A DNA stretch of 64,000 nucleotides from Terracoccus sp. 273MFTsu3.1 (GTDB lineage: Bacteria; Actinomycetota; Actinomycetes; Actinomycetales; Dermatophilaceae): NCBI RefSeq assembly GCF_000383675.1, contig NZ_KB911822.1, positions 372,001 to 436,000 on the forward strand. Reading direction: 5' to 3'. Both the position numbers and the translations under genes were made by a program. This document shows positions 1 through 64,000 of the stretch, piece by piece (position 1 is the stretch's first letter; every line of letters begins with the position of its first letter). The notes under the pieces are model-generated. The model was not told the origin of the DNA and ran no database searches. It was given only the letters and a program-made list of their open reading frames with translations.

Positions 1-153
1 CGCCATCGGCCGGGTCACGTCGGCAGCCGCCTGGTCGGCGACGCCGAAGCGCCTCCACACCTCGGGGCGGGTCCAGCCGACGCTCTCCATCCAGAAGATG
101 AAGAAGTGCAGCAGTGCGGCCAGCCCGACGAACACGCTCGCGGCGATCCTCAT
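1..153 (-). CDS. DUF1304 family membrane protein, N-terminal part (runs off the window)
   Basis: The reverse strand reads from an ATG at 153 to the window edge without a stop. The visible 51 residues start MRIAASVFVGLAALLHFFIF and continue with WTRPEVWRRFGV. A first hydrophobic helix followed by a short WTRP-type loop is typical of the small four-helix DUF1304 proteins, whose function is unknown. It starts 42 bp after the sbcC stop on the same strand, so it may be the third gene of the sbcD-sbcC transcript. The C-terminal part is not in the window. The family call is from memory of the N-terminal pattern. Confidence 0.6.
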   Translation of the reverse strand, partial: MRIAASVFVGLAALLHFFIFWMESVGWTRPEVWRRFGVADQAAADVTRPMA

Positions 154-194
154 GCTCGGATCGTAGGCCCCCTCGACTGGCAGGCGGTGGGCTG

Positions 195-3188
195 TCAGGC
201 GGTGATGCGCAGGGTGCTCGTGCGGTCGGGCTTGACGAGCACCTCGATGCGGTCGGCGACCCGCGACTTCAGCTCGGTGACGTGGCTGACGATGCCGACG
301 GTGCGGCCCCCCTCACGCAACCCCTCGAGGGTGTGCATGACGTCGTCGAGCACGTCGGGGTCGAGGGTGCCGAAGCCTTCGTCGACGAAGAGCGTGCCGA
401 GGTCGACGCCGCCGGACTCGGCACGCACGACCTCGGCCAGGGCGAGGGCGAGCGACAGCGAGACGTAGAAGGTCTCTCCTCCGGAGAGGGTGCCGACCTC
501 GCGGACCTGGTTGGTGTGCATGTCGTGGACGCGCACCCCGAGCCCCGACTTGGCGTTGCCCTTCTTGGCGTCGGTGTGCTCGAGCGTGTAGCGCCCGCCG
601 GAGAAGCGGCCGAGCTCGGTGTTGGCCGCCGACAGCACCTCGGTGAAGCGCCGGATGAGGACGTACTTCGCGAGGTCGAGGTTCAGCTGGTTGTCGCCGT
701 TGCCCGCGACGAGCTGGCCGACCCGCACGGCATCGGCGGTCGAGGCGATGACGGCGGCGTTGCGGGCCATGGCCTCGCGGATGTCGGTCACCCGTCGCTT
801 GGTGCGCGTCACCTGGTCACGGAGGCTCCCGTGCTCGTTGCTCGCGGCCTCCATGTCCTTCTTCGCGGCAGCGGCCAGGGCCTCGAGCTGCTCGATGTCG
901 TCGAAGAGGGCGTCGAGCTGGACGTCGGCGAGCTCGGGCCCGGTGAGCCCGGCCCGCACCTGGGTGCACGCTCGCTCGAACTCCGCGATCTCCTGCGTCT
1001 TGGCGTTGATCCACTCGGCGCCGCGGTCGGCCGCCATCCACTCGGCGACGTCGGCGAAGCCGAACTGCGCCAGGTCGGCATCGCGCGCCGCGGTGTCCTC
1101 GGCGACGGACGAGGCGGCGACGTCGCGCTGCCCGAGAGCGTCGACGAGGGCGTCGATGCGTGCGGCGCCGGCGACGAGGGCGTCGCGTCGCGCGGTCACG
1201 GTGGGGTGGCCGTCGCGGGCCTGCTCGACGACGGCGGTCTCCTCGGCGATGCGACCGTCGAGGTCGACGACGGACTGCTCGGTGCGCGCGAGCTCCGCAC
1301 CGAGCCGCGCCGCCTCGGCCGTGAGGGCGTCGACGCGGCCGCGCAGCTCGGTCACCCGCGTCACCCCGGCGCCGACGTCGGCCCGGGCCTGCACCGAGGC
1401 CGTGAGCTCGTGCGCCGCCGCCTCGGCCCGGGCGCGGGCCTCGGTCACGTCGAGACCGTCGCACCGTGCCGCGAGCTCGCGCACCTCTGACCGGAGGGCC
1501 GCGAGGCCCTCCGCGGCGGCGGCGGCCTGCTCGCGCAGCCGGCCGACGCGGGACTCCTCGGCGTCGATCTGCTCGGGGGTGACCGCGTCGAGGGTCGGGT
1601 GGGCAGGAGAGGGGTGCTCGACGGACCCGCACACCGGACAGGCGTCACCGTCGACGAGCGAGAGCCCGAGCTCGCCGGCGATGCCGTCGATGCGAGCCCG
1701 GCGCAGCCCCGCGAGCGACGACTCGGCTGCCGCCACGGTGCCCAGCGCCTCGGTCGCGGCCGACTCGGCTCGCGGCACCCGGGCCACCGCGGCCGCGTGG
1801 GCCATCGATGCCTCGAGTCGCACCTTCGCCCGCTCGCCCTCGGCAGCGCGCCCGTCGAGCAGCGCCGCCAGCCGGCGTGCCTCGGTGAGCGCCGCCTCGT
1901 GGGTGGCGATGGTCGCGGGGAGGGCCCCGAGCTCGGTCGCCACCGATGCCACCGACCGGCGGGTGCTGTCGAGCCGCTCGCGCAGCCGTGCCAGCTCCGC
2001 GATGCGGCCGGCGAGCGCGCCCTCGAGCGCGATCGCACCGGTGAGGGAGCCGACGACCTCACGGGCCTGGGCGGCGGCCTCGCGCAGACCAGCCGGTCCG
2101 CGGTCGCGCAGCGCCGGGTCGACGCGGGCGCGAGCCTGCGTCAGGGCTGCCTCGGCGCGCTTGAGCGTCGCCTCGGACTGGGCCAGGGTGCGCACGGCAC
2201 CGGCCACGGGGCGGGCCTGGCGTGCCCGGGCCACCTCCTCACCGAGCTGCTGGAAGACCACCGCCTGCTTGCCGAGGTCGTGCTCCTGCTGCTGGAGCTG
2301 GATGAGCCGTTCACGGCGCTGCATGCGCAGGCGGGCGTCGCTGACCATGTCGGCCATCTGCTTGTGCGTCTCGATGGCCTCTCGGCTCGCCTTGCCCGCG
2401 TGCCGCTCGCGCGTCGTCAGCTCGTCGACGACCTGGGCCAGCTCGGCGTCGAGGGACTCCGGCGTCGTGCGGCTCAGGTCCTCGAGCTCGTCGCGGCGCC
2501 CGGTCTCGAGCCCGGCCGACACCGCGAGGGCGTGCACCGCGAGCCGGATCTCGTCGACCGCGGACTGGCGAACGGCCTGCGCGGCCCGCCCGGCCTCGAC
2601 GATCTCGTCCTGGACCCGGCGGAAGAACGCCGTGCCGAAGACCTTCTCGAGGAGCTTGCCCTTGTCCTCGGACCGGGCGCGCAGGAACGTCGCGAACTCG
2701 CCCTGCGGCAGGATCACGGTCTGCACGAACTGGTCGCGGGTGAGCCCGACGGCCCGGGTGATCTCGTCGTCGCAGTCGCCGATGTTGGTCGACAGCAGCT
2801 CGCCGCCCTCGAGGTCGTCCGGTGTCTGGAGGCGCCACAGCTTGATCGTCGGCTGCTGCACCGTCGTGCCGTCGCCGCGCGACTTGGGTCGCTCGAAGCG
2901 AGGCGTGCGCTGGACGCGGTAGAGCCCTGACTGCGTCTCGAAGACGAGCACGACGACCGGCACGGTGCGCGGGTCGGCGTGGTGGGAGTGGATGCGCTCG
3001 ACGTCGGCCGAGGCCTGGGCGACCTTGCCGTAGAGCGCGAACGTGATGGCGTCGATGATCGTCGACTTGCCCGACCCGGTGGGCCCTTCGAGCAGGAAGA
3101 GCCCGGCGCGCCCGACGGTGGTGAAGTCGATGACCTCGGTGCCGGCGTATGGCCCGATGGCCGTCATCGACAGGTGGTGCAGCTGCAC
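195..3188 (-). CDS. sbcC: SbcC, ATPase subunit of the SbcCD double-strand DNA nuclease
   Basis: This 997-aa protein is an SMC/Rad50-like ATPase that works with SbcD to cut hairpins and blocked DNA ends. Walker A is GPTGSGKST at about residues 35-43. Long charged, alanine-rich coiled-coil segments follow and are split near residue 516 by the zinc-hook CPVCGS. The C-terminal head carries the signature LSGGE near residue 900 and the Walker B stretch LFVDEGFGTLD near 930. The length fits the family. The start is a GTG that lies one base after the sbcD stop, so the two genes are almost certainly translated together. Confidence 0.96.
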   Translation of the reverse strand: MQLHHLSMTAIGPYAGTEVIDFTTVGRAGLFLLEGPTGSGKSTIIDAITFALYGKVAQASADVERIHSHHADPRTVPVVVLVFETQSGLYRVQRTPRFERPKSRGDGTTVQQPTIKLWRLQTPDDLEGGELLSTNIGDCDDEITRAVGLTRDQFVQTVILPQGEFATFLRARSEDKGKLLEKVFGTAFFRRVQDEIVEAGRAAQAVRQSAVDEIRLAVHALAVSAGLETGRRDELEDLSRTTPESLDAELAQVVDELTTRERHAGKASREAIETHKQMADMVSDARLRMQRRERLIQLQQQEHDLGKQAVVFQQLGEEVARARQARPVAGAVRTLAQSEATLKRAEAALTQARARVDPALRDRGPAGLREAAAQAREVVGSLTGAIALEGALAGRIAELARLRERLDSTRRSVASVATELGALPATIATHEAALTEARRLAALLDGRAAEGERAKVRLEASMAHAAAVARVPRAESAATEALGTVAAAESSLAGLRRARIDGIAGELGLSLVDGDACPVCGSVEHPSPAHPTLDAVTPEQIDAEESRVGRLREQAAAAAEGLAALRSEVRELAARCDGLDVTEARARAEAAAHELTASVQARADVGAGVTRVTELRGRVDALTAEAARLGAELARTEQSVVDLDGRIAEETAVVEQARDGHPTVTARRDALVAGAARIDALVDALGQRDVAASSVAEDTAARDADLAQFGFADVAEWMAADRGAEWINAKTQEIAEFERACTQVRAGLTGPELADVQLDALFDDIEQLEALAAAAKKDMEAASNEHGSLRDQVTRTKRRVTDIREAMARNAAVIASTADAVRVGQLVAGNGDNQLNLDLAKYVLIRRFTEVLSAANTELGRFSGGRYTLEHTDAKKGNAKSGLGVRVHDMHTNQVREVGTLSGGETFYVSLSLALALAEVVRAESGGVDLGTLFVDEGFGTLDPDVLDDVMHTLEGLREGGRTVGIVSHVTELKSRVADRIEVLVKPDRTSTLRITA

Positions 3189-3189
3189 G

Positions 3190-4386
3190 TCACGCCACCT
3201 CCTGCGCCTCGGCCCGGTGCTGGGCCCTGACCGCGGCCTCGAAGCCGGCCTCGAAGACGTCCACCTCGCCGCCGCTCGCCTCGGTCTTGGTGACGTAGGC
3301 GATGAAGTCGGAGCCGAGCTCGCGGGGGTCGCGCTCGCTGACGACGGTCGTGCCGGCGCGGCCCCGGTCGATCGCGCCCTCGGGGTCGTGGAAGACCTGA
3401 AGGGCGTGCGGGAAGCGGGACTTGAGGCGGTCCATGAGCGAGTCGGGCCGCACCCGGTCGGTGACGGTGACGCGCACCCACGCGGCCTCGGCGCTCGCGA
3501 ACGCCGGCGACTCGAGCAGCTCGTCGAGGCGACCGCGCAGCGTCGCCATGGCGCGTGGCTGCACGATCTCGACCGGGGTCACGCGGGCCGGACCGGACGC
3601 GTCGAGGTCGACGAGGAGCACGACCTTCTCGTGCTCCTGCTCGGAGAAGGAGTAGCGCAGCGGTGACCCCGAGTAGCGGACGACGGAGCCGTCTGCGGAC
3701 TCCGGCGCCTGCGGCCCGTGGAGGTGTCCGAGCGCGGCGTAGTCGATGCCGGCGAAGACCGTGCCGGCCACCCGGTCGACGCCGCCGACCATGATCGAGC
3801 GCTCGGAGTCGCTCGGCTCGGCACCCGCCACGAACGCGTGGGCCAGCACGACCGACCGCACGCCCGGTCGGTCGGCGAGGTCGGCGCGGATGCGGTCGCA
3901 CGCCGCCCCCACGACGGCCTGGTGCGACCGGGGGAGCGGCTCGCCCCCTCCTGCCAGCGCAACGCGCGCGTGGTCGGGGTCGAGGTAGGGGATGCCGTAG
4001 ACCACGGCCTGCACGCCGTCGCTGCCCTCGAGCCGGACCGGGAGGTCGAGCTGGCCGAGGTCGGTGACCATGCGGATGCTGTCGCGGAAGAGGCCGGCGC
4101 CGTAGCCGAGGCGGATCGCCGAGTCGTGGTTGCCCGACGTGACGACGACCGTCGTGACGGCCGAGAGCCGGGACAGCGTCCACTCGAAGAGCTGGACCGA
4201 CTCGACGGGCGGCACACCGCGGTCGTAGACGTCGCCCGCGACGAGCACCGCGTCGACCGGAATGCCGTCGGGCGGGTCCTCGACGAGCTCGCAGATGCGC
4301 TCGAGCACGGCCGACTGCGCCTCGTGGAGGTTCACGCCGTGGAGCGTGCGCCCGAGGTGCCAGTCGGAGGTGTGGAGCAACCGCAT
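3190..4386 (-). CDS. sbcD: SbcD, Mre11-type nuclease subunit
   Basis: This 398-aa calcineurin-like phosphoesterase is the nuclease partner of SbcC. Metal-binding motifs appear in the expected order: TSDWHLG at the N-terminus, GDVYDRG, SGNHDS, then the histidines of LAHAF and GHLHGP. The frame stays open 36 codons upstream, but the ATG at 4386 gives the canonical MRLLHTSDWHLG start. It also sits exactly 12 nt after a TACCGT -10 box, which suggests a leaderless mRNA. It is the first gene of the sbcD-sbcC operon and diverges from the RibD-like gene. Confidence 0.95.
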   Translation of the reverse strand: MRLLHTSDWHLGRTLHGVNLHEAQSAVLERICELVEDPPDGIPVDAVLVAGDVYDRGVPPVESVQLFEWTLSRLSAVTTVVVTSGNHDSAIRLGYGAGLFRDSIRMVTDLGQLDLPVRLEGSDGVQAVVYGIPYLDPDHARVALAGGGEPLPRSHQAVVGAACDRIRADLADRPGVRSVVLAHAFVAGAEPSDSERSIMVGGVDRVAGTVFAGIDYAALGHLHGPQAPESADGSVVRYSGSPLRYSFSEQEHEKVVLLVDLDASGPARVTPVEIVQPRAMATLRGRLDELLESPAFASAEAAWVRVTVTDRVRPDSLMDRLKSRFPHALQVFHDPEGAIDRGRAGTTVVSERDPRELGSDFIAYVTKTEASGGEVDVFEAGFEAAVRAQHRAEAQEVA

Positions 4387-4392
4387 GCCACG

Positions 4393-4398
4393 ACGGTA
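4393..4398 (-). promoter_or_regulatory. -10 box of sbcD (leaderless type)
   Basis: TACCGT on the reverse strand begins 12 nt before the sbcD ATG, so transcription should start at or next to the start codon. No Shine-Dalgarno fits in the gap. The context CTACCGTCG-n4-CATG recurs upstream of other genes in this window. Confidence 0.55.
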
Positions 4399-4495
4399 GG
4401 TCCCCGCGCCGACACCCTCCCAGCCGACACCCCGGTGCCGCGCTCGGCCCTCGGCGAACGGTCGCGTCGCCCGCCTGACCGTCGGCGCCGGCACC

Positions 4496-4501
4496 TACCG
4501 T
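4496..4501 (+). promoter_or_regulatory. -10 box of the RibD-like gene (leaderless type)
   Basis: TACCGT begins 12 nt before the ATG at 4508, mirroring the sbcD promoter across the 121-bp divergent spacer. No ribosome binding site is visible. Confidence 0.55.
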
Positions 4502-4507
4502 GCCCGC

Positions 4508-5239
4508 ATGGAGACTCCCGGGCGTCCCCGCGTCGTCGTCTACAACCAGGTCAGCGTCGACGGGAAGGTCGTCGGCTTCGACACCCACCCCGACCGCTAC
4601 TACCGCCTCGGCTTCCGATGGTCGTGTGACGCGATCCTCATGGGCAGCACGACCGCCCTCGTCTTCGGGCCGCCGGAGACGAAGGAGGCCCAGCAGCACA
4701 CGCTCCCGCCGCCGCAGCTCCTGCCGGTCGTCCCCGGCTTCGAGACCCTGGTCACCGAGCCCCGTCCTCTCCTCGTCGTCCCCGACAGCCGTGGGGTCGT
4801 GCGCGGCTGGATCCACGCGCTGGCCCAGCCCTGGTACCGCGACGTCGTCGTCCTCGTCACCCGCCACACCCCGCCGGGCTACCTCCGGTACCTCGACCAC
4901 CGCGGCATCGAGCACGTCGAGGCCACCGACCCTGCGACCGACCGGGTGGACCTCGCGGCAGCTCTCGGCCACCTCGCGGCGACCCACGGCGTCCGCCACG
5001 TCCGCACCGACGGCGGCGGGGCCCTGACCGGCGCGCTCCTCGCCGCCGGCCTCGTCGACGAGATCGTCGTCCTGCTCGACCCGGTCGTCTCGAGCGACCC
5101 GGACGGTCAGCGGCTCGTCAGCCTGCCCCGCTCGGGCCCACCCGGCGGCATACCCCTGCGTCTGCGTGACGTCGAGAGCTTCGACGACGGCGCGCTCCTC
5201 CTGCGCTACGCCACCGTCTCGGGGGCGGGAACGTCATGA
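4508..5239 (+). CDS. RibD C-terminal domain / dihydrofolate reductase-like protein
   Basis: This 243-aa protein has the RibD_C fold signature of NADPH-dependent pyrimidine reductases. It starts RVVVYNQVSVDGKVVGF and has a DAILMGSTTA nucleotide-binding turn and a late GVRHVRTDGGGALTGALLAAGLVDEI segment typical of the family. There is no deaminase domain, so it is not a complete RibD. Stand-alone members reduce varied substrates, and its own substrate cannot be read here. It is monocistronic, starts leaderless at 4508 and ends in a perfect palindromic terminator. Confidence 0.8.
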   Translation: METPGRPRVVVYNQVSVDGKVVGFDTHPDRYYRLGFRWSCDAILMGSTTALVFGPPETKEAQQHTLPPPQLLPVVPGFETLVTEPRPLLVVPDSRGVVRGWIHALAQPWYRDVVVLVTRHTPPGYLRYLDHRGIEHVEATDPATDRVDLAAALGHLAATHGVRHVRTDGGGALTGALLAAGLVDEIVVLLDPVVSSDPDGQRLVSLPRSGPPGGIPLRLRDVESFDDGALLLRYATVSGAGTS

Positions 5240-5268
5240 GCCCGCCCTCCACGTGGAGGGCGGGCTCA
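5237..5268. terminator. bidirectional hairpin terminator
   Basis: A perfect 32-nt palindrome with 16-bp arms (TGAGCCCGCCCTCCAC and its complement) begins over the last bases of the RibD-like gene. It serves the convergent gene at 5297-5674 as well. There is no U-run, as usual in actinobacteria. Confidence 0.75.
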
Positions 5269-5296
5269 CGGCGTCCGTGCTCTGGGCGGTGCCGCC

Positions 5297-5674
5297 TCAG
5301 TCGGTCTTGATGAAGCTGAGCAGCATCGACACGAAGGTGATGATGAGGCCGCCGAAGACGGCGTCCCAGAAGAAGTGCTCGACGTGGAAGGGCAGGTCGA
5401 GCTTGCCGGCCAGCCACGACGTCAGCTCGAGCATCAGGGCGTTGACGATGAAGACGAAGAGCCCCAGCGTCAGGATGATGAGCGGCAGCGAGATCAGCTT
5501 GAGAATGGGCTTGATGAAGGTGTTGAGGATGCCGAAGATCAGGGCCACGAGGACGACGGTCCAGACGACCTGACCCGTCGTCCCGCCGCCGAAGGTGATG
5601 CCGGGGATGGCCCACGCGGCGATCCACAGGGCGATGGCGTTGATCACCGTCTGCAGCGCGAAGTTGAGGAGCAT
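5297..5674 (-). CDS. YvlD/phage holin family 4 superfamily membrane protein
   Basis: This 125-aa protein has four predicted helices and the PGI-x-GG pattern after the first helix (AAWAIPGITFGGG), typical of YvlD-like proteins (Pfam Phage_holin_4_2). These are chromosomal membrane proteins often linked to envelope stress and not phage lysis genes. The frame is open to 5704, but the ATG at 5674 gives the usual hydrophobic start MLLNFALQTVINAIALW and avoids overlapping the phosphofructokinase stop. The 4-bp gap suggests co-transcription with that gene. Confidence 0.8.
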   Translation of the reverse strand: MLLNFALQTVINAIALWIAAWAIPGITFGGGTTGQVVWTVVLVALIFGILNTFIKPILKLISLPLIILTLGLFVFIVNALMLELTSWLAGKLDLPFHVEHFFWDAVFGGLIITFVSMLLSFIKTD

Positions 5675-5678
5675 GCGC

Positions 5679-6767
5679 TCAGTGTTCCACGGGCGCAGGC
5701 GCATCGGCGGGAAGACCGGGGTGCTCGTCGCCGGGGATCCGCGGCTGGAACATCGCGTTGAGGCGCAGCAGGTCCGGCTCGACCATCTTCAGCGAGCCGA
5801 CGGCGTCGGCGAGCTGCACGCGCTCGATGCGGCCCTTCTGCAGCGCGACCATCTGGCCCCACGCGCCGTCGAGCGCGGCCTCGACCGCAGCCACGCCGAA
5901 GCGGGTGCCCAGGACGCGGTCGAACGCGACCGGCGAGCCGCCGCGCTGGATGTGGCCGAGCGCGGTCATCCGGCTCTCGATGCCGGTGCGGCCCTGGATC
6001 TCGCGGGCGAGGATCGAGCCGATGCCGCCGAGGATCTGGTGGCCGTACTTGTCGACCTCCGGCGCCGGGATGTCCATCGTGCCGGCCTTGGGCAGCGCGC
6101 CCTCGGCGACGACGACGATCGTCGCGAAGCGACCCTTCTTGTGCCGGTGGACGATCCGCTCGCACACCTCGTCGACGTCGAAGGGCTCCTCGGGCACGAG
6201 CGTGATCGCGGCGCCCCCGGCGAGGCCCGACCAGATCGCGATGTGGCCGACGTGCCGGCCCATGACCTCGACGACGAGGACGCGGTGGTGGCTCTCGGCG
6301 GTCGTGTGCAGCCGGTCGATGGCGTCGGTGCAGATCTGGACGGCGGTCTGGAAGCCGAACGTCATCTCCGTCAGGGAGATGTCGTTGTCGATCGTCTTGG
6401 GCACGCCGATGACGGGAAAACCGTTCTCGTGCAAGCGGTTGACGACACCCATCGAGCCCTCGCCGCCGATGCCGATGATGGCGTCGAGCCCGTGCCGGTC
6501 GTAGGCCTTGCGCACGCGCTTGAGGCCGTCCTCGTGGGCGAACGGCTGGTCGCGGCTCGTGCCGAGGATCGTGCCACCGAGGGGCAGGATGCCGCGGCAC
6601 CGGTCGACGTCGAGGATCTCGTAGTCGTTGTCCATGACCCCGCGCCACGCGTTGCGGAAGCCGATGACGGTGCTGTCGTACGTGACCTCGGCGGCGCGGG
6701 TCGCGCCCCGGATGACGGCGTTGAGGCCGGGACAGTCCCCGCCCCCGGTGAGGATGCCGATGCGCAT
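5679..6767 (-). CDS. pfkA: 6-phosphofructokinase (group III, probably ATP-dependent)
   Basis: This 362-aa enzyme phosphorylates fructose 6-phosphate in glycolysis. The N-terminus is MRIGILTGGGDCPGLNAVIRG. The nucleotide-binding motif reads GGEGSMG, and the catalytic loop is PKTIDNDI. The glycine after GGE, rather than aspartate, points to ATP and not pyrophosphate as phosphoryl donor. The lysine in PKTIDND is shared with the mixed group III that is common in actinobacteria. Donor specificity is inferred from these residues. No strong Shine-Dalgarno is seen. A TAGGCT box about 60 nt upstream may be the -10. Confidence 0.93.
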   Translation of the reverse strand: MRIGILTGGGDCPGLNAVIRGATRAAEVTYDSTVIGFRNAWRGVMDNDYEILDVDRCRGILPLGGTILGTSRDQPFAHEDGLKRVRKAYDRHGLDAIIGIGGEGSMGVVNRLHENGFPVIGVPKTIDNDISLTEMTFGFQTAVQICTDAIDRLHTTAESHHRVLVVEVMGRHVGHIAIWSGLAGGAAITLVPEEPFDVDEVCERIVHRHKKGRFATIVVVAEGALPKAGTMDIPAPEVDKYGHQILGGIGSILAREIQGRTGIESRMTALGHIQRGGSPVAFDRVLGTRFGVAAVEAALDGAWGQMVALQKGRIERVQLADAVGSLKMVEPDLLRLNAMFQPRIPGDEHPGLPADAPAPVEH

Positions 6768-6830
6768 GATCTGACTTTCGTGAGGCTGGGCATGAAGAAG
6801 ATGTCGAGGCGGCGGTGGCGCGACGATGTG

Positions 6831-6836
6831 AGCCTA
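6831..6836 (-). promoter_or_regulatory. possible -10 box of pfkA
   Basis: TAGGCT on the reverse strand lies in the 146-bp divergent spacer to hisC. It would give a 5' leader of roughly 55 nt. No convincing -35 is seen. Confidence 0.3.
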
Positions 6837-6901
6837 GCCACAGACCGGCGTCGCCGTCAGGAGAGCGTCCATGGGCCGGTCGCCCGCGTGGACACTGGCT
6901 C

Positions 6902-6907
6902 TACAGT
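6902..6907 (+). promoter_or_regulatory. -10 box of the HisC-type aminotransferase gene (leaderless type)
   Basis: TACAGT begins exactly 12 nt before the ATG at 6914, and no Shine-Dalgarno lies between them. Confidence 0.5.
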
Positions 6908-6913
6908 TCGGGT

Positions 6914-8071
6914 ATGAGCGACAGCCCTGAGACCGTCAGCGAGAGCGTGACCGAGAGCGCCACCCCGGAGGAGGCGTATGCCGCCGCGCAGGCGTCGGGC
7001 GCCACGGTGCGGCTCCGCGACGTGCTGGCCCAGATGCCCGACTACAAGCCCGGGAAGCCCGCGTCGGCACCCGCCGGCGTTGCGGCGTACAAGCTGTCGT
7101 CCAACGAGAACCCCTACGGTCCGCTCCCGTCGGTGCTCTCGGCGATCGACGACGCGGCTGCGACGGTGAACCGCTACCCGGACATGGCCGTCACGGCGCT
7201 GACCGAGCGCCTCGCGAAGGCGCTCGACGTTCCGGCCGAGTGCATCGCGACGGGCACCGGCTCGGTCGCGGTCCTCGCCCAGATCGTCAACGCCGCGTGC
7301 GACGCGGGTGACGAGGTCGTCTTCGCGTGGCGCTCGTTCGAGGCCTACCCGATCGTCACGCAGCTGGCCGGGGCGAAGCCCGTCATGGTCGGCCTCGACG
7401 AGCAGGCCCGCCACCGCCTCGACGCGATGTTCGCCGCGATCACCGGCCGCACCCGCGTCGTCCTCGTCTGCACTCCCAACAACCCGACCGGGCCGTGCGT
7501 CCACCAGGCCGAGCTCGAGGCCTTCCTCGACAAGGTCCCGAGCGACGTCATCGTCGTCGTCGACGAGGCCTACGTCGAGTTCGTCCGCAACCCCGACGCC
7601 GTGCGCGGGCTCGAGACGTGGCGCCACCGCCCCAACGTCGTCGTCCTGCGGACCTTCTCCAAGGCGTACGGCCTCGCCGGCCTCCGGGTGGGGTATGCCG
7701 TCGCGCACCCACCCGTCGCCGCCGCGCTCCGCAAGACGGCCACGCCCTTCGGCGTCAACTCGGTCGCGCAGGTGGCCGCCATCGCCTCGCTCGACGCGTT
7801 CGACGAGCTCAACGCGCGCGTCGAGTCGCTCGTCGCCGAGCGCGACCGGGTCGTCCGAGCCCTCGGCGACCAGGGCTGGAAGCTTCCGCAGTCCGATGCG
7901 AACTTCGTGTGGTTCCCGCTCGGCGCCGACTCGACGGCCTTCTCGCAGGCGTGTGCCGAGGCCGGCCTGACGGTGCGGCAGTACGGCGACGACGGCGTGC
8001 GCGTCACGATCGGAGAGGTGGACGCGAACTCGCGGCTCATCGAGGTCGCCGAACGCTTCGGGGCACGCTGA
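6914..8071 (+). CDS. hisC: histidinol-phosphate / aromatic amino acid aminotransferase
   Basis: This 385-aa class I/II PLP aminotransferase transfers the amino group of glutamate to imidazole-acetol phosphate or to aromatic 2-oxoacids. Evidence is KLSSNENPYGP near the N-terminus, CTPNNPTGP, the DEAYVEF aspartate motif and the PLP lysine in FSKAYGLAGLRVGYA near residue 246. The frame is open upstream to 6815. The ATG at 6914 is chosen because it begins a normal N-terminus and lies 12 nt from a -10 box. It stands alone, away from other his genes, so the Pat-type aromatic role is as likely as histidine synthesis. Confidence 0.88.
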   Translation: MSDSPETVSESVTESATPEEAYAAAQASGATVRLRDVLAQMPDYKPGKPASAPAGVAAYKLSSNENPYGPLPSVLSAIDDAAATVNRYPDMAVTALTERLAKALDVPAECIATGTGSVAVLAQIVNAACDAGDEVVFAWRSFEAYPIVTQLAGAKPVMVGLDEQARHRLDAMFAAITGRTRVVLVCTPNNPTGPCVHQAELEAFLDKVPSDVIVVVDEAYVEFVRNPDAVRGLETWRHRPNVVVLRTFSKAYGLAGLRVGYAVAHPPVAAALRKTATPFGVNSVAQVAAIASLDAFDELNARVESLVAERDRVVRALGDQGWKLPQSDANFVWFPLGADSTAFSQACAEAGLTVRQYGDDGVRVTIGEVDANSRLIEVAERFGAR

Positions 8072-8100
8072 CCGAGCCGATCGGGGCGACAATGGGCTGA

Positions 8101-8120
8101 GCCGCGCGATGTCGCGCGGC
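8101..8120. terminator. short perfect hairpin after hisC
   Basis: GCCGCGCGA and TCGCGCGGC are perfect 9-bp arms around a TG loop, 30 nt after the hisC stop. It is a candidate terminator that separates hisC from the membrane-protein cluster. Confidence 0.5.
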
Positions 8121-8153
8121 AGTCGGTGCGGGTCGTGGCGCGGGAGGTCGCGG

Positions 8154-8891
8154 ATGGGCACGGTGCGAGCGCGGCTCGCCGGTCGCGCGCTCAGCGGGGG
8201 CCTCGCGCTGCTCGGTGTCCTGCTCGTCGTGCCGTCGCTGTTCTCGCCGACCCGGGAGATGGCGGTCGCCGACCGCGAGCACGGCTCACTCCTGTCCCGC
8301 CAGTGGGAGTGGAGCTGGGGACGTGTCCGGGTGGCCGGTCTCGAGGGGGTCGAGCTGCGCGACCAGTGGAACCCGTTCGGCCTCGCCGTCCTCGTGGTGC
8401 TCCTCGTCGCGGGCCTGGCGGGAGTCGCGGTCTGGCTGGCCCGCCGGGTCACGTGGGGTCACGTGCTCGGGCTCGTCGCGGTCGGGCTGCTGACGGGCCG
8501 CGTCCTCACGACCGTGACCGACCGGCTCGGCCGATCGCTCGGCGAGGTCGACCAGGGGGCTGCCGGCCTCACGGTCCGGACGGAGATGACGCAGGCGGGG
8601 TCGTTCGAGACGGCCGCTGCGTGCGTGCTCGTGGTCGCACTCGTGCTCATGGGCGTGGCCGCGGCCCGGTCCAGGGGCGAGAGCGCCCTGCCGGCGGTGC
8701 TGGCCGGCACGCCGGCTGCCGGCCCTGCGGCTGCACGACCTCCGGCAGGTCGGGAAGGGGCGGCCGGACTGCGCCCTGCCGGTGAGCACCTGACGACCGC
8801 GCCGGTGTCGTTCGACGACTCAGGTCCCGCCGGTGCAAGCGGGGGGACGGACACGCCGGCGACGGCAGGCAAGCCGGGGAGGACGCCGTGA
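8154..8891 (+). CDS. membrane protein of a W-x-W-G paralog cluster, member 1
   Basis: I do not recognise this 245-aa protein. It has four predicted helices. After helix 1 comes an outside loop with SPT and later WEWSWGRVRV. Helices 2 and 3 follow, then a short loop, helix 4 and a soluble Pro/Ala/Gly-rich tail ending near VSFDDSGPAG. The next two genes share the loop motif and a related VGFSD tail motif. The start at 8154 is favoured over 8109 by a GGGAGG site just upstream. The GTGA stop/start overlap with the next gene shows translational coupling. Confidence 0.72.
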   Translation: MGTVRARLAGRALSGGLALLGVLLVVPSLFSPTREMAVADREHGSLLSRQWEWSWGRVRVAGLEGVELRDQWNPFGLAVLVVLLVAGLAGVAVWLARRVTWGHVLGLVAVGLLTGRVLTTVTDRLGRSLGEVDQGAAGLTVRTEMTQAGSFETAAACVLVVALVLMGVAAARSRGESALPAVLAGTPAAGPAAARPPAGREGAAGLRPAGEHLTTAPVSFDDSGPAGASGGTDTPATAGKPGRTP

Positions 8892-9655
8892 CGGACATCA
8901 GGACGCACCTGGTCGCCGGGCGGCTGACCGCCGCTCTCGTCGGTCTCGTCGGGGTGCTCCTCGCGTTCCCCATGCTCGCGCTACCGACGCACGCGATCCT
9001 CCAGAAGCCTCCGTATGCCGCCGATCCCGACGCGTCGCCGTTCCGGCTGTCCGTGTGGAGCTGGGGGCACGTCGCCGACACGACGGGCAACACCGACGGC
9101 CAGATCGACGTCGGCAGCCCGACGGGCCTGTTCATCTTCGTCGTGGCCCTTGCCGTCGGCCTCGCCGGCGTCGTCGCATATGCGTTCCGGCCCGGCACCG
9201 ACGGCCGGATCCTCGGTGTGGCGGGACTCGCGTGGGCCGGGTCCCACGTGGTCGGTGGGCTGGGGCACCGGCTGGGCGACACCCTGTCGGGCCTCTTCGA
9301 CGACGGAGACCAGCTCGTCGTCCAGACCCTGCCCGCCGGCTACCTCGAGGTGGCGTCCGCCGCGCTGCTCGTCGTGTCGCTCGGTCTCCTCGTCCTGCGA
9401 CCCCTCGTTGCGTTGGTGAGGTCGGCCGTCGTCCGCGCCGGGGCGCTCGCTCGCCGTTTGTCCGCGCGTGGCGAGACGTCCGACGCGGCCGGCACGACGG
9501 AGCCGGCCACGCCGCGTGTCGGCATCGCGACGATCCGTGACGTGCCCGGGGGCCCCGAGGTCCGGGCTGCCGGGCGGCGCGAGCACGCTGGCACGGGTGT
9601 CGGCTTCTCCGACGACCCGGCCGCCGACCCCGACCGGTTCCGGCCGCCGCGATGA
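8888..9655 (+). CDS. membrane protein of a W-x-W-G paralog cluster, member 2
   Basis: This 255-aa protein has the same plan as its neighbours: helix 1, a loop with PT and VWSWGHVADT, helices 2 and 3, a loop with PAGYLEVAS, helix 4 and a soluble tail containing RVGIATIRDVPGG and VGFSDDP. The GTG start overlaps the stop of member 1 by four bases, and its own stop overlaps the ATG of member 3. The closest family is unknown to me. Conservation of the outside W-x-W-G motif and of the cytoplasmic VGFSD motif suggests the three proteins have equivalent contacts. Confidence 0.72.
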   Translation: MTDIRTHLVAGRLTAALVGLVGVLLAFPMLALPTHAILQKPPYAADPDASPFRLSVWSWGHVADTTGNTDGQIDVGSPTGLFIFVVALAVGLAGVVAYAFRPGTDGRILGVAGLAWAGSHVVGGLGHRLGDTLSGLFDDGDQLVVQTLPAGYLEVASAALLVVSLGLLVLRPLVALVRSAVVRAGALARRLSARGETSDAAGTTEPATPRVGIATIRDVPGGPEVRAAGRREHAGTGVGFSDDPAADPDRFRPPR

Positions 9656-10419
9656 CCGGCGGACCCGTCCACGACGCCCACCCGGAGGCCGGGCCGGGAT
9701 GGCGTACGCGTGTGGCGGTGGCCTCGCTCGGCGGCGTCGGCGTGCTGCTGGCGGCGTCCACCGTCGTCTGGCCGACGAAGGTCGTCGCGGTCCGGGTCCC
9801 GGAGGTCGGCGACTTCACCAAGGGCTACGAGCAGCTGATCTGGTCGTGGGGCCGCGAGGTCGTCTACACCTCGGACGGCGTGCTCCTCGACGCGTTCTCC
9901 GGCCCCGACCCGGTCGCGCGAGCGGTGCTCCTCGTCGTCGTCCTGCTCATCGCCGCGGCCGGACTGGTCGCCCGGCTCGTCCGTGGCGGGCGACCCGGTG
10001 AGGTCGCGTCGGGGGTCGGCCTGGCTCTCGCGCTCGCGACGGTCGCGGCGTCCGTCGTGCAGCGGCTGTCGGTCGACGACCGCACGATCGGCCTGCAGCC
10101 AGGGCTCGTCGTCGTGACGACGACGGTCGGCTGGCTCGAGGTCGCGTCGGTCGTCCTGCTCGTGGCGGCGCTCGCCGGCCTCGTCGTCCCCGTGCTGCTG
10201 CCGCGCGTGGCGGACTCGGCCGCCGGCGCGGTGGCAGGCGTGGTGGCGCGGCTTCGGCAGCGCCACGCCCTCGTGGAGGCCACCCCACCGCTCGTCGCCA
10301 CCCTGATGGACCCGGGTCCGGTCGGCTCGGGGCGGGCGCCCGAGGTGGGCTTCAGCGACACGCCCTTCCCGACGCGCGCGGACGGGGGAGCGAGGCCGCC
10401 GACCGACGCCGACGGCTGA
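9652..10419 (+). CDS. membrane protein of a W-x-W-G paralog cluster, member 3
   Basis: This 255-aa protein has four helices. The outside loop starts WPTKVVAVRVPEVG and contains IWSWGREVV. The second loop has GWLEVASV, close to LEVAS of member 2. The tail ends with PEVGFSDTPFPT. The ATG overlaps the stop of member 2 (ATGA). No enzymatic motif is visible. The three coupled genes look like repeated duplication of one gene, now quite diverged, and could build one hetero-oligomer. Confidence 0.72.
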   Translation: MTGGPVHDAHPEAGPGWRTRVAVASLGGVGVLLAASTVVWPTKVVAVRVPEVGDFTKGYEQLIWSWGREVVYTSDGVLLDAFSGPDPVARAVLLVVVLLIAAAGLVARLVRGGRPGEVASGVGLALALATVAASVVQRLSVDDRTIGLQPGLVVVTTTVGWLEVASVVLLVAALAGLVVPVLLPRVADSAAGAVAGVVARLRQRHALVEATPPLVATLMDPGPVGSGRAPEVGFSDTPFPTRADGGARPPTDADG

Positions 10420-10480
10420 GGGCGGGTCGGCTGTCGGAGAACGGCCCGTGTCCGGACCCCCGAGTGTGGGTGGGCGGGCC

Positions 10481-10486
10481 TACCGT
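10481..10486 (+). promoter_or_regulatory. -10 box of the VOC gene (leaderless type)
   Basis: TACCGT begins 12 nt before the ATG at 10493, in the context CTACCGTCGGGACATG. The VOC gene therefore has its own promoter inside the cluster. Confidence 0.55.
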
Positions 10487-10492
10487 CGGGAC

Positions 10493-10900
10493 ATGGACAT
10501 GAAGCTCGAGCTGGTGGCTGTGCCCGTGACCGACGTCGACCGGGCCAAGGAGTTCTACGTCGAGAGGGTCGGTTTCGTCCTCGACCACGACCACACGGTC
10601 AGCGACGAGATCCGTTTCGTGCAGCTGACCCCGCCCGGGTCGGCCTGCTCCATCGCGATCGGCAAGGGTCTGACCGAGATCGTCCCCGGCGGCCTCGACA
10701 ACCTCCAGATGGTCGTCGCCGACGCCGACGCGATCCGGGCCGAGCTCGTCGGTCGCGGTGTCGAGGCCTCCGAGGTCGACGAGCAGCCGTGGGGACGCTT
10801 CGTCCACTTCAGCGACCCCGATGGCAACCGCTGGTCGCTGCAGGAGCTGCCCGCCTGGTCCGCCGGGGCCGGCGGCGACGGCGTCGACCCCGGGGCCTGA
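10493..10900 (+). CDS. VOC family (glyoxalase/bleomycin-resistance-like) protein
   Basis: This 135-aa protein has paired beta-alpha-beta-beta-beta modules of the vicinal oxygen chelate fold. It starts MDMKLELVAVPVTDVDRAKEFY and ends with FSDPDGNRWSLQELP, which contains the usual metal-ligand region. The likely role is a metal-dependent lyase, dioxygenase or binding protein of unknown substrate. The frame is open to 10448, but 10493 gives a standard N-terminus and fits the leaderless promoter. It sits between members 3 and 4 of the membrane family and may be a later insertion. Confidence 0.85.
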   Translation: MDMKLELVAVPVTDVDRAKEFYVERVGFVLDHDHTVSDEIRFVQLTPPGSACSIAIGKGLTEIVPGGLDNLQMVVADADAIRAELVGRGVEASEVDEQPWGRFVHFSDPDGNRWSLQELPAWSAGAGGDGVDPGA

Positions 10901-10903
10901 CGC

Positions 10904-11512
10904 GTGGTCTCGGGGGCGACAGCGCCGGTGGGTCGGCGAGCGCGGTGGGCGGTGGTCGCGCTCCTCGTGGCCGGGGCAGCGCTCGTCTCCGCGGTCATCG
11001 TCTGGCCCACCCAACGCCTGGTGAGCCAGGGCCCGGGTGGTGCCGAGCCCATCGTCGACATCTGGCTCTGGGGCCGGGCACAGGTCGTCGAACGCCTCGG
11101 GAGCACGGCCTCGATAGGTGCGACCGGGGCGTCAGCCTGGACGCTGGTCGCGCTCGTGGCCGCCGGCGTGCTGGCACTCGTCGCAGCGGTGCTGTGGCTG
11201 GCGGCCGCTCGCCGACGCGACGCCTCCGGGCCGCGGCGCGGGGTCGCGGCAGCGGTCGCGGTCCTCGCCGCGGCCGGAGTCGCGGCCAGCACGGGGCTGA
11301 CCGGGGTCGTCGAGTTCGGCTGGTTCGCCTACGGCAGCCCCACCGGTGAGCCCGCCGGTGACACGGGCCAGATCCTCGTCGACAGCACGGTCGTGGCCGC
11401 CTTCGTGCCGGTCGCGATCGGTCTGTGGATCGTCGCGCTCGTCGTGGTCGTGGTGACGACGTTCCGCGGGCGGCTCGCCCCCGGAGCGGCGGGAGTCGTG
11501 AAGCCCGCCTGA
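10904..11512 (+). CDS. membrane protein of a W-x-W-G paralog cluster, member 4
   Basis: This 202-aa protein resembles the three upstream genes: helix 1, a loop starting WPTQRLVSQ with IWLWGRAQVV, helices 2 and 3, an outside loop, then helix 4. It lacks the soluble tail and the VGFSD motif. The GTG start lies three bases after the VOC stop with no clear Shine-Dalgarno, so translation probably depends on the upstream gene. Function is unknown. Confidence 0.65.
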   Translation: MVSGATAPVGRRARWAVVALLVAGAALVSAVIVWPTQRLVSQGPGGAEPIVDIWLWGRAQVVERLGSTASIGATGASAWTLVALVAAGVLALVAAVLWLAAARRRDASGPRRGVAAAVAVLAAAGVAASTGLTGVVEFGWFAYGSPTGEPAGDTGQILVDSTVVAAFVPVAIGLWIVALVVVVVTTFRGRLAPGAAGVVKPA

Positions 11513-11545
11513 CCACGCACGCGGTGGGCTGTCGCACCTGCCGCC

Positions 11546-11551
11546 TAGGTT
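11546..11551 (+). promoter_or_regulatory. -10 box of the AAA ATPase gene (leaderless type)
   Basis: TAGGTT begins 12 nt before the ATG at 11558. Confidence 0.5.
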
Positions 11552-11557
11552 CGGGGC

Positions 11558-12944
11558 ATGCTCACCGCCGTCGCCGTGTCCGGCTACCGCTCGCTGCGCG
11601 AGGTCGTGGTGCCGCTACACGGGCTCGACGTCGTCACGGGCGCGAACGGCAGCGGCAAGTCGAGCCTCTACCGGTCGCTCCGGCTCCTCGCCGGCTGCGG
11701 TCGGGGCGACGTCATCGGCACCCTGGCCCGCGAGGGGGGGGGGGCTCCAGTCCGCGCTCTGGGCCGGCCCGGCGACCCTCGGCGGCGCCCGCGACCGGGG
11801 CCATGCCGTGCAGGGCACCCGGCGGAGGGGCCCGATCAGTCTCCGGCTCGGCTTCGCGTCCGACGACTTCGGCTACCTCGTCGACCTCGGCTTGCCGCAG
11901 CAGTCGACCGGGAGCGAGGCGGGCACCCCGTCGGCGTTCCTGCGTGACCCCGAGATCAAGCGCGAGGTCGTCTGGGCCGGACCCGTCATGCGGCCCGGTT
12001 CGGTGCTCGTGCGCCGCCGCTGGGGTGTCGTCGAGACGAGAGCCGTCGGTGGGAGCGACGACGGCTGGGCCTCGGAGTGGGGACCCGACGACGGCGATGC
12101 CGCGGAGTGGGAGTCCGATCCGGCCGAGGTGCCCGGCTCCCGAGCCGGGTCACGCGCGGCCGCCTACCGCTCGCCGGGTGGCCCCGCGGAGGCTGTCGTC
12201 CGGCGCACCGAGCGGCCGGGCTGGACCGAGCTGACCCGCTCCCTGCGACCGTGGGAGAGCATGCTGACCGAGCTCGCCGATCCCGACCGGGCCCCCGAGC
12301 TGCTCCGGGTGCGTCGGATGATCCGCGGCTGGCGCTTCTACGACGGGTTCCGCGCCGACGCCGCGGCCCCGGCCCGGACGCCCCAGGTCGGCACCCGCAC
12401 GCCCGTGCTCGCCGACGACGGACGCGACCTCGCCGCCGCGCTCCAGACGATCCGGGAGAACGGCCGGTCCGAGCTCGACCACGCCGTCGCCGACGCCTTC
12501 GACGGGGCGATCCTCGACGTCACCGTCGACGGCGGTCGCTTCGACGTGGAGCTGCACCAGCCCGGCATGCTGCGGCCGCTCGCGGGCGCTGAGCTGTCCG
12601 ACGGCACCCTGCGCTACCTGCTCCTCGTCGCGGCGCTGCTGACGCCCGACCCGCCGTCCCTCATGGTCCTCAACGAGCCCGAGACGTCGCTGCACCCCGA
12701 CCTGCTCCCGCCGCTCGCACGCCTCGTCAGGTCTGCGGCCGAGCGCAGCCAGGTCATGGTCGTCTCCCACTCCGAGGCGCTGATCCGCGAGCTCGGGGTC
12801 GTCGACCCCGACGACGACGAGGCGCCCGTGGGCCTCGGCTCACCGGCCCGCGGCATCACCCTCGTCAAGGACCTCGGCGAGACCTTCGTGCAGGGTCAGG
12901 GACTGCTCACCACCCCGGCCTGGACCTGGGGCACCCGGCGCTGA
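11558..12944 (+). pseudogene. ABC-type AAA ATPase (RecF/SMC-like), frameshifted in a G11 run
   Basis: Two frames together encode about 461 aa of a RecF-like ATPase (COG4637 type). The first frame has Walker A, GANGSGKSS near residue 28, and runs into REGGG. The second resumes with LQSALWAGPATLGG and carries the signature-like SDGTLRYLLL region, Walker B MVLNEPETSLHPDL and the switch VVSHSEAL. The break is in a run of eleven G at 11734-11744, and removing one G restores a continuous, family-like reading. It may be a sequencing error, a true mutation or a slippage switch. Such proteins are often called predicted ATPases, and no partner gene is adjacent. Confidence 0.8.
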
Positions 12945-12996
12945 CCGCGCCGGCGAGCGGGCCCCGGGCACACGGCATACGCCCTCTCGCGACGGC

Positions 12997-13380
12997 TCAG
13001 GAGGCGACGTGGTCGGCCCGGTGGTCCGAGGGCTGCCCCGGGTCCAGGGGGCCGGGGCAGCGCCGGATCCGGGCGGTCGCGAAGGTCGTCCACGCAGCCG
13101 TGACCAGGAGGTAGCAGGCAAAGGCGCCGACGAGCCAGCCGATCGGGTCGTAGATGCCGCGGGCGGCCTGGTAGGCGAAGCAGGCCGCCATCAGGACCTG
13201 AGGGACGGCCAGGGCGGGGTAGCGCTCGGCCCAGTCGAGTGCCGTGCGCCACGTCGCACGATCCGTCCGGGGTCGTTGTCCCTTCACGACCGCGAGCACC
13301 AGATCGTGCCGGGTCCGTCGCGGCAGCGACCGCCAGGCCTTGCTCACGGCCCACGCGCTGGCACGGTCCGGTGTTCCCAT
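12997..13380 (-). CDS. small two-helix membrane protein, unknown
   Basis: This is a 127-aa protein. After a basic N-terminal region (SKAWRSLPRRTRHDLVLAVVKGQ) it has two predicted helices, roughly PALAVPQVLMAACFAYQAARGI and GWLVGAFACYLLVTAAWTTFA, and a hydrophilic tail. The frame is open to 13455. The ATG at 13380 is preferred because it has a G-rich site upstream. I do not recognise a family. It converges with the ATPase gene. Confidence 0.55.
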   Translation of the reverse strand: MGTPDRASAWAVSKAWRSLPRRTRHDLVLAVVKGQRPRTDRATWRTALDWAERYPALAVPQVLMAACFAYQAARGIYDPIGWLVGAFACYLLVTAAWTTFATARIRRCPGPLDPGQPSDHRADHVAS

Positions 13381-13613
13381 GCTTGCCCCCGTCGTCAGTG
13401 TCGGGCCATCGTCGCACGTGCGATCCCGGCAGAGGGGGGCATCGTCGTCCCGCATTGTGAGATTCGCAGGGCTCTCCGGTAAGTTCCGGGTCGAGGACCA
13501 AGCACGTGTCCGTCGTCACGAACGGCGGCCCTGCGCCCCCAGAAGCCGACGAGCGGGTGACCCCCGTTTGCGGGCCGAACGAGTAGGCCGGTCTCACCGG
13601 CGAAGGAGCCCCA

Positions 13614-14768
13614 GTGAGCGACAAGGTTGTCGCCGAGCTGCAGGAGCCGACCCCCGCGGTCGGCGACGGTGGCCCGGACATGATCCAGCTGCTGACCCCC
13701 GAGGGTCAGCGCGTGTCCCATCCCGACTACGACAAGTACGTCGCGGACCTGACGCCCGAGGACCTGCGGAGCTTCTACCGCGACCTCGTCCTCATCCGTC
13801 GGCTCGACGCCGAGGGCTACGCGCTCCAGCGCCAGGGTGAGCTCGGCCTGTGGCCCAGCCTGCTCGGCCAGGAGGCCGCCCAGGTCGGCTCCGGTCGTGC
13901 GCTCAAGCCGCACGACTTCGTCTTCCCGACCTACCGCGAGCACGGCGTCGGCTTCGTCCGTGGCATGGACCCGCAGAGCTCGCTGCAGCTCTTCCGCGGC
14001 GTCAGCCAGGGCGGCTGGGACCCGCAGGAGAACAACTTCCACCTCTACACGATCGTCATCGGAGCCCAGGCGCTGCACGCCACCGGCTACGCGATGGGCG
14101 TGCGGATGGACGGCAACGTCGGCACCGGCGACCCCGACCGCGACACCGCGGTGATCTGCTACTTCGGCGACGGCGCCTCCTCGCAGGGTGACGTCAACGA
14201 GGCGTTCGTCTACGCGGCGAGCTTCGACGCGCCGGTCGTCTTCTTCTGCCAGAACAACCAGTGGGCCATCTCCGAGCCGGTCGAGAAGCAGACACGCATC
14301 CCGCTCTTCCAGCGCGCCCGCGGCTTCGGTTTCCCCGGCGTCCGCGTCGACGGCAACGACATCCTGGCCACGTATGCCGTGACGCAGCACTGCCTCGACG
14401 AGGCCCGCAACGGCAACGGCCCGCTCCTCATCGAGGCCTACACGTACCGCATGGGTGCGCACACGACGGCCGACGACCCGACGAAGTACCGCGTCTCGGC
14501 GGAGGTCGAGGAGTGGAAGTTCCGCGACCCGATCCTGCGCCTCAAGACCCTCCTCGCGCACGAGGGCATGGCCGACGAGGCCTTCTTCGCCCGGATCGAC
14601 GAGGAGGCCGACCAGTTCGCCGCCGAGCTGCGCGAGGGCTGCGTCACGATGGAGACGATGGCCGGCGAGACGATGTGGGACCACGTCTACGCCGAGGACC
14701 ACCCCGTCATGGAGGCGGAGCGTGCCGCCTACCTCGCCTACAAGGCGAGCTTCGAGGAGGCGAACTGA
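13614..14768 (+). CDS. pdhA: 2-oxoacid (pyruvate or branched-chain) dehydrogenase E1 alpha
   Basis: This 384-aa thiamine diphosphate enzyme decarboxylates a 2-oxoacid together with E1 beta. The ThDP motif runs from GDGASSQGDVNEAF to CQNNQWAIS (GDG...NN). The phosphorylation-loop region RMGAHTTADDPTKYR is typical of the alpha subunits of both PDH and branched-chain complexes. Start GTG 13614 has a GAAGGAG site. The stop overlaps the E1 beta ATG by one base. Substrate is uncertain: in mycobacteria the closest style of operon is branched-chain specific, so bkdA is an equally fair name. Confidence 0.92.
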   Translation: MSDKVVAELQEPTPAVGDGGPDMIQLLTPEGQRVSHPDYDKYVADLTPEDLRSFYRDLVLIRRLDAEGYALQRQGELGLWPSLLGQEAAQVGSGRALKPHDFVFPTYREHGVGFVRGMDPQSSLQLFRGVSQGGWDPQENNFHLYTIVIGAQALHATGYAMGVRMDGNVGTGDPDRDTAVICYFGDGASSQGDVNEAFVYAASFDAPVVFFCQNNQWAISEPVEKQTRIPLFQRARGFGFPGVRVDGNDILATYAVTQHCLDEARNGNGPLLIEAYTYRMGAHTTADDPTKYRVSAEVEEWKFRDPILRLKTLLAHEGMADEAFFARIDEEADQFAAELREGCVTMETMAGETMWDHVYAEDHPVMEAERAAYLAYKASFEEAN

Positions 14769-15760
14769 TGGCCGGCCAGCTCGAGAAGGTCACGCTCGGC
14801 AAGAGCATCACCAACGGCCTGCGCAAGGCCATGGAGGCCGACCCCAAGGTCGTGCTCATCGGTGAGGACATCGGCAAGCTCGGTGGCGTCTTCCGCATCA
14901 CCGAGGGCCTGCAGAAGGACTTCGGCGAGGACCGCGTCATCGACAGCCCGCTCGCCGAGTCCGGCATCGTCGGCACGGCGGTCGGCATGGCGCTGCGCGG
15001 CTACCGCCCCGTCTGCGAGATCCAGTTCGACGGCTTCGTCTACCCGGCCTTCGACCAGATCGTCAGCCAGGTCGCCAAGATGCACGCCCGCGCCCTCGGT
15101 GCGGTCAAGATCCCGATGGTCATCCGCATCCCGTTCGGCGGCGGCATCGGCAGCCCGGAGCACCACTCCGAGAGCCCCGAGGCCTACTTCGCCCACACCG
15201 CGGGCCTGCGGGTCGTGGCGTGCAGCAACCCCGAGGACGCCCACTGGATGATCCAGCAGGCCGTCGCCTGCGACGACCCGGTGATCTTCTTCGAGCCGAA
15301 GCGCCGCTACCACGACCGGGCCGAGTACGACACGACGGCGACCACGGCGCCGCGCGGCCTCTTCGAGGCCAACGTGCTCCGTGAGGGCACCGACGTGACC
15401 CTGCTCGGCTACGGGCCCGTCGTCAAGACGATGCTCGAGTCGGCCGACGCCGCGGAGGCCGAGGGCACGAGCATCGAGGTCATCGACCTCCGCTCGCTCT
15501 CGCCGCTGCCGATCGACACCATCGTCGAGTCGGTGCGCAAGACGGGTCGTCTCGTCGTCGTGCAGGAGGCGAGCAGCTTCCTCGGCATGGCGTCGGAGAT
15601 CTCGGCGCAGGTCACGGAGCAGTGCTTCTACGAGCTCGAGGCCCCGGTCGTGCGCGTCGCCGGCGCGAACATCCCCTACCCGCCGAGCCGGATGGAGGAG
15701 GAGTTCCTCCCCGACCTCGACCGCATCCTCGACGGCGTCGACCGCGCGCTCGCGTACTGA
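14768..15760 (+). CDS. pdhB: 2-oxoacid dehydrogenase E1 beta
   Basis: This 330-aa beta subunit of the heterotetrameric E1 forms the ThDP active site with E1 alpha. Family features are GEDIGKLGGVFRIT, the DSPLAESGIVGTAVGMALRG block, FGGGIGSPEHHSES with the conserved histidine, and the C-terminal transketolase-like SLSPLPIDTIVESVRKTGRLVVVQE. The start is fixed by the one-base overlap with the E1 alpha stop. Confidence 0.93.
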   Translation: MAGQLEKVTLGKSITNGLRKAMEADPKVVLIGEDIGKLGGVFRITEGLQKDFGEDRVIDSPLAESGIVGTAVGMALRGYRPVCEIQFDGFVYPAFDQIVSQVAKMHARALGAVKIPMVIRIPFGGGIGSPEHHSESPEAYFAHTAGLRVVACSNPEDAHWMIQQAVACDDPVIFFEPKRRYHDRAEYDTTATTAPRGLFEANVLREGTDVTLLGYGPVVKTMLESADAAEAEGTSIEVIDLRSLSPLPIDTIVESVRKTGRLVVVQEASSFLGMASEISAQVTEQCFYELEAPVVRVAGANIPYPPSRMEEEFLPDLDRILDGVDRALAY

Positions 15761-15775
15761 GAAGGGCTGCGACAC

Positions 15776-17230
15776 ATGGCAATCAAGACGTTCAACCTGC
15801 CCGACCCCGGTGAGGGGCTCGTCGAGGCCGAGATCGTGGAGTGGAAGGTGTCGCCCGGCGACACCGTCAAGGTCAACGACATGGTCCTCGAGATCGAGAC
15901 CGCCAAGTCGCTCGTCGAGCTGCCCATCCCGTGGGCCGGCACCGTCAAGGAGCTGCTCGTCGAGGTCGGCCAGACCATCGACGTCGGCACGCCGATCATC
16001 TCGATCGACGACGGCAAGGGTGGCGACGACGCTCCCGCCGCCGTGCCGTCGATCCCGGGCGAGAAGGCCGCTCCGGCCGAGGGCGCCGCCGGTTCCGAGG
16101 CGATCCTCGTCGGCTACGGCGCCAAGGCCGGCGCCACGGCTCGTCGTGCCCGCAAGGGCATGGCCGCCGCACCGGTCGCCGCGGCGCCGACCGAGACCGA
16201 GCAGGTCGCGGCTGCCGCACCCGTCCCCGAGTCGGCCGCGCCGGCTCCCCGGGTCGAGTCGCCGGCCCCCGCCGTCCCGATCGCGGCCGCTGCCGGTGGC
16301 CGTCCCAAGGCGAAGCCGCCGGTCCGCAAGCTCGCCAAGGACCTCGGCATCGACCTCGCGTCCGTGACACCGACCGGGGCCGACGGCATCATCACGCGCG
16401 ACGACGTGACGAACCACGCGAGCGGCGCCGCCGTGAACGGCGTTGCAGCACAAGCTGACTCCGCCGTCGGCGTGGCCGCCCCGGCCATCGCGCGTATGCC
16501 GTTCGGTGCGGGTGAGCGCGAGACGCGCACACCGATCAAGGGCGTCCGCAAGATGACGGCGCAGGCGATGGTCGGATCGGCCTTCACCGCGCCGCACGTC
16601 ACCGAGTGGATCACCATCGACGTGACGAAGACGATGGAGCTCGTCGATCGCCTCAAGGGCAGCCGCGAGTTCACGGATGTCAAGGTCACGCCGCTGCTCG
16701 TGCTCGCCAAGGCGCTCGTCCTCGCGGTCAAGCGCAACCCGGGCATGAACGCGACGTGGGACGAGGCCGCCCAGGAGATCGTCCAGAAGAACTACGTCAA
16801 CCTCGGCATCGCCGCGGCGACCCCGCGGGGCCTCATCGTCCCGAACATCAAGGACGCCCACGCCATGACGATGCTCGAGCTGGCGCAGGCCATCGGCCAG
16901 CTCACGGCCACGGCTCGCGAGGGGCGCACCCAGCCGGCCGAGATGTCGGGCGGCACGTTGACGATCACCAACGTCGGCGTCTTCGGCGTCGACAGCGGCA
17001 CCCCGATCATCAACCCGGGGGAGTCGGCGATCGTGTGCTTCGGCGCGATCCGCAAGCAGCCGTGGGTCGTCACCGATGCCGACGGCAACGACGAGATCGC
17101 GATCCGCCACGTCACGCAGCTCGCGGTGAGCTTCGACCACCGTCTCATCGACGGCGAGCTCGGGAGCCGCTTCCTGTCCGACCTGGCAGCCATCCTCGCC
17201 GACCCGGCCCAGGCTCTCGTCTGGGGCTGA
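15776..17230 (+). CDS. pdhC: dihydrolipoamide acyltransferase, E2 component
   Basis: This 484-aa core enzyme transfers the acyl group from lipoyl-lysine to CoA. Domains in order: a lipoyl domain with the EIETAKSLVELP lysine loop (about 35-47), an Ala/Pro-rich linker, a peripheral-subunit-binding domain (KPPVRKLAKDLGIDLASVTPTGADGIITRDDV), a second linker and the catalytic domain, which ends with the active-site SFDHRLIDGELG. An AAGGG site precedes the start. No E3 (lipoamide dehydrogenase) gene follows, so the complex must use one encoded elsewhere. Confidence 0.93.
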   Translation: MAIKTFNLPDPGEGLVEAEIVEWKVSPGDTVKVNDMVLEIETAKSLVELPIPWAGTVKELLVEVGQTIDVGTPIISIDDGKGGDDAPAAVPSIPGEKAAPAEGAAGSEAILVGYGAKAGATARRARKGMAAAPVAAAPTETEQVAAAAPVPESAAPAPRVESPAPAVPIAAAAGGRPKAKPPVRKLAKDLGIDLASVTPTGADGIITRDDVTNHASGAAVNGVAAQADSAVGVAAPAIARMPFGAGERETRTPIKGVRKMTAQAMVGSAFTAPHVTEWITIDVTKTMELVDRLKGSREFTDVKVTPLLVLAKALVLAVKRNPGMNATWDEAAQEIVQKNYVNLGIAAATPRGLIVPNIKDAHAMTMLELAQAIGQLTATAREGRTQPAEMSGGTLTITNVGVFGVDSGTPIINPGESAIVCFGAIRKQPWVVTDADGNDEIAIRHVTQLAVSFDHRLIDGELGSRFLSDLAAILADPAQALVWG

Positions 17231-17242
17231 CCGCGCGCACCT

Positions 17243-17278
17243 CGAAGGGCCGGCTCTCGCACGAGAGCCGGCCCTTCG
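17243..17278. terminator. terminator of the E1-E2 operon
   Basis: CGAAGGGCCGGCTCTCG and its exact complement form a 17-bp stem with a minimal loop, 12 nt after the E2 stop. Confidence 0.8.
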
Positions 17279-17332
17279 CCGTTCCGCCCCGACGGCGACG
17301 CCCCGGTACGGACCACGGTCGGATCGGGACAC

Positions 17333-17350
17333 ACCCCCACGATTGGGGGT
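17333..17350. promoter_or_regulatory. perfect inverted repeat, candidate operator
   Basis: ACCCCCA-CGAT-TGGGGGT is a perfect 7-bp inverted repeat upstream of the response regulator. It resembles the C-run/G-run layout of CsoR-type copper operators, but no CsoR gene is in the window, so the regulator is a guess. An octamer GTATGCCG overlaps its right end. Confidence 0.35.
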
Positions 17351-17449
17351 ATGCCGACCCCACGGGTGGCGCGTGCGCCACGCCGCACGCCGCGCCACGA
17401 TGGTGGACGTCCCGATCGAGCGATCGCACGTGAGCAGTGGAGGTCCGTC

Positions 17450-17518
17450 ATGGGTGGGCAGCACGTGCACGGACCGGACCCTAGGTGTGCCCGAGCAGGA
17501 CGGGGGCCCCGCCGGTGA
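17450..17518 (+). CDS. possible 22-aa leader peptide coupled to the response regulator
   Basis: ATG 17450 has the best Shine-Dalgarno of this stretch (GGAGG, 6 nt away). It opens a 22-codon frame (MGGQHVHGPDPRC...) whose TGA overlaps the GTG start of the response regulator. The peptide itself looks unconstrained. Its likely role, if real, is to deliver ribosomes to the downstream start by coupling. Confidence 0.35.
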   Translation: MGGQHVHGPDPRCARAGRGPRR

Positions 17519-17943
17519 CCGCCCTCCGCTCGGAGCCGACGGCCCCAGGAACGCACGTCGTCCGCGTGCTCGTCGTCGACGACGTGCACATCCTCCGGAT
17601 CGGGCTGGCCTCGCTCTTCTCCCTCGAGGGTGACCTCGAGCTCGTCGGCGCAGCCGAGAGCGGAGAGCAGGCGGTCGAGGTCGCACGGCGCACCCGCCCC
17701 GACGTCGTGCTCATGGACATCCGGATGCCCGGCATCGACGGGGTCGAGGCCACCCGGAGGATCCTGCAGGACCTGCCGGCGACGCAGGTCGTCGTGCTGA
17801 CGGGAGAGCCGTCGGTGCGTGGTCGGCGGGCGGCGCTGGAGGCCGGCGCTGCGGCATACATCGTCAAGGATGCCGTGCCGTCCACGGTCCTCGACGCCGT
17901 CCGTGGCGTGGGCAGGGGCCCCCGTCCAGGGATGCCGCACTGA
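17515..17943 (+). CDS. receiver-only response regulator
   Basis: This 142-aa CheY-like receiver has acidic VVDD near the N-terminus, the phospho-acceptor in VVLMDIRMPGIDG, and the conserved lysine in AAYIVKDA. It ends soon after the fold, so there is no DNA-binding or enzymatic output. The GTG at 17515 is chosen for the GTGA overlap with the leader frame, and a GTG at 17485 is also possible. It converges with a histidine kinase that has its own full-length LuxR-type partner, so this protein may be a phosphate sink or a connector. Confidence 0.72.
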   Translation: MTALRSEPTAPGTHVVRVLVVDDVHILRIGLASLFSLEGDLELVGAAESGEQAVEVARRTRPDVVLMDIRMPGIDGVEATRRILQDLPATQVVVLTGEPSVRGRRAALEAGAAAYIVKDAVPSTVLDAVRGVGRGPRPGMPH

Positions 17944-17944
17944 C

Positions 17945-17969
17945 CCTCCGGGCGCCCCGCCCGGGGAGG
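17945..17969. terminator. hairpin between convergent regulator genes
   Basis: CCTCCGGGCG pairs with CGCCCGGGGAGG (two-base bulge) in the 27-bp gap between the receiver gene and the histidine kinase stop. Confidence 0.4.
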
Positions 17970-17970
17970 C

Positions 17971-19329
17971 TCAGGGCAGCTGCAGCTCGCTCGCGAAGGA
18001 CGTCGGGAAACGCGCCACGAGCTCGGTACCGCCGTCGTCGCGGCGAGCCAGGCGCAGCGACCCACCGATGTCGGTCAGGGTGTCCTCGAGCAGGCGCAGG
18101 CCGAGGTGGCCGGTGGCGACCGGGCCCGGAGGCGGCCCGCCGCCGTCGTCGAGCACCGTCACCGTGACCTCGTCGCCCTCGACGGCGGCGAGGAGGGTCG
18201 CGCGGGAGGCTCCGGCGTGCTTGACGACGTTGCGCAGCCCCTCGCGGAGGATGCGGTAGGTCAGCTGGATCGCCTCCCTGGACAGGTGGGCGTAGCTCGG
18301 GGAGATGTCGACGTCGACGGCGATGCCCGACTCGCCGGCCCGGGTCGCCAGGATGTCGAGGGCCGACGTGAGCCCGGGCAGAGACGGGTCGGCCGGGTAG
18401 AGGTCGGTGACCAGTCCCCGCAGGGATGAGATGTCACCGCGGAGGCTCTGTCCGGCCGAGTCGAGCAGCTCGCGCGCCTCGACCGAGCTGTCCGGCAGCT
18501 GGCTGGCGACCATCGGAAGGGCGTAGCCGAGGGCCGCGAGGTTCTGGATCAGGCCGTCGTGCAGCTCCTCGGCGATGCGACGCCGCTCCATGTCGGAGGC
18601 GGCGAGGGAGTGGCGCAGCATCGCCCCGCGTTCGGTGCGCGCGTGGTCCACCCGACGGGCCAGCGACAGGGCCAGCGGCAGGAGGAAGAGCGTCAGGATG
18701 AGCATGGCGCCCACGGCCAGTGCCGTCAGCGCGTAGAGCAGCAGCCGCTGGTCGCTCTCGAGCCGCTCGGTCGACCAGTAGGACTCGATGACGACCGGCT
18801 CTCCGTCGGCATCGAACGCGCCGACGTAGACCTCGAGCAGCTGACCCGCGGTGCGCTCCTCGACGTTCTCCACCTTGCTGAGATCCGAGACGTCCGCGAC
18901 GACGTCCTGGGTGCCGAAGAGCGCGGCGACGTCCTCGTCCATGACGTACGTGCGGCCGATGAGGTCGCGTTCGTCCGACCAGATGACGTTGCCGTCCATC
19001 GACCAGAGCTTGACGTGGACGAGAGACCCGTCCCGCAGACGCGACTCGACGACCGTGACCAGGCTCTGGGAGGAGTCCGGGCGCCGGGCGCGCACCGCCG
19101 TGTCGACGAAGGGCGCCGCGACGTTGGTCGCGAAGGTCCGGCCTCGCAGGCTCGCCTCGCGCAGCGCGAGGTCCGCCGCCAGCGCGCGTGCCACCAGGAC
19201 CGCCCCGACCGCGACGATGAGGAAGGCCACGAGCGTCCACAGCCCGAAACGGGTGATGGCCTCGCGCACGATCGACCGTGGGCGGCCGTGGGTCCCACCG
19301 GACCCTTGCGAGCCCGGTGCGCTAGCCAC
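17971..19329 (-). CDS. membrane sensor histidine kinase, NarX/DegS type
   Basis: This 452-aa kinase has helix 1 near residues 28-50, an extracellular sensor of roughly 150 residues (about 50-200) and helix 2 (LTALAVGAMLILTLFLLPLAL). Next come a HisKA_3 dimerisation domain with the phospho-histidine in RRRIAEELHDGLIQNL, and an ATPase domain with the N-box RNVVKHAG, DDGGGPPPG and GHLGLRLLEDT. It presumably phosphorylates the LuxR-type regulator whose stop it overlaps by eight bases. The signal sensed is unknown. The sensor has no conserved Cys/His cluster, so direct copper sensing is not supported. Confidence 0.9.
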   Translation of the reverse strand: MASAPGSQGSGGTHGRPRSIVREAITRFGLWTLVAFLIVAVGAVLVARALAADLALREASLRGRTFATNVAAPFVDTAVRARRPDSSQSLVTVVESRLRDGSLVHVKLWSMDGNVIWSDERDLIGRTYVMDEDVAALFGTQDVVADVSDLSKVENVEERTAGQLLEVYVGAFDADGEPVVIESYWSTERLESDQRLLLYALTALAVGAMLILTLFLLPLALSLARRVDHARTERGAMLRHSLAASDMERRRIAEELHDGLIQNLAALGYALPMVASQLPDSSVEARELLDSAGQSLRGDISSLRGLVTDLYPADPSLPGLTSALDILATRAGESGIAVDVDISPSYAHLSREAIQLTYRILREGLRNVVKHAGASRATLLAAVEGDEVTVTVLDDGGGPPPGPVATGHLGLRLLEDTLTDIGGSLRLARRDDGGTELVARFPTSFASELQLP

Positions 19330-19996
19330 GCCTGGTCGGTGCGATGAGGCCCAGCCGGCTCGCGGTCACGACGGCCTCGAGCTGGGAGTGCGCGTGCAGC
19401 TTGCGCAGCAGGGTCTTGACGTAGCCGCGACACGTCAGCACCGAGATCCCCAGCTCGCGCGCGATCATCACGGCGTCGGCACCGTCGGCGAGGCGGCGAA
19501 GCACGTCGGCCTCGCGTGGCGTCAGGCGAGGCACGGGGGCCCGGTGCCGGTCCGCCCCTGTCCGCACGATGGTACGTAGCAGTCCGGGGTCGATGGCGAA
19601 GCCCTTGCGGGTCGAGGACCGCACCGCACCGAGGATCTCGTCGAGCGAGCCGTCCTTGGGCAGCAGCGCGCACGCCCCGGCGTTGAGCGATCGCGTCAGC
19701 AGGGCGTGGTCGACGAACGCGCTGAGCACGATGATCCGCACGTCCGGCACGGCCTCCATGAGGTCCGTAGCGAGGTCGATGCCGTCATCCTGGCCGAGCC
19801 TGACATCCATGAGGATGACGTCCGGCTGCCAGTAGGCAGCGAGCGCGCGGGCCTGGGCGGCGTTGAGCGCCGTTGCGACACAGTGGAGATCGGGCTCGCC
19901 GTTGATCACGAGCCCGATGGCGTCCGCCAGGACCTTGTGGTCGTCCACGACGAGGACGGACGTCTGTGTGCTGTCGACGCACGGTGAAGCCTTCAT
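19322..19996 (-). CDS. NarL/LuxR-type response regulator
   Basis: This 224-aa regulator has a receiver with VVDDH, phospho-aspartate in DVILMDVRLGQDDG and lysine in CALLPKDGS, then a C-terminal LuxR helix-turn-helix (RLTPREADVLRRLADGADAVMIARELGIS). The frame stays open to 20059, but ATG 19996 has a GGGGGGTG site and begins just before the receiver. It is transcribed before the kinase, away from the multicopper oxidase. The poly-C spacer between them is a plausible target region. Confidence 0.9.
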   Translation of the reverse strand: MKASPCVDSTQTSVLVVDDHKVLADAIGLVINGEPDLHCVATALNAAQARALAAYWQPDVILMDVRLGQDDGIDLATDLMEAVPDVRIIVLSAFVDHALLTRSLNAGACALLPKDGSLDEILGAVRSSTRKGFAIDPGLLRTIVRTGADRHRAPVPRLTPREADVLRRLADGADAVMIARELGISVLTCRGYVKTLLRKLHAHSQLEAVVTASRLGLIAPTRRG

Positions 19997-20111
19997 GGGC
20001 ACCCCCCCGGGAGCATCTGATCCCGCCAGTATCAGCCCTGCCCCCGGGCGCTGTCCCACGAATCCGAAGCCTTCGGAGTGTGTCGGCCCTCACTGCGCAG
20101 TCCCCGGGGAG

Positions 20112-20154
<43 letters not shown>

Positions 20155-20204
20155 GGCGGACCCCGAGGTTCTCCCGAGCACGTGCGCCCACCATGGGCGT
20201 GGAT

Positions 20205-20288
20205 CTCCCTCGCAGGTCGAGGGAGCCACTGCCGCAGAACAGTTCGACCGGAACGTCGGGCTCCGTGGAGCTGCAGGCGCCACGGAGC
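20205..20288 (+). promoter_or_regulatory. structured leader upstream of the multicopper oxidase
   Basis: This covers the rest of the 319-bp spacer 19997-20315. Two hairpins are visible: CTCCCTCG/CGAGGGAG (20205-20225) and GCTCCGTGG/CCACGGAGC (20260-20288). A 13-nt word, GAACAGTTCGACC, occurs at 20237 and again exactly 100 nt later inside the coding start. No confident -35/-10 pair was found. Confidence 0.4.
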
Positions 20289-20315
20289 TCGCCCTCCACC
20301 ACCTGAGGAGCAGGC

Positions 20316-22538
20316 ATGAGCACGTCCACGTCTTCGGAACAGTTCGACCCGCACTCGACCGAGTCCGGCGGGATCCAGCGACGCACCCTCCTCCGGCTCG
20401 GGGCCGCAGGCGGGCTCGGGGCCGCCATCGTCGCGGCCCGCGGATTCGGCGGTCCCGTCCTGGCCCAGCAGGGACTGCTGTCGCCCGACGGCGCCTTCGC
20501 CGCCTCGTCGACGACGTTGGGCGACCTGCTCTTCTACGTCGAGGCCTTCCCGACGAGCCCGCTGATCCTGTCGCCCTTCACCGACCCGCTGCCGATCCCG
20601 AAGGCACTCTCCCCGGTCCCGGCCTCGACCTTCAGCGGCTGGGCCAAGCCTCCGGGACCGGGTGTGGGACAGCAGAACTCGTTCGGCAGCGAGCAGCACC
20701 AGATCTGGCCCTCGAAGATCGGCTACCCGGACCCGATCGTCTACAAGATCGACCTGCTCCTGCGCACCCACTCGTTCACCACCTCGCAGGTGCTCCCCAT
20801 CGACTCCAACGGGAAGCCCACGGTGTCGTTCGACGCGTACGGAGCGACCTACGCCGCCGGCACGAAGCGGTGGTTGCCGATGAGCACCATCTACGGCTTC
20901 AACGGCACCTTCCCGGGGCCGCGGATCAACGCGGAGTACGGCAAGCCCGTCCTCGTCCGTTTCGAGAACCACCTCGACGAGAACCCGCTGGGCCTGGACC
21001 GGCAGGACTTCGGGTCCCCGGACTGGTCGTTCCTCACCCACCTGCACAACGGCCACACCGCACCCGAGAGCGACGGCAACCCGCACTACTGCATGACCTA
21101 CGGTCCCAAGTCGACCGGCTACGGGCCGGGCACCTTCTGCGACAACCTCTACCTCAACTGGCCGGCCGGTGGTGACGACCGCGAGAAGCAGAGCTTCTTC
21201 TGGTTCCACGACCACCGGATGGACCACACCGGCTCCAACGTCTACAAGGGCATGGTCGGGCTCTACCCCATCTACGACCCGAAGTACGGCCTGGACATGG
21301 GTGACGAGCGCCAGGGGCTCAGGCTGCCCGGCGTGCGTCGGGACAACGCCGACGGCTCGTTCGACGTCGACTACGACGTCCCCCTCGCCTTCTACGACTG
21401 CCGCCTCGACGACGGTGTCACGACGCACAAGGACGTCCACGACGGGATGGGGGAGTTCCCGGCCGCGAAGAACCCGGCGACGCACCCGGAGTGGTGGGGC
21501 AAGACCTTCTACAAGCACTTCCCGAACCACGGCTTCGTCGGCGACATCTTCACCGTGAACGGCACGGCCTACCCGACGATGGTCGTGCGGCGGCGGAAGT
21601 ACCGCTTCCGCTTCCTCGACGCCTCCCTCGCCCGCATCTACGAGTTCAAGCTCATGGCCTCGACCAAGGGCCCGAAGTCGTCGGCGTCCCTCGGCTACAG
21701 CGGTGACGAGCTCGAGGGGCAGTACCGCATCCCCGACGGGCAGCAGTGCATGCAGTTCACGCAGGTCGCCTCGGACGGAGGCCTGCTGCCGTTCGCGATC
21801 AAGCGCGACTCGTTCGAGCTGTGGCCGGCCAAGCGGCGCGAGGTCATCGTCGACTTCACCCGATACCAGGACGGCACGCCCACGACGAAGGGCGACGTCG
21901 TCTACCTGACGAACGTCATGAAGATGCCCAACGGGCGCATGTGGTCGAACTCGTCCCGGTTCTCCCCGGACCCGAACTACAAGGTCCCGGTGCTCAAGTT
22001 CGTCATCGGCGACGACGCCCCGGACGACAGCCTCATTCCGGCGCCGGGCCAGCTGCTGCGCCAGCTGCCACCGCTGCCCGGCAACTGGCAGAGCATGCTC
22101 GACAACCGGCTCATCTTCGAGGTGGAGCGGGGCAGCTCGTCCGCAGACGTCGAGTGGCTCATCAACGGCCAGCCGTTCGACCCGTCGCACGACGGCGTGA
22201 GCCTCAAGAACCCGGCCGGCAAGACGCTGCCCGCGCAGCAGAAGGTCGGGAGCTTCAACCTCTGGGAGATCCGCAACGGCGGTGGCGGCTGGGTGCACCC
22301 GTTCCACCTGCACATGGAGGAGCACCGCGTCGTCATGCGCAACGGCAAGGACACGACGAAGGGCGACCCCAGTCACCCCGACGACGTCTCGCGCGAGGAC
22401 CTCGCGGCCCTCGACCCAGGCGAGTCGGTCATCGTCTACCGCGGGTTCCGCGACTTCGTCGGACCGTACGTCGCCCACTGCCACAACCTTGCCCACGAGG
22501 ACCACGCGATGATGTTCGGCTGGGAGATCACGCCGTAG
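20316..22538 (+). CDS. Tat-exported multicopper oxidase, CotA/bilirubin-oxidase-like
   Basis: This 740-aa oxidase moves electrons from a substrate at a type 1 copper to oxygen at a trinuclear centre, outside the membrane. The Tat signal is RRTLLRLG followed by a hydrophobic stretch. All four copper motifs are present: HLHNGH near 243, FHDHRMDH near 299, HPFHLH near 660 and HCHNLAHEDHAMM near 718, with a probable methionine axial ligand. AGGAG precedes the ATG. It sits in a regulatory block with a two-component system, a membrane protein and a SARP. Substrate (metal ion, phenol or pigment) cannot be told from sequence. Confidence 0.9.
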   Translation: MSTSTSSEQFDPHSTESGGIQRRTLLRLGAAGGLGAAIVAARGFGGPVLAQQGLLSPDGAFAASSTTLGDLLFYVEAFPTSPLILSPFTDPLPIPKALSPVPASTFSGWAKPPGPGVGQQNSFGSEQHQIWPSKIGYPDPIVYKIDLLLRTHSFTTSQVLPIDSNGKPTVSFDAYGATYAAGTKRWLPMSTIYGFNGTFPGPRINAEYGKPVLVRFENHLDENPLGLDRQDFGSPDWSFLTHLHNGHTAPESDGNPHYCMTYGPKSTGYGPGTFCDNLYLNWPAGGDDREKQSFFWFHDHRMDHTGSNVYKGMVGLYPIYDPKYGLDMGDERQGLRLPGVRRDNADGSFDVDYDVPLAFYDCRLDDGVTTHKDVHDGMGEFPAAKNPATHPEWWGKTFYKHFPNHGFVGDIFTVNGTAYPTMVVRRRKYRFRFLDASLARIYEFKLMASTKGPKSSASLGYSGDELEGQYRIPDGQQCMQFTQVASDGGLLPFAIKRDSFELWPAKRREVIVDFTRYQDGTPTTKGDVVYLTNVMKMPNGRMWSNSSRFSPDPNYKVPVLKFVIGDDAPDDSLIPAPGQLLRQLPPLPGNWQSMLDNRLIFEVERGSSSADVEWLINGQPFDPSHDGVSLKNPAGKTLPAQQKVGSFNLWEIRNGGGGWVHPFHLHMEEHRVVMRNGKDTTKGDPSHPDDVSREDLAALDPGESVIVYRGFRDFVGPYVAHCHNLAHEDHAMMFGWEITP

Positions 22539-22541
22539 GGA

Positions 22542-22593
22542 GCGTATGCCGTGTCGTCGCCCTCCCCGCGGAGGATCACGACACGGCATACGC
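22542..22593. terminator. long hairpin with the GTATGCCG octamer in both arms
   Basis: GCGTATGCCGTGTCGT (22542-22557) pairs perfectly with 22578-22593, and an inner CCTCC/GGAGG stem extends it. It begins four bases after the multicopper oxidase stop and ends 33 bases before the next start. It may end or attenuate the transcript. Confidence 0.65.
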
Positions 22594-22626
22594 CGTGATC
22601 CACCACTGGGAAGGAAAGGCACTGCC

Positions 22627-23769
22627 ATGACCACCTCCTCGACCGTCGTACCGGCCCCACCCACGGTCCCGGGTCGCCGCCGGGCCGTCCCGTGGGCGAC
22701 GGTGCTGCCGCTCGCCGTGGTGCTCGCGTACGCGGACGGCTTCTGGGTGACGTCGATGCGCGGAGCGGTCGGGGCCGTCGGTCGCGGCCAGGGTCCGTAC
22801 ACGACGTGGTGGCACGAGTCGAGCGTCGTCGTCCCGTTCTACGTCTGCGCCGTCCTCGGCGCCCTCGCCCTCGCCGTGCACGTAGCGGATCGGCGCAGGG
22901 GTGGCGGCCGGACCCCGCTCCTGCTGACCGCCGGACTCGTCGTCGTGGCAGCCACGCTCGTCGGGTTCGTCGAGATGGCGGTCGGGGCGGCCTACGACTT
23001 CCACCTCCAGTCCGGGCAGCTCGAGATGATGTCCTCGATGCGCGGCGACTGCCGGGCGGACTGCATCGAACGGCTGCGCGCGGACACGTGGTGGTTGCAG
23101 GTGCGCGCCACGGGGGTCGGGACGGGCCTGCTGCTCCTGACGAACCTCGGTGCTGTGGCCTGGGTCACGATGTTCCTCGGTGGTCGGCTCGACACCGTGC
23201 GCCCGTCACGCGCTCGCGGAGGGTGGGCGGCGGTCGTCGGCGGGCGAAGGCTGCTCCTCGCGGCGGCGCTCGCGGGGGGTGCGCTCATCCACGTGGCCGT
23301 CGTACCAGAGCACCTCGAGGAGTGGGTGGCGGCGGCCTGGTTCTTCGTCGCGCTCACCCTCGTCCAGGCCGCCGCGGCCGTCCTGGTGCTGCGTGGGCCG
23401 GTGCCGGACCGCCTCGCCCTGCTCCTCGTCGCAGCGACCTCCGTGGGTCCACTCGTCGTGTGGGTGTGGTCCCGCGTCTGGGGACTCCCGTTCGGGCCCG
23501 ACCCCGGCGTCCCCGAGGCCGTCGGTCTCCCGGACTGCGCCGCAGGCGTCCTCGAGCTCGTGGCGCTCGTGCTCGCCGTCGCCCTCCTGCGCCGCGGCGC
23601 GGGCGACCCCGATCGGGCGGTCGCCGACCGTCGACCTCGGACCGAGCACCTGAGCAGGCTCGCGCTGACGGCCGTGCTGGCGGTGACCCTCATCGGCGTC
23701 GCCGCGAGCCAGCAGGGGTGGTTCGACATCGTCCGCCCGGAGAACCCGGCGAGCTCGGAGATGGGCTAG
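22627..23769 (+). CDS. polytopic membrane protein downstream of the multicopper oxidase
   Basis: This 380-aa protein has about nine or ten predicted helices. An outside loop contains two cysteines in RGDCRADCIERL, and later IHVAVVPEHLEEW carries two histidines at a membrane edge, a pattern that could bind metal or haem. I do not recognise a named family. The ATG at 22627 has an AAGGAAAGG site. It probably works with the oxidase in the same process, for example in electron or copper handling at the membrane. That is inference from position and from the Cys/His residues only. Confidence 0.7.
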   Translation: MTTSSTVVPAPPTVPGRRRAVPWATVLPLAVVLAYADGFWVTSMRGAVGAVGRGQGPYTTWWHESSVVVPFYVCAVLGALALAVHVADRRRGGGRTPLLLTAGLVVVAATLVGFVEMAVGAAYDFHLQSGQLEMMSSMRGDCRADCIERLRADTWWLQVRATGVGTGLLLLTNLGAVAWVTMFLGGRLDTVRPSRARGGWAAVVGGRRLLLAAALAGGALIHVAVVPEHLEEWVAAAWFFVALTLVQAAAAVLVLRGPVPDRLALLLVAATSVGPLVVWVWSRVWGLPFGPDPGVPEAVGLPDCAAGVLELVALVLAVALLRRGAGDPDRAVADRRPRTEHLSRLALTAVLAVTLIGVAASQQGWFDIVRPENPASSEMG

Positions 23770-23903
23770 CAGAAGAACGCCGCCGTGTTCGTGAAGTGAG
23801 CCGACTGCTCACCCCCAATCTTCGGGTCCGGCCTCCCCGCACGTGGTGGACCCGGCAGACCGCCTCCCCGCCCGACCATGGAGGGGTCAAGGGAGGGGTT
23901 GAC

Positions 23904-24968
23904 ATGATGAACTCGAGCCTGGGGGCGCGAGCGAGGGTTGAGGGACCCGTTCGAGCCGAGATCACACTGTGTCGGAGCCTGCGCGTGTCGGTCGGGGACC
24001 GGTCGATCGGAGCTCGCCAGCTCGGCGGGGCGAAACCGCGACAGATCCTCGTCGCGCTGCTGCTGCGGCCCGACCAAGCCGTCTGCAAGGCAAGTCTCGT
24101 GCGGCTGCTGTGGGACGACGCACCGCCGGCGGGTGCCCTGAGCACCCTCGAGGGATACGTCAGCCTCGTCCGAAAGCGGCTCGACGCCCTCGCTCCCGGG
24201 CTCGGCAGTGCCGTGCGCACGGAGCCGGGCGGCTACCTGCTCGACCCGGCCTTCGTCGACGTCGACGTCCACCGCTTCCGGCGCCTCGCCGCCCACGCCC
24301 GCGCCTGCTCGGGACCAGCCGCCGTGCGCGGCTGGATCGGCGCCTTCGACGCCCTCGACGTCGTCGACGCCCTCGGGGGAGCCGGCGCCCTCGGCGGTCT
24401 GCTCCTGCCCGACGAGCACCTCGACTGGATCGAGCAGGCGCGCGAGGAGCTCGACGCCGAGCTGCTCCGGGCCCTCGTGGACGCCGCGGGAGTGGCCCTC
24501 GACGCCGGAGACCTCGACCGTGCCCACCGCTGGGCCAGGGAGGCGCTTGCCGCCGACCCCTACGACGAGGCCGCGTGGGGCGTCGTCCTCGAGTGCTGTG
24601 AGCGGCGGGGGCGCTACGCAGAGGGCCTGCGGGCCTACGACGAGTGCCGGCGGCTGCTCGCGGACGAGCTCGGCTGCACGCCCGGACCCGGGGTCCGCGA
24701 GGTCTTCGGCCGTCTCCTGGACGGCGCGAGGCAGGCTGACGACGACCCGCTGTCGGCGTTGGTCGACGCTGTCGTCCGCCTCCACGTCGCAGTGTCGCTC
24801 CCGGCCGAGCCGGACGAGGCCCTCGACGGGACGACCGGCCCGGGGCGCCCGGGCACGGCGCGGCAGCGGGGCGGCATCCCTCCCGTCGAGGAGGACTGGC
24901 GGCTGCTCGAGCGACTCCTGTCGATGGCGCGCAGCGGTTGGCACCCGACGGCCCGGGCCACCGCCTGA
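23904..24968 (+). CDS. SARP-type transcriptional activator (BTAD domain)
   Basis: This 354-aa protein has an N-terminal OmpR-like winged helix (RSIGARQLGGAKPRQILVALLLRP... through RTEPGGYLL) and a bacterial transcriptional activation domain with helical repeats (DLDRAHRWAREALAADPYDEAAW, RYAEGLRAYDECRRLLADELGCTPGPGV). The tail past about 275 is low-complexity. GGGAGGGG precedes the ATG. SARPs usually activate nearby clusters, so the multicopper oxidase locus is a reasonable target, although no heptameric direct repeats were identified. Confidence 0.85.
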   Translation: MMNSSLGARARVEGPVRAEITLCRSLRVSVGDRSIGARQLGGAKPRQILVALLLRPDQAVCKASLVRLLWDDAPPAGALSTLEGYVSLVRKRLDALAPGLGSAVRTEPGGYLLDPAFVDVDVHRFRRLAAHARACSGPAAVRGWIGAFDALDVVDALGGAGALGGLLLPDEHLDWIEQAREELDAELLRALVDAAGVALDAGDLDRAHRWAREALAADPYDEAAWGVVLECCERRGRYAEGLRAYDECRRLLADELGCTPGPGVREVFGRLLDGARQADDDPLSALVDAVVRLHVAVSLPAEPDEALDGTTGPGRPGTARQRGGIPPVEEDWRLLERLLSMARSGWHPTARATA

Positions 24969-24995
24969 CCGCGCGGGGCTCGGGCCCGCTGACGG

Positions 24996-25817
24996 TCAGC
25001 CGGAGAGGGCGCGCCTCATCACGGCGTCCATGGCGCGGTCCGGCAGCAGCCGGCGCGCGGTGACGATGGCACGTGCTCCGCGGCCGGCGGGGTAGCGTGC
25101 CGCGGGGTTCGTGGCCTCCAGTGCCTTGAGCACCTTCTCGGCGACGGCCTCGGGTCCGGAGCTCATCCGCGGGGTGTCGACGCGTTCGAACATCACGGCC
25201 ATCCGGCGGGCGAGGTCCTCGTAGACGGTGCCGACCGACTGCTCGACCATGCTCTCGCGGGCGATGGTGTTCCATTCCGAGATGATCGGGCCCGGCTCGA
25301 CGATGACGACGTCGATGCCGAAGGGGGCGAGCTCGATGCGCAGGCTGTCGCTGAAGCCCTCGACGGCGAACTTCGTGGCGTGGTACCACGCACCGAGCGG
25401 CTCGTAGATCTTGCCGCCGATGCTGGAGATGTTGACGATCCGGCCGCGGCGCCGCGTGCGCATGTGCGGCGTGACGAGCTGGGTCAGTCGCGCGAGGCCG
25501 AAGACGTTGACCTCGAACTGCCGTCGCGCCTCGTCGATCGGCACGTGCTCGACCGGTCCGTACGAGCCGTAGCCGGCGTTGTTGACGAGGGCGTCGACCT
25601 GGCCCTCCTCGGTGATGATGCGGTCGACGCCCTCGACCATCGATGCGTCGTCCGTGACGTCCATGGCGAAGGGGATGATGCCGCGCGACTCGAGCGCGGC
25701 CATGCGCTCGACGCGGCGGGCGACGGCGTACACCGTCCACCCGGACTCGACGAGATGGACGGCGATGGACTCGCCGATGCCGGAGGACGCGCCGGTGACG
25801 AGGGCTACCTTGCTCAT
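24996..25817 (-). CDS. short-chain dehydrogenase/reductase
   Basis: This 273-aa classical SDR has the NAD(P) motif TGASSGIG near residue 8, NNAGYGSYG near 86, and the catalytic YHATK. SSIGG supplies the upstream serine. The substrate is unknown, and the C-terminal region resembles many actinobacterial ketoreductases of unassigned role. The frame extends to 25904, but ATG 25817 begins directly at the Rossmann strand and lies 12 nt after a TACGGT box. Transcription is probably leaderless and monocistronic. Confidence 0.9.
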   Translation of the reverse strand: MSKVALVTGASSGIGESIAVHLVESGWTVYAVARRVERMAALESRGIIPFAMDVTDDASMVEGVDRIITEEGQVDALVNNAGYGSYGPVEHVPIDEARRQFEVNVFGLARLTQLVTPHMRTRRRGRIVNISSIGGKIYEPLGAWYHATKFAVEGFSDSLRIELAPFGIDVVIVEPGPIISEWNTIARESMVEQSVGTVYEDLARRMAVMFERVDTPRMSSGPEAVAEKVLKALEATNPAARYPAGRGARAIVTARRLLPDRAMDAVMRRALSG

Positions 25818-25823
25818 CCCGAC

Positions 25824-25829
25824 ACCGTA
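25824..25829 (-). promoter_or_regulatory. -10 box of the SDR gene (leaderless type)
   Basis: TACGGT on the reverse strand begins 12 nt before the ATG, with no Shine-Dalgarno between them. Confidence 0.5.
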
Positions 25830-25907
25830 TGCGGCCGCGCTGGGACCCGTGCGTGCGGCCACCTCCCAGCGCGGCTGGGCCGGACGGCATACGCCCTCTC
25901 TCACGTC

Positions 25908-25948
25908 GTCGAGGGGCCAGAGCTCGTGACGAGCTCTGGCCCCTCGAC
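25908..25948. terminator. terminator of the MFS exporter gene
   Basis: GTCGAGGGGCCAGAGCTCGT and its complement form a nearly 20-bp stem, 58 bp after the exporter stop on the reverse strand. Confidence 0.75.
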
Positions 25949-26005
25949 CGCTCGAGACCGACAGACCGTGGCCTCTCGACGGTTCAGGTCGGGGAGCGGG
26001 CGCGG

Positions 26006-28821
<2,816 letters not shown>

Positions 28822-28895
28822 GGAGCGCTGCAGGGCCGGTGGGACGGACCGGCGTCGATGGGCTGGAGCCGTGGGCGTTCCGGCTCGAAGCGGTC

Positions 28896-29471
28896 TCAGC
28901 GCGCGGTGGTCGCCCCGGCGACGAGCGCCTCGGCCGCGGCCTTGGCGGCGCGGGGTGCGTCCGGCAGGGCGTCGAGCGAGCCGCTCGCGAGTCCGCCGTC
29001 GAGGAGCAGGGTCAGCGTGCGGGCCAGGCCGTCGGGGTCGGGTGCCCCCGCGTCGGCCGCGAGTCCGCGCACCCAGCCGCGCACCGAGTCCTTGTGGGAG
29101 AGGGTCCGGGCGTGGATCGCCGTGCCCGGCTCGTTCTCGGCCGCGGCGTTGATGAAGGCGCACCCGCGGTAGCCGTCGCGCCGGCAGGCGGAGTCGAGAG
29201 CGTCGAAGAGCCCGACGAGCTGGTCGGCGGGCGCCGGGCCGGCCGCCTCCGCAGCGGCGTGCAGCTGACCCGACCAGGTCGTGTCGACGACGTCGAGGTA
29301 GGCGAGGACGAGATCGTCCTTGGCCGGGAAGTGGTTGTAGAAGGTCTGCTTGGCGACCCCGGACTCGGAGATGATCCGGTCGACCCCGACCGCGCGGATG
29401 CCGTGCGCGTAGAAGAGTGCGAAGGCCGTGTCGAGAATGCGCTGCCGTGCTGCGCTCGCTGTCCGTGCCAT
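28896..29471 (-). CDS. TetR family repressor of the divergent reductase
   Basis: This 191-aa protein has the helix-turn-helix VDRIISESGVAKQTFYNHFPAKDDLV in the usual TetR position. The C-terminal part resembles TetR_C groups with the ACRRDGYRGCAFINAAAE region, often linked to oxidative or electrophile stress (AcrR/YxaF-like). It faces the reductase gene across two near-identical palindromes and starts leaderless 12 nt after TACGAT. Confidence 0.92.
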   Translation of the reverse strand: MARTASAARQRILDTAFALFYAHGIRAVGVDRIISESGVAKQTFYNHFPAKDDLVLAYLDVVDTTWSGQLHAAAEAAGPAPADQLVGLFDALDSACRRDGYRGCAFINAAAENEPGTAIHARTLSHKDSVRGWVRGLAADAGAPDPDGLARTLTLLLDGGLASGSLDALPDAPRAAKAAAEALVAGATTAR

Positions 29472-29477
29472 GCGGCC

Positions 29478-29483
29478 ATCGTA
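29478..29483 (-). promoter_or_regulatory. -10 box of the second TetR gene (leaderless type)
   Basis: TACGAT on the reverse strand begins 12 nt before the ATG. The nearer operator covers where its -35 would lie. Confidence 0.5.
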
Positions 29484-29490
29484 CCTTGCG

Positions 29491-29510
29491 AGTAGACAGA
29501 TCTGTCTGCT
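29491..29510. promoter_or_regulatory. TetR operator 1
   Basis: AGTAGACAGATCTGTCTGCT is palindromic with one mismatch, and its core AGACAGATCTGTCT is perfect. It overlaps the predicted -35 of the TetR gene. Confidence 0.85.
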
Positions 29511-29522
29511 AGCGTCCAGATC

Positions 29523-29542
29523 AGTAGACAGATCTGTCTACT
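29523..29542. promoter_or_regulatory. TetR operator 2
   Basis: AGTAGACAGATCTGTCTACT is a perfect 20-bp palindrome, 32 bp (about three helical turns) from operator 1 and 26 bp before the reductase start. Confidence 0.88.
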
Positions 29543-29568
29543 GATGCTCCGACACCCAAGGACCTCCC

Positions 29569-30246
29569 ATGCGTTACGCAGTTCTCGGCACCGGCTCCGT
29601 CGGTCGCACCATCGCGGCCCGTCTCGACGAGCTCGGCCACGTGGTCACCATCGGCACGCGTGACCCCGCGAGCACGCTCGCCCGCACCGAGCCCGACCAG
29701 ATGGGCAACGCCGCCTTCGCGACGTGGGCGACGGCATACCCGGGCATCTCCGTCGCGACCTTCGCGGACGCCGCGGCGTCCGCCGACATCGTCGTCAACG
29801 CGACGAGTGGCGACGCCTCGCTCGCGGTGCTCGGCCTCGCCGGCGCCGACGCACTCGCCGGCAAGGTGCTGCTCGACATCGCCAACCCGCTCGACTTCTC
29901 GGCGGGCATGCCTCCGACGCTGTTCGTCAAGGACTCCGACTCGCTCGGCGAGCAGATCCAGCGTGCCTTCCCCGAGGCCAAGGTCGTCAAGTCGCTCAAC
30001 ACCCTGACGGCAGAGCTCATGGTGCGCCCGGCCGGCCTGCCTGAGGGCAGCAGCGTCTTCGTGTCCGGCGATGACGGCGAGGCCAAGGCCGTCGTCACGG
30101 AGCTGCTCACCGAGTTCGGTCACGAGGACGTCATCGACCTCGGCGACATCACGACCGCCCGGGGCACGGAGATGCTGCTCCCGGTGTGGCTGCGCCTCTG
30201 GGGCGCCCTCGGCACGCCGATGTTCAACTTCCGGATCGTCCGCTGA
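29569..30246 (+). CDS. NADPH/F420-type dinucleotide-binding reductase
   Basis: This 225-aa single Rossmann-domain protein starts MRYAVLGTGSVGRTIAARL and contains LLDIANPLDFS, a pattern of F420-dependent NADP reductases and related NADPH dehydrogenases. AAGGA precedes the ATG. It is under the double TetR operator, so it is probably induced by the ligand of that repressor. Whether it uses F420 or only NADPH is open. Confidence 0.82.
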   Translation: MRYAVLGTGSVGRTIAARLDELGHVVTIGTRDPASTLARTEPDQMGNAAFATWATAYPGISVATFADAAASADIVVNATSGDASLAVLGLAGADALAGKVLLDIANPLDFSAGMPPTLFVKDSDSLGEQIQRAFPEAKVVKSLNTLTAELMVRPAGLPEGSSVFVSGDDGEAKAVVTELLTEFGHEDVIDLGDITTARGTEMLLPVWLRLWGALGTPMFNFRIVR

Positions 30247-30270
30247 CGGACGTGGGCGCCCGCAGGGGCT

Positions 30271-30615
30271 TCACCGGACGTCGCGCTCGCGCGCTGGGGT
30301 GAGGTCAGGTGGGGCGTCCGTCATCCGTAGTCGCGGGCGTCGCCGGGAGAGGTCGATGAAGTCCCCGACGCGCAGACCTGCCTCCAGAGGGTGGCGGAAG
30401 CGCACCTCGCGACGGACCACGTAGCGGTTGCGCCGCCCCTCGCGGTGCCGGGTGATGACGCGGGCCCCCTCGAGGTCGGCCACGATCTGTTGGACTGCCC
30501 TCTCGGTGAGCCCGATGTTGGCGGCGACGTCCTTGAGCAACATGTCCGGGTCGTCCGCCAGGCAGACCAGAACGTGTCCGTGGTTCGAGAGGAAGGTCCA
30601 TCCTTTCCTTCTCAT
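30271..30615 (-). CDS. winged-helix (MarR/ArsR-like) transcriptional regulator
   Basis: This 114-aa protein is mostly a winged helix: FLSNHGHVLVCLADDPDMLLKDVAANIGLTERAVQQIVADLEGARVITRHREGRRNRYVV. Such small regulators are widespread in actinobacteria. Their ligand and targets are generally unknown. The frame is open to 30846, but ATG 30615 lies 12 nt after TACCGT and begins at the conserved domain. It diverges from the giant multicopper oxidase across a 296-bp spacer, which makes that gene a candidate target. Confidence 0.8.
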   Translation of the reverse strand: MRRKGWTFLSNHGHVLVCLADDPDMLLKDVAANIGLTERAVQQIVADLEGARVITRHREGRRNRYVVRREVRFRHPLEAGLRVGDFIDLSRRRPRLRMTDAPPDLTPARERDVR

Positions 30616-30621
30616 GATTCG

Positions 30622-30627
30622 ACGGTA
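30622..30627 (-). promoter_or_regulatory. -10 box of the winged-helix gene (leaderless type)
   Basis: TACCGT on the reverse strand begins 12 nt before the ATG, in the context CTACCGTCGAATCATG. Confidence 0.55.
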
Positions 30628-30911
30628 GATCGCTGTGCGGGCGGCGGCGGCAAAAGGCGAAGAGGGCTTCGTCACACGTCTCCGTCGAATGCGAACTTCG
30701 TCCCTCGCTGGGCAGCTTAGCTGTCCCGTCTTGTCGAGGCTGAGCAGATTTGTGCATGCAGGCGGATGTGCGAACTGCGTTTCCGGAATCGCTTGTGGCG
30801 CAAAAGGTTTCGCATTTCGAATACTCGCCAAAGTCGTCGTCCACACCGTACTTCCTGTCTAGATTCTTTGCATTCGCTGATCATGCGATGAGTCACAGGA
30901 CGGTGGGGAAG
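30628..30911. other. A/T-richer spacer upstream of the giant multicopper oxidase
   Basis: About 280 bp are visibly less G/C-rich than the surroundings, especially 30700-30890. No gene is supported. TAGATT at 30860-30865 is a possible -10 for the oxidase. I could not assign a -35 or an operator. Confidence 0.4.
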
Positions 30912-33900
30912 ATGTCAGGCAGCAGTCCACGGAAATGGTTGTCGGCGATCGTGGCCAGTGCCGCGACGGTGCTCGCTCTGGGCATGCAGGCGGGAGTGGT
31001 GCCTGCCACGGTCGCGGCAGCCTCGCCACCGACGGGAGCCACGGACGCATCGAAGGTCCCGCACTACTTCGGACCCTGGCCGAACTGGGCGAACAGTCCC
31101 TTGACGTTGCCGACGGCGACGGTGAGCATCACGGACGCCGGCACCGGAGCGGGCGCGACCGCCGTGGCGCAGGTGCAGCCGGACGGCAGCATCGGCGCCA
31201 TCAACCTGACAGCTCCGGGACACGACTACACGTCGCCCACCGTCACCATCAACGCGCCGACCGGCGCCGGCGGGACGCAGGCGACGGCGACCGCGACGGT
31301 CAAGGCGACCGGCGCGGTCGTCTCCGCGTCGGTCACGGCCCCGGGGGCGGGCTACTCCGGCCTGGCCGCCACCGTGACAGGCGACGGGACGGGCGCCAGC
31401 GTGACGCCCTCCGGTGGCGTCGACGCCGTGGCTCTGACGGACGGCGGCACGGGCTACACCATGCCCACCGTCCTCTTCGACCTCCCGGGTGACCCCAACG
31501 GCACGCGCGCCACCGGTCACGTCGAGCAGGCCGACCTCGTCGGCGGCGTGGTCCAGAAGGTCACGGTGGACGACCCAGGCTCGGGCTACACGACCGCACC
31601 GGGAGTCAGGATCCTCGACGGCACGCTCTCCGACCCGATCAGCGGGTCGACGCCGGCCACGGCGACCGCGACGCTCAGGCTCGTCGGACTCGCCGTGGAC
31701 GTCCCCGGCTCGGGCTACACCGCGGCCACGGTGGCCCTCACGGACCCGACCGGAACCGGCACCGGCGCGAGCGGCACCCTGACGACCGACGTCGGATCGC
31801 TCGACTCGGTCACCGTCACGAATGCCGGCAGCGGCTACCTCACGGCGGGCATGAAGAAGTTCCAGGACGCACTGCCTACCGCGTGCAACCCGGGCGCCAG
31901 CGGTTCCGGGTGCCCTGTGATCCCCCAGGCGCTGGGGGTGGACGCGGCCACGGGTCCCGACCACAAGTTCATCCCGCTGGCCGTTCCCGAGGCGAAGACG
32001 TACAACGGCAAGGTCGCCGACGAGTACGTCATCGGGCTCGTGCAGTACCGCACGAAGTTCTCGTCCGACCTCCCGGCAACCCTCGTGCGCGGCTACGTCC
32101 AGCTCTCGACGACCGCGGTCCCGGGGCAGCACGTCACCCTCTTCAACGAGCTGCAGAACGGCGACAAGCAGGCCATCACCGGCTACACCGGTGTCACCGC
32201 CCCGCAGTGGCTCGGCCCGATCATCGCGGCGACGAAGGACCGTCCGGTCCGCATCGTCTTCCGCAACCTGCTGCCCACCGGCGCCGACGGCGACCTGTTC
32301 CTGCCCACCGACAGCACGATGATGGGCTCCGGCATGGGCCCGATGGCCATGCCCGCACCCGTCGACGGCGGCGCCGTGACGGACGCCGTGCGCAACCCGG
32401 CGTGCACCCAGGAGCCGAAGGCCGGTGACTGCTTCAAGGACAACCGCGCCACTCTGCACCTGCACGGCGGCACCACTGCGTGGATCAGCGACGGCACGCC
32501 GCACCAGTGGATCACGCCTGCCGGCGAGAACACGTCGTGGCCGCAGGGCGTCAGCGTGCAGAACGTCCCCGACATGCTGGCCAACCCGGCGATCCCCAAC
32601 TCCCCAGCACTCTGTGCTGCGAAGGACGACGGCTGCTCGACGTTCTACTACACCAACCAGCAGAGCGCGCGGCTGATGTTCTACCACGACCACTCGTGGG
32701 GCATCACGCGTCTCAACGTGTACGCCGGTGAGGCAGCCGGCTACACCATCACGGACAACACCGAGAAGGCGCTCGTGAACGCGGGCCTGATCCCGACCGC
32801 CGCCGACACCCTGCCGCTCATCGTCCAGGACCGGACCTTCGTGCCCGGCGACGCCCAGCTCAAGGACACCGTCGACGCCAACGGCAACGTCACGGCATAC
32901 GGCCAGGACCCGACCTGGGACGCGAAGCGATGGGGCACCAAGGGCAGCTTCTGGTACCACCACGTCTACATGCCGGCGCAGAACCCGGGTGACCCCGGTG
33001 GGCTGAGCGCCTACGGACGGTGGATGTACGGACCGTGGTTCTGGCCACCGGCCACGGGCACGACGTACGGACCGATCGCGAACCCGTACTACGACCCGAG
33101 CTGCAACCTCGACGACCCGGCGACGTGGCAGTACCAGACCGACCCGTTCTGCGAGCCGGAGCAGATCCCCGGCACGCCCAACGTGTCGGCCGGCATGGAG
33201 CAGTTCAACGACACCCCGATCGTCAACGGTGTCGCCTACCCGACCGTGACCCTGCAGCCGAAGACCTACCGGATGCGGCTGCTCAACGCCGCGAACGACC
33301 GGTTCTTCAACTTCCAGTGGTACACGGCCGACCCCGACCCGGCGAACGGCAACGGCCAGAGCGAGGTCAAGCTGAACCCGACCGAGCTGGCTGCCGCGCA
33401 GACCGACCCGACGGTGTCGCCGACGCCGGCCGACGCCCACAATGACGCCTCGGGCCCTGACTGGGTGCAGATCGCGAGCGAGGGCGGCTTCCTCCCTGCG
33501 CCGGCGGTCATCGACGGCCAGCAGCCGACGACCTGGATCACCGACCCGACCCGCTTCGACTTCGGCAACGTCGACAAGCACTCGATGCTGCTCGCGCCGG
33601 CGGAGCGTGCCGACGTCGTCGTCGACTTCTCGAAGTTCGCGGGCAAGACGCTGATCCTCTACAACGACGCACCCGCCGCCTTCCCGGCTCGTGTGCCGCA
33701 GTACGACTACTACACGGGTGGCCCGGACCTCAGCCCGGCCGGGGCTCCGACCGTCATGCCGGGTTACGGGCCCAACACCCGCACCGTCATGCAGGTGAAG
33801 ATCGCGGCCGCAACCCCGGCTCCGGCCTTCAACGTGACGGCGCTCGCCGCCGCCTTCAAGCACCAGGCGAACGGATCCGGAGTCTTCGAGTCCGGCCAGC

Positions 33901-35618
33901 ACCCGGTGATCGTCGGCCAGGCGGCGTACAACTCGGCCTACGGGACGAGCTTCGCGGCCAGCAGCAACTGCAACGTCAACACGGGAAACGTCACGAGGTG
34001 TGACGGTCTCGTGCGCGTCAACGACACCGGCACCTTCGGCTTCAACACCCTTGCGGCTCCCACCGCGAAGATGACGATGGGGCTCGAACCGAAGGCGATC
34101 CACGACGAGATGAACTCCTCGACGTTCGACGACTACGGGCGCATGCAGGCCAACCTCGGTGTGGAGGCGCAACCTCCGGCACCGGGAGCGCAGAACGTCA
34201 CGCTCTACCCGTACGTCAACCCGGCGACCGAGCTCATCGACGGCACCAACCTGCCACCGGCGGACGTCACGGTCACCCCCATCACGAACGCCAAGGACGG
34301 GACGCAGATCTGGCGCTTCACCCACAACGGCGTGGACACGCACCCGATCCACTTCCACCTCTACGACGTCCAGGTGCTCAACCGGGTCACGTGGGACAAC
34401 ATCGTCATCCCACCGGACCCGAACGAGCTCGGCTGGAAGGACACCGTGCGGATGAGCCCGCTCGAGGACACCATCGTCGCCCTGCGGCCCGTCGTGCCCC
34501 AGGTGCCCTTCGAGGTGCCGAACGCGGTCCGTGCCCTCAACCCGATGATGCCGCTCGGTTCACAGTCCGGGTTCAACAACATCGACCCGCAGGGAAACCC
34601 GACCGGGGCCATCGTCAACTCGCTCGTCAACATGGGCTGGGAGTACGTCGTCCACTGCCACATCCTCAGTCACGAGGAGATGGACATGATGCGTCCCGAG
34701 TCCCTGGCCCTGCCGCCGAGGACGGCGACCTGGCCGGCGACCGGTGGGGCAGTGGTGACGGGCAACGGCAACAACCGCCACATCACCCTGACGTGGAGCG
34801 ACAACTCGATCACCGAGACGGCGTTCGTGGTCCAACGGTCCACCGACGGGACGAGCTGGGTGGACGTGGGAACGGTGACCGTGCCGCTCACCGCCACCAA
34901 CGTCCACCAGTCGCGGACACTCACCGACGCCACCTCGAACCCGACCACGGCCTACCTCTACCGGGTGGTCGCCCAGAACACGGTCGGCTACGGGCAGGGG
35001 TTCCCGACGATGACGGCGAGCTCGACCTCCGCCACCCTGGGGGTCAACGCTCCCGCGGCGCCGACGACGCTCACCGCGACCCTGACGGCAGGTCCGCAGG
35101 TCAGCCTCTCGTGGCGTGACAACGCGACGAACGAGTCCGGCTTCATCGTCGACCGCTCGGTCGACGGCGGCGCCTTCGCCCGGCTGGCGACCCCGCCTGC
35201 GCGTGCCAACACCGGAACGGCGACGTACGTCGACGGCGCCGTGTCGGTCGGCAGCACCTACGCTTACCGGGTCAGCGCGGTCAACGTCGCCGGGCAGTCC
35301 GCTCCGAGCAACACCGCCACGGCGGCGGTGCTGCTCCCGGGACAGCCGACGATCGCCACGGCGACCGCGGTCCGCTCGGGCAACAACGAGCGGGTGACGC
35401 TGACGTGGGGTGACGTCGCCAACGAGACGAGCTACGTCGTCCAGTGGAGTGCGAACAACTTCGCGACGGTCTCCGGGCAGTCCGGAGCGCTGGCGGCGGG
35501 CTCGACGACCTTCACGACGGGCAACATCGCGCGGCAGGCCTGGTCCTTCCGGGTCCGCGCAGTGAACGTCGTCGGAGCCGTCGACTCGGCGGTGCGGCCG
35601 GTGGCGGCAGCCCCGTGA
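30912..35618 (+). CDS. giant secreted multicopper oxidase with Gly-rich N-terminal repeats and three FN3 domains
   Basis: This protein has about 1568 aa. A Sec signal (MSGSSPRKWLSAIVASAATVLALG) leads to about six repeats of a GSGYTxxPxV / GTGAxATAxV type (about 65-320). The oxidase core follows, with HLHGG near 515, FYHDHSWG near 589, HPIHFH near 1144 and HCHILSHEEMDMM near 1246. Three fibronectin type III domains finish the protein (about 1265-1568, with W-x-D-x5-E-x-x-F/Y starts). GGTGGGGAAG supports ATG 30912; 30888 is an alternative. Such large oxidases include Mn(II) oxidases, but substrate is not decided here. It may be cell-surface or matrix bound. Confidence 0.88.
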   Translation: MSGSSPRKWLSAIVASAATVLALGMQAGVVPATVAAASPPTGATDASKVPHYFGPWPNWANSPLTLPTATVSITDAGTGAGATAVAQVQPDGSIGAINLTAPGHDYTSPTVTINAPTGAGGTQATATATVKATGAVVSASVTAPGAGYSGLAATVTGDGTGASVTPSGGVDAVALTDGGTGYTMPTVLFDLPGDPNGTRATGHVEQADLVGGVVQKVTVDDPGSGYTTAPGVRILDGTLSDPISGSTPATATATLRLVGLAVDVPGSGYTAATVALTDPTGTGTGASGTLTTDVGSLDSVTVTNAGSGYLTAGMKKFQDALPTACNPGASGSGCPVIPQALGVDAATGPDHKFIPLAVPEAKTYNGKVADEYVIGLVQYRTKFSSDLPATLVRGYVQLSTTAVPGQHVTLFNELQNGDKQAITGYTGVTAPQWLGPIIAATKDRPVRIVFRNLLPTGADGDLFLPTDSTMMGSGMGPMAMPAPVDGGAVTDAVRNPACTQEPKAGDCFKDNRATLHLHGGTTAWISDGTPHQWITPAGENTSWPQGVSVQNVPDMLANPAIPNSPALCAAKDDGCSTFYYTNQQSARLMFYHDHSWGITRLNVYAGEAAGYTITDNTEKALVNAGLIPTAADTLPLIVQDRTFVPGDAQLKDTVDANGNVTAYGQDPTWDAKRWGTKGSFWYHHVYMPAQNPGDPGGLSAYGRWMYGPWFWPPATGTTYGPIANPYYDPSCNLDDPATWQYQTDPFCEPEQIPGTPNVSAGMEQFNDTPIVNGVAYPTVTLQPKTYRMRLLNAANDRFFNFQWYTADPDPANGNGQSEVKLNPTELAAAQTDPTVSPTPADAHNDASGPDWVQIASEGGFLPAPAVIDGQQPTTWITDPTRFDFGNVDKHSMLLAPAERADVVVDFSKFAGKTLILYNDAPAAFPARVPQYDYYTGGPDLSPAGAPTVMPGYGPNTRTVMQVKIAAATPAPAFNVTALAAAFKHQANGSGVFESGQHPVIVGQAAYNSAYGTSFAASSNCNVNTGNVTRCDGLVRVNDTGTFGFNTLAAPTAKMTMGLEPKAIHDEMNSSTFDDYGRMQANLGVEAQPPAPGAQNVTLYPYVNPATELIDGTNLPPADVTVTPITNAKDGTQIWRFTHNGVDTHPIHFHLYDVQVLNRVTWDNIVIPPDPNELGWKDTVRMSPLEDTIVALRPVVPQVPFEVPNAVRALNPMMPLGSQSGFNNIDPQGNPTGAIVNSLVNMGWEYVVHCHILSHEEMDMMRPESLALPPRTATWPATGGAVVTGNGNNRHITLTWSDNSITETAFVVQRSTDGTSWVDVGTVTVPLTATNVHQSRTLTDATSNPTTAYLYRVVAQNTVGYGQGFPTMTASSTSATLGVNAPAAPTTLTATLTAGPQVSLSWRDNATNESGFIVDRSVDGGAFARLATPPARANTGTATYVDGAVSVGSTYAYRVSAVNVAGQSAPSNTATAAVLLPGQPTIATATAVRSGNNERVTLTWGDVANETSYVVQWSANNFATVSGQSGALAAGSTTFTTGNIARQAWSFRVRAVNVVGAVDSAVRPVAAAP

Positions 35619-35641
35619 CCCGGCTCTAGAGGTTGGACCAG

Positions 35642-35673
35642 CAGTGAGGGCTCGTGGCGACGGGCCCTCACTG
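35642..35673. terminator. bidirectional terminator after the giant oxidase
   Basis: CAGTGAGGGC pairs with GCCCTCACTG across a short loop, between the oxidase and the convergent DksA-like gene. Confidence 0.7.
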
Positions 35674-35695
35674 TTGCCTGCTGTCGCACGGTCGG

Positions 35696-36055
35696 TCAGC
35701 GCCGAGCGGTCACCGCGTGGCTCATGCAGGTCCGGGCCGTGGGCCGGGCTCGCAGCCGGTCGTCGGGGATCGCCTCACCGCACACCTCGCACCGGCCGTA
35801 GCCGCCGTCGGCGATCCGCTGCAGCGCGGCGTCGATCTCGACGAGGTGCCGCTCGGCCTGCTCGATGAGGGCGCCGATCTGGGTGCGCTCGTAGGCGATG
35901 GTCGAGCCCTCCGGGTCGTGCTCGTCGTCGGCGATGTTGGCCTCGGACGCCTCGACGACCTCGGCGAACTCCCGGCGCAGCCCGGTGATGCGCTCGACCT
36001 CGGTGGCCCGGTTCGCCGTCAGCTCCGCCTCGTGGGCGGCCGTCTTCGTGCTCAT
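35696..36055 (-). CDS. DksA/TraR-type zinc-finger protein
   Basis: This 119-aa protein has a long N-terminal coiled coil with an acidic tip, then ALQRIADGGYGRCEVCGEAIPDDRLRARPTARTCMSH. The zinc site reads C-x2-C...C-x2-H, with histidine instead of the fourth cysteine. Relatives bind RNA polymerase through the secondary channel, and actinobacterial members are poorly studied. The frame runs to 36409, but ATG 36055 begins the normal N-terminus and has GACGAT 12 nt upstream. Confidence 0.85.
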   Translation of the reverse strand: MSTKTAAHEAELTANRATEVERITGLRREFAEVVEASEANIADDEHDPEGSTIAYERTQIGALIEQAERHLVEIDAALQRIADGGYGRCEVCGEAIPDDRLRARPTARTCMSHAVTARR

Positions 36056-36257
36056 GTCCCCATCGTCCTCCCGATCGGTCGAGTCGGCCGGATCGAGTGG
36101 TCCACGGCACTCATCGCAGGGCCGGAGCGGCCGTGGATCTAAGAGTCCACTCTCGCCTCCTCGGCACCGATCTGCCGTGCGTCGTATCAGCGGCGGTGCA
36201 CGGCCTTCCGACCATTGACGGGTGCCGACGGGGCACCCCGGGGCGAGGGAGCGGGCC

Positions 36258-36890
36258 GTGACGGACGGACGAGTGCGCGACGCGGTCCACGGCGTCGCCT
36301 GGGTCGCCGGACTCGCGGCTCTCGCGTGGGCAGGACTCGGTCTGACGGCGGTGCAGGGAGCGCCGCGCAGCGGCGACGGCGGCGTCGCGGCCTCCTCGGT
36401 CGTCGCCACGACGCCCCCGAGCGGGCTCCGTGTCGAGGGCGGCCCGAACGCCGACGGCTGGTATGCCGCCCCGGCTCGCTACCGCTGGGTGGCGCAGCAC
36501 CCCGGCGGCGGGATCGCCTCGTGCCAGGGCGGATCCGTCGTCGCCGTGGACTCGGCGGTGCCGCGCACCGTCTACGGCACGTGTGTCGACGATGCCGGCC
36601 GGTCGGCGCCCTACGTCGGCTTCTCCTACCGCTACGACGGCACGCCGCCGACCCTCGACCCGGTCGCCATCCCAGCAGTCGTCCCGCGTCACGGGGTCGT
36701 CCTCGCCGTGCCACGGGCGGCCGACGCGCTCTCGGGCGTCGCCCGCCAGGGCTGCAACGGCGGGCGCGCGCCGAACACCCGCCGGCTCGGGCCCCACACC
36801 GTCACGTGCTTCGTGCGGGACCGCGCCGGCAACCTGACCACGGCCCGCGTGACCTACCTCGTCGTGGACCAGCGGCTCCGCCAGGGCTGA
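36258..36890 (+). CDS. membrane-anchored or secreted Ig-like protein, unknown
   Basis: This 210-aa protein has one N-terminal helix (VAWVAGLAALAWAGLGLTAVQG) followed by an outside region. That region has four cysteines in two similar blocks: GGIASCQGG...VYGTCVDDAGRS and ARQGCNGG...TVTCFVRDRAGNLT. The VTCFVRDRAGN pattern is that of bacterial Ig-like/HYR modules. The GTG at 36258 with GAGGGA upstream is preferred. The ATG at 36222 is possible but would put charged residues before the helix. Function is unknown. Confidence 0.65.
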   Translation: MTDGRVRDAVHGVAWVAGLAALAWAGLGLTAVQGAPRSGDGGVAASSVVATTPPSGLRVEGGPNADGWYAAPARYRWVAQHPGGGIASCQGGSVVAVDSAVPRTVYGTCVDDAGRSAPYVGFSYRYDGTPPTLDPVAIPAVVPRHGVVLAVPRAADALSGVARQGCNGGRAPNTRRLGPHTVTCFVRDRAGNLTTARVTYLVVDQRLRQG

Positions 36891-36938
36891 GCGACCAGCC
36901 GCCGACGGAGCGACCTGCCCACCCGGCAGGATGGACCC

Positions 36939-38402
36939 ATGAGCGACCCCAGAGGAGTGGTCTTCCCCCTCGACCCGACGTCCGGACGCCGCAGCACGAC
37001 GGCCACCGGACGTGCCGTGGTCGCCGACGCCCTGCGCGAGGTCGACCCGGTCGGCGCCGCCTCCGCCGAACGCGAGACGAACTGGCGCCAGGGCTACCTC
37101 CCGCACTTCCGGCGCCTCGTCGAAGCGGGGGTCGCGGTCCCGGGCGCGGCGCAGGCCATCGCCACGAGCGGGCTCGAGTCCCTGCACGCGCGCATGCGCT
37201 GGGCGACCGACGACGGCGACCGACCGCTCGAGGTGGCCGTCGCCCCGGACGACGGCGTGCCCGCCCTCGCCTCCGAGACCGTGCGCGGCGAGGGTGAGCC
37301 CGACCGCACGCTCTCGGTGCCGTATGCCGGTGAGCGCCTCTCGGGGGACGCGCTGCGCCGACGGCTCGACCGGTGGGTCGAGGCGGGGACCGTCGAGCCC
37401 ACGTGCGCCGAGGCCGTCAGCCTCGTCATCGACAACCCCGACTGGCTCGACCTCTCCGACCGCACCGTCGTGGTGCTCGGTGCCGCGGCCGAGATGGGCC
37501 CGCTGCGCTCGCTGCTGCGCTGGGGCGCCGACGTCGCAGCCGTCGACCTGCCGCGAAAGGAGCTGTGGGACAAGCTGATCGGCGACACCCACCGACTGGC
37601 TGGATCCATCACCGTGCCGGTCCGACCCGGACCCGAGCCGCTGTCCGCTCGCGCCGGTGGCGACCTCGTCCACGACCTCGGCGCCGTCACCCGGTGGGTC
37701 GCGGCCATCGATGGACCGCTCGCCATCGGCAACTACGTCTATGCCGACGGCGAGACCAACGTCCGCGTCTCGATGGCCGTCGACGCCCTGACCCGCGCGG
37801 TCGTCGACGCCAAGGGCCGCGACGACGTCGCCCTCGCCTTCCTCGCGACTCCGACCGACGTCTTCGCCGTCCCGGGAGCTGCGGTCGAGCGGTCCGTCGA
37901 CAGCTACGCCCACCGGCGCACCTCCAAGGTCCTGCGGGTGCCCCTGCGCACCGTGAGCGGCGGGCGCCTCCTGCGCCGCAACTACGTGCCCGGACAGGAC
38001 CCCGGCATCAACGACAGCGTCGTGCTCCAGCAGGGACCCAACTACCTGCTCGCCAAGCGCCTCCAGCGGTGGCGGGCGACGGCCTACCGCGCCGACGGCG
38101 GTCTCGTGTCGCTCAAGGTGGCCCCGCCCACGCGCACCCGCTCGGTCGTCAAGAACCGGGCGCTCGCCGCCGCCTACGCCGGGGCGCACCGCTTCGGCAT
38201 CGAGGTGTTCGAGCCCGGCACGGCCAACACGCTCATGGCCGCACTCCTGGTCCACGACCTGCGCACCGGCTCGCCGGCGCAGCCGACGGCCTGGCAGGAC
38301 GAGGCGTATGCCGCCGCGCACGGCGGACTGTGGACCGCCGCCTACGACCCGCGCAGCGCGCTGGGGCTGGCCGCTCTCCTCGGGGTCGCCTCCGCCCGCT
38401 GA
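36939..38402 (+). CDS. conserved hypothetical protein with a Rossmann-like segment
   Basis: I do not recognise this 487-aa soluble protein with confidence. Around residue 180 it has DRTVVVLGAAAEMGPLRSLLRWGADVAAVDLPRKELW, a strand-glycine-rich loop-helix-strand-acidic pattern typical of dinucleotide or SAM binding. Further on come LAIGNYVYADGETNVRVS and RNYVPGQDPGINDSVVLQQGPNY, which look strongly constrained. CAGGAT lies 12 nt before the ATG, so it is likely leaderless and alone. The cofactor assignment is inferred from the motif only. Confidence 0.7.
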   Translation: MSDPRGVVFPLDPTSGRRSTTATGRAVVADALREVDPVGAASAERETNWRQGYLPHFRRLVEAGVAVPGAAQAIATSGLESLHARMRWATDDGDRPLEVAVAPDDGVPALASETVRGEGEPDRTLSVPYAGERLSGDALRRRLDRWVEAGTVEPTCAEAVSLVIDNPDWLDLSDRTVVVLGAAAEMGPLRSLLRWGADVAAVDLPRKELWDKLIGDTHRLAGSITVPVRPGPEPLSARAGGDLVHDLGAVTRWVAAIDGPLAIGNYVYADGETNVRVSMAVDALTRAVVDAKGRDDVALAFLATPTDVFAVPGAAVERSVDSYAHRRTSKVLRVPLRTVSGGRLLRRNYVPGQDPGINDSVVLQQGPNYLLAKRLQRWRATAYRADGGLVSLKVAPPTRTRSVVKNRALAAAYAGAHRFGIEVFEPGTANTLMAALLVHDLRTGSPAQPTAWQDEAYAAAHGGLWTAAYDPRSALGLAALLGVASAR

Positions 38403-38470
38403 ACCGTCCCGGCGGGGCGTGGCCTCGGTGGCGTGGCGGATGAAGGGCTTGTCTCAATGTGAACCGGAAG

Positions 38471-38500
38471 TTGGCAGGCGCGTCCCCCAGGCTCGATGCT
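38471..38500 (+). promoter_or_regulatory. promoter of the Nramp transporter gene
   Basis: TTGGCA (38471) and GATGCT (38495) are spaced by 18 bp and would start the transcript at or next to the ATG 38508. No DtxR/MntR or Fur box was recognised. Confidence 0.4.
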
Positions 38501-38507
38501 GTGTCCC

Positions 38508-39764
38508 ATGGGTGAGCGAGTGGCACAGCAGCCGCGCGTGGACGACCGGTCGCCAGAGCGCGGACTCGGCGGCACCATCGGCGCGCCCCGCACCCTCATC
38601 CCGGCGCTGCTCGCCGCCATCGCGTACGTCGACCCCGGCAACTTCGGCGTCAACATCACCTCCGGCGCCGAGCACGGCTACACGCTCGTCTGGGTCGTCG
38701 TCTTCGCGAGCTGCTCGGCCATGGTCATCCAGTACCTCGCCGCCAAGCTCGGCATGGCCTCGGGCAAGAGCCTCGCCGAGCACAGCGCCGAGCGCTTCCC
38801 CGGCGTCGGCCGGCTGCTGCTCTGGGCGCAGGCCGAGCTCGTCGTCATCATGACCGACCTCGCCGAGGTCGTCGGCGGCGCCATCGCGCTCAAGCTCCTC
38901 TTCGGCATGCCGCTCATGGCCGGGGCCGTCTGCGTGGCCCTCTTCAGCCTCGTCGTCCTCGCGCTCAAGGTTCGCGGCCGCAGCCACTTCGACTCGGTCG
39001 TGCTCGTCCTGCTCGTCGTCATCATCGGTTCGCTACTCTGGCAGGTGCTCGTCGCCGACGTCGACCGGGTCGCGCTGCTGCGCTCGGTCGTGCCGGGTCC
39101 GCTCGACTCCTCAGCGGCCCTGCTCGCGGTCGGCATCGTCGGCGCGACGGTGATGCCGCACGCCCTGCACTTTCACTCGGCCGCGTCCCGGGGACATGAC
39201 GACGGCACCGAGGCCAGTCACGCGGAGCGGCTGGCCAGCGGCCGCCGCACGGTGCGCAGCGTCGTCGTCGCCATGACGATCGCGGGCGCCGCGAACATCA
39301 GCCTCGTCGTCTTCGCGGCAGCCCTCCCCTCGGAGGCCGGTGCGAGCATCGAGACGGCGTATGCCGCCCTGTCGGCCAACGCGGGGCAGATCGCCGCGAC
39401 GATGCTGGCCGTCGCCCTCCTCGCGTCGGGCCTCGCCTCGACGCTGGTCGGCGTCCAGACCGGTGACGTCGTCATGCAGGGTTTCGGGCGCCGGCCCATC
39501 GCACCGCTCCTGCGCCGGATGCTCGCCGTCGTGCCCACGCTCGTCATCCTCGGCCTCGGCGTCGAGCCGACGAACGCGCTCGTGTGGAGCCAGGTCGTCC
39601 TGTCGTTCGCGCTGCCCGGCACGCTGATCCCGCTGGTGCTCTTCACCCGCGACTGCAGGATCATGGGCGTTCTCGTCAACCACCGCCTCACCACGGCCGT
39701 CGCAGTGCTCATCACCGCCGTCATCGTCGGCCTCTGCGGCTACCTCGTGGCCACCGGCCTCTGA
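38508..39764 (+). CDS. mntH: Nramp-family divalent metal transporter
   Basis: This 418-aa proton-coupled Mn2+/Fe2+ importer has about eleven helices. The metal-site motif of helix 1 is AYVDPGNFGVNITSGAEHGY, and that of helix 6 is GATVMPHALHFHSA, both canonical (DPGN and MPH). An in-frame ATG at 38496 exists, but 38508 fits the promoter and still leaves a cytoplasmic N-terminus. It is monocistronic and followed by the 22-bp repeat array. Confidence 0.92.
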   Translation: MGERVAQQPRVDDRSPERGLGGTIGAPRTLIPALLAAIAYVDPGNFGVNITSGAEHGYTLVWVVVFASCSAMVIQYLAAKLGMASGKSLAEHSAERFPGVGRLLLWAQAELVVIMTDLAEVVGGAIALKLLFGMPLMAGAVCVALFSLVVLALKVRGRSHFDSVVLVLLVVIIGSLLWQVLVADVDRVALLRSVVPGPLDSSAALLAVGIVGATVMPHALHFHSAASRGHDDGTEASHAERLASGRRTVRSVVVAMTIAGAANISLVVFAAALPSEAGASIETAYAALSANAGQIAATMLAVALLASGLASTLVGVQTGDVVMQGFGRRPIAPLLRRMLAVVPTLVILGLGVEPTNALVWSQVVLSFALPGTLIPLVLFTRDCRIMGVLVNHRLTTAVAVLITAVIVGLCGYLVATGL

Positions 39765-39780
39765 CCAGCCCCGCCCGTCG

Positions 39781-39939
39781 CACTCGAGTGAGCGCCCCGT
39801 CCCAGTCGAGTGAGCGCCCCGTCCCAGTCGAGTGAGCGCCCCGTCCCAGTCGAGTCAGCGCACCCGTCCACTGGTGTGAACGAGCGCTCACTCGAGTGTG
39901 AACGAGCGCTCACTCGAGTGTGGTTGTGCTCACTCGAGG
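39781..39939. repeat. array of 22-bp tandem repeats, four direct then three inverted
   Basis: Units at 39781, 39803, 39825 and 39847 share the core TCGAGTGAGCG plus a CCCCGTCCCA-like tail. From 39876 the core appears in reverse (CGCTCACTCGA) in two exact 22-bp units and one partial. The whole array can fold into one large hairpin. It fills most of the 308-bp gap between the transporter and the acyl-CoA dehydrogenase. 39940-40072 holds one GTATGCCG octamer and an AGGAAGG ribosome site. Confidence 0.85.
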
Positions 39940-40072
39940 TGGGGTGGAGGCGGGTGCGGGAGGGGTGTGGCGCACGGCACCCGGCGGGACGGCATACGGC
40001 CTCGGGTCCGGTGAGGGACCGTGTGGGAGAGTGGCGCACGAACCGCTGCGACGTCGCGTGAGGAAGGTGAGC

Positions 40073-41218
40073 ATGGCCCGTCTCGTCCCTCCGGGTGCGC
40101 GGGAGCTGCCCGCCCTGACCGCGCTGCGTCTCGAGGTGCGCGCCTTCCTCGCCGAGCAGGTCGCGGCCGGCGCGTTCGTGCCCCACGTCGACACGTGGCT
40201 CACCCGCTGGGACCGTGACTTCACCCGCGAGCTCGGCCGGCGCGGCTGGCTCGGCATGGTCATCCCGCAGCGGTACGGCGGCCAGGGACGCACCTTCCTC
40301 GAGCGCTTCGTCGTCACCGAGGAGCTGCTCGTCGTCGGGGCTCCCGTCGCGGCGCACTGGATCGCCGAGCGGCAGATCGGCCCGTCGCTGCTGCGCTACG
40401 GCACCGAGGAGCAGAAGCAGGCGTTCCTTCCCGGGATCAGCCGCGGCGAGGTCGTCTTCGGCATCGGGATGAGCGAGCCGGACTCGGGCTCCGACCTCGC
40501 GAGCGTCCGCACCCGTGCCGAGCGCGTCGACGGCGGCTGGCGGCTCACCGGCACCAAGGTGTGGACCTCCGGCGCCCACGAGGCCGACGCCTTCTTCGCG
40601 CTCGCCCGGTCCGCGCCGCTCGACCCCGCCCACCGCCACGCGGGGCTGAGCCAGTTCATCGTCGACCTGCGGGCACCGGGGGTCACGATCCGCCCGATCA
40701 TCTCGATGGGCGGCGACCACCACTTCAACGAGGTGCACCTCGACGGCGTCCTCATCCCCGACGACCGCGTGCTGGGCCAGGTGGGAGAGGGCTGGTCGCA
40801 GGTGACGTCCGAGCTCGCCCACGAGCGCAGCGGGCCCGAGCGGGTCCTGTCGACCTTCCAGCTCCTCGCCGCGGCCGCGCAGGCCATGGACGACGGCCGT
40901 CTGCCCACCGACCCGGGCCTCGGTCGCCACGTCGCGCGGGTCGCCGCCCTGCACCACATGTCCTTCGCCGTCTCGACGGCGCTCGAGAACGCCGAGGACG
41001 CCGACACGGCCGCCGCGGTCGTCAAGGTGCTGGGGACGACGGGGGAGGGCGACATCGCCGACTACGTCGACACGTTGACCGCCACGGGGTGGGCCCTCGA
41101 CGAGGAGCTCGACACCCTGCTGCACGCGGCGATCCTCCAGCGTCCGGGCTTCACCCTGCGCGGCGGCACCAACGAGATCCTCCGCGGCGTCATCGCCCGC
41201 GGCCTGGGGCTGCGCTGA
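40073..41218 (+). CDS. acyl-CoA dehydrogenase, first subunit of a pair
   Basis: This 381-aa FAD enzyme introduces an alpha-beta double bond in an acyl-CoA. Features are GMVIPQRYGGQG, the FAD/substrate motif FGIGMSEPDSGSDLASVRT, GTKVWTSGA, and the C-terminal RGGTNEILRGVIARGLGLR. AGGAAGG supports ATG 40073. It overlaps the next dehydrogenase by one base, the layout of heteromeric acyl-CoA dehydrogenases that act on bulky substrates such as sterol side chains. The substrate is not identified. Confidence 0.9.
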   Translation: MARLVPPGARELPALTALRLEVRAFLAEQVAAGAFVPHVDTWLTRWDRDFTRELGRRGWLGMVIPQRYGGQGRTFLERFVVTEELLVVGAPVAAHWIAERQIGPSLLRYGTEEQKQAFLPGISRGEVVFGIGMSEPDSGSDLASVRTRAERVDGGWRLTGTKVWTSGAHEADAFFALARSAPLDPAHRHAGLSQFIVDLRAPGVTIRPIISMGGDHHFNEVHLDGVLIPDDRVLGQVGEGWSQVTSELAHERSGPERVLSTFQLLAAAAQAMDDGRLPTDPGLGRHVARVAALHHMSFAVSTALENAEDADTAAAVVKVLGTTGEGDIADYVDTLTATGWALDEELDTLLHAAILQRPGFTLRGGTNEILRGVIARGLGLR

Positions 41219-42303
41219 TGACCGACATCCGCGACCTCGCCGCGCCCACGACGCCGGACCCCGACCTCGTCGCCGTCCTCACCGACCTCTTCGCCGACTA
41301 CCGCGCCACCCGCGCCACGCCCACCGAAGTCGTCGACCTCGACCGCGGCCTGTGGCAGCGTCTCGAGGACCTCGGGCTGACGCGGCTCACCGGCACGGAG
41401 TCCGCGGGCGGCAGCGGGGGAGGCTGGGTCGACGCGGCAGCGCTGCTCGGGCTCGCCGCCGCAGCGGCCGCGCCGGTGCCGCTCGCAGAGCACGACGTGC
41501 TCGGGGGGTGGCTGCTCGAGGCGGCCGGGCTCCCCAACGACGGCGGCCTCCGGACCGTATGCCGTCCCGACCCGTCCGGGGTCGCCCTCAACGTCACCTG
41601 GGCCCGCGACGCGAGCAGCGTCGTGGCCCTCTGGGAGGACCGCGACCAGTGGCGGGTGGCCGACGTGCCGATCGACCTGGTGGGCGTGGAGGAGCGACGC
41701 AACCTCGCCGGGGAGCCCAGCGACACCGTCGAGTTCGACCTCGACGACCTCGAGGCGGGCATCGTCGTCGACCACGCGATCGGCGAGCAGTTCCATCTGC
41801 GCGGGGCGCTGGCGCGCTCGGCCCAGGTCGTCGGCGCCATGGAACGCGTCGTCGACGTCGTCGTCGCGCACGTGCGAGAGCGTGAGCAGTTCGGGCGGCC
41901 GATCGGGAGCTTCCAGGCGGTGCAGCACCTCGTGTCCGACATCGCCTGCGAGACGGCCCTGGCCCGTGCCGCCACCGACGCCGCCGTCGCACGGGCTGCC
42001 GCGTCCGACTGGACCGACCCCGGGATGCTCTTCGCGGTCGGGGTCGCCAAGTCGTGCGTCGGGCACGCCGCCTCGGTGGTCGTCCGGGGGTCGCACCAGG
42101 CGCTCGGGGCCATCGGCACGACCCTCGAGCACGAGCTGCACACCCTGACGCGTCCGATCCTTGCCCGGCGCAGCGAGTACGGCTCCCTGCAGGACTGGGA
42201 CGAGACCCTCACGGCGCTCGCCTCGTCCGCCGGTCACGACCGACTCTGGACCCTCATCACGACCGGCCGCGCCAAGACGCAGCGAGCCCGTGAACCCCTC
42301 TGA
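41218..42303 (+). CDS. acyl-CoA dehydrogenase-like second subunit
   Basis: This 361-aa protein is a diverged acyl-CoA dehydrogenase. The C-terminal helical domain is clear (AQVVGAMERVVDVVVAHVREREQFGRPIGSFQAVQHLVSD), whereas the N-terminal and middle parts are degenerate and lack the usual SEPxxGSD motif. Such non-catalytic or half-site partners pair with a normal subunit in alpha2beta2 enzymes. The start is fixed by the ATGA-like overlap with the previous gene. Confidence 0.88.
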   Translation: MTDIRDLAAPTTPDPDLVAVLTDLFADYRATRATPTEVVDLDRGLWQRLEDLGLTRLTGTESAGGSGGGWVDAAALLGLAAAAAAPVPLAEHDVLGGWLLEAAGLPNDGGLRTVCRPDPSGVALNVTWARDASSVVALWEDRDQWRVADVPIDLVGVEERRNLAGEPSDTVEFDLDDLEAGIVVDHAIGEQFHLRGALARSAQVVGAMERVVDVVVAHVREREQFGRPIGSFQAVQHLVSDIACETALARAATDAAVARAAASDWTDPGMLFAVGVAKSCVGHAASVVVRGSHQALGAIGTTLEHELHTLTRPILARRSEYGSLQDWDETLTALASSAGHDRLWTLITTGRAKTQRAREPL

Positions 42304-42340
42304 ACCACCGAGCTCGCTGGTAGCCAAGGAGATTCGCCGC

Positions 42341-43078
42341 ATGACCGAGATCCGCTACGACGTGACCGACGGCGTCGCGCTCATCACCCTCGACGCGCCC
42401 GAGCGTCGCAACGCCCTCTCCGTGGAGATGTCGCGCGAGCTCATCGACGCCGCCCGCACGGCGGAGGCCGACGAGGAGGTCGGTGCCGTCGTCGTCACGG
42501 GCGGAGCCCACTTCTGCGCGGGGGCGGTCCGCAGCGTCCTCGCCGACACGGGCCGTGACCCCGTCGAGGACGAGGCCTACCGCAACCTCGAGACCGTCTA
42601 CGCCGCGTTCACGACCATCGGCTCGATCGCCGTCCCGACCGTCGCGGCCGTGCGCGGTGCGGCCGTGGGGGCCGGTCTCAACCTCGCGCTCGCCACCGAC
42701 TTGCGGATCGTCTCGCGCACGGCCCGGCTGCTCCCCGGCTTCGCCCAGATCGGCATCCACCCCGGCGGGGGGCACTTCACGCTCATCAACCGGGTCGCCG
42801 GGCGCGAGGCCGCCGCGGCGCTCGGGCTCTTCGGTGACGAGGTCGACGGCGAGCGAGCCGTCGCGCTGGGACTCGCGTGGGCGGCATACGACGACGGCGA
42901 CGTGCAGGACGCGGCGATCGCGGTCGCGGGCCGCGTGGCCCGTGACCCCGCCCTCGCCCGACGGATGGTCGCGAGCTTCCGCCGAGAGACGGCCCCCGGG
43001 GGCATGCCGTGGGACGTCGCCGTCGAGCTCGAGCGCTCGCCGCAAATGTGGTCGCTGCGCCGCAAGCACGGGGCGTGA
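42341..43078 (+). CDS. enoyl-CoA hydratase/isomerase
   Basis: This 245-aa crotonase-fold protein has oxyanion-hole segments HFCAGA and RGAAVGAGLNLALATDLRI, followed by GIHPGGGHFTLINRVAG. The usual FCAGxD aspartate is replaced (FCAGAVRS), which is tolerated in several members. AAGGAG lies upstream. It would hydrate the product of the two dehydrogenases, so 40073-43078 looks like a short beta-oxidation operon. Confidence 0.9.
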   Translation: MTEIRYDVTDGVALITLDAPERRNALSVEMSRELIDAARTAEADEEVGAVVVTGGAHFCAGAVRSVLADTGRDPVEDEAYRNLETVYAAFTTIGSIAVPTVAAVRGAAVGAGLNLALATDLRIVSRTARLLPGFAQIGIHPGGGHFTLINRVAGREAAAALGLFGDEVDGERAVALGLAWAAYDDGDVQDAAIAVAGRVARDPALARRMVASFRRETAPGGMPWDVAVELERSPQMWSLRRKHGA

Positions 43079-43172
43079 GGCACGGCTCACCACGAATCCG
43101 GCATTTCGGATCCCCGGGGGTCGTGGTGCAAGGATGGGGAAGTTGGCCGTCCCCCACCGCGAAGGAGCACCT

Positions 43173-44372
43173 GTGCTGGCGTCCTACCGACCTCTCTTCG
43201 AGGTACCGGGGGCACGCGTCTTCATCACCGGCGGGCTGATCGCCCGCTCGGCAGGCTCGATGTTCGCCGTGTCCGTGGTCGCGATGGTCTCGGCACGCAC
43301 CGGCTCCTACGCGCTCGCCGGAGCCGTCGTGGCGGCCGGGATGGTCTCCCTGGCGCTCTTCGCCCCGTTCCTCGGGCGGCTCGTCGATCGCTACGGCCAG
43401 CGCCGCATCGCCATCCCGTTCTTCCTCTGGTCGGGGTTCTGGGCCGTCATGACCCTCCTCGTCTCGATGCGGGGGCTGCCCTCGTGGCTGCTCTTCATCA
43501 CGTTCCCGCTGTGCGGCGCGATCCCCAACCTCGGCACGATGGCCCGCGCGCGGTGGTCGCACATCTTCGCCGACGACCCGCGCAACCTCCATGCGGCGAT
43601 GTCGTTCGAGCAGGTCATGGAGGAGGTCACCTTCGTCATCGGTCCGGTCCTCGCGATCTGGCTCTCGACGACACTCTTCCCCGAGGCGGGCTTCGCCTTC
43701 GCCACCATCGCCTACACGGTGGGCGTCCTCATCTTCATCTCCGCACGGTCCACCGAGCCGCCGGTCGTCCCGCACCACGAGCGCCCCACCGAGCACGCCT
43801 ACACGGTGCCGGGCCTCATCCCGCTCGCCTTCATCATGGTCATGACGGGTGCGATCTTCGGCGTCAACGAGGTCGTGACGCTCGCCGTCTCGCAGGAGCA
43901 GGGCGCGCCGAGCGCCGCCGGCGCCATCCTCGCGCTGTATGCCGTGGGGTCGGCCGCCGCGGGCCTCGTCTTCGGGCACGTCTCGCACGGCCGAAGCCTC
44001 GTCAAGCTCCTCATCGCCGGGACGTTCGGGATGGCGGTCCTCGAGATCCCGGTGCTCTTCGCCCCCAACCTCTGGGTCCTCGCCGGTCTCATGCTCGTCG
44101 CGGGCATGGCCACCGCTCCGACCCTCATCACGACGATGAACCTCATCGAGCGGATCGTCCCCAAGGCTCAGCTCAACGAGGGCATGACCATCGTGCTCAC
44201 TGGCCTCATCATCGGCATCGCGGCGGGCTCGGCCGTGTCGGGCATCGTCGTCGACCACGTCGGCCCGCAGCACGGCTACTGGGTCGCGATCATCGCCGGC
44301 GGCTTCGCCTTCGTCATGGCCCTGGGCACGCGCGCGTTCCTTACCCGGCGCGAGCTGCACGACCTCCGCTGA
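43173..44372 (+). CDS. MFS transporter, 12 helices
   Basis: This 399-aa MFS permease has PFLGRLVDRYGQRRIAIPF as the helix 2-3 loop. The GTG at 43173 follows a GAAGGAG site. An ATG at 43134 in the same frame would add 13 hydrophilic residues and has no ribosome site. The substrate is unknown. It follows the beta-oxidation genes in the same direction after 94 bp, so export or import of a related acid is possible, but only by position. Confidence 0.85.
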   Translation: MLASYRPLFEVPGARVFITGGLIARSAGSMFAVSVVAMVSARTGSYALAGAVVAAGMVSLALFAPFLGRLVDRYGQRRIAIPFFLWSGFWAVMTLLVSMRGLPSWLLFITFPLCGAIPNLGTMARARWSHIFADDPRNLHAAMSFEQVMEEVTFVIGPVLAIWLSTTLFPEAGFAFATIAYTVGVLIFISARSTEPPVVPHHERPTEHAYTVPGLIPLAFIMVMTGAIFGVNEVVTLAVSQEQGAPSAAGAILALYAVGSAAAGLVFGHVSHGRSLVKLLIAGTFGMAVLEIPVLFAPNLWVLAGLMLVAGMATAPTLITTMNLIERIVPKAQLNEGMTIVLTGLIIGIAAGSAVSGIVVDHVGPQHGYWVAIIAGGFAFVMALGTRAFLTRRELHDLR

Positions 44373-44404
44373 CCGAGCCCGCGGCATACACCACCCGCCT
44401 GAAG

Positions 44405-44446
44405 CGTCGAAAGGCCACGTCTCCGAGGAGACGTGGCCTTTCGACG
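44405..44446. terminator. bidirectional terminator between two MFS genes
   Basis: CGTCGAAAGGCCACGTCTCC and its exact complement form a 20-bp stem with a two-base loop between the convergent transporters. Confidence 0.85.
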
Positions 44447-44469
44447 GTCGAGCGGCTGGGCCCGAGGGG

Positions 44470-46212
44470 TCAGTGGGCGGCGGGGGCCACCACGACGTCC
44501 TCGTCCTTCGCCGCCGCCTGACCGGGCTTGGGGCCCAGGTCGATGTTCGGCAGGAAGAGCGTGGCGATGAACGCGAGCACGAGCACGCCGGCGGCGACGA
44601 GGAAGACGACCGACATCGCGTCGGAGAAGCCGACGAGGAACGGCTTGGCGAGCGCCGGGTCGAGCTGGTTGATGAACGAGCTGTCGGACAGGGCTGCCCC
44701 GCCGACGCCCGCACCCGTGCCGCCGGACTGCTGCGCGGTCTGGAGCTGCTCGATGAACGCCTTGTTCGCCGCAGGGTCGCCACCCGTCGGGTTGCGCAGG
44801 GCCGCCTGGAACGCCGGGCTCGGGGCGATCGCCGTGAACGCCTCGGAGATCTTCGTCCCGGCCTGCGAGAAGAGGATCGACAGGAAGACCGCGGTGCCGA
44901 GCGTGCCGCCGATCTGGCGCGTGAACGTCGCGGAGGACGTCGCCACGCCCATGTCGCGACGGTCGACGGCGTTCTGCACGGCGAGGGTCAACGGCTGGAA
45001 GTTGAAGCCGAGGCCGATGCCGAAGAAGAACATCACGATCATCGTCTTCCAGAGCGGGGTGTCCGCGCCGACGAAGTGGAAGGCGAAGAGCGACAGGACG
45101 AGGATCGCCGCGCCCATGATCGGGAAGTGCCGGTAGCGACCGGTCCGGGAGATCAGCTGGCCCGAGACGATCGAGCCGGCCATGATCCCGAGGGTCATCG
45201 GGAGCAGCTGGAGGCCGGCCTGGGTCGGCGACGAGCCCTTGACGATCTGCAGGTAGAGCGGGATCGCGGCGAGGCCGCCGAACATGCCCATGCCGATGAA
45301 GACCGAGGCGACCGACGACGACGCGACGGTGCGGTTCGTGAAGAGGCGCAGCGGGATGAGCGCCTCCTCACCCATGGACCGCTCGAAGAGGAAGAAGGCG
45401 ACGAGACCGGCGAGGCCGATGGCGTAGCAGGTGATCGAGGTCGGCGAGCCCCAGCCCCATGCGCGGCCCTGCTCGGCCACGATGAGCAGCGGCACGAGGG
45501 CGACCGCGAGGCTGAGCGCACCCCAGTAGTCGATGCGGTGGTCGAGGCGCGTGTGCTTGAGGTGCAGCGTGCGCGTCACGACGATGAGGGCGGCGACGGC
45601 GATCGGCACGTTGACGAGGAAGACCCAGCGCCAGCCGGTGACGCCGAGGAGGGTCTCCTGGCCGGCGAAGAAGCCACCGATGACCGGGCCGAGCACGCTC
45701 GAGGTGCCGAAGACGGCGAGGAAGTAACCCTGGTACTTCGCACGCTCACGCGGCGGCACGATGTCGCCGATGATGGCGAGGGCGAGCGAGAAGAGGCCGC
45801 CGGCGCCGATGCCCTGGACGGCTCGGAAGGCCGCGAGCGACGGGATCGACCACGACAGCGTGCAGAGCATCGAGCCGATCGTGAAGATCGTGATGGCGAA
45901 GATGAAGAGCTTCTTGCGCCCGTAGATGTCGCCGAGCTTGCCGTAGAGCGGCGTCGTGATCGTCGCGGTGATGAGGTAGGCCGTCGTGACCCACGCCTGG
46001 CCGGCGAGGTCGTTGAGGTCGTCGGCGATGACGCGCATGGCGCTTGCGACGATGGTCTGGTCGAGCGCGGCGAGGAACATCCCCATCATGAGTCCGACGA
46101 GGATGGTCAGGATCTCCTTATGGGAGAGCACCGGTCGCGCGTCGGGACCTGCACCGGCTGGTGCGTCCGCGGTCGCGTCGACGCGTGGCGGCTCGGCGGT
46201 GGTGTCGGACAT
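44470..46212 (-). CDS. DHA2-type MFS multidrug exporter
   Basis: This 580-aa protein has 14 predicted helices. LVGLMMGMFLAALDQTIVASAMRVI starts helix 1, GKLGDIYGRKKLFI is the conserved loop, and GPVIGGFFAGQ is the motif C-like antiporter signature. A large Ala/Gln/Gly-rich outside loop lies before the last helix. The ATG at 46212 has AGAGGA upstream and lies one base after the MarR stop, so the two genes form an operon. Confidence 0.92.
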   Translation of the reverse strand: MSDTTAEPPRVDATADAPAGAGPDARPVLSHKEILTILVGLMMGMFLAALDQTIVASAMRVIADDLNDLAGQAWVTTAYLITATITTPLYGKLGDIYGRKKLFIFAITIFTIGSMLCTLSWSIPSLAAFRAVQGIGAGGLFSLALAIIGDIVPPRERAKYQGYFLAVFGTSSVLGPVIGGFFAGQETLLGVTGWRWVFLVNVPIAVAALIVVTRTLHLKHTRLDHRIDYWGALSLAVALVPLLIVAEQGRAWGWGSPTSITCYAIGLAGLVAFFLFERSMGEEALIPLRLFTNRTVASSSVASVFIGMGMFGGLAAIPLYLQIVKGSSPTQAGLQLLPMTLGIMAGSIVSGQLISRTGRYRHFPIMGAAILVLSLFAFHFVGADTPLWKTMIVMFFFGIGLGFNFQPLTLAVQNAVDRRDMGVATSSATFTRQIGGTLGTAVFLSILFSQAGTKISEAFTAIAPSPAFQAALRNPTGGDPAANKAFIEQLQTAQQSGGTGAGVGGAALSDSSFINQLDPALAKPFLVGFSDAMSVVFLVAAGVLVLAFIATLFLPNIDLGPKPGQAAAKDEDVVVAPAAH

Positions 46213-46213
46213 G

Positions 46214-46726
46214 TCAGTCCTCTTTCTGCTTCTGGGCTCTGGTGGAGTCGAAGGGCATGGGGGGCGGCGCTGCACCCCGGGCCCGGAGGTTGGTGTCGAG
46301 CGCGTCGCCGAGCTCGCGGAGCCGACCGACGAACTCTTCGGTGGTGGGGCCGTCCCACTCGGTGAGCAGCCCCTGGAACCACGTGGCGCGGCTCGCCTGG
46401 ATGCGATCGAGGGCGGCGCGGCCGTGCTCGGTGAGGGAGACGACCCACGCACGACCGTCGCTGGGGTCGGCGCTCTTCTCGAGCAGTCCGCTCGCGACGA
46501 GGGCGCTGACCTGTCGACTCACGGTGGAGACGTCGTTGTGCAGCGTCGTCGCGAGCTCGGAGATGCGGACGGTGCCCTGGCCCGCGACGACGAAGAGCAC
46601 GGGGTATGCCGTGACGTCCACGCCGTCCTCGAGCCGCGGGGCCGTGTGCTTGGCCGCGACGAGCAGCTTCTGGACGCGCAGGAGCCCGAGGAAGACGTCG
46701 TTCGCCTCGTCCCTGCTCACGGCCAT
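46214..46726 (-). CDS. MarR family repressor of the exporter
   Basis: This 170-aa protein has the winged helix TVRISELATTLHNDVSTVSRQVSALVASGLLEKSADPSDGRAWVVSLTEHG, canonical for MarR. GAGGGGG precedes the ATG. It is co-transcribed with the exporter and probably autoregulated through the inverted repeat just upstream. Confidence 0.92.
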   Translation of the reverse strand: MAVSRDEANDVFLGLLRVQKLLVAAKHTAPRLEDGVDVTAYPVLFVVAGQGTVRISELATTLHNDVSTVSRQVSALVASGLLEKSADPSDGRAWVVSLTEHGRAALDRIQASRATWFQGLLTEWDGPTTEEFVGRLRELGDALDTNLRARGAAPPPMPFDSTRAQKQKED

Positions 46727-46746
46727 CGCGTGCCCCCTCGGTCAAC

Positions 46747-46769
46747 TACTTGCTTGCAGCATGCAAGTA
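46747..46769. promoter_or_regulatory. MarR operator
   Basis: TACTTGC and GCAAGTA form an inverted repeat spaced by 9 bp, with a nested TGCAGCATGCA. It is A/T-richer than its surroundings and 20 bp before the marR start. The rest of the spacer to 46959 holds the promoter of the GAF-ANTAR gene, which I cannot place. Confidence 0.65.
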
Positions 46770-46959
46770 TTTGCCCGAACGTCTCGGCTGTCAACTCACG
46801 TGTCCAAGGTTTGTCCAGCCATCGGATCTTCTCGCCACGTGCGGGGCTCATGTGGTTGTCTGTGGTCTCGCGCCATCGGGGAGGTGCGAGGATGACTCAC
46901 GTGCCCGAACCGTCCAGCAGTGTGCGGAAACCGCGGGGCCAGATGTTGCAGGGAGTGAC

Positions 46960-47715
46960 ATGACGAGCGACGTTCCCGTCGATCCGACGATCAACGACGC
47001 CTTCCGACAGATGTCGGCCCTGATCTACGCCGGCGCCGACGCCGGTTCGATCCACCAGTCGCTCGTCGACTCCGCGCTCCGGCTCGTCGAGGGCTGCGAC
47101 CGCGCCTCTCTGCTCGTGCGCACCCGCGACCGCTACGTCACGGCCGCCAGCACCGACGACATCGCCCGCCGCATCGACCAGATCGAGCTCGAGGTCGGCG
47201 AGGGTCCCTGCGTCGACGCCATCGTCTCCGAGGCCTACCAGCACGACGCCGACCTCACTGACGCCAAGACCCCGTGGCCGCGCTTCACCGAGCGCATCGT
47301 CGCCGAGACGCCGGTCCGGTCGGCCATCGGCTACCGACTCCTGCTCGAGGGCGACAAGGTCGGTGCCCTCAACCTCTTCTCGGACACCCCCGGCGGCCTC
47401 ACCTCCAAGTCGGCCGACGTCGGCGCGGTCATCGCCTCGTTCGCCTCGGTCGCCCTCATGGCGATCCGGGCGCGCGAGGAGGCGGCGACCCTGAGGCAGG
47501 GGCTGACGAGCAACCGCGAGATCGGCAAGGCCGTCGGTCTGCTCATGGCCGCTCACCACATCAGCGGCCAGGAGGCGTTCGAGCTGCTGCGGAGCACCTC
47601 GCAGGAGCTCAACATGAAGCTGGCCCTGGTGGCCTCGCAGGTGATCCAGGGGCAGGAGTCGCAGTTCGGCCACGCCGGCCCGGCGGGTGGCGCCACGGCG
47701 GACTCGCAGGTCTGA
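46960..47715 (+). CDS. GAF-ANTAR domain RNA-binding regulator
   Basis: This 251-aa protein has a GAF sensor domain (about 25-165; GCDRASLLVRTRDRYVTAAST, VGEGPCVDAI, ALNLFSDTPGG) followed by an ANTAR domain (TSNREIGKAVGLLMAAHHISGQEAFELLRSTSQELNMKL). ANTAR proteins act as antiterminators by binding paired RNA hairpins. GGGAG precedes the ATG. It converges with a SigB-type sigma gene and is often a stress-response member in actinobacteria. The signal and RNA targets are unknown. Confidence 0.9.
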   Translation: MTSDVPVDPTINDAFRQMSALIYAGADAGSIHQSLVDSALRLVEGCDRASLLVRTRDRYVTAASTDDIARRIDQIELEVGEGPCVDAIVSEAYQHDADLTDAKTPWPRFTERIVAETPVRSAIGYRLLLEGDKVGALNLFSDTPGGLTSKSADVGAVIASFASVALMAIRAREEAATLRQGLTSNREIGKAVGLLMAAHHISGQEAFELLRSTSQELNMKLALVASQVIQGQESQFGHAGPAGGATADSQV

Positions 47716-47791
47716 GCCGGCGGGGCCGCGGGAGGTCCCCGTCGGCCGCAGACCGATCCGGGACGGCGTCAGGCCCCGAACGACGAGCGGC

Positions 47792-47816
47792 CCCGACGCG
47801 CCTCACGGGCGTCGGG
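47792..47816. terminator. hairpin between the ANTAR and sigma genes
   Basis: CCCGACGC pairs with GCGTCGGG around a 9-nt loop in the 125-bp convergent gap. Confidence 0.45.
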
Positions 47817-47840
47817 ACCACGGGTCGGACTGGAGGGGGA

Positions 47841-48629
47841 TCAGGCCGAGGCCATGCCCTCCGCGGACAGCTGGCGGCGCAGCTCGTCGAGCGTGCGCCG
47901 GAGCAGGCGGCTGACCTGCATCGCGCTGAGCCCCATGGACTCGGCGATCTCGGCCTGCGTCATGTCGCCGCCGAACCGGAGCTCGACGAGCTTCTGGTCC
48001 CGGGCGGGGAGCCGCCCGAGAGCGGTGCGCACGACGATGCCCTCGTCGAGGGCCGGGTCGGAGCCCGAGTCGCCGCGGGCGTCGAGCAGGTCGAGGACCG
48101 GGCGTCCGCCGTCCGCCGTCGTCGCGTCGAGGGAGGCGGGGCGCAGGTTGGTCGCCGCGACCTGGGCCTCCTTGACGGCATCGAGCGTGATGTCGAGCTC
48201 GTGGGCCAGCTCGCCGGCATCCGGGTCGTGGCCGAGCCGCTGCTCGAGCCGTGACCTCGTGTCGGTGACGAGCTGGCGTCGCTCCTGCAGCTCGCGAGGC
48301 GGGCGGACGAGCCAGCCGTGGTCACGGAAGTGGCGGCGGAGCTCACCGGTGATGGTGGGCGTCGCGTAGGCGCCGAACTCCGTCGGCTTGGACAGGTCGA
48401 ACCGCTGGAGTGCCTTGAGCAGTGCGAGGAACGCGACCTGCTCAAGGTCCTCTCGGTCCAGGCCCTTGCCCGAGTAGCGGTGGGCGAGAGAACGGGCGAG
48501 CGGCATGTGCAGCACGGTCACGGTCTCGAGGGCGGTGGCGCGCTCGGACGGCGAGTCCGAGGTGCGCAGGGTCTTGATGAGCTCTCTGGTTCGCGCATCC
48601 TTGCGCGGACCCACGGATGGGTCGGTCAT
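47841..48629 (-). CDS. SigB/SigF-type RNA polymerase sigma factor
   Basis: This 262-aa sigma-70 family protein has region 2 (LARSLAHRYSGKGLDREDLEQVAFLALLKALQRFD), region 3 (PPRELQERRQL...ELAHELDITLDAVKEA) and region 4 (ALGRLPARDQKLVELRFGGDMTQAEIAESMGLSAMQVSRLLRRTL). It belongs to the B/F/G stress group. No anti-sigma gene is adjacent, unlike many sigF loci, and the N-terminal part is short. GGAG precedes the ATG. I could not identify a self-type promoter. Confidence 0.92.
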   Translation of the reverse strand: MTDPSVGPRKDARTRELIKTLRTSDSPSERATALETVTVLHMPLARSLAHRYSGKGLDREDLEQVAFLALLKALQRFDLSKPTEFGAYATPTITGELRRHFRDHGWLVRPPRELQERRQLVTDTRSRLEQRLGHDPDAGELAHELDITLDAVKEAQVAATNLRPASLDATTADGGRPVLDLLDARGDSGSDPALDEGIVVRTALGRLPARDQKLVELRFGGDMTQAEIAESMGLSAMQVSRLLRRTLDELRRQLSAEGMASA

Positions 48630-48702
48630 TTCAACTCCGATGGATCGGATCCCCGATGCGGCGCTGGCTTGACCGACTACTAGTGACGCTAGGCCGTTGC
48701 CC

Positions 48703-48754
48703 GTATATACACAAGGTGGACTTCGCCCCCGTCAAGGGGTCCCGAGGTGTATAC
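48703..48754. promoter_or_regulatory. imperfect inverted repeat upstream of the sigma gene
   Basis: GTATATACAC (48703) and GTGTATAC (48747) face each other around a CCCCC/GGGG mini-stem in the 203-bp spacer. It is the most A/T-rich spot there and may be a regulator site. No gene is supported in the spacer. Confidence 0.3.
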
Positions 48755-48832
48755 GCGGGCGCGAGTGACGACGGCCCAGACGGTGTTCCCGGAGGTGTTC
48801 CCCACGGCGAGGGATGGGCCGTCTCGGAGCCG

Positions 48833-49696
48833 TCAGTGCGTGACGACGACGAGCGCCTCGAGAACGCGCCGGGCGATCTCCTCGTCCCCGGTGACGGTGT
48901 AGTGGATCTCGTCGACGCCGCGACGTCCGGCGGCTCGACGCGTGAGGGCGTCGGTCGTCAGGTGGATCGACGTGACGTCGAGCTGCTCCTCGCCCTCGGG
49001 TCGGTCATGACCGCTGAAGAGTGCTTCCCCGTAAGGGCGCCCGTCGTCACCGGTGATGATGCGCACGCCGCCACGCGCGACGACGGGACCGCTCACGTCG
49101 AGCACGACGGCGTGACCGGCGCCGATGCCAGCCACCCGCGAGGCGATGCGCGGGAGGGCGGCGAGGATGTCGGCGGTGAAGACCGCGGCACTCGCGGAGT
49201 CGAGGTTGCCGGGCCGGTCGAGGGCGGCACGGAGGTCCTGCTCGTGCACCCAGGCGTCGACGATCCGCCGGTGCAGGTGGTCGCCGAACGTCGTCTCCGG
49301 CCCGAAGAAACCGCCGATCACGGTGTCGATGTCGGCGTCCGACGCGCGAAGGTCGGCAACCCGTTGCGGGTGGAACTCGGCCAGCTCGGCCACGACCTCA
49401 CGTCCGGAGAGGCCGCGCCGGGCCTCGACGTCGACCTCGACGAAGCGGGCGAAGTCGCTGTGGACGTGCGGGTAGTCGGGAACCTCGACCTGCGGCCGAG
49501 GCATGCCGGCAAAGGACTTCTCGGCCCCGACGACGTGGGCGATCTGGTCCTTGACGGTCCAGCCGGGGCACTCGGTCTGGATCTCGAAGTCCTCGTCTCG
49601 GCAGGAGTGCCCGAGGTCGATGATCGACTGCACGGAGTGGTCGAACGCGTCGATCAGTCCGTTGCGGTCGTCTGGGGCGGCCGGGTGCATGGGCAT
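48833..49696 (-). CDS. DinB/mycothiol-dependent maleylpyruvate isomerase-like protein
   Basis: This 287-aa protein has an N-terminal MDMPI/DinB four-helix bundle with the metal histidines in CPGWTVKDQIAHVVGAE and RRIVDAWVHEQDLRAA. A C-terminal SCP2-like domain (GAGHAVVLDVSGPV... to the end) follows. Such proteins use mycothiol or an unknown thiol, and most are unassigned. MPMHPAAP at 49696 is chosen because TAGTCT lies 12 nt upstream. Confidence 0.85.
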   Translation of the reverse strand: MPMHPAAPDDRNGLIDAFDHSVQSIIDLGHSCRDEDFEIQTECPGWTVKDQIAHVVGAEKSFAGMPRPQVEVPDYPHVHSDFARFVEVDVEARRGLSGREVVAELAEFHPQRVADLRASDADIDTVIGGFFGPETTFGDHLHRRIVDAWVHEQDLRAALDRPGNLDSASAAVFTADILAALPRIASRVAGIGAGHAVVLDVSGPVVARGGVRIITGDDGRPYGEALFSGHDRPEGEEQLDVTSIHLTTDALTRRAAGRRGVDEIHYTVTGDEEIARRVLEALVVVTH

Positions 49697-49702
49697 GTCA
49701 TC

Positions 49703-49716
49703 AGACTACTTACCCT
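49703..49716. promoter_or_regulatory. back-to-back -10 boxes of two divergent leaderless genes
   Basis: TAGTCT on the reverse strand (49708-49703) serves the MDMPI gene at 49696. TACCCT on the forward strand (49711-49716) serves the CopD-CtaG gene at 49723. Each starts 12 nt from its start codon, and only 26 bp separate the two start codons. Confidence 0.55.
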
Positions 49717-49722
49717 TGAGGC

Positions 49723-51819
49723 ATGCCAACCCTGCAGCGAGATGGTCTCGCCGACCCGCGGACGGGCCCCGCCGCCCCGTCCTCCGGGCGCGTCGCGGTC
49801 GTCCTCGCCGCCGTCGTCGCGGTCGGTCTGCTGGCGAGCGTGGTCGCTGCCCGGTACACCGGCGCGGCCGCCCCCCTGCCCGGCGGCCTGACCGACGCGG
49901 GCCCGGTCGTCCGCTGGGCCCTCCCCCTCGTCCGCGTCGTCCACGACGTCGCCGCCTCGCTCACCATCGGCTCGCTCCTCCTCGCCGCCACGATGATTCC
50001 CGGCCGCACTCGCGCCGAGAGCGCGGCGCTCGACGAGCCACGCCGCGCCGCTGCCCTCCGGGTCGCCACCGCTGCGGCGTTCGTCTGGGCGCTCGCGGGG
50101 GCCGTCGGCGTCGTCTTCACGTTCGCCGACGCCGCGGGCATGCCGCTCGGCGACCCGCTCTTCGGAGGCAATCTCGCCGGGTCGGTGTGGTCGATCGAAC
50201 CGCTCCGGGTCGGGCTCATCAGCGCGGTCGCCGCGTTCGTCGTCGCCTCGGTCGCCGCTGTGGCTCGCTCTCGTGCGGTCGCGCTCGCGCTCACCGTCGT
50301 CTCGGCGTTCGGCGTGCTCGTCCTGGGCCTCGCGGGCCATGCCGGCGGGTCGGCCGACCACGAGACGGCTGTCAACGCGATCGCCGCCCACATGCTGAGT
50401 GCCGCAGTGTGGGTCGGTGGGCTCCTCGCGCTGATCGTGCTCCGTCGTCCCCTGGGTGGCGCGCTCGGCGTCGTCGCCCGTCGCTACTCGACCGTCGCCC
50501 TCTGGTGCTTCGTCACCCTCGGCGTCTCCGGCGTCATGTCGGCCACGACCCGGCTCGGCTCGTGGTCCGACCTCGCGACGCCCTACGGCGTCCTCGTCCT
50601 CGTCAAGGTCCTGGCCTTCGCGGTCCTGGGGCTCGCAGGCTTCTGGCACCGGCGCGTCACGCTCGACCGCATCGACGAGACCGGCACCTCGGGTGCCGGC
50701 ACTGCCGTCCCCGAGGGCTCGCGCAGGCTGCGGAGCCGGCTCTTCGTGCGGCTCGCGGTCGCCGAGACCCTCGTCATGGCGCTCGCGTTCGGCGTCGCGA
50801 CCGCGCTCGCGCGCAGCGAGCCCCCCGTTCCCGAGACGGTGGCCGACCCGAGCGCCGCCCTCTCGCTGACCGGCTATCCCGCTCCGCCCGCCCCCACGGC
50901 GATGTCGTGGCTCACGGCCTGGCGGGTCGAGTGGCTCTTCCTCGCCACGGGGCTGCTGGCGATCGGGCTCTACCTGGCCGGGGTCGTGCGCCTGCGCCGC
51001 CGTGGCGACGCCTGGCCGGTGATGCGCACCGTGAGCTGGGTCGTGGGCTGGGTCCTCTTCGTCTACGCCACCAACGGCGTGCTCGGCATCTATGGGCGCG
51101 TCGCCTTCTCGTGGCACATGACGCTGCACATGCTCGAGGCGATGGTCGTCCCGATCTTCCTCGTGCTCGGGGCGCCGGTGACGCTCGCGCTGCGCACCGT
51201 CCGGGGGCGCCGCGACGGCACCCTCGGCCCGCGCGAGATGCTTCTCTCGCTCATCCACTCGCGGTTCCTCGCCGTCGTCGGCAACCCGATCTTCGCGGCC
51301 GTCTTCTTCTTCATGAGCCTCGTCGTCTTCTACTGGACCGGCCTGTTCCAGCTGGCCCTGCAGACGCACACGGGGCACCTGCTCATGACCGCGCACTTCG
51401 TCCTCACGGGCTATCTCTTCGCGTGGGTGCTCGTCGGGGTCGACCCGGGCCCCAAGCGCTGGAGCCCTGCGCTGCGGCTCGTCGTGCTCTTCGCGACGAT
51501 CTCCTTCCACGCCTTCTTCGGCGTCGCGATGATCAGCGGCACGACGCTCCTCGGGGGCGACTTCTTCCCGACCGTCGCCATCCCGTGGGTCACCGACTCG
51601 CTCGCGGACCAGCGCTACGGCGGGGGTGTCGCGTGGGCCATCGGCGAGCTGCCGAGCCTCGTGCTCGCGCTCACGGTCGCGCTGCAGTGGTTCCGCACCG
51701 ACAGTGCGGAGTCGGTGCGCCAGGACCGTCGGGCCGACCGTGACGGCGACGCCGAGCTCACGGCATACAACGAGCGGCTGGCCGCGCTGGCCCGCCGCGA
51801 CGAGGGCTCGCGCCGCTGA
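49723..51819 (+). CDS. CopD-CtaG fusion membrane protein (copper / cytochrome oxidase assembly)
   Basis: This 698-aa protein has about 15-16 helices. The first half resembles CopD: ALPLVRVVHDVAASLTIGSLLLAA, AIAAHMLSAAVWVGGLLALIVL and the RYSTVALWCFVTLGVSG helix. The second half is a caa3-CtaG domain with FSWHMTLHMLEAMVVPIFLVLGAPVTLALR, THTGHLLMTAHFVLTGYLFAW and FHAFFGVAMISGTTLL, rich in membrane histidines and methionines for copper. Fused CopD-CtaG proteins are known in actinobacteria and are thought to deliver copper to cytochrome oxidase. Confidence 0.9.
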   Translation: MPTLQRDGLADPRTGPAAPSSGRVAVVLAAVVAVGLLASVVAARYTGAAAPLPGGLTDAGPVVRWALPLVRVVHDVAASLTIGSLLLAATMIPGRTRAESAALDEPRRAAALRVATAAAFVWALAGAVGVVFTFADAAGMPLGDPLFGGNLAGSVWSIEPLRVGLISAVAAFVVASVAAVARSRAVALALTVVSAFGVLVLGLAGHAGGSADHETAVNAIAAHMLSAAVWVGGLLALIVLRRPLGGALGVVARRYSTVALWCFVTLGVSGVMSATTRLGSWSDLATPYGVLVLVKVLAFAVLGLAGFWHRRVTLDRIDETGTSGAGTAVPEGSRRLRSRLFVRLAVAETLVMALAFGVATALARSEPPVPETVADPSAALSLTGYPAPPAPTAMSWLTAWRVEWLFLATGLLAIGLYLAGVVRLRRRGDAWPVMRTVSWVVGWVLFVYATNGVLGIYGRVAFSWHMTLHMLEAMVVPIFLVLGAPVTLALRTVRGRRDGTLGPREMLLSLIHSRFLAVVGNPIFAAVFFFMSLVVFYWTGLFQLALQTHTGHLLMTAHFVLTGYLFAWVLVGVDPGPKRWSPALRLVVLFATISFHAFFGVAMISGTTLLGGDFFPTVAIPWVTDSLADQRYGGGVAWAIGELPSLVLALTVALQWFRTDSAESVRQDRRADRDGDAELTAYNERLAALARRDEGSRR

Positions 51820-51839
51820 CCGCGCGGGCGGAGCGTCAC

Positions 51840-51857
51840 TACTACCCCATGTAGTAT
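51840..51857 (+). promoter_or_regulatory. palindromic operator overlapping a -10 box
   Basis: TACTAC-CCCAT-GTAGTA is a perfect inverted repeat. Its right arm overlaps TAGTAT (51852-51857), a strong -10 for the small Cys-rich gene. The arm sequence resembles BlaI/CopY-type operators, but no such repressor is in the window. Confidence 0.5.
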
Positions 51858-51875
51858 TGACGTCGAGGAGGCGAC

Positions 51876-52079
51876 ATGCCGCAGCGACCGTCCGACCCGA
51901 GGTGCCCGATCCGGCTCGGAGAGCCGTGCACGCTCTGCTTCCCGGGGGCGAGCGGTCCGCAGGACTGCGGCCTCGTCTACCTCGTCCGGAACGACCCGGA
52001 GCTGCGTGAGGAGCTCGCGGCACGACGCCGCGCGCGCCACGCGGCGCGGCTCAGCGCACCGGTTGTTGCAGCTCCGTGA
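51876..52079 (+). CDS. small four-cysteine protein (DUF6767-like)
   Basis: This 67-aa soluble protein has four cysteines in CPIRLGEPCTLCFPGASGPQDC, a likely metal site, then a helical Arg/Ala-rich tail. It looks like the actinobacterial DUF6767 group, from memory. GAGGAGG precedes the ATG. Its promoter carries a perfect operator. The last 29 bp overlap the end of the convergent GyrI-like gene. Confidence 0.7.
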   Translation: MPQRPSDPRCPIRLGEPCTLCFPGASGPQDCGLVYLVRNDPELREELAARRRARHAARLSAPVVAAP

Positions 52080-52512
52080 CCCAGGCGTCGGCGTCGTCCA
52101 TCGGCGTCTCGAGGTAGACCTCCCGACAGGGGCCGTATGCCGTGAGCCCCGTCGCGTCGACCTGCGTCGCGAGTGCCTGCCAGGTGTCCCCGATCGTCGC
52201 CATCGACCCGCGGTGGATCACCGTGACGGCCTGCGCGACGCCCGGCAGGTCGGCGACCTCGGCGCCCTCGACGTCGACGGCGTCCAGGGTCGTCGGCACC
52301 CCGACGCCCCACGTCGTGCCCTGGGCGTCGCCGTCGTACCAGGCGACCGACGGCGTGCGCGGCTGCACGCCGGCCGCCGAGAGGCCGCGGAGGAGCCGGT
52401 CGAACGCCGGCCCGATCGTCGCCCCCAGCTCGCCCACGTCGGCGACGCGGCCCGTCACCTGCGCCAGCCGGACGCCCGGCAGCTCCTTGGTCACGTACTC
52501 CAGCTCGGGCAT
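52051..52512 (-). CDS. GyrI-like / AraC effector-binding domain protein
   Basis: This 153-aa protein is a stand-alone effector-binding fold. MPELEYVTKELPGVRLAQVTGRV begins the first repeat, and the second half has ADLPGVAQAVTVIHRGSMATIGDTWQALATQV and YGPCREVYLE, with the conserved glutamate near the end. GGAGGG precedes ATG 52512. Upstream in frame, about 15 codons read RLQAIEARLRTVEKEGT, like the linker helix of MerR regulators that carry this domain, so the gene may be a MerR that lost its DNA-binding part. Confidence 0.82.
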   Translation of the reverse strand: MPELEYVTKELPGVRLAQVTGRVADVGELGATIGPAFDRLLRGLSAAGVQPRTPSVAWYDGDAQGTTWGVGVPTTLDAVDVEGAEVADLPGVAQAVTVIHRGSMATIGDTWQALATQVDATGLTAYGPCREVYLETPMDDADAWVTELQQPVR

Positions 52513-52730
52513 GGTGCCCTCCTTCTCGACGGTTCGGAGTCTCGCCTCGATGGCCTGCAGACGGGCCGGTCGGCGGCACTCCCGTGAGCCGGGGCGAACT
52601 CTCCGATGTTCACCACGATGACCATGGTCTACGGCCGACACGGTGTGAGGGTCAACCCCTCGGGTCGGCGGGGTGCCCGCGTGACGGGACCGCGGACCCG
52701 GCACCGGCTCGACCGTGTGAGAGTTGGACC

Positions 52731-53537
52731 ATGAAGGTTGCGCTCATCCAGCTGGCCTACGGTGACGACGAGTCGGTCGCGGACCGCACCGCCCGCGTCG
52801 TGGATCTCGTGCGGGCCCAGGCCGGCCATGACCTCGTGGTCCTCCCGGAGCTGTGGCCGGCCGGTGGCTTCGACTACACCGCGTGGGACGAGCGGGCGCA
52901 GTCCGTCGACGGACCCGTGGCCCAGGCGCTCTCGGCCGCCGCCCGTGAGGCCCGGGTCACGCTGCACGGCGGCTCGATCGTCGAACGGGCCGAGCCCGCC
53001 GAGCCCGGCGGCCGAGGGCTCTGGAACACCAGCCTCGTCTTCTCGCCGGACGGCGACCTCGTCGCGACGTATCGCAAGATCCACCGCTTCGGCTTCGGCG
53101 AGGGCGAGCCGACGCTCATGGAAGCCGGAGAGGACCTCGTCGTCGTCGACGTCCCCGTCGCCGATGGTGGGACGGTGCCCGTCGGGCTCTCCACCTGCTA
53201 CGACCTGCGCTTCCCGGAGCTCTACCGGCGTCTGCTCGACCAGGGCGCCGAGGTCTTCGTCATCCCGGCGGCCTGGCCGCGCAGGCGGGTCGCGCACTGG
53301 ACCCTGCTCGGCCAGGCGCGTGCGGTCGAGGACCAGTGCGTCGTGCTCCAGTGCAACACCGCCGGCACGCACGCCCGCCACGAGATGGGTGGTCACTCGC
53401 AGGTCGTCGACGCGACCGGGAAGGTTCTGGCCGCCGCCGGCCTTGACGAGGAGGTGCTGAGCATCGACATCGACACCGCGGCGACGCCGGAGTGGCGCCG
53501 CACCTTCCCCGTCCTGACCGACCGGAGGCTCTCGTGA
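52731..53537 (+). CDS. carbon-nitrogen hydrolase (nitrilase / omega-amidase-like)
   Basis: This 268-aa nitrilase-fold amidohydrolase has the catalytic triad visible: Glu in VVLPELW near 41, Lys in YRKIHRFGFGEGEP near 110, Cys in STCYDLRFPE near 149. The pattern is closest to omega-amidase/Nit2-like enzymes, but the amide substrate is not determined. GAGAGT lies 12 nt before the ATG. The next gene overlaps its stop as GTGA. Confidence 0.9.
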   Translation: MKVALIQLAYGDDESVADRTARVVDLVRAQAGHDLVVLPELWPAGGFDYTAWDERAQSVDGPVAQALSAAAREARVTLHGGSIVERAEPAEPGGRGLWNTSLVFSPDGDLVATYRKIHRFGFGEGEPTLMEAGEDLVVVDVPVADGGTVPVGLSTCYDLRFPELYRRLLDQGAEVFVIPAAWPRRRVAHWTLLGQARAVEDQCVVLQCNTAGTHARHEMGGHSQVVDATGKVLAAAGLDEEVLSIDIDTAATPEWRRTFPVLTDRRLS

Positions 53538-55420
53538 CGCCCGGCGGCGGGGTCGAGACCGCCTCGCTGCGCGCCCGCGTCAAGGTCCGGGCGCCCGAGC
53601 TCGTCGGCCGCGGCTGGCTCAACACCGGCGGACGGTCGCTGTCTCTCGCCGACCTGCGCGGTCGCGTCGTCGTCCTCGACTTCTGGACCTTCTGCTGCGT
53701 CAACTGCCTCCACGTGCTCGACGAGCTGCGGCCCGTCGAGGCCCAGTTCCCCGACGCGCTGACGATCATCGGCGTCCACTCGCCGAAGTTCGAGCACGAG
53801 GCCGACGCCGACGCGCTGGCCGCCGCCGTCGAGCGGTATGCCGTCCACCACCCCGTGCTCGACGACCCCGAGCTCGTGACGTGGAAGGCGTATGCCGCCC
53901 GCGCGTGGCCCACGCTCGTCGTGCTGGACCCCGAGGGCTACGTCGTCGCGTCGATGTCGGGGGAGGGCCACGGCCCGGGTCTCGCCTCCCTCGTCACGGA
54001 GCTCGTCGAGGAGCACCGCGCCAAGGGCACGCTCCAGCCCGGCGACGATCCCTACGTCCCGCCGCCGTCTCCGGACACCGCGCTGCGCTTCCCCGGCAAG
54101 GCCGTCGCCCTGCCCGACGGGTCGTTCGTCGTCAGTGACACGGCGGACCACGAGGTCGTGCACCTCGAGGACGACCTCGAGACCGAGCGGGCCCGATGGG
54201 GCGGCAAGGGCGTCCTCAACGAACCGCAAGGGGTCCTGCTCGCGACGCCCGACGTGGCCGAGCGGCTCGGCATCGACCTCCTCGTCGCGGACTCCGTCAA
54301 CCACCAGGTCAAGGGAATCCGCTTCTCCGACGGCTCGATCCACGTCGTGGCCGGCACGGGGGACCAGCTGCGCGAACGCACCGGCGGCGGGCCCGCCCTC
54401 GAGCAGGCGCTCTCGACCCCGTGGGACCTCGCCTGGCTCGGCGACCGGCTCGTCATCGCGATGGCGGGCACGCACCAGCTGTGGGCCTGGACCCCCGGCA
54501 AGACCCTCGAGGAGGGTCGCGTCGAGGTCGTCGGTGGCACGTCCAACGAGGGGCTCGTGGACGGAGCGGCACCCGAGGCGTGGTTCGCCCAGCCGTCCGG
54601 TCTCGCGACCTCTGCCTCCGGCGACCGCGTCTGGGTGGCCGACTCCGAGACCTCCGCGCTGCGGTCCGTGACGGTCGGCGCCGACGGCGGACTCGTCGTC
54701 GAGACCCACGTCGGCACGGGCCTCTTCGACTTCGGTCACCGGGACGGCGACGCCGCCGACGCGCTGCTCCAGCACCCGCTCGGCGTCACCGAGCTGCCCG
54801 ACGGCTCGGTCGCCGTCAGCGACACGTACAACGGCGCCGTCCGACGCTTCGACCCCGTGACGGGCCAGGTGTCGACCTTGGCCCAGGGACTCGCCGAGCC
54901 GAGCGACGCCGTCGTCGAGCACGACCCCGAGACCGGCGAGGTGCGCCTCGTCGTCGTCGAGTCCGCTGCCCATCGCCTCATCCGCGTGGCCCTGCCCGAG
55001 GCCGCGCAGCGCGTCGAGGGTCCCGCCCACCGCACCCAGCGGCCTCCGACTCCCTTGCCCGCCGGGGAGGTCGCCCTCGAGGTGACGTTCGTGCCGCCGA
55101 CGGGGCAGAAGCTCGACCTGCGCTGGGGCGACCCGACGCGCCTCAACGTGTCCGCGACGCCCGATGCGCTCCTCGTCTCCGGGGCCGGGCGGGCCGAGGG
55201 CCTGACCCGGACGCTCGTCCTGCGTGACGGCATCGGGTCGGGCACGCTGCACATCTCCGTGCAGGCCGCCGCGTGCGACGGCGACCCCGAGACGGGCGAG
55301 GTTCCCGAGCACGCCGCGTGCCACCTCTTCCAGCAGGACTGGGGGATCCCGGTCACCCTCGACCCGACCGCCGATGCCACACTGACTCTCGACCTCCGCG
55401 GGGTCCAGGCCGGAAGCTAG
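53534..55420 (+). CDS. NHL-repeat thioredoxin-like protein (NHLRC2-type)
   Basis: This 628-aa protein has an N-terminal TlpA-like thioredoxin domain with active site WTFCCVNC (Cys55, Cys58), followed by an NHL beta-propeller (PDGSFVVSDTADHEVV, LNEPQGVLL, ADSVNHQVKGI, QHPLGVTELPDGSVAVSDTYNGAVRRFDP) and a C-terminal beta domain. This is the architecture of NHLRC2. The client is unknown. No signal peptide is seen, so it should be cytoplasmic. Start GTG 53534 overlaps the hydrolase stop. Confidence 0.9.
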   Translation: MTPGGGVETASLRARVKVRAPELVGRGWLNTGGRSLSLADLRGRVVVLDFWTFCCVNCLHVLDELRPVEAQFPDALTIIGVHSPKFEHEADADALAAAVERYAVHHPVLDDPELVTWKAYAARAWPTLVVLDPEGYVVASMSGEGHGPGLASLVTELVEEHRAKGTLQPGDDPYVPPPSPDTALRFPGKAVALPDGSFVVSDTADHEVVHLEDDLETERARWGGKGVLNEPQGVLLATPDVAERLGIDLLVADSVNHQVKGIRFSDGSIHVVAGTGDQLRERTGGGPALEQALSTPWDLAWLGDRLVIAMAGTHQLWAWTPGKTLEEGRVEVVGGTSNEGLVDGAAPEAWFAQPSGLATSASGDRVWVADSETSALRSVTVGADGGLVVETHVGTGLFDFGHRDGDAADALLQHPLGVTELPDGSVAVSDTYNGAVRRFDPVTGQVSTLAQGLAEPSDAVVEHDPETGEVRLVVVESAAHRLIRVALPEAAQRVEGPAHRTQRPPTPLPAGEVALEVTFVPPTGQKLDLRWGDPTRLNVSATPDALLVSGAGRAEGLTRTLVLRDGIGSGTLHISVQAAACDGDPETGEVPEHAACHLFQQDWGIPVTLDPTADATLTLDLRGVQAGS

Positions 55421-55423
55421 CCG

Positions 55424-56356
55424 GTGCAACCCGTCCGGCAGGTCGTGACGAGACCAGCGGACGACAAGGCGGCACACGTGGCACGACAGGCATCAGGCGG
55501 CGGTGGACGCTCCGTCCTCTCGGCGGTGTGCGGGCTGCTGGCCATCGTGCTGCTGCCCGTGTCGCTCGTCGGCTTCTGGGCGTCGGTCATGCTGACGCGC
55601 ACCGACGTCTTCGTCGAGGAGCTGCGGCCGGTCGTCACCAAGCCCCAGGTCCAGGAGGCCCTCACCGACGGCGTCGTCCAGGGCGTCCTCGGTGCGGTCC
55701 AGCTCCAGCCGGCGATCGAGAAGGCCCTCGAGGCGCCGATCCGGACGCAGGCCGCAGCCCTCGTCGCGAGCCCTCAGGTCACCACGGCCTGGGCCACCGG
55801 GATCCGGGCGCTCCACACCCAGTTCATCGCCGTCATGGAGGGTCGCGCCGACACGAAGCTCGACGACCAGGGGCGTGTCTCGGTGCGCCTGACGATCCCG
55901 GTCCCGGCCCTGACGTCGACGCTCGAGCAGGCCGGGGTCCCCGACGCCGGGTCGATCGCGCCCGTCGTGACGATTCCCCTCGTCAAGGCCACCGACCTGC
56001 AGAAGGCGCAGGCGGCATACCGCATCGCCGACGCGTGGGGCCCGTGGGGGCCACTCGTCGTGGGTGCCCTGGCGCTGCTGTCGATCGCGCTCGCGCGGCG
56101 CTGGCGCACGGCGACCACGCTCGTCGCCATCGGCTGGATCGCGACCGCCCTCGCGCTCGCCCTCGTCCTCATGGTGTCGCGCGAGCCGCTCATGCGTCGC
56201 GTCGACCCCGAGGTGGCGCGCACCATCGCCGACGCCGCCTACGGCCTGGCGGCGCGCAACCTCTACTACGAGATCGCGATCGCCGTCGGTGTCGGGGTCG
56301 TCATGCTCGTCGTCTCGGCCGTGTCGCTCGCGTTCGGGCGTCGCCGCTCCCGCTGA
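55424..56356 (+). CDS. membrane protein with extracellular domain, unknown
   Basis: This 310-aa protein has a basic N-terminus, then helix 1 (VLSAVCGLLAIVLLPVSLVGFWASVML). An outside domain of about 150 residues follows, with VFVEELRPVVTKPQVQEALTDGVVQ and QLQPAIEKALEAPIRTQAAALVASPQV. Three C-terminal helices complete it. The layout is common in actinobacterial proteins of unknown function. The GTG at 55424 is four bases after the previous stop, which suggests the same operon. Confidence 0.7.
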   Translation: MQPVRQVVTRPADDKAAHVARQASGGGGRSVLSAVCGLLAIVLLPVSLVGFWASVMLTRTDVFVEELRPVVTKPQVQEALTDGVVQGVLGAVQLQPAIEKALEAPIRTQAAALVASPQVTTAWATGIRALHTQFIAVMEGRADTKLDDQGRVSVRLTIPVPALTSTLEQAGVPDAGSIAPVVTIPLVKATDLQKAQAAYRIADAWGPWGPLVVGALALLSIALARRWRTATTLVAIGWIATALALALVLMVSREPLMRRVDPEVARTIADAAYGLAARNLYYEIAIAVGVGVVMLVVSAVSLAFGRRRSR

Positions 56357-56453
56357 CCCGGACCGTCGACGCCGGGATCGTGACGGTTCGCCGACCTGCG
56401 GGTATGTGACCCGCAGGTACGCGTCCAGGGCGTACCCCAGCCAAGGAGACCTC

Positions 56454-56747
56454 ATGGGTATCGGACTCGGGATCTTCCTGCTCGTCGTCGGCGCGATCTT
56501 CTACTTCACGAACATCGACTCCAGCGTCCTCAACCTGAGCAGCAGCACGGGCAACACGATCGGGATCATCCTCATGGTGGCCGGCGCGCTCGCGATCATC
56601 CTCGCGCTCGTCCTCAACGCCCAGCGCGCGCGCACCCAGCACACGGTCGTCACGGAGCGCCGTGGCGCTCCCGACGTCGTCGAGCGCCGGGTCGCCGGTG
56701 ACGAGGTCGTCGAGCGTCGCGTCGAGCACCGCGACGGCACCGTCTAG
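56454..56747 (+). CDS. small membrane protein, DUF6458-like
   Basis: This 97-aa protein has two helices: MGIGLGIFLLVVGAIFYF and GIILMVAGALAIILALVL, separated by a polar TNIDSSVLNLSSSTG loop. A charged tail repeats VVERRV three times. AAGGAG precedes the ATG. The family assignment (DUF6458) is from memory of the N-terminus. Confidence 0.75.
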   Translation: MGIGLGIFLLVVGAIFYFTNIDSSVLNLSSSTGNTIGIILMVAGALAIILALVLNAQRARTQHTVVTERRGAPDVVERRVAGDEVVERRVEHRDGTV

Positions 56748-56783
56748 CACCGTCGAAGGGCCACGAACGGCCCCTCAACCGTC

Positions 56784-56820
56784 GAAAGGCCACGAACCGG
56801 GCTCCGGTTCGTGGCCTTTC
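56784..56820. terminator. terminator after the DUF6458-like gene
   Basis: GAAAGGCCACGAACCGG and its exact complement form a 17-bp stem with a 3-nt loop. A related partial copy (CGTCGAAGGGCCACGAACGG) precedes it at 56752. Confidence 0.85.
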
Positions 56821-56929
56821 CACGGTGAGAGGCGGGGCCCGGACGGTGGGTCACGGGCGGTGGGTCACGGGCGGCGAGCTGAGCAGGAGAACTCACCTGC
56901 CGAGGCGGCCGGTCGTGCTTCGATGAGAC

Positions 56930-58309
56930 GTGAGCCGGACCCACCCCGACGCCGCGCCCCGCACGGCGGCCGAGATCGACGCCGCGACCCCCTCCGACCG
57001 GGACCGCTGGGCCGACACGCTCCGCGTCGGGTCGCTCGTCGTCGTCATCCTCGGACACTGGCTCATGGTCGCGATCACCCCCGACGGCCAGATCACGAAC
57101 GCCCTCGCGGTCGTGCCGTCCCTCCAGCCGCTGACCTGGCTGCTCCAGGTCATGCCGCTCTTCTTCCTCGTCGGGGGCGTCGCCCACGCCCACACGCTCG
57201 AGTCGCTCGAGCGTCGTCACCCGGACACCCGTGGGAGGTATGCCGCGTTCTTCCGGGCGCGGGCGACGCGCCTGCTGCGACCCACCCTCGCCTTCCTCGC
57301 CGTCTGGGTCGCACTCGGCGTCGTCGCCGACCTGTCGGGCCTGACGTCGCGTCCCGGCGACGCGGGGCGGCTCGCGCGAGACGCGCTCGTCATGGTGCCG
57401 CAGCTGCTGTGGTTCGTCGGGATCTACCTCGGAGCCTGCGCCTTCGCCCCGCTCATGCGTGACCTCCACCGGAGGTGGGGTCTCGTCGTCCTCGGCGTGC
57501 TCGTCGTGCTGGCGTGCGTCGTCGACGCAGTGCGCTTCGGCGGCGGGCCCGAGCTCGTCGGCAACCTCAACTTCGCCCTCGTCTGGCTGGCGCTGCACCA
57601 GCTCGGGTTCGCCTGGCGTGACGGCCTGCTCACGACCGGTCGGGGGTGGGCGATGACGTTCGTGGGCTTCTCCGCGATGGGTCTGGCTGTCGCGTTCGGC
57701 CCCTACCCGACGTCGATGGTGGGCCTGCCGGGGGAGGCCGTCTCGAACATGGCGCCGCCCACGGCGGCCCTGCTCGCCCAAGGCATCGGCATCTGCGGCC
57801 TCGCCGTCGTCCTGCGGCCGGCCATGGCACACGCGCTCGCCCGGCCCCGCGTCTGGCGGGCGGTGGTGCTGTCGGGCCCCTTCGCGATGACGGCCTTCCT
57901 GTGGCACCTCACGGCGCTCATGACGGTGCTCCTCGCGATGCGGGCGCTGGGGATCGTCCAGCCGGCCGTCGCGTCCTGGCAGTGGTGGCTGTCCCGGCCC
58001 CTCCTCTTCGCCGTGCTCGCCGTCGTGACGGCGTTGCTCGTCGCCGTCTTCGTCCGCTTCGACCGCGGGCCGCGCTCGGTGGCCGGCGCCTCGCCGGAAC
58101 CGCGCGGCTGGGTCGACCCCGTCGCCGCCGTGTCGGCGGGCGTGCTCTTCTTCGGGATCCTCATCGTCTCGATCGTCGGCGTCGACGTGCTCGGCAACCG
58201 ACCCGTCTTCTTCCTCGTCGGTGACGTCACCCCGATCGTCGGCTTCGTCGTCCTCGCTGCCGGCCTGCTCCTGCTGCGCACGACGCGCCCCCGCGCCCCC
58301 CGCACCTGA
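56930..58309 (+). CDS. membrane acyltransferase (acyltransferase 3 family)
   Basis: This 459-aa protein has about eleven helices. The start WADTLRVGSLVVVILGHWLMVA carries the conserved membrane histidine. PLFFLVGGVAHA and FFRARATRLLRPTLAF are the second conserved blocks of acyltransferase-3 proteins that O-acylate sugars or lipids outside the membrane. LWHLTALM supplies a further histidine. The acceptor is unknown. The GTG start has no obvious Shine-Dalgarno. Confidence 0.85.
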   Translation: MSRTHPDAAPRTAAEIDAATPSDRDRWADTLRVGSLVVVILGHWLMVAITPDGQITNALAVVPSLQPLTWLLQVMPLFFLVGGVAHAHTLESLERRHPDTRGRYAAFFRARATRLLRPTLAFLAVWVALGVVADLSGLTSRPGDAGRLARDALVMVPQLLWFVGIYLGACAFAPLMRDLHRRWGLVVLGVLVVLACVVDAVRFGGGPELVGNLNFALVWLALHQLGFAWRDGLLTTGRGWAMTFVGFSAMGLAVAFGPYPTSMVGLPGEAVSNMAPPTAALLAQGIGICGLAVVLRPAMAHALARPRVWRAVVLSGPFAMTAFLWHLTALMTVLLAMRALGIVQPAVASWQWWLSRPLLFAVLAVVTALLVAVFVRFDRGPRSVAGASPEPRGWVDPVAAVSAGVLFFGILIVSIVGVDVLGNRPVFFLVGDVTPIVGFVVLAAGLLLLRTTRPRAPRT

Positions 58310-58323
58310 CCCCACCCCACCCC

Positions 58324-58389
58324 CAGTCGAGTGAGCGCTCCGTCCCACTCGAGTGAGCGTTCCGTCCCACTCGAGTGAGCGCTTCGTCC
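58324..58389. repeat. three tandem 22-bp repeats, same family as 39781-39939
   Basis: Units at 58324, 58346 and 58368 each contain TCGAGTGAGCG followed by a CTCCGTCC-like tail with pyrimidine changes only. They match the array at 39781 almost base for base and sit between the acyltransferase and the GNAT promoter. Confidence 0.85.
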
Positions 58390-58426
58390 CACGGAAACTC
58401 GATGGCCGCGCCGACGCGCGTACCCC

Positions 58427-58432
58427 TACCGT
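58427..58432 (+). promoter_or_regulatory. -10 box of the GNAT gene (leaderless type)
   Basis: TACCGT begins 12 nt before the ATG 58439, in the context CTACCGTCGTGCCATG. Confidence 0.55.
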
Positions 58433-58438
58433 CGTGCC

Positions 58439-59446
58439 ATGGAGACGAGGCTCATCGACGTGCACGACGACGCCGTCTGCGCCCGCGCGTACGACGTCAT
58501 CATCGCCAGCAAGGGTCACGAGCGCCCGTGGAACGAGCCGCCGTCGCTGGCCGAGACGCTCGTCGAGTGGCGCCACGTCGACGAGGCCGAACGCATGGAG
58601 ATGTGGGGAGCCCACGACGGTGACGAGCTCGTCGGCGTCGCGACGCTGTGGCTCCCCCTGACGGACAACACGACGATGACGTGGACCGACGTCCAGGTCG
58701 ACCCGGCCCACCGCCGGCGCGGCGCCGGCACCGCCCTCGTCGAGCGCCTCCTCGAGCGGGCCCGGGAGGAGGGTCGCGTCACCATGGTCGTCGACTTCCT
58801 CGTGCCCCCGGAGTCGGAGGGACACGGCTACCGTCGCTTCGCCGAACGGCACGGCTTCCACCTCAGCAACACCGAGATCATGCGCCACCTCCGGCTGCCC
58901 GTCGACGACGAGCTCCTCACCCGGCACGCCGAGCACGCGCGACCGCGTTGGGAGGGGGCCTACCGCCTCGAGACCCACGTCGGCGGCGTGCCCGAGCACC
59001 TGCAGGAGTCCCTCTGCGCCGTCATGAACCAGCTCGCCGTCGACGCGCCCACGGGCGACATCGCGTTCGAGGAGGAGTCCCTCACGCCGGCGCGCTACCG
59101 GGAGTACCTCGAGGTCGCGAGGGCCCAGGGGCGCGTGCGCCTGACGACCGTCGCGGTCCACGAGGACAGCGGTGACGTCGTGGCCTACACCGACCTCATG
59201 CTTCCCTCGGGTGCCCCCGGGTTGGCTTGGCAGTGGGGGACGCTCGTGCACCGCGACCATCGCGGCCGCCGTCTCGGGATGGCCCTCAAGGTCGAGAACC
59301 TCCGGCGTCTGCAGGCCGACCACCCGGAGCGCCAGCGGGTCGTCACGGGGAACGACGACACGAACTCGTGGATGGTCTCGATCAACGAGGACCTCGGCTT
59401 CCGCATCGTCGAGCTGTGCCCGGCCTACCAGCGGTCGCTCGCCTGA
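58439..59446 (+). CDS. tandem GNAT-domain acetyltransferase
   Basis: This 335-aa protein has two GNAT folds. The first has DVQVDPAHRRRGAGTALVERLLERAREEG, an intact acetyl-CoA loop (RRRGAG). The second has GTLVHRDHRGRRLGMALKVENLRRL (RGRRLG) and NSWMVSINEDLGFR. Double-GNAT proteins of this type include MshD-like enzymes, but the spacing here is also common in unassigned members. Substrate is unknown. It starts leaderless. Confidence 0.88.
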   Translation: METRLIDVHDDAVCARAYDVIIASKGHERPWNEPPSLAETLVEWRHVDEAERMEMWGAHDGDELVGVATLWLPLTDNTTMTWTDVQVDPAHRRRGAGTALVERLLERAREEGRVTMVVDFLVPPESEGHGYRRFAERHGFHLSNTEIMRHLRLPVDDELLTRHAEHARPRWEGAYRLETHVGGVPEHLQESLCAVMNQLAVDAPTGDIAFEEESLTPARYREYLEVARAQGRVRLTTVAVHEDSGDVVAYTDLMLPSGAPGLAWQWGTLVHRDHRGRRLGMALKVENLRRLQADHPERQRVVTGNDDTNSWMVSINEDLGFRIVELCPAYQRSLA

Positions 59447-59523
59447 CGTCGCCCCCGCGTCTCGGTCGTCGCGACCGTGTCCGCTCAGGCTCCACTCACA
59501 CTCGTGCCTAACCAGTGAACACC

Positions 59524-59556
59524 GTTAACCGGTTATCCCGCTGAACCCGGTTGTCC
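59524..59556. promoter_or_regulatory. candidate regulator sites upstream of the CGNR gene
   Basis: GTTAACCGGTTATC (59524) contains the palindrome AACCGGTT, and a near copy, CCGGTTGTCC, follows 18 bp after CCGGTTATCC. CATGAT at 59575 lies 12 nt before the GTG start. Autoregulation by the CGNR protein is possible. Confidence 0.35.
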
Positions 59557-59586
59557 GGGTGAGCTGTCGCGGGCCATGATCGTCTC

Positions 59587-60213
59587 GTGCAGACGTATGC
59601 CGTCGACGGGCGCGAGCTCCCGCTCCGCATCGCCGGCGACCCGGCCCTCGAGCTCGTCAACACCCTTGCGCGCTGGTCCGGGACCTCGACCGACCAGGTC
59701 GACCACCTCCACGACTACGACGACCTCGTCGTCTGGGCCCGGGAGTGCGGCCTCGTCGACGAGGTCGCGGCGGCCCGCCTCCGACGGTCGGCACGACGCG
59801 ACCGGGTGACGGCCGGCGCCGTCCTCCGGGAGGTGCGGAGGCTGCGCCGCGACGTCCACGACCTCGCCGTCGGCCTCGGGCGGCGTGCGGCCCTGGCGCG
59901 GGTGTCGACGCTCGCCGTCGAGGCCCGCCAGTCCCAGTCGCTCACGGCCACCGCGGATGCCGTCACCTGGCGCTTCACGCGCGACGCAGGGCTGCACGAG
60001 CCGCTGTATGCCGTCGCGCAGGCCGCCGCGGCCCTGCTGACGTCCGACGCGAGCGGGCACGTCTCTGCCTGCCCGGGGGACGGGTGCGGCGCGGTCTTCC
60101 TCAACCCGTCCGGCCGACGGCGCTGGTGCATCATGTCCGTCTGTGGCAACCGGGCCAAGGCGCGGGCCTGGGCGGCTCGACAGCACGCGTCCCGGGACCC
60201 GGCCCCCTCCTGA
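59587..60213 (+). CDS. CGNR zinc-finger (ABATE domain) transcriptional regulator
   Basis: This 208-aa protein has an N-terminal ABATE domain (RIAGDPALELVNTLARW...) and a C-terminal zinc ribbon with CPGDGCGAVFLNPSGRRRWCIMSVCGNRAKA, containing the hallmark CGNR. It is thought to bind DNA and respond to stress in actinobacteria, but ligands are unknown. The GTG 59587 is chosen from the leaderless spacing and the family N-terminus. Confidence 0.9.
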   Translation: MQTYAVDGRELPLRIAGDPALELVNTLARWSGTSTDQVDHLHDYDDLVVWARECGLVDEVAAARLRRSARRDRVTAGAVLREVRRLRRDVHDLAVGLGRRAALARVSTLAVEARQSQSLTATADAVTWRFTRDAGLHEPLYAVAQAAAALLTSDASGHVSACPGDGCGAVFLNPSGRRRWCIMSVCGNRAKARAWAARQHASRDPAPS

Positions 60214-60289
60214 CCGACCGCACCACCGCACACCGCAGCGTCACTCCCGTGACCGGGCCGGACGGCATACGCACGCCGTCGTGGAACGA

Positions 60290-60325
60290 CGAGGCGCCCG
60301 CTCCCGCGTGGGGAGGGGCGCCTCG
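60290..60325. terminator. bidirectional hairpin between CGNR and fadE genes
   Basis: CGAGGCGCC and GGCGCCTCG, extended by partly paired C/G runs, form a hairpin 20 nt before the dehydrogenase stop. Confidence 0.7.
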
Positions 60326-60344
60326 AGGTGAGGGGTGCTGCGCG

Positions 60345-62207
60345 TCAGAACGCGGACTCGGGCACGTCCATGAGGTCGTTGTCGATGGCCTCGGCGATGG
60401 CGCGCTCGGCGGCGAGCTTCGGCAGGACGTTCTTGGCGTAGAAGGAGGCCGCCGCGACCTTGCCGCGGTAGAAGTCGGCGTCCTTGCCGGACGCGCCGCC
60501 GGCGAGGGCCGCCTGCGCGACCTCGGCCTGACGGAGCAGGAGCCAGCCGACGACGAGGTCACCGGCAGCGAGGAGCAGACGAGTCGTGTTCTGGCCGACC
60601 TTGTAGAGGTTGGCCGTCTCGCCGCCCATCCGCGGGTCGCTCTTCATGGCGTCGCCGATCATGTGGCCGACGATGCCCTGGACGTCCTCGAGGGCCCGAC
60701 CGAGCAGCTCGCGCTCGGTGTCGAGCGAGCCGCCGAGGTCCTTCGCGAACTCCTGAATCTGTCCGGCGACGTGCTGCAGGGCCTGGCCCTTGTCGCGGAC
60801 GATCTTGCGGAAGAAGAAGTCGAGTCCCTGGATGGCGGTCGTGCCCTCGTAGAGGGTGTCGATCTTCGCGTCGCGGACGTACTGCTCGATGGGGTAGTCC
60901 TGCAGGAAGCCCGAGCCGCCGTAGGTCTGGAGCGACTCGGTGCCGAGCAGCACCCAGGCGCGCTCGGAGCCGAGGCCCTTGACGAGGGGCAGCATGAGGT
61001 CGCTGATCCGGTTGGCGACCTCGGCCGCCGACCCCTTCTCGAGCGGGGCGGCCGGGTTGCCGGCCTGCGCCTGGTTGACGGCGTCCTGCTGGCTCGCGGT
61101 GTAGATGACGAGCGCGCGCAGGCCCTCTGCATACGCCTTCTGGAGCATGAGCGAGCGGCGGACGTCGGGGTGGTGCGTGATGGTGACCCGCGGGGCGGCC
61201 TTGTCGGTCATCTGCGTCAGGTCGGCGCCCTGGACGCGCTCCTTGGCGTACTCGAGGGCGTTGAGGTAGCCGGTCGAGAGCGTGGCGATCGCCTTGGTGC
61301 CGACGAACATCCGGGCGTTCTCGATGACCTTGAACATCTGCGCGATGCCGTCGTGGACGTCGCCGAGGAGGGTGCCGACAGCCGGCTCGTGCTCGCCGAA
61401 GGTGACCTCGCACGTCGTCGAGACCTTGAGGCCCATCTTGTGCTCGACGTTGGTCACGTGGGCGCCGTTGCGCTCGCCCAGCTCGCCGGTCTCGAGGTCG
61501 ACGTGGAACTTCGGGACGATGAAGAGGGAGAGGCCCTTCGTGCCGGGCCCGGCCCCCTCGGGGCGGGCGAGGACGAAGTGCACGACGTTGTCGACCATGT
61601 CGGACTCGGCAGAGGTGATGAACCGCTTGACGCCCGTGATGTGCCACGTGCCGTCGGGCTGCTGGACGGCCTTGGTGCGGCCCGCACCGACGTCGGAGCC
61701 GGCGTCGGGCTCGGTGAGCACCATCGTCGTGTGCCAGGCCCGGTCGACGATGTGCTTGGCGAGCTTCTTCTGGTCGTCGGTGCCGAGGTGCCACAGCAGG
61801 TTGGCGAACGAGTAGCTCGCGGTGAACATGTGGATGGCCGGGTTGGCGCCGCAGACCATCTCGGCGACCGACCAGCGCAGCGAGGCCGGGACGACCATGC
61901 CGCCGAGCTCGGCGGGGACGTCGAGGTTGCCCCAGTCGCCGTCGACGTAGGCCTTGAAGGACTTCTTGAACGACTCCGGCATCGTCACCGACTGGCTGGC
62001 CGGGTCGTAGACGGGCGGGTTGCGGTCGCTGTCGAGGAGGCTGTCGGCCAGCTCGTTCTCAGCGAGGCGCGAGACCTCGCGGAGGATGTCCTTGGCGGCG
62101 TCGACGTCGACGTCGGCGTAGATCCCGGTGCCGAGGACGTCCTGACGGTTGAAGACCTCGAAGAGGTTGAACTCGAGGTCACGCACATTGCTCTTGTAGT
62201 GGCCCAT
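60345..62207 (-). CDS. acyl-CoA dehydrogenase, FadE5-like
   Basis: This 620-aa FAD enzyme of beta-oxidation is much longer than the ~380-aa standard. The N-terminus [19 protein letters not shown] and the extra C-terminal helical domain are typical of mycobacterial FadE5. Motifs are [51 protein letters not shown] and [15 protein letters not shown], which contains the catalytic glutamate region. The frame is open to 62270, but ATG 62207 matches the family start and has GGAGGG upstream. FadE5 types act on a broad range of acyl chain lengths. Confidence 0.93.
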
Positions 62208-62480
62208 CCGGGGACCCTCCACGTTCTGTCGCTCGTCGTGCGTCCGCGCTGTCGTCGGCGGGCGCGCCAAGTTACTGGCCGGTCACTTCCATGATGCTAC
62301 TCACGGGTAACGATCGCAAGGGGGAGAGGTCACGGTTCCGCCACGAGGGGCCCCGGGGCGTATGCCGTCCGGCCCGGCACGTGCGCCACGCACCCTCGCC
62401 CGGGCGACCGGCAACTACCGGCTCGGCAACGAGCGCTGACGGCGGAGCCACCGGAGGTCGGCCGCGGCCCGGGCGCCGGC

Positions 62481-62531
62481 CGCACGGCATACGTGCTCGC
62501 ACGGCATTCGTGCTCGGACGGCACACGTGCT
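62481..62531. repeat. three tandem 17-bp hairpin-forming repeats
   Basis: CGCACGGCATACGTGCT, CGCACGGCATTCGTGCT and CGGACGGCACACGTGCT follow each other without gaps. The first two can form a small GCACG/CGTGC hairpin. They lie in the 387-bp gap 62208-62594, which has no supported gene and also holds a GTATGCCG octamer at 62360. Confidence 0.7.
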
Positions 62532-62557
62532 CGGGCGCGGCAGGCCACCGGACAGCA

Positions 62558-62588
62558 GAAGGGCCCGGTCGCGGTGACCGGGCCCTTC
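62558..62588. terminator. terminator of the tRNA gene
   Basis: GAAGGGCCCGGTC and its exact complement form a 13-bp stem around GCGGT, six bases after the tRNA CCA end on the reverse strand. Confidence 0.8.
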
Positions 62589-62594
62589 CGCATC

Positions 62595-62668
62595 TGGAGC
62601 AGGCGGCACGAATTGCACGTACGTCTTCCTTCTGGAAGAAGGCTGTTCTGCTACTGAACTACGCCTGC
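62595..62668 (-). tRNA. tRNA-Gly, anticodon TCC, with unusual D- and T-loops
   Basis: The 74-nt gene includes an encoded CCA. Acceptor arms GCAGGCG and CGCCTGC pair perfectly. The D-arm is GTTC-AGTAGCA-GAAC, the anticodon arm is GCCTT-CTTCCAG-AAGGA with a G-A mismatch at its outer pair, and the T-arm is GTACG-TGCAATT-CGTGC. The loop TTCCA gives anticodon TCC, reading GGA/GGG. G18 of the D-loop is A, and T55 of the T-loop is G, so the usual elbow contact is changed. It is still likely a functional tRNA. A role outside translation is considered in the findings. Confidence 0.85.
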
Positions 62669-62737
62669 GAGGCGTCGCCAACCGTAGCAACAGTCGGGGC
62701 GCGTCGTCCAAACGACGCGCTCGGCGCGCCGTGGGCG

Positions 62738-63097
62738 TCAGCCGAGCGGTGCCCGGAGGTCCCAACCGTCGAGGATCGCCTGCACGGCACGACCGTCGGT
62801 CTCGTTGACGAGCACCGGGGCGGCGAGGTTGACCGACGTGCCGCCCTGCCCAGGGGTCGCCACGACGAGGATCCGCGCAGGGTCACCGGGCTCGAGACCG
62901 ATGCTCGCGCTCTCGCCCTCGACCGCGGGGGAGTAGGCCGGCGCGTAGAGCGCGGCCTCGAGGACGAAGAGCCGCACGTCGGGGTCGTCCGACGGGCAGA
63001 GGCTGAAGACGCCATCGGCCCCGTCGACGGCGTCGAGCTCGTAGACGGTGTGCGGGTCGAGGCCGGGCATGGGCTGCTCGAAGACGAGGGTGGTCAT
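62738..63097 (-). CDS. fliW: FliW, flagellar assembly factor
   Basis: This 119-aa protein controls flagellin translation by binding flagellin and antagonising CsrA. Family features are FEQPMPGL at the N-terminus, VFSLCPSDDPDVRLFVLEA, ILVVATPG and VNLAAPVLVNETDGRAVQ. The start overlaps the flgL stop as ATGA. No csrA gene follows in the 69 bp before the tRNA, so csrA, if present, lies elsewhere. Confidence 0.9.
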   Translation of the reverse strand: MTTLVFEQPMPGLDPHTVYELDAVDGADGVFSLCPSDDPDVRLFVLEAALYAPAYSPAVEGESASIGLEPGDPARILVVATPGQGGTSVNLAAPVLVNETDGRAVQAILDGWDLRAPLG

Positions 63098-63975
63098 CGC
63101 AGGAACTCCGTGAGGCTGGGCTGGAGGACCTTCGCCGTGACGGCGAGGGCCGCTTGGTAGGCGGTCTGCTGGAGCTGGAGGTCGAGCACGGCCTGGCCGA
63201 GGTCGACGTCCTCGAGGGCGGTGCGACGGGAGGTGAGCGACGTCGTGGCCTCCGTCGTCGCCTGCGCGGCACGCTGGAGCTGGGTCAGCCGGCTCCCGAC
63301 GTCGGAGCGGGCCGCGACGACGGTGGTCATCGCGCCGTCGAGGGCGGCGAGTCGAGGGGTCGGGTCGACCCCCGCGCGGAGGTCGGCGGCGATGGCGTCG
63401 AGGACGCTGAAGGCGGACATGGAGCCACTCCCGAAGGCGGTGCGGCCGTCGGTGTCGACGGCGACGGTCTCGTCGGGGCCGATGCGGCGGGTGACGGTCC
63501 CCGAAGCCCCGTTGTAGGTGGGTGGGGTGCCGTCGGTGAACGCCGACGGGGCGTCGGACGTGCCGGCGAAGACGCTACGACCGAGGTAGCGGGTGTTGGC
63601 CGCTCCCACGAGGTCGTGCCGCAGCCCGTCGACGACGGCCGCGAGCGCGTCGCGAGCCGCTTGGGTGAGCGAGCCGTTCCCGCCCTGGACGGCGGCGTCC
63701 CGGGCCTGCTGGAGCAGACCGGTCGCGCCGGCGAGGGCCGAGTCGATGGTCGAGAGCCAGCCGGTGCCGTCGTCGATGTTGCGCTGGTACTGGCCGCGGG
63801 CGGCGAGCTCGGCGCGGACCCGGAGGGCCTCGCCCGTGCCGACCGGATCGTCGGAGGGACGCGAGATGCGGGCGCCGGAGGTGGCGGTCGCCTGCGCGGA
63901 GGCCAGGCGCGACTGCCGGTCGCCGAGCGCACGCTGCGCGGCGAGGGACATCGACTGGTCGGTCACTCGGAGCAT
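63094..63975 (-). CDS. flgL: FlgL, flagellar hook-filament junction protein 3
   Basis: This 293-aa HAP3 joins hook and filament. N-terminal RVTDQSMSLAAQRALGDRQSRLASAQATATSGARISRPSDDPVGTG is the flagellin-like D0/D1 helix, and C-terminal TALEDVDLGQAVLDLQLQQTAYQAALAVTAKVLQPSLTEFLR closes the coiled coil. The gene continues the operon from flgK and is coupled to fliW. Confidence 0.94.
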   Translation of the reverse strand: MLRVTDQSMSLAAQRALGDRQSRLASAQATATSGARISRPSDDPVGTGEALRVRAELAARGQYQRNIDDGTGWLSTIDSALAGATGLLQQARDAAVQGGNGSLTQAARDALAAVVDGLRHDLVGAANTRYLGRSVFAGTSDAPSAFTDGTPPTYNGASGTVTRRIGPDETVAVDTDGRTAFGSGSMSAFSVLDAIAADLRAGVDPTPRLAALDGAMTTVVAARSDVGSRLTQLQRAAQATTEATTSLTSRRTALEDVDLGQAVLDLQLQQTAYQAALAVTAKVLQPSLTEFLR

Positions 63976-63978
63976 GGG

Positions 63979-64000
63979 TCAGCGCCCTACCATTCCGGTG
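63979..64000 (-). CDS. flgK: C-terminal end of FlgK (partial)
   Basis: Only seven codons are visible on the reverse strand: T-G-M-V-G-R-stop. The ending TGMVGR, three bases before the flgL ATG, matches the end of FlgK (HAP1). Too little is present for certainty. Confidence 0.6.

Follow-up and report, generated by a model that had tools for sequence, protein, structure and literature searches.

What maintains the octamer GTATGCCG in such abundance in this DNA? The window, that is the whole stretch of 64,000 nucleotides that was analysed, contains 37 copies by exact search, 22 on the plus strand and 15 on the minus strand, the same numbers as in a preliminary description of this sequence. The coordinates listed there were also right for 36 of the 37 copies, and one was off by 1 (41557, not 41558). 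Dinucleotide shuffles of the window yield a mean of 0.78 (about 0.8) and a maximum of 4 copies, and a third-order Markov model predicts 1.9. The G+C content of the window, earlier estimated at about 72%, is 71.7%. The hexamer TATGCC occurs 38 times on both strands together, and in 37 of these 38 cases it lies inside GTATGCCG. A pyrimidine directly follows the octamer in 35 of the 37 copies, and the intergenic copies have weak flank preferences, roughly GATGGC before and TSTGG after the word. By our own gene calls, which are not those of a standard gene finder, 10 of the 37 copies lie between genes, in a window of which 10% is intergenic; the preliminary description had likewise put about ten copies there, above the non-coding share. 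An Rfam search of the window at gathering scores gave no match. The copies of GTATGCCG, and the hairpin formed by one inverted pair, are as follows, with positions from the exact search and gene context from the same gene calls:

5146..5153, minus strand, within gene 4508-5239 (RibD_C)
6976..6983, plus strand, aminotransferase gene, read Tyr-Ala
7693..7700, plus strand, same aminotransferase gene as the copy at 6976
9013..9020, plus strand, coding, gene 8888-9655
12973..12980, minus strand, intergenic
14372..14379, plus strand, E1 dehydrogenase gene
16494..16501, plus strand, 2-oxoacid dehydrogenase acyltransferase gene, read Met-Pro
17349..17356, plus strand, intergenic
17852..17859, minus strand, coding, antisense, gene 17515-17943
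22544..22551, plus strand, intergenic, left arm of inverted pair
22584..22591, minus strand, intergenic, right arm of inverted pair
22538..22596, plus strand, hairpin from this inverted GTATGCCG pair, -40.1 kcal/mol, z -6.47
25885..25892, minus strand, intergenic
27367..27374, minus strand, MFS transporter gene, read Tyr-Ala
28446..28453, plus strand, TetR regulator gene
29732..29739, minus strand, coding, antisense, gene 29569-30246
32893..32900, minus strand, coding, antisense, gene 30951-35618
36461..36468, plus strand, coding, gene 36273-36890
37322..37329, plus strand, coding, gene 36957-38402
38306..38313, plus strand, coding, gene 36957-38402
39359..39366, plus strand, Nramp transporter gene
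39990..39997, minus strand, intergenic
41557..41564, plus strand, coding, gene 41218-42303 (earlier given as 41558)
42882..42889, minus strand, coding, antisense, gene 42341-43078
43937..43944, plus strand, MFS gene
44382..44389, minus strand, intergenic
46604..46611, plus strand, coding, antisense in MarR gene
51761..51768, minus strand, coding, antisense in CopD/CtaG gene
52135..52142, plus strand, coding, antisense, gene 52051-52512
53836..53843, plus strand, NHL/thioredoxin-like gene
53890..53897, plus strand, same NHL/thioredoxin-like gene as the copy at 53836
56013..56020, minus strand, coding, antisense, gene 55526-56356
57238..57245, plus strand, acyltransferase gene
59595..59602, plus strand, coding, gene 59587-60213
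60006..60013, plus strand, coding, gene 59587-60213
60263..60270, minus strand, intergenic
62360..62367, plus strand, intergenic
62485..62492, minus strand, intergenic

The host is a soil bacterium, and the named members of its genus are Terrabacter. Its 4.94-Mb genome carries 2,244 copies of GTATGCCG (1133 + 1111 by strand), against only 116 + 141 of the same word read backwards. Enrichment, strand skew and close pairs were studied in a 400-kb sample of the genome around the origin (dnaA), where 216 copies are observed and 10.9 expected under a third-order Markov model. Within genes of this sample there are 154 copies, against 7.9 after synonymous shuffling (about 20-fold), and between genes 60, against an expected 0.9 (about 70-fold). 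Chance and base composition are ruled out as the source of the word by the shuffles and the Markov models.

The word leaves a clear mark on codon choice. Codon counts bear out the claim that it brings in rare codons, TAT for Tyr and GCA for Ala: TAT is used at 86 of 113 word-making codons against 85 of 2,199, and GCA at 50 of 91 against 3 of 188. Codon-pair bias is ruled out by these internal codon controls together with the synonymous shuffles. Coding copies arise via two changes, the transition TAC to TAT and the transversion GCC to GCA, and since two distinct synonymous routes yield the same word, a single mutational hotspot is disfavoured. In addition, the single-base neighbours of GTATGCCG in the 400-kb sample are little or not enriched; none exceeds the Markov expectation by more than about 2.5-fold, and several fall below it. 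Of 112 copies that could be aligned across seven relatives, 93 remain intact, whereas for other 8-mers the rate is 43.9%; as a control, non-word 8-mers around TAYGC or GCRTA are intact in 99 of 223 cases. The third base of GCA is kept in 18 of 21 cases within the word and in 70 of 301 outside it. These results support the view that selection or drive keeps the word in place across the genome. A genome-wide selected word had indeed been proposed beforehand, and the proposal withstands both refuting outcomes named with it: the counts are far above the Markov expectation, and the enrichment is strongest between genes and free of a codon-pair effect.

Within the host family, 107 of 186 genomes, representing 30 of 53 genera, carry GTATGCCG at high density; a sample of 362 genomes from 19 other families contains none that does. 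It has been lost in single species (G016, G122). Some relatives without it bear other words that behave similarly, namely GGATGCCG, GTACGRCG and CGAAGGGG, the first of which is found on two separate branches. Among 24 word-poor or middling genomes sampled, six cases of a clear substitute were found, and 14 genomes had no convincing one. On an rpoB tree the substitutes map as shifts, some of them within genera. Aligned without gaps, GTATGCCG and these three words share an A at the third position and a G at the fifth and eighth, common bases that may represent the contact core of a receptor. Weaker candidates, which are possible dialects, are GTACGCCG/GTACGACG in G010, GGCGTACG in G022, GTATGCGG in G033 and GGTCTACG in G016, the last with 23 copies in genes against 5.1 expected and 6 between genes. 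The synonymous-shuffle test is not clean, as GACGTACG in G022, which overlaps the main word of that genome, is also enriched 5.2-fold. Two further words, GATGCCGA in G162 and CGGACGCG in G184, were rejected as dialects, being almost all in genes and just 2.2 to 2.5-fold over synonymous shuffles.

Copies that lie close together (within 80 bp) are inverted in 9 of 11 pairs in the 400-kb sample, and such inverted pairs account for a minority of all copies. Five of them were folded, with energies of -33.7 to -47.4 kcal/mol and z-scores of -5.2 to -7.7. The hairpin at 22538..22596 lies at the end of a multicopper oxidase gene (20316-22538) and looks terminator-like. In known uptake-sequence systems, inverted repeats of the word often serve as terminators. 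Spacing between copies is slightly more regular than expected at random (CV 0.87, P 0.02). Density varies with composition: 2-kb windows of at least 70% G+C hold 0.61 copies per kb, the 44 windows of 66-70% G+C hold 34 copies (0.39 per kb), and nine windows below 66% (two islands and one further window) hold 2 copies (0.11 per kb). Since density is already lower at 66-70% G+C, composition may contribute to the scarcity in low-GC DNA. One low-GC island encodes defence genes. Known uptake sequences are characteristically sparse in DNA of recent acquisition.

To our knowledge, uptake sequences have so far been known only in two Gram-negative families, Neisseriaceae and Pasteurellaceae. The DNA uptake sequence (DUS) of Neisseriaceae is, like GTATGCCG, a short, non-palindromic word in thousands of copies, with inverted pairs and with dialects one or few bases apart. 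Available portions of the literature describe AT-DUS as AT before GCCGTCTGAA (PMC3630211; PMC6370729), give about 1,900 copies of this 10-mer per genome and report a CTG core common to all DUS dialects (PMC3630211). AT-DUS and GTATGCCGT have ATGCCGT in common, by chance or not. The core of GTATGCCG comprises 8-9 bases and lacks the CTG core of DUS and, unlike Neisseriaceae, its host belongs to another phylum with another cell envelope. The uptake sequence of Pasteurellaceae (USS) has weaker flanks around its core. It resembles GTATGCCG in having a short enriched core, a 9-mer, and subtypes, and its receptor is only predicted, according to the accessible part of PMC12616744; no likeness in sequence to GTATGCCG was noticed, and the phylum is again another. 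Copies far above expectation, their presence in coding and non-coding DNA and on both strands alike, and the existence of dialects are all features of uptake sequences found here. This anatomy matches that of the Neisseriaceae and Pasteurellaceae sequences and their dialects. An uptake sequence is the most likely reading, and it is the best fit among the functions that the preliminary description offered.

GTATGCCG probably marks DNA as self for transformation, which would proceed through ComEA/ComEC and a Tad/Flp machinery; we infer uptake, a receptor and a link of the word to the com and tad genes. Word-bearing DNA would be bound at the cell surface by a receptor belonging to the transformation machinery, and candidates for it are ComEA and a minor Tad/Flp pilin (TadE/TadF-like). 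ComEC would then import the DNA for recombination with the chromosome, and same-species DNA would thereby be preferred in uptake. Copies of the word would spread and be repaired because word-bearing fragments are those imported. Furthermore, drift in the preference of the receptor would be followed by the whole genome, giving rise to dialects, and loss of uptake or of its specificity would let the words decay.

Host machinery of this kind is present, as the host genome (G000) encodes ComEA, ComEC and a tad cluster, and genomes without the word encode these components too. ComEC is found in 180 and TadE in 181 of the 186 family genomes; both are equally common without the word, so the machinery does not track GTATGCCG. 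The six genomes with no ComEC match (G024, G059, G130, G137, G177 and G181) all bear the word, five of them densely. They are drafts, 58-95% complete and in 30-760 contigs, and assembly gaps may lie behind the missing gene. The type IV pilus is the uptake system of Neisseria, whereas in the host family PilM, a component of such pili, is found in just 7 of 186 genomes, where its presence does not track the word. We know of no DNA uptake or transformation in the host family, and a literature search for natural transformation together with Intrasporangiaceae found nothing. Nor do we know of an uptake word in Micrococcus luteus, the competent model actinobacterium. The competence of this species involves the same kinds of genes as are present in G000: available portions of two papers report comEA/comEC homologues and a requirement for Flp/Tad pili in transformation (PMC4322843; PMC6370729). 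The term 'uptake sequence' has 0 occurrences in the available portion of the first of these (PMC4322843). Literature searches on uptake sequences in actinobacteria or Gram-positive bacteria yielded no paper recognisable, from its title and the opening lines of its abstract, as a description of such an actinobacterial word, and the matches listed for the octamer as a text term concern, by their titles, unrelated subjects.

Other functions have to be weighed against an uptake sequence. A chromosome-organising or nucleoid-protein site, at which a protein condenses, tethers or marks the chromosome and selection favours even coverage, would suit the presence of the word throughout the sampled genome, the equal use of both strands, the somewhat even spacing and the scarcity in low-GC DNA. 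Within-genus shifts to other words, loss in G016 and G122 and inverted hairpin pairs are unexpected for an essential chromosome site, and we assign this explanation a small but appreciable probability. A Chi-like hotspot, read by RecBCD, AddAB or AdnAB and shielding self DNA in break repair, shares the logic of a self-marker. Chi in Escherichia coli is an octamer with about a thousand copies per genome, the same order as here, and Chi also varies by lineage. Nevertheless, Chi is oriented to replication, with about three-quarters of E. coli copies on the leading strand, whereas GTATGCCG is unoriented near the origin: the strand-skew check suggested in the preliminary description, run on the 400 kb around dnaA, found no skew, with 103 of the 216 copies leading and 113 lagging. 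An enrichment that peaks between genes and close pairs that are mostly inverted are not favoured by an oriented signal either, and the chances of a Chi-like role are slim. The lack of replication-strand skew in these 400 kb also tells against a segregation site, another earlier suggestion, in the form of a polarity motif for FtsK. Motifs of this KOPS/SRS type are, like the present word, short, over-represented and genome-wide, but they are strongly strand-skewed, which leaves this suggestion with hardly any probability.

A methylase-linked or HIP1-like element, also among the options raised earlier, would be made or kept by a DNA methyltransferase via mismatch repair or mutation bias. Cyanobacterial HIP1 (GCGATCGC) is likewise an octamer, occurs about once per 1000 bases and is palindromic and tied to methylases (PMC4390886, available portion). 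In genes of G000, GTACGCCG is depleted (39 against 64 expected), as if converted to the word. However, GTATGCCG is not palindromic, it has dialects, and it is created in genes by both a transition and a transversion. A cognate methyltransferase would be expected in every genome that bears such an element; 2 of 16 GTATGCCG-rich genomes examined, G108 (4,724 copies) and G116 (1,336 copies, one contig), had no match (E 0.001) to the three methylase families searched, PF01555, PF02384 and PF00145. A HIP1-like origin is therefore disfavoured and very improbable. An uptake sequence fits better than a Chi site, a segregation motif or a methylase-linked element. Even under another function, a word that is conserved, numbers about 2,000 copies and varies from lineage to lineage would be a strong finding in need of explanation.

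Returning to the uptake sequence, we lean towards a third, independently evolved system, the first in Gram-positive bacteria. Its reader would be ComEA or a receptor on the Tad/Flp pilus, in place of the minor pilin of type IVa systems, and it would comprise four or more dialects (GGATGCCG arising twice) and repeated losses. If true, this would be the first uptake-sequence system known outside Neisseriaceae and Pasteurellaceae and a third origin of sequence-specific uptake, here in a Gram-positive phylum and by way of a different pilus. Natural transformability of these soil bacteria would then be expected, and the word would provide a ready tag for the engineering of genetically intractable actinobacteria. 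Dialect shifts and losses within one family would further constitute a natural series for finding the receptor, and one in which to test why bacteria label their DNA.

In the window, an exact search recovered all 37 copies of the octamer GTATGCCG (the word) claimed in the preliminary description, whose coordinates stand for every copy but one, placed wrongly by a single base; the expectation is 0.78 copies from shuffles and 1.9 under a third-order Markov model. The core is strict, as 37 of the 38 TATGCC in the window belong to GTATGCCG, and T or C follows 35 of the 37 copies. In a 400-kb sample of the genome around the origin, the word is 20-fold above expectation and its single-base neighbours each reach at most about 2.5-fold. 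The whole genome (G000; 4.94 Mb, 18 contigs) carries 1133 + 1111 copies, versus 116 + 141 of the word read backwards. By gene content the window is ordinary chromosome, with 55 genes (own gene finder) and one tRNA; SbcC/D, phosphofructokinase, 2-oxoacid dehydrogenase parts, transporters and regulators are among the matches of a Pfam scan (30 of the 55 genes).

The 216 copies in the 400 kb comprise 154 coding, 60 intergenic and 2 straddling ones, that is, 1.14 per kb between genes versus 0.44 per kb inside them. Codon bias as the source of the word is ruled out by codon-context counts, synonymous shuffles and the intergenic excess. TAT accounts for 86 of 113 codons in G-TAY-GCC-G contexts able to form the word and for 85 of 2,199 elsewhere; likewise, GCA is used 50 times out of 91 in xCG-GCN-TAC contexts able to form it, and 3 out of 188 in other contexts preceding TAC. 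Synonymous-codon shuffles (n = 30) gave 7.9 coding copies (maximum 13) against the 154 present, and intergenic Markov resamplings gave 0.9 (maximum 3) against 60. In four further word-rich genomes, enrichment ranges from 10 to 20-fold for coding copies and from 18 to 75-fold for intergenic ones. The reversed word GCCGTATG, intended as a control, proved imperfect: some word-rich genomes have about four times as much of it as expected (G000: 4.6-fold in genes, 4.4-fold intergenic; G111: 3.8-fold and 2.5-fold); it stands at 1.7-fold in genes and 7.5-fold intergenic (1 copy) in G087, and is not raised in G173 or G133 in the synonymous-shuffle and Markov comparison.

Conservation was followed in G000 and seven genus relatives, 83-93% identical to it, over the 40 kb surrounding comEC. 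The 21 copies and seven relatives define 147 cells, 112 of them aligned and not independent, because the species share ancestry; 93 of the 112 (83%) are intact, versus 43.9% for other 8-mers, and the summed count for non-word 8-mers around TAYGC or GCRTA in the same alignment is 99 of 223. The third base of GCA is kept in 18 of 21 cases within the word versus 70 of 301 outside, and that of TAT in 43 of 48 versus 17 of 35.

Intergenic flanks (70 copies, window included) show a weak longer preference for G at -6, A at -5 and GC directly before the word, and for T, C or G, T, G, G after it, and the 183 coding copies, window again included, show mainly the next-base preference and codon rhythm. 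Around dnaA, dnaN and parAB the leading and lagging strands carry 103 and 113 copies in the 400 kb, where spacing is slightly evener than random and 9 of 11 neighbouring pairs at most 80 bp apart are inverted. Five hairpins selected from inverted pairs have folding energies between -33.7 and -47.4 kcal/mol and z scores between -5.2 and -7.7; among them:

22538-22596 of the window, folded hairpin

Density rises with G+C in 2-kb windows across the 400 kb and the window: 2 copies in 9 windows below 66% G+C (0.11 per kb), 34 in 44 at 66-70% (0.39 per kb) and 217 in 179 at 70% or more (0.61 per kb). The nine low-G+C windows are two islands and one isolated window. One island (L020:13951-20000; 394-400 kb of G000 contig C1) encodes a C5 DNA methylase, AIPR, DUF4420 and Z1, a defence-like gene set, and the examined stretch of that contig has no further copy of the word from 393254 onward.

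All nine genomes of the genus carry the word (1,423 to 2,358 copies each, the minimum coming from a 74% complete assembly). Taking at least 120 copies per Mb as word-rich, 107 of the 186 family genomes (30 of 53 genera) qualify, at 141 to 1,356 per Mb; another 10 lie between 50 and 120 per Mb and the remaining 69 below 50, and genera g4, g33 and g42 each mix rich and poor species. Carriers include Intrasporangium calvum, Flexivirga caeni and Terrabacter, a genus of the NCBI family Intrasporangiaceae; the word was not found in the Piscicoccus and Arsenicicoccus loci examined. Among 362 genomes of 19 other families (order sample, n = 396) none reaches 120 per Mb, the highest being about 80.

Other words behave alike in some relatives. 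Among 24 word-poor or middling genomes (4 sampled at 100 kb and 20 at 40 kb, five of the 20 later extended), six have a clear dialect, listed with enrichment over synonymous shuffles and intergenic density, both from 100 kb of each genome:

CGAAGGGG, in G072, G061 and G100: genes 4.6-5.9-fold; intergenic 3.8-4.4 per kb
GTACGGCG/GTACGACG, in G092: genes 3.4-fold; intergenic 2.3 per kb (both for GTACGGCG)
GGATGCCG, in G178 and G042: genes 4.9-5.5-fold; intergenic 1.9-3.3 per kb

The G072 and G092 words use the two strands alike. Another word is possible in G010, G022, G033 and G016, and the other 14 genomes gave no trusted substitute, though a sparse word could escape 40 kb. Across the family GGATGCCG is densest in seven genomes of g9, g15 and g51, at 686-1,248 per Mb (the next has about 382); two of the seven, G044 and G045, also have plentiful GTATGCCG. 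An rpoB tree was built from 29 family genomes plus one outgroup. Both of its main branches contain GTATGCCG; GGATGCCG turns up at two separated places and CGAAGGGG in one clade; G092 is sister to a genome with GTATGCCG, and G016 and G122, no longer carrying GTATGCCG, are sisters of word-rich genomes. Several deep forks are modestly supported, and therefore no exact number of shifts is claimed.

Further repeats were observed in relatives. G016 (L123-L124, L246-L247) has an intergenic word, GTGAATCCGCG, with 8 copies in 40 kb, and GGTCTACG, perhaps a further dialect, 4.5-fold above synonymous shuffles in 80 kb; a search there for long direct repeats within 400 bp found none. The palindrome CCCTAGGG lies at 8 places in 100 kb of G072 (L047-L051), mostly within the larger palindrome GCAAAACCCTAGGGTTTTGC (both-strand count 16 versus about 0.4 expected). 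In G111 (L072-L076), 36 overlapping GGGGGGGG are all non-coding and on the minus strand, and therefore probably reflect a single long G run or a few such runs. G022, which lacks GTATGCCG, has dispersed palindrome-like repeats around CCGCATTTCGTGCAC...GTGAACGAAATGCGG, with copies about 62-64 bp apart:

L091:1814-1996, palindrome-like repeats
L092:11033-11134, palindrome-like repeats
L092:18336-18436, palindrome-like repeats

The ComEA of G000 has SLBB and helix-hairpin-helix domains; a gene cluster of the same genome encodes T2SSE, two T2SSF, TadE and Tad proteins. ComEC is matched in 180, TadE in 181 and PilM in 7 of the 186 family genomes, and their presence fails to separate word-rich from word-less genomes; machinery thus does not track the word, and uptake is permitted, not proved. 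The six genomes without a ComEC match all bear the word and are all drafts (58-95% complete, 30-760 contigs). These misses and the composition gradient count against uptake and were judged too weak to lower our estimate that it is the likely function. Should that reading be wrong, the likeliest fault is that the word is recognised inside the cell, by a DNA-binding protein, and not by a receptor at the surface. Three DNA methylase families were sought in 35 genomes, and two of the 16 GTATGCCG-rich ones (G108, G116) match none of them.

Enrichment, inverted repeats and dialects are features of uptake sequences in the literature (PMC12616744, PMC3630211), and since what was measured here matches that list, the word probably serves, by analogy, as a DNA uptake sequence. 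Its core GTATGCCGT with the intergenic flank shares, by chance or convergence, ATGCCGT and nearly ATGCCGTCTG with the AT-DUS of Neisseria.
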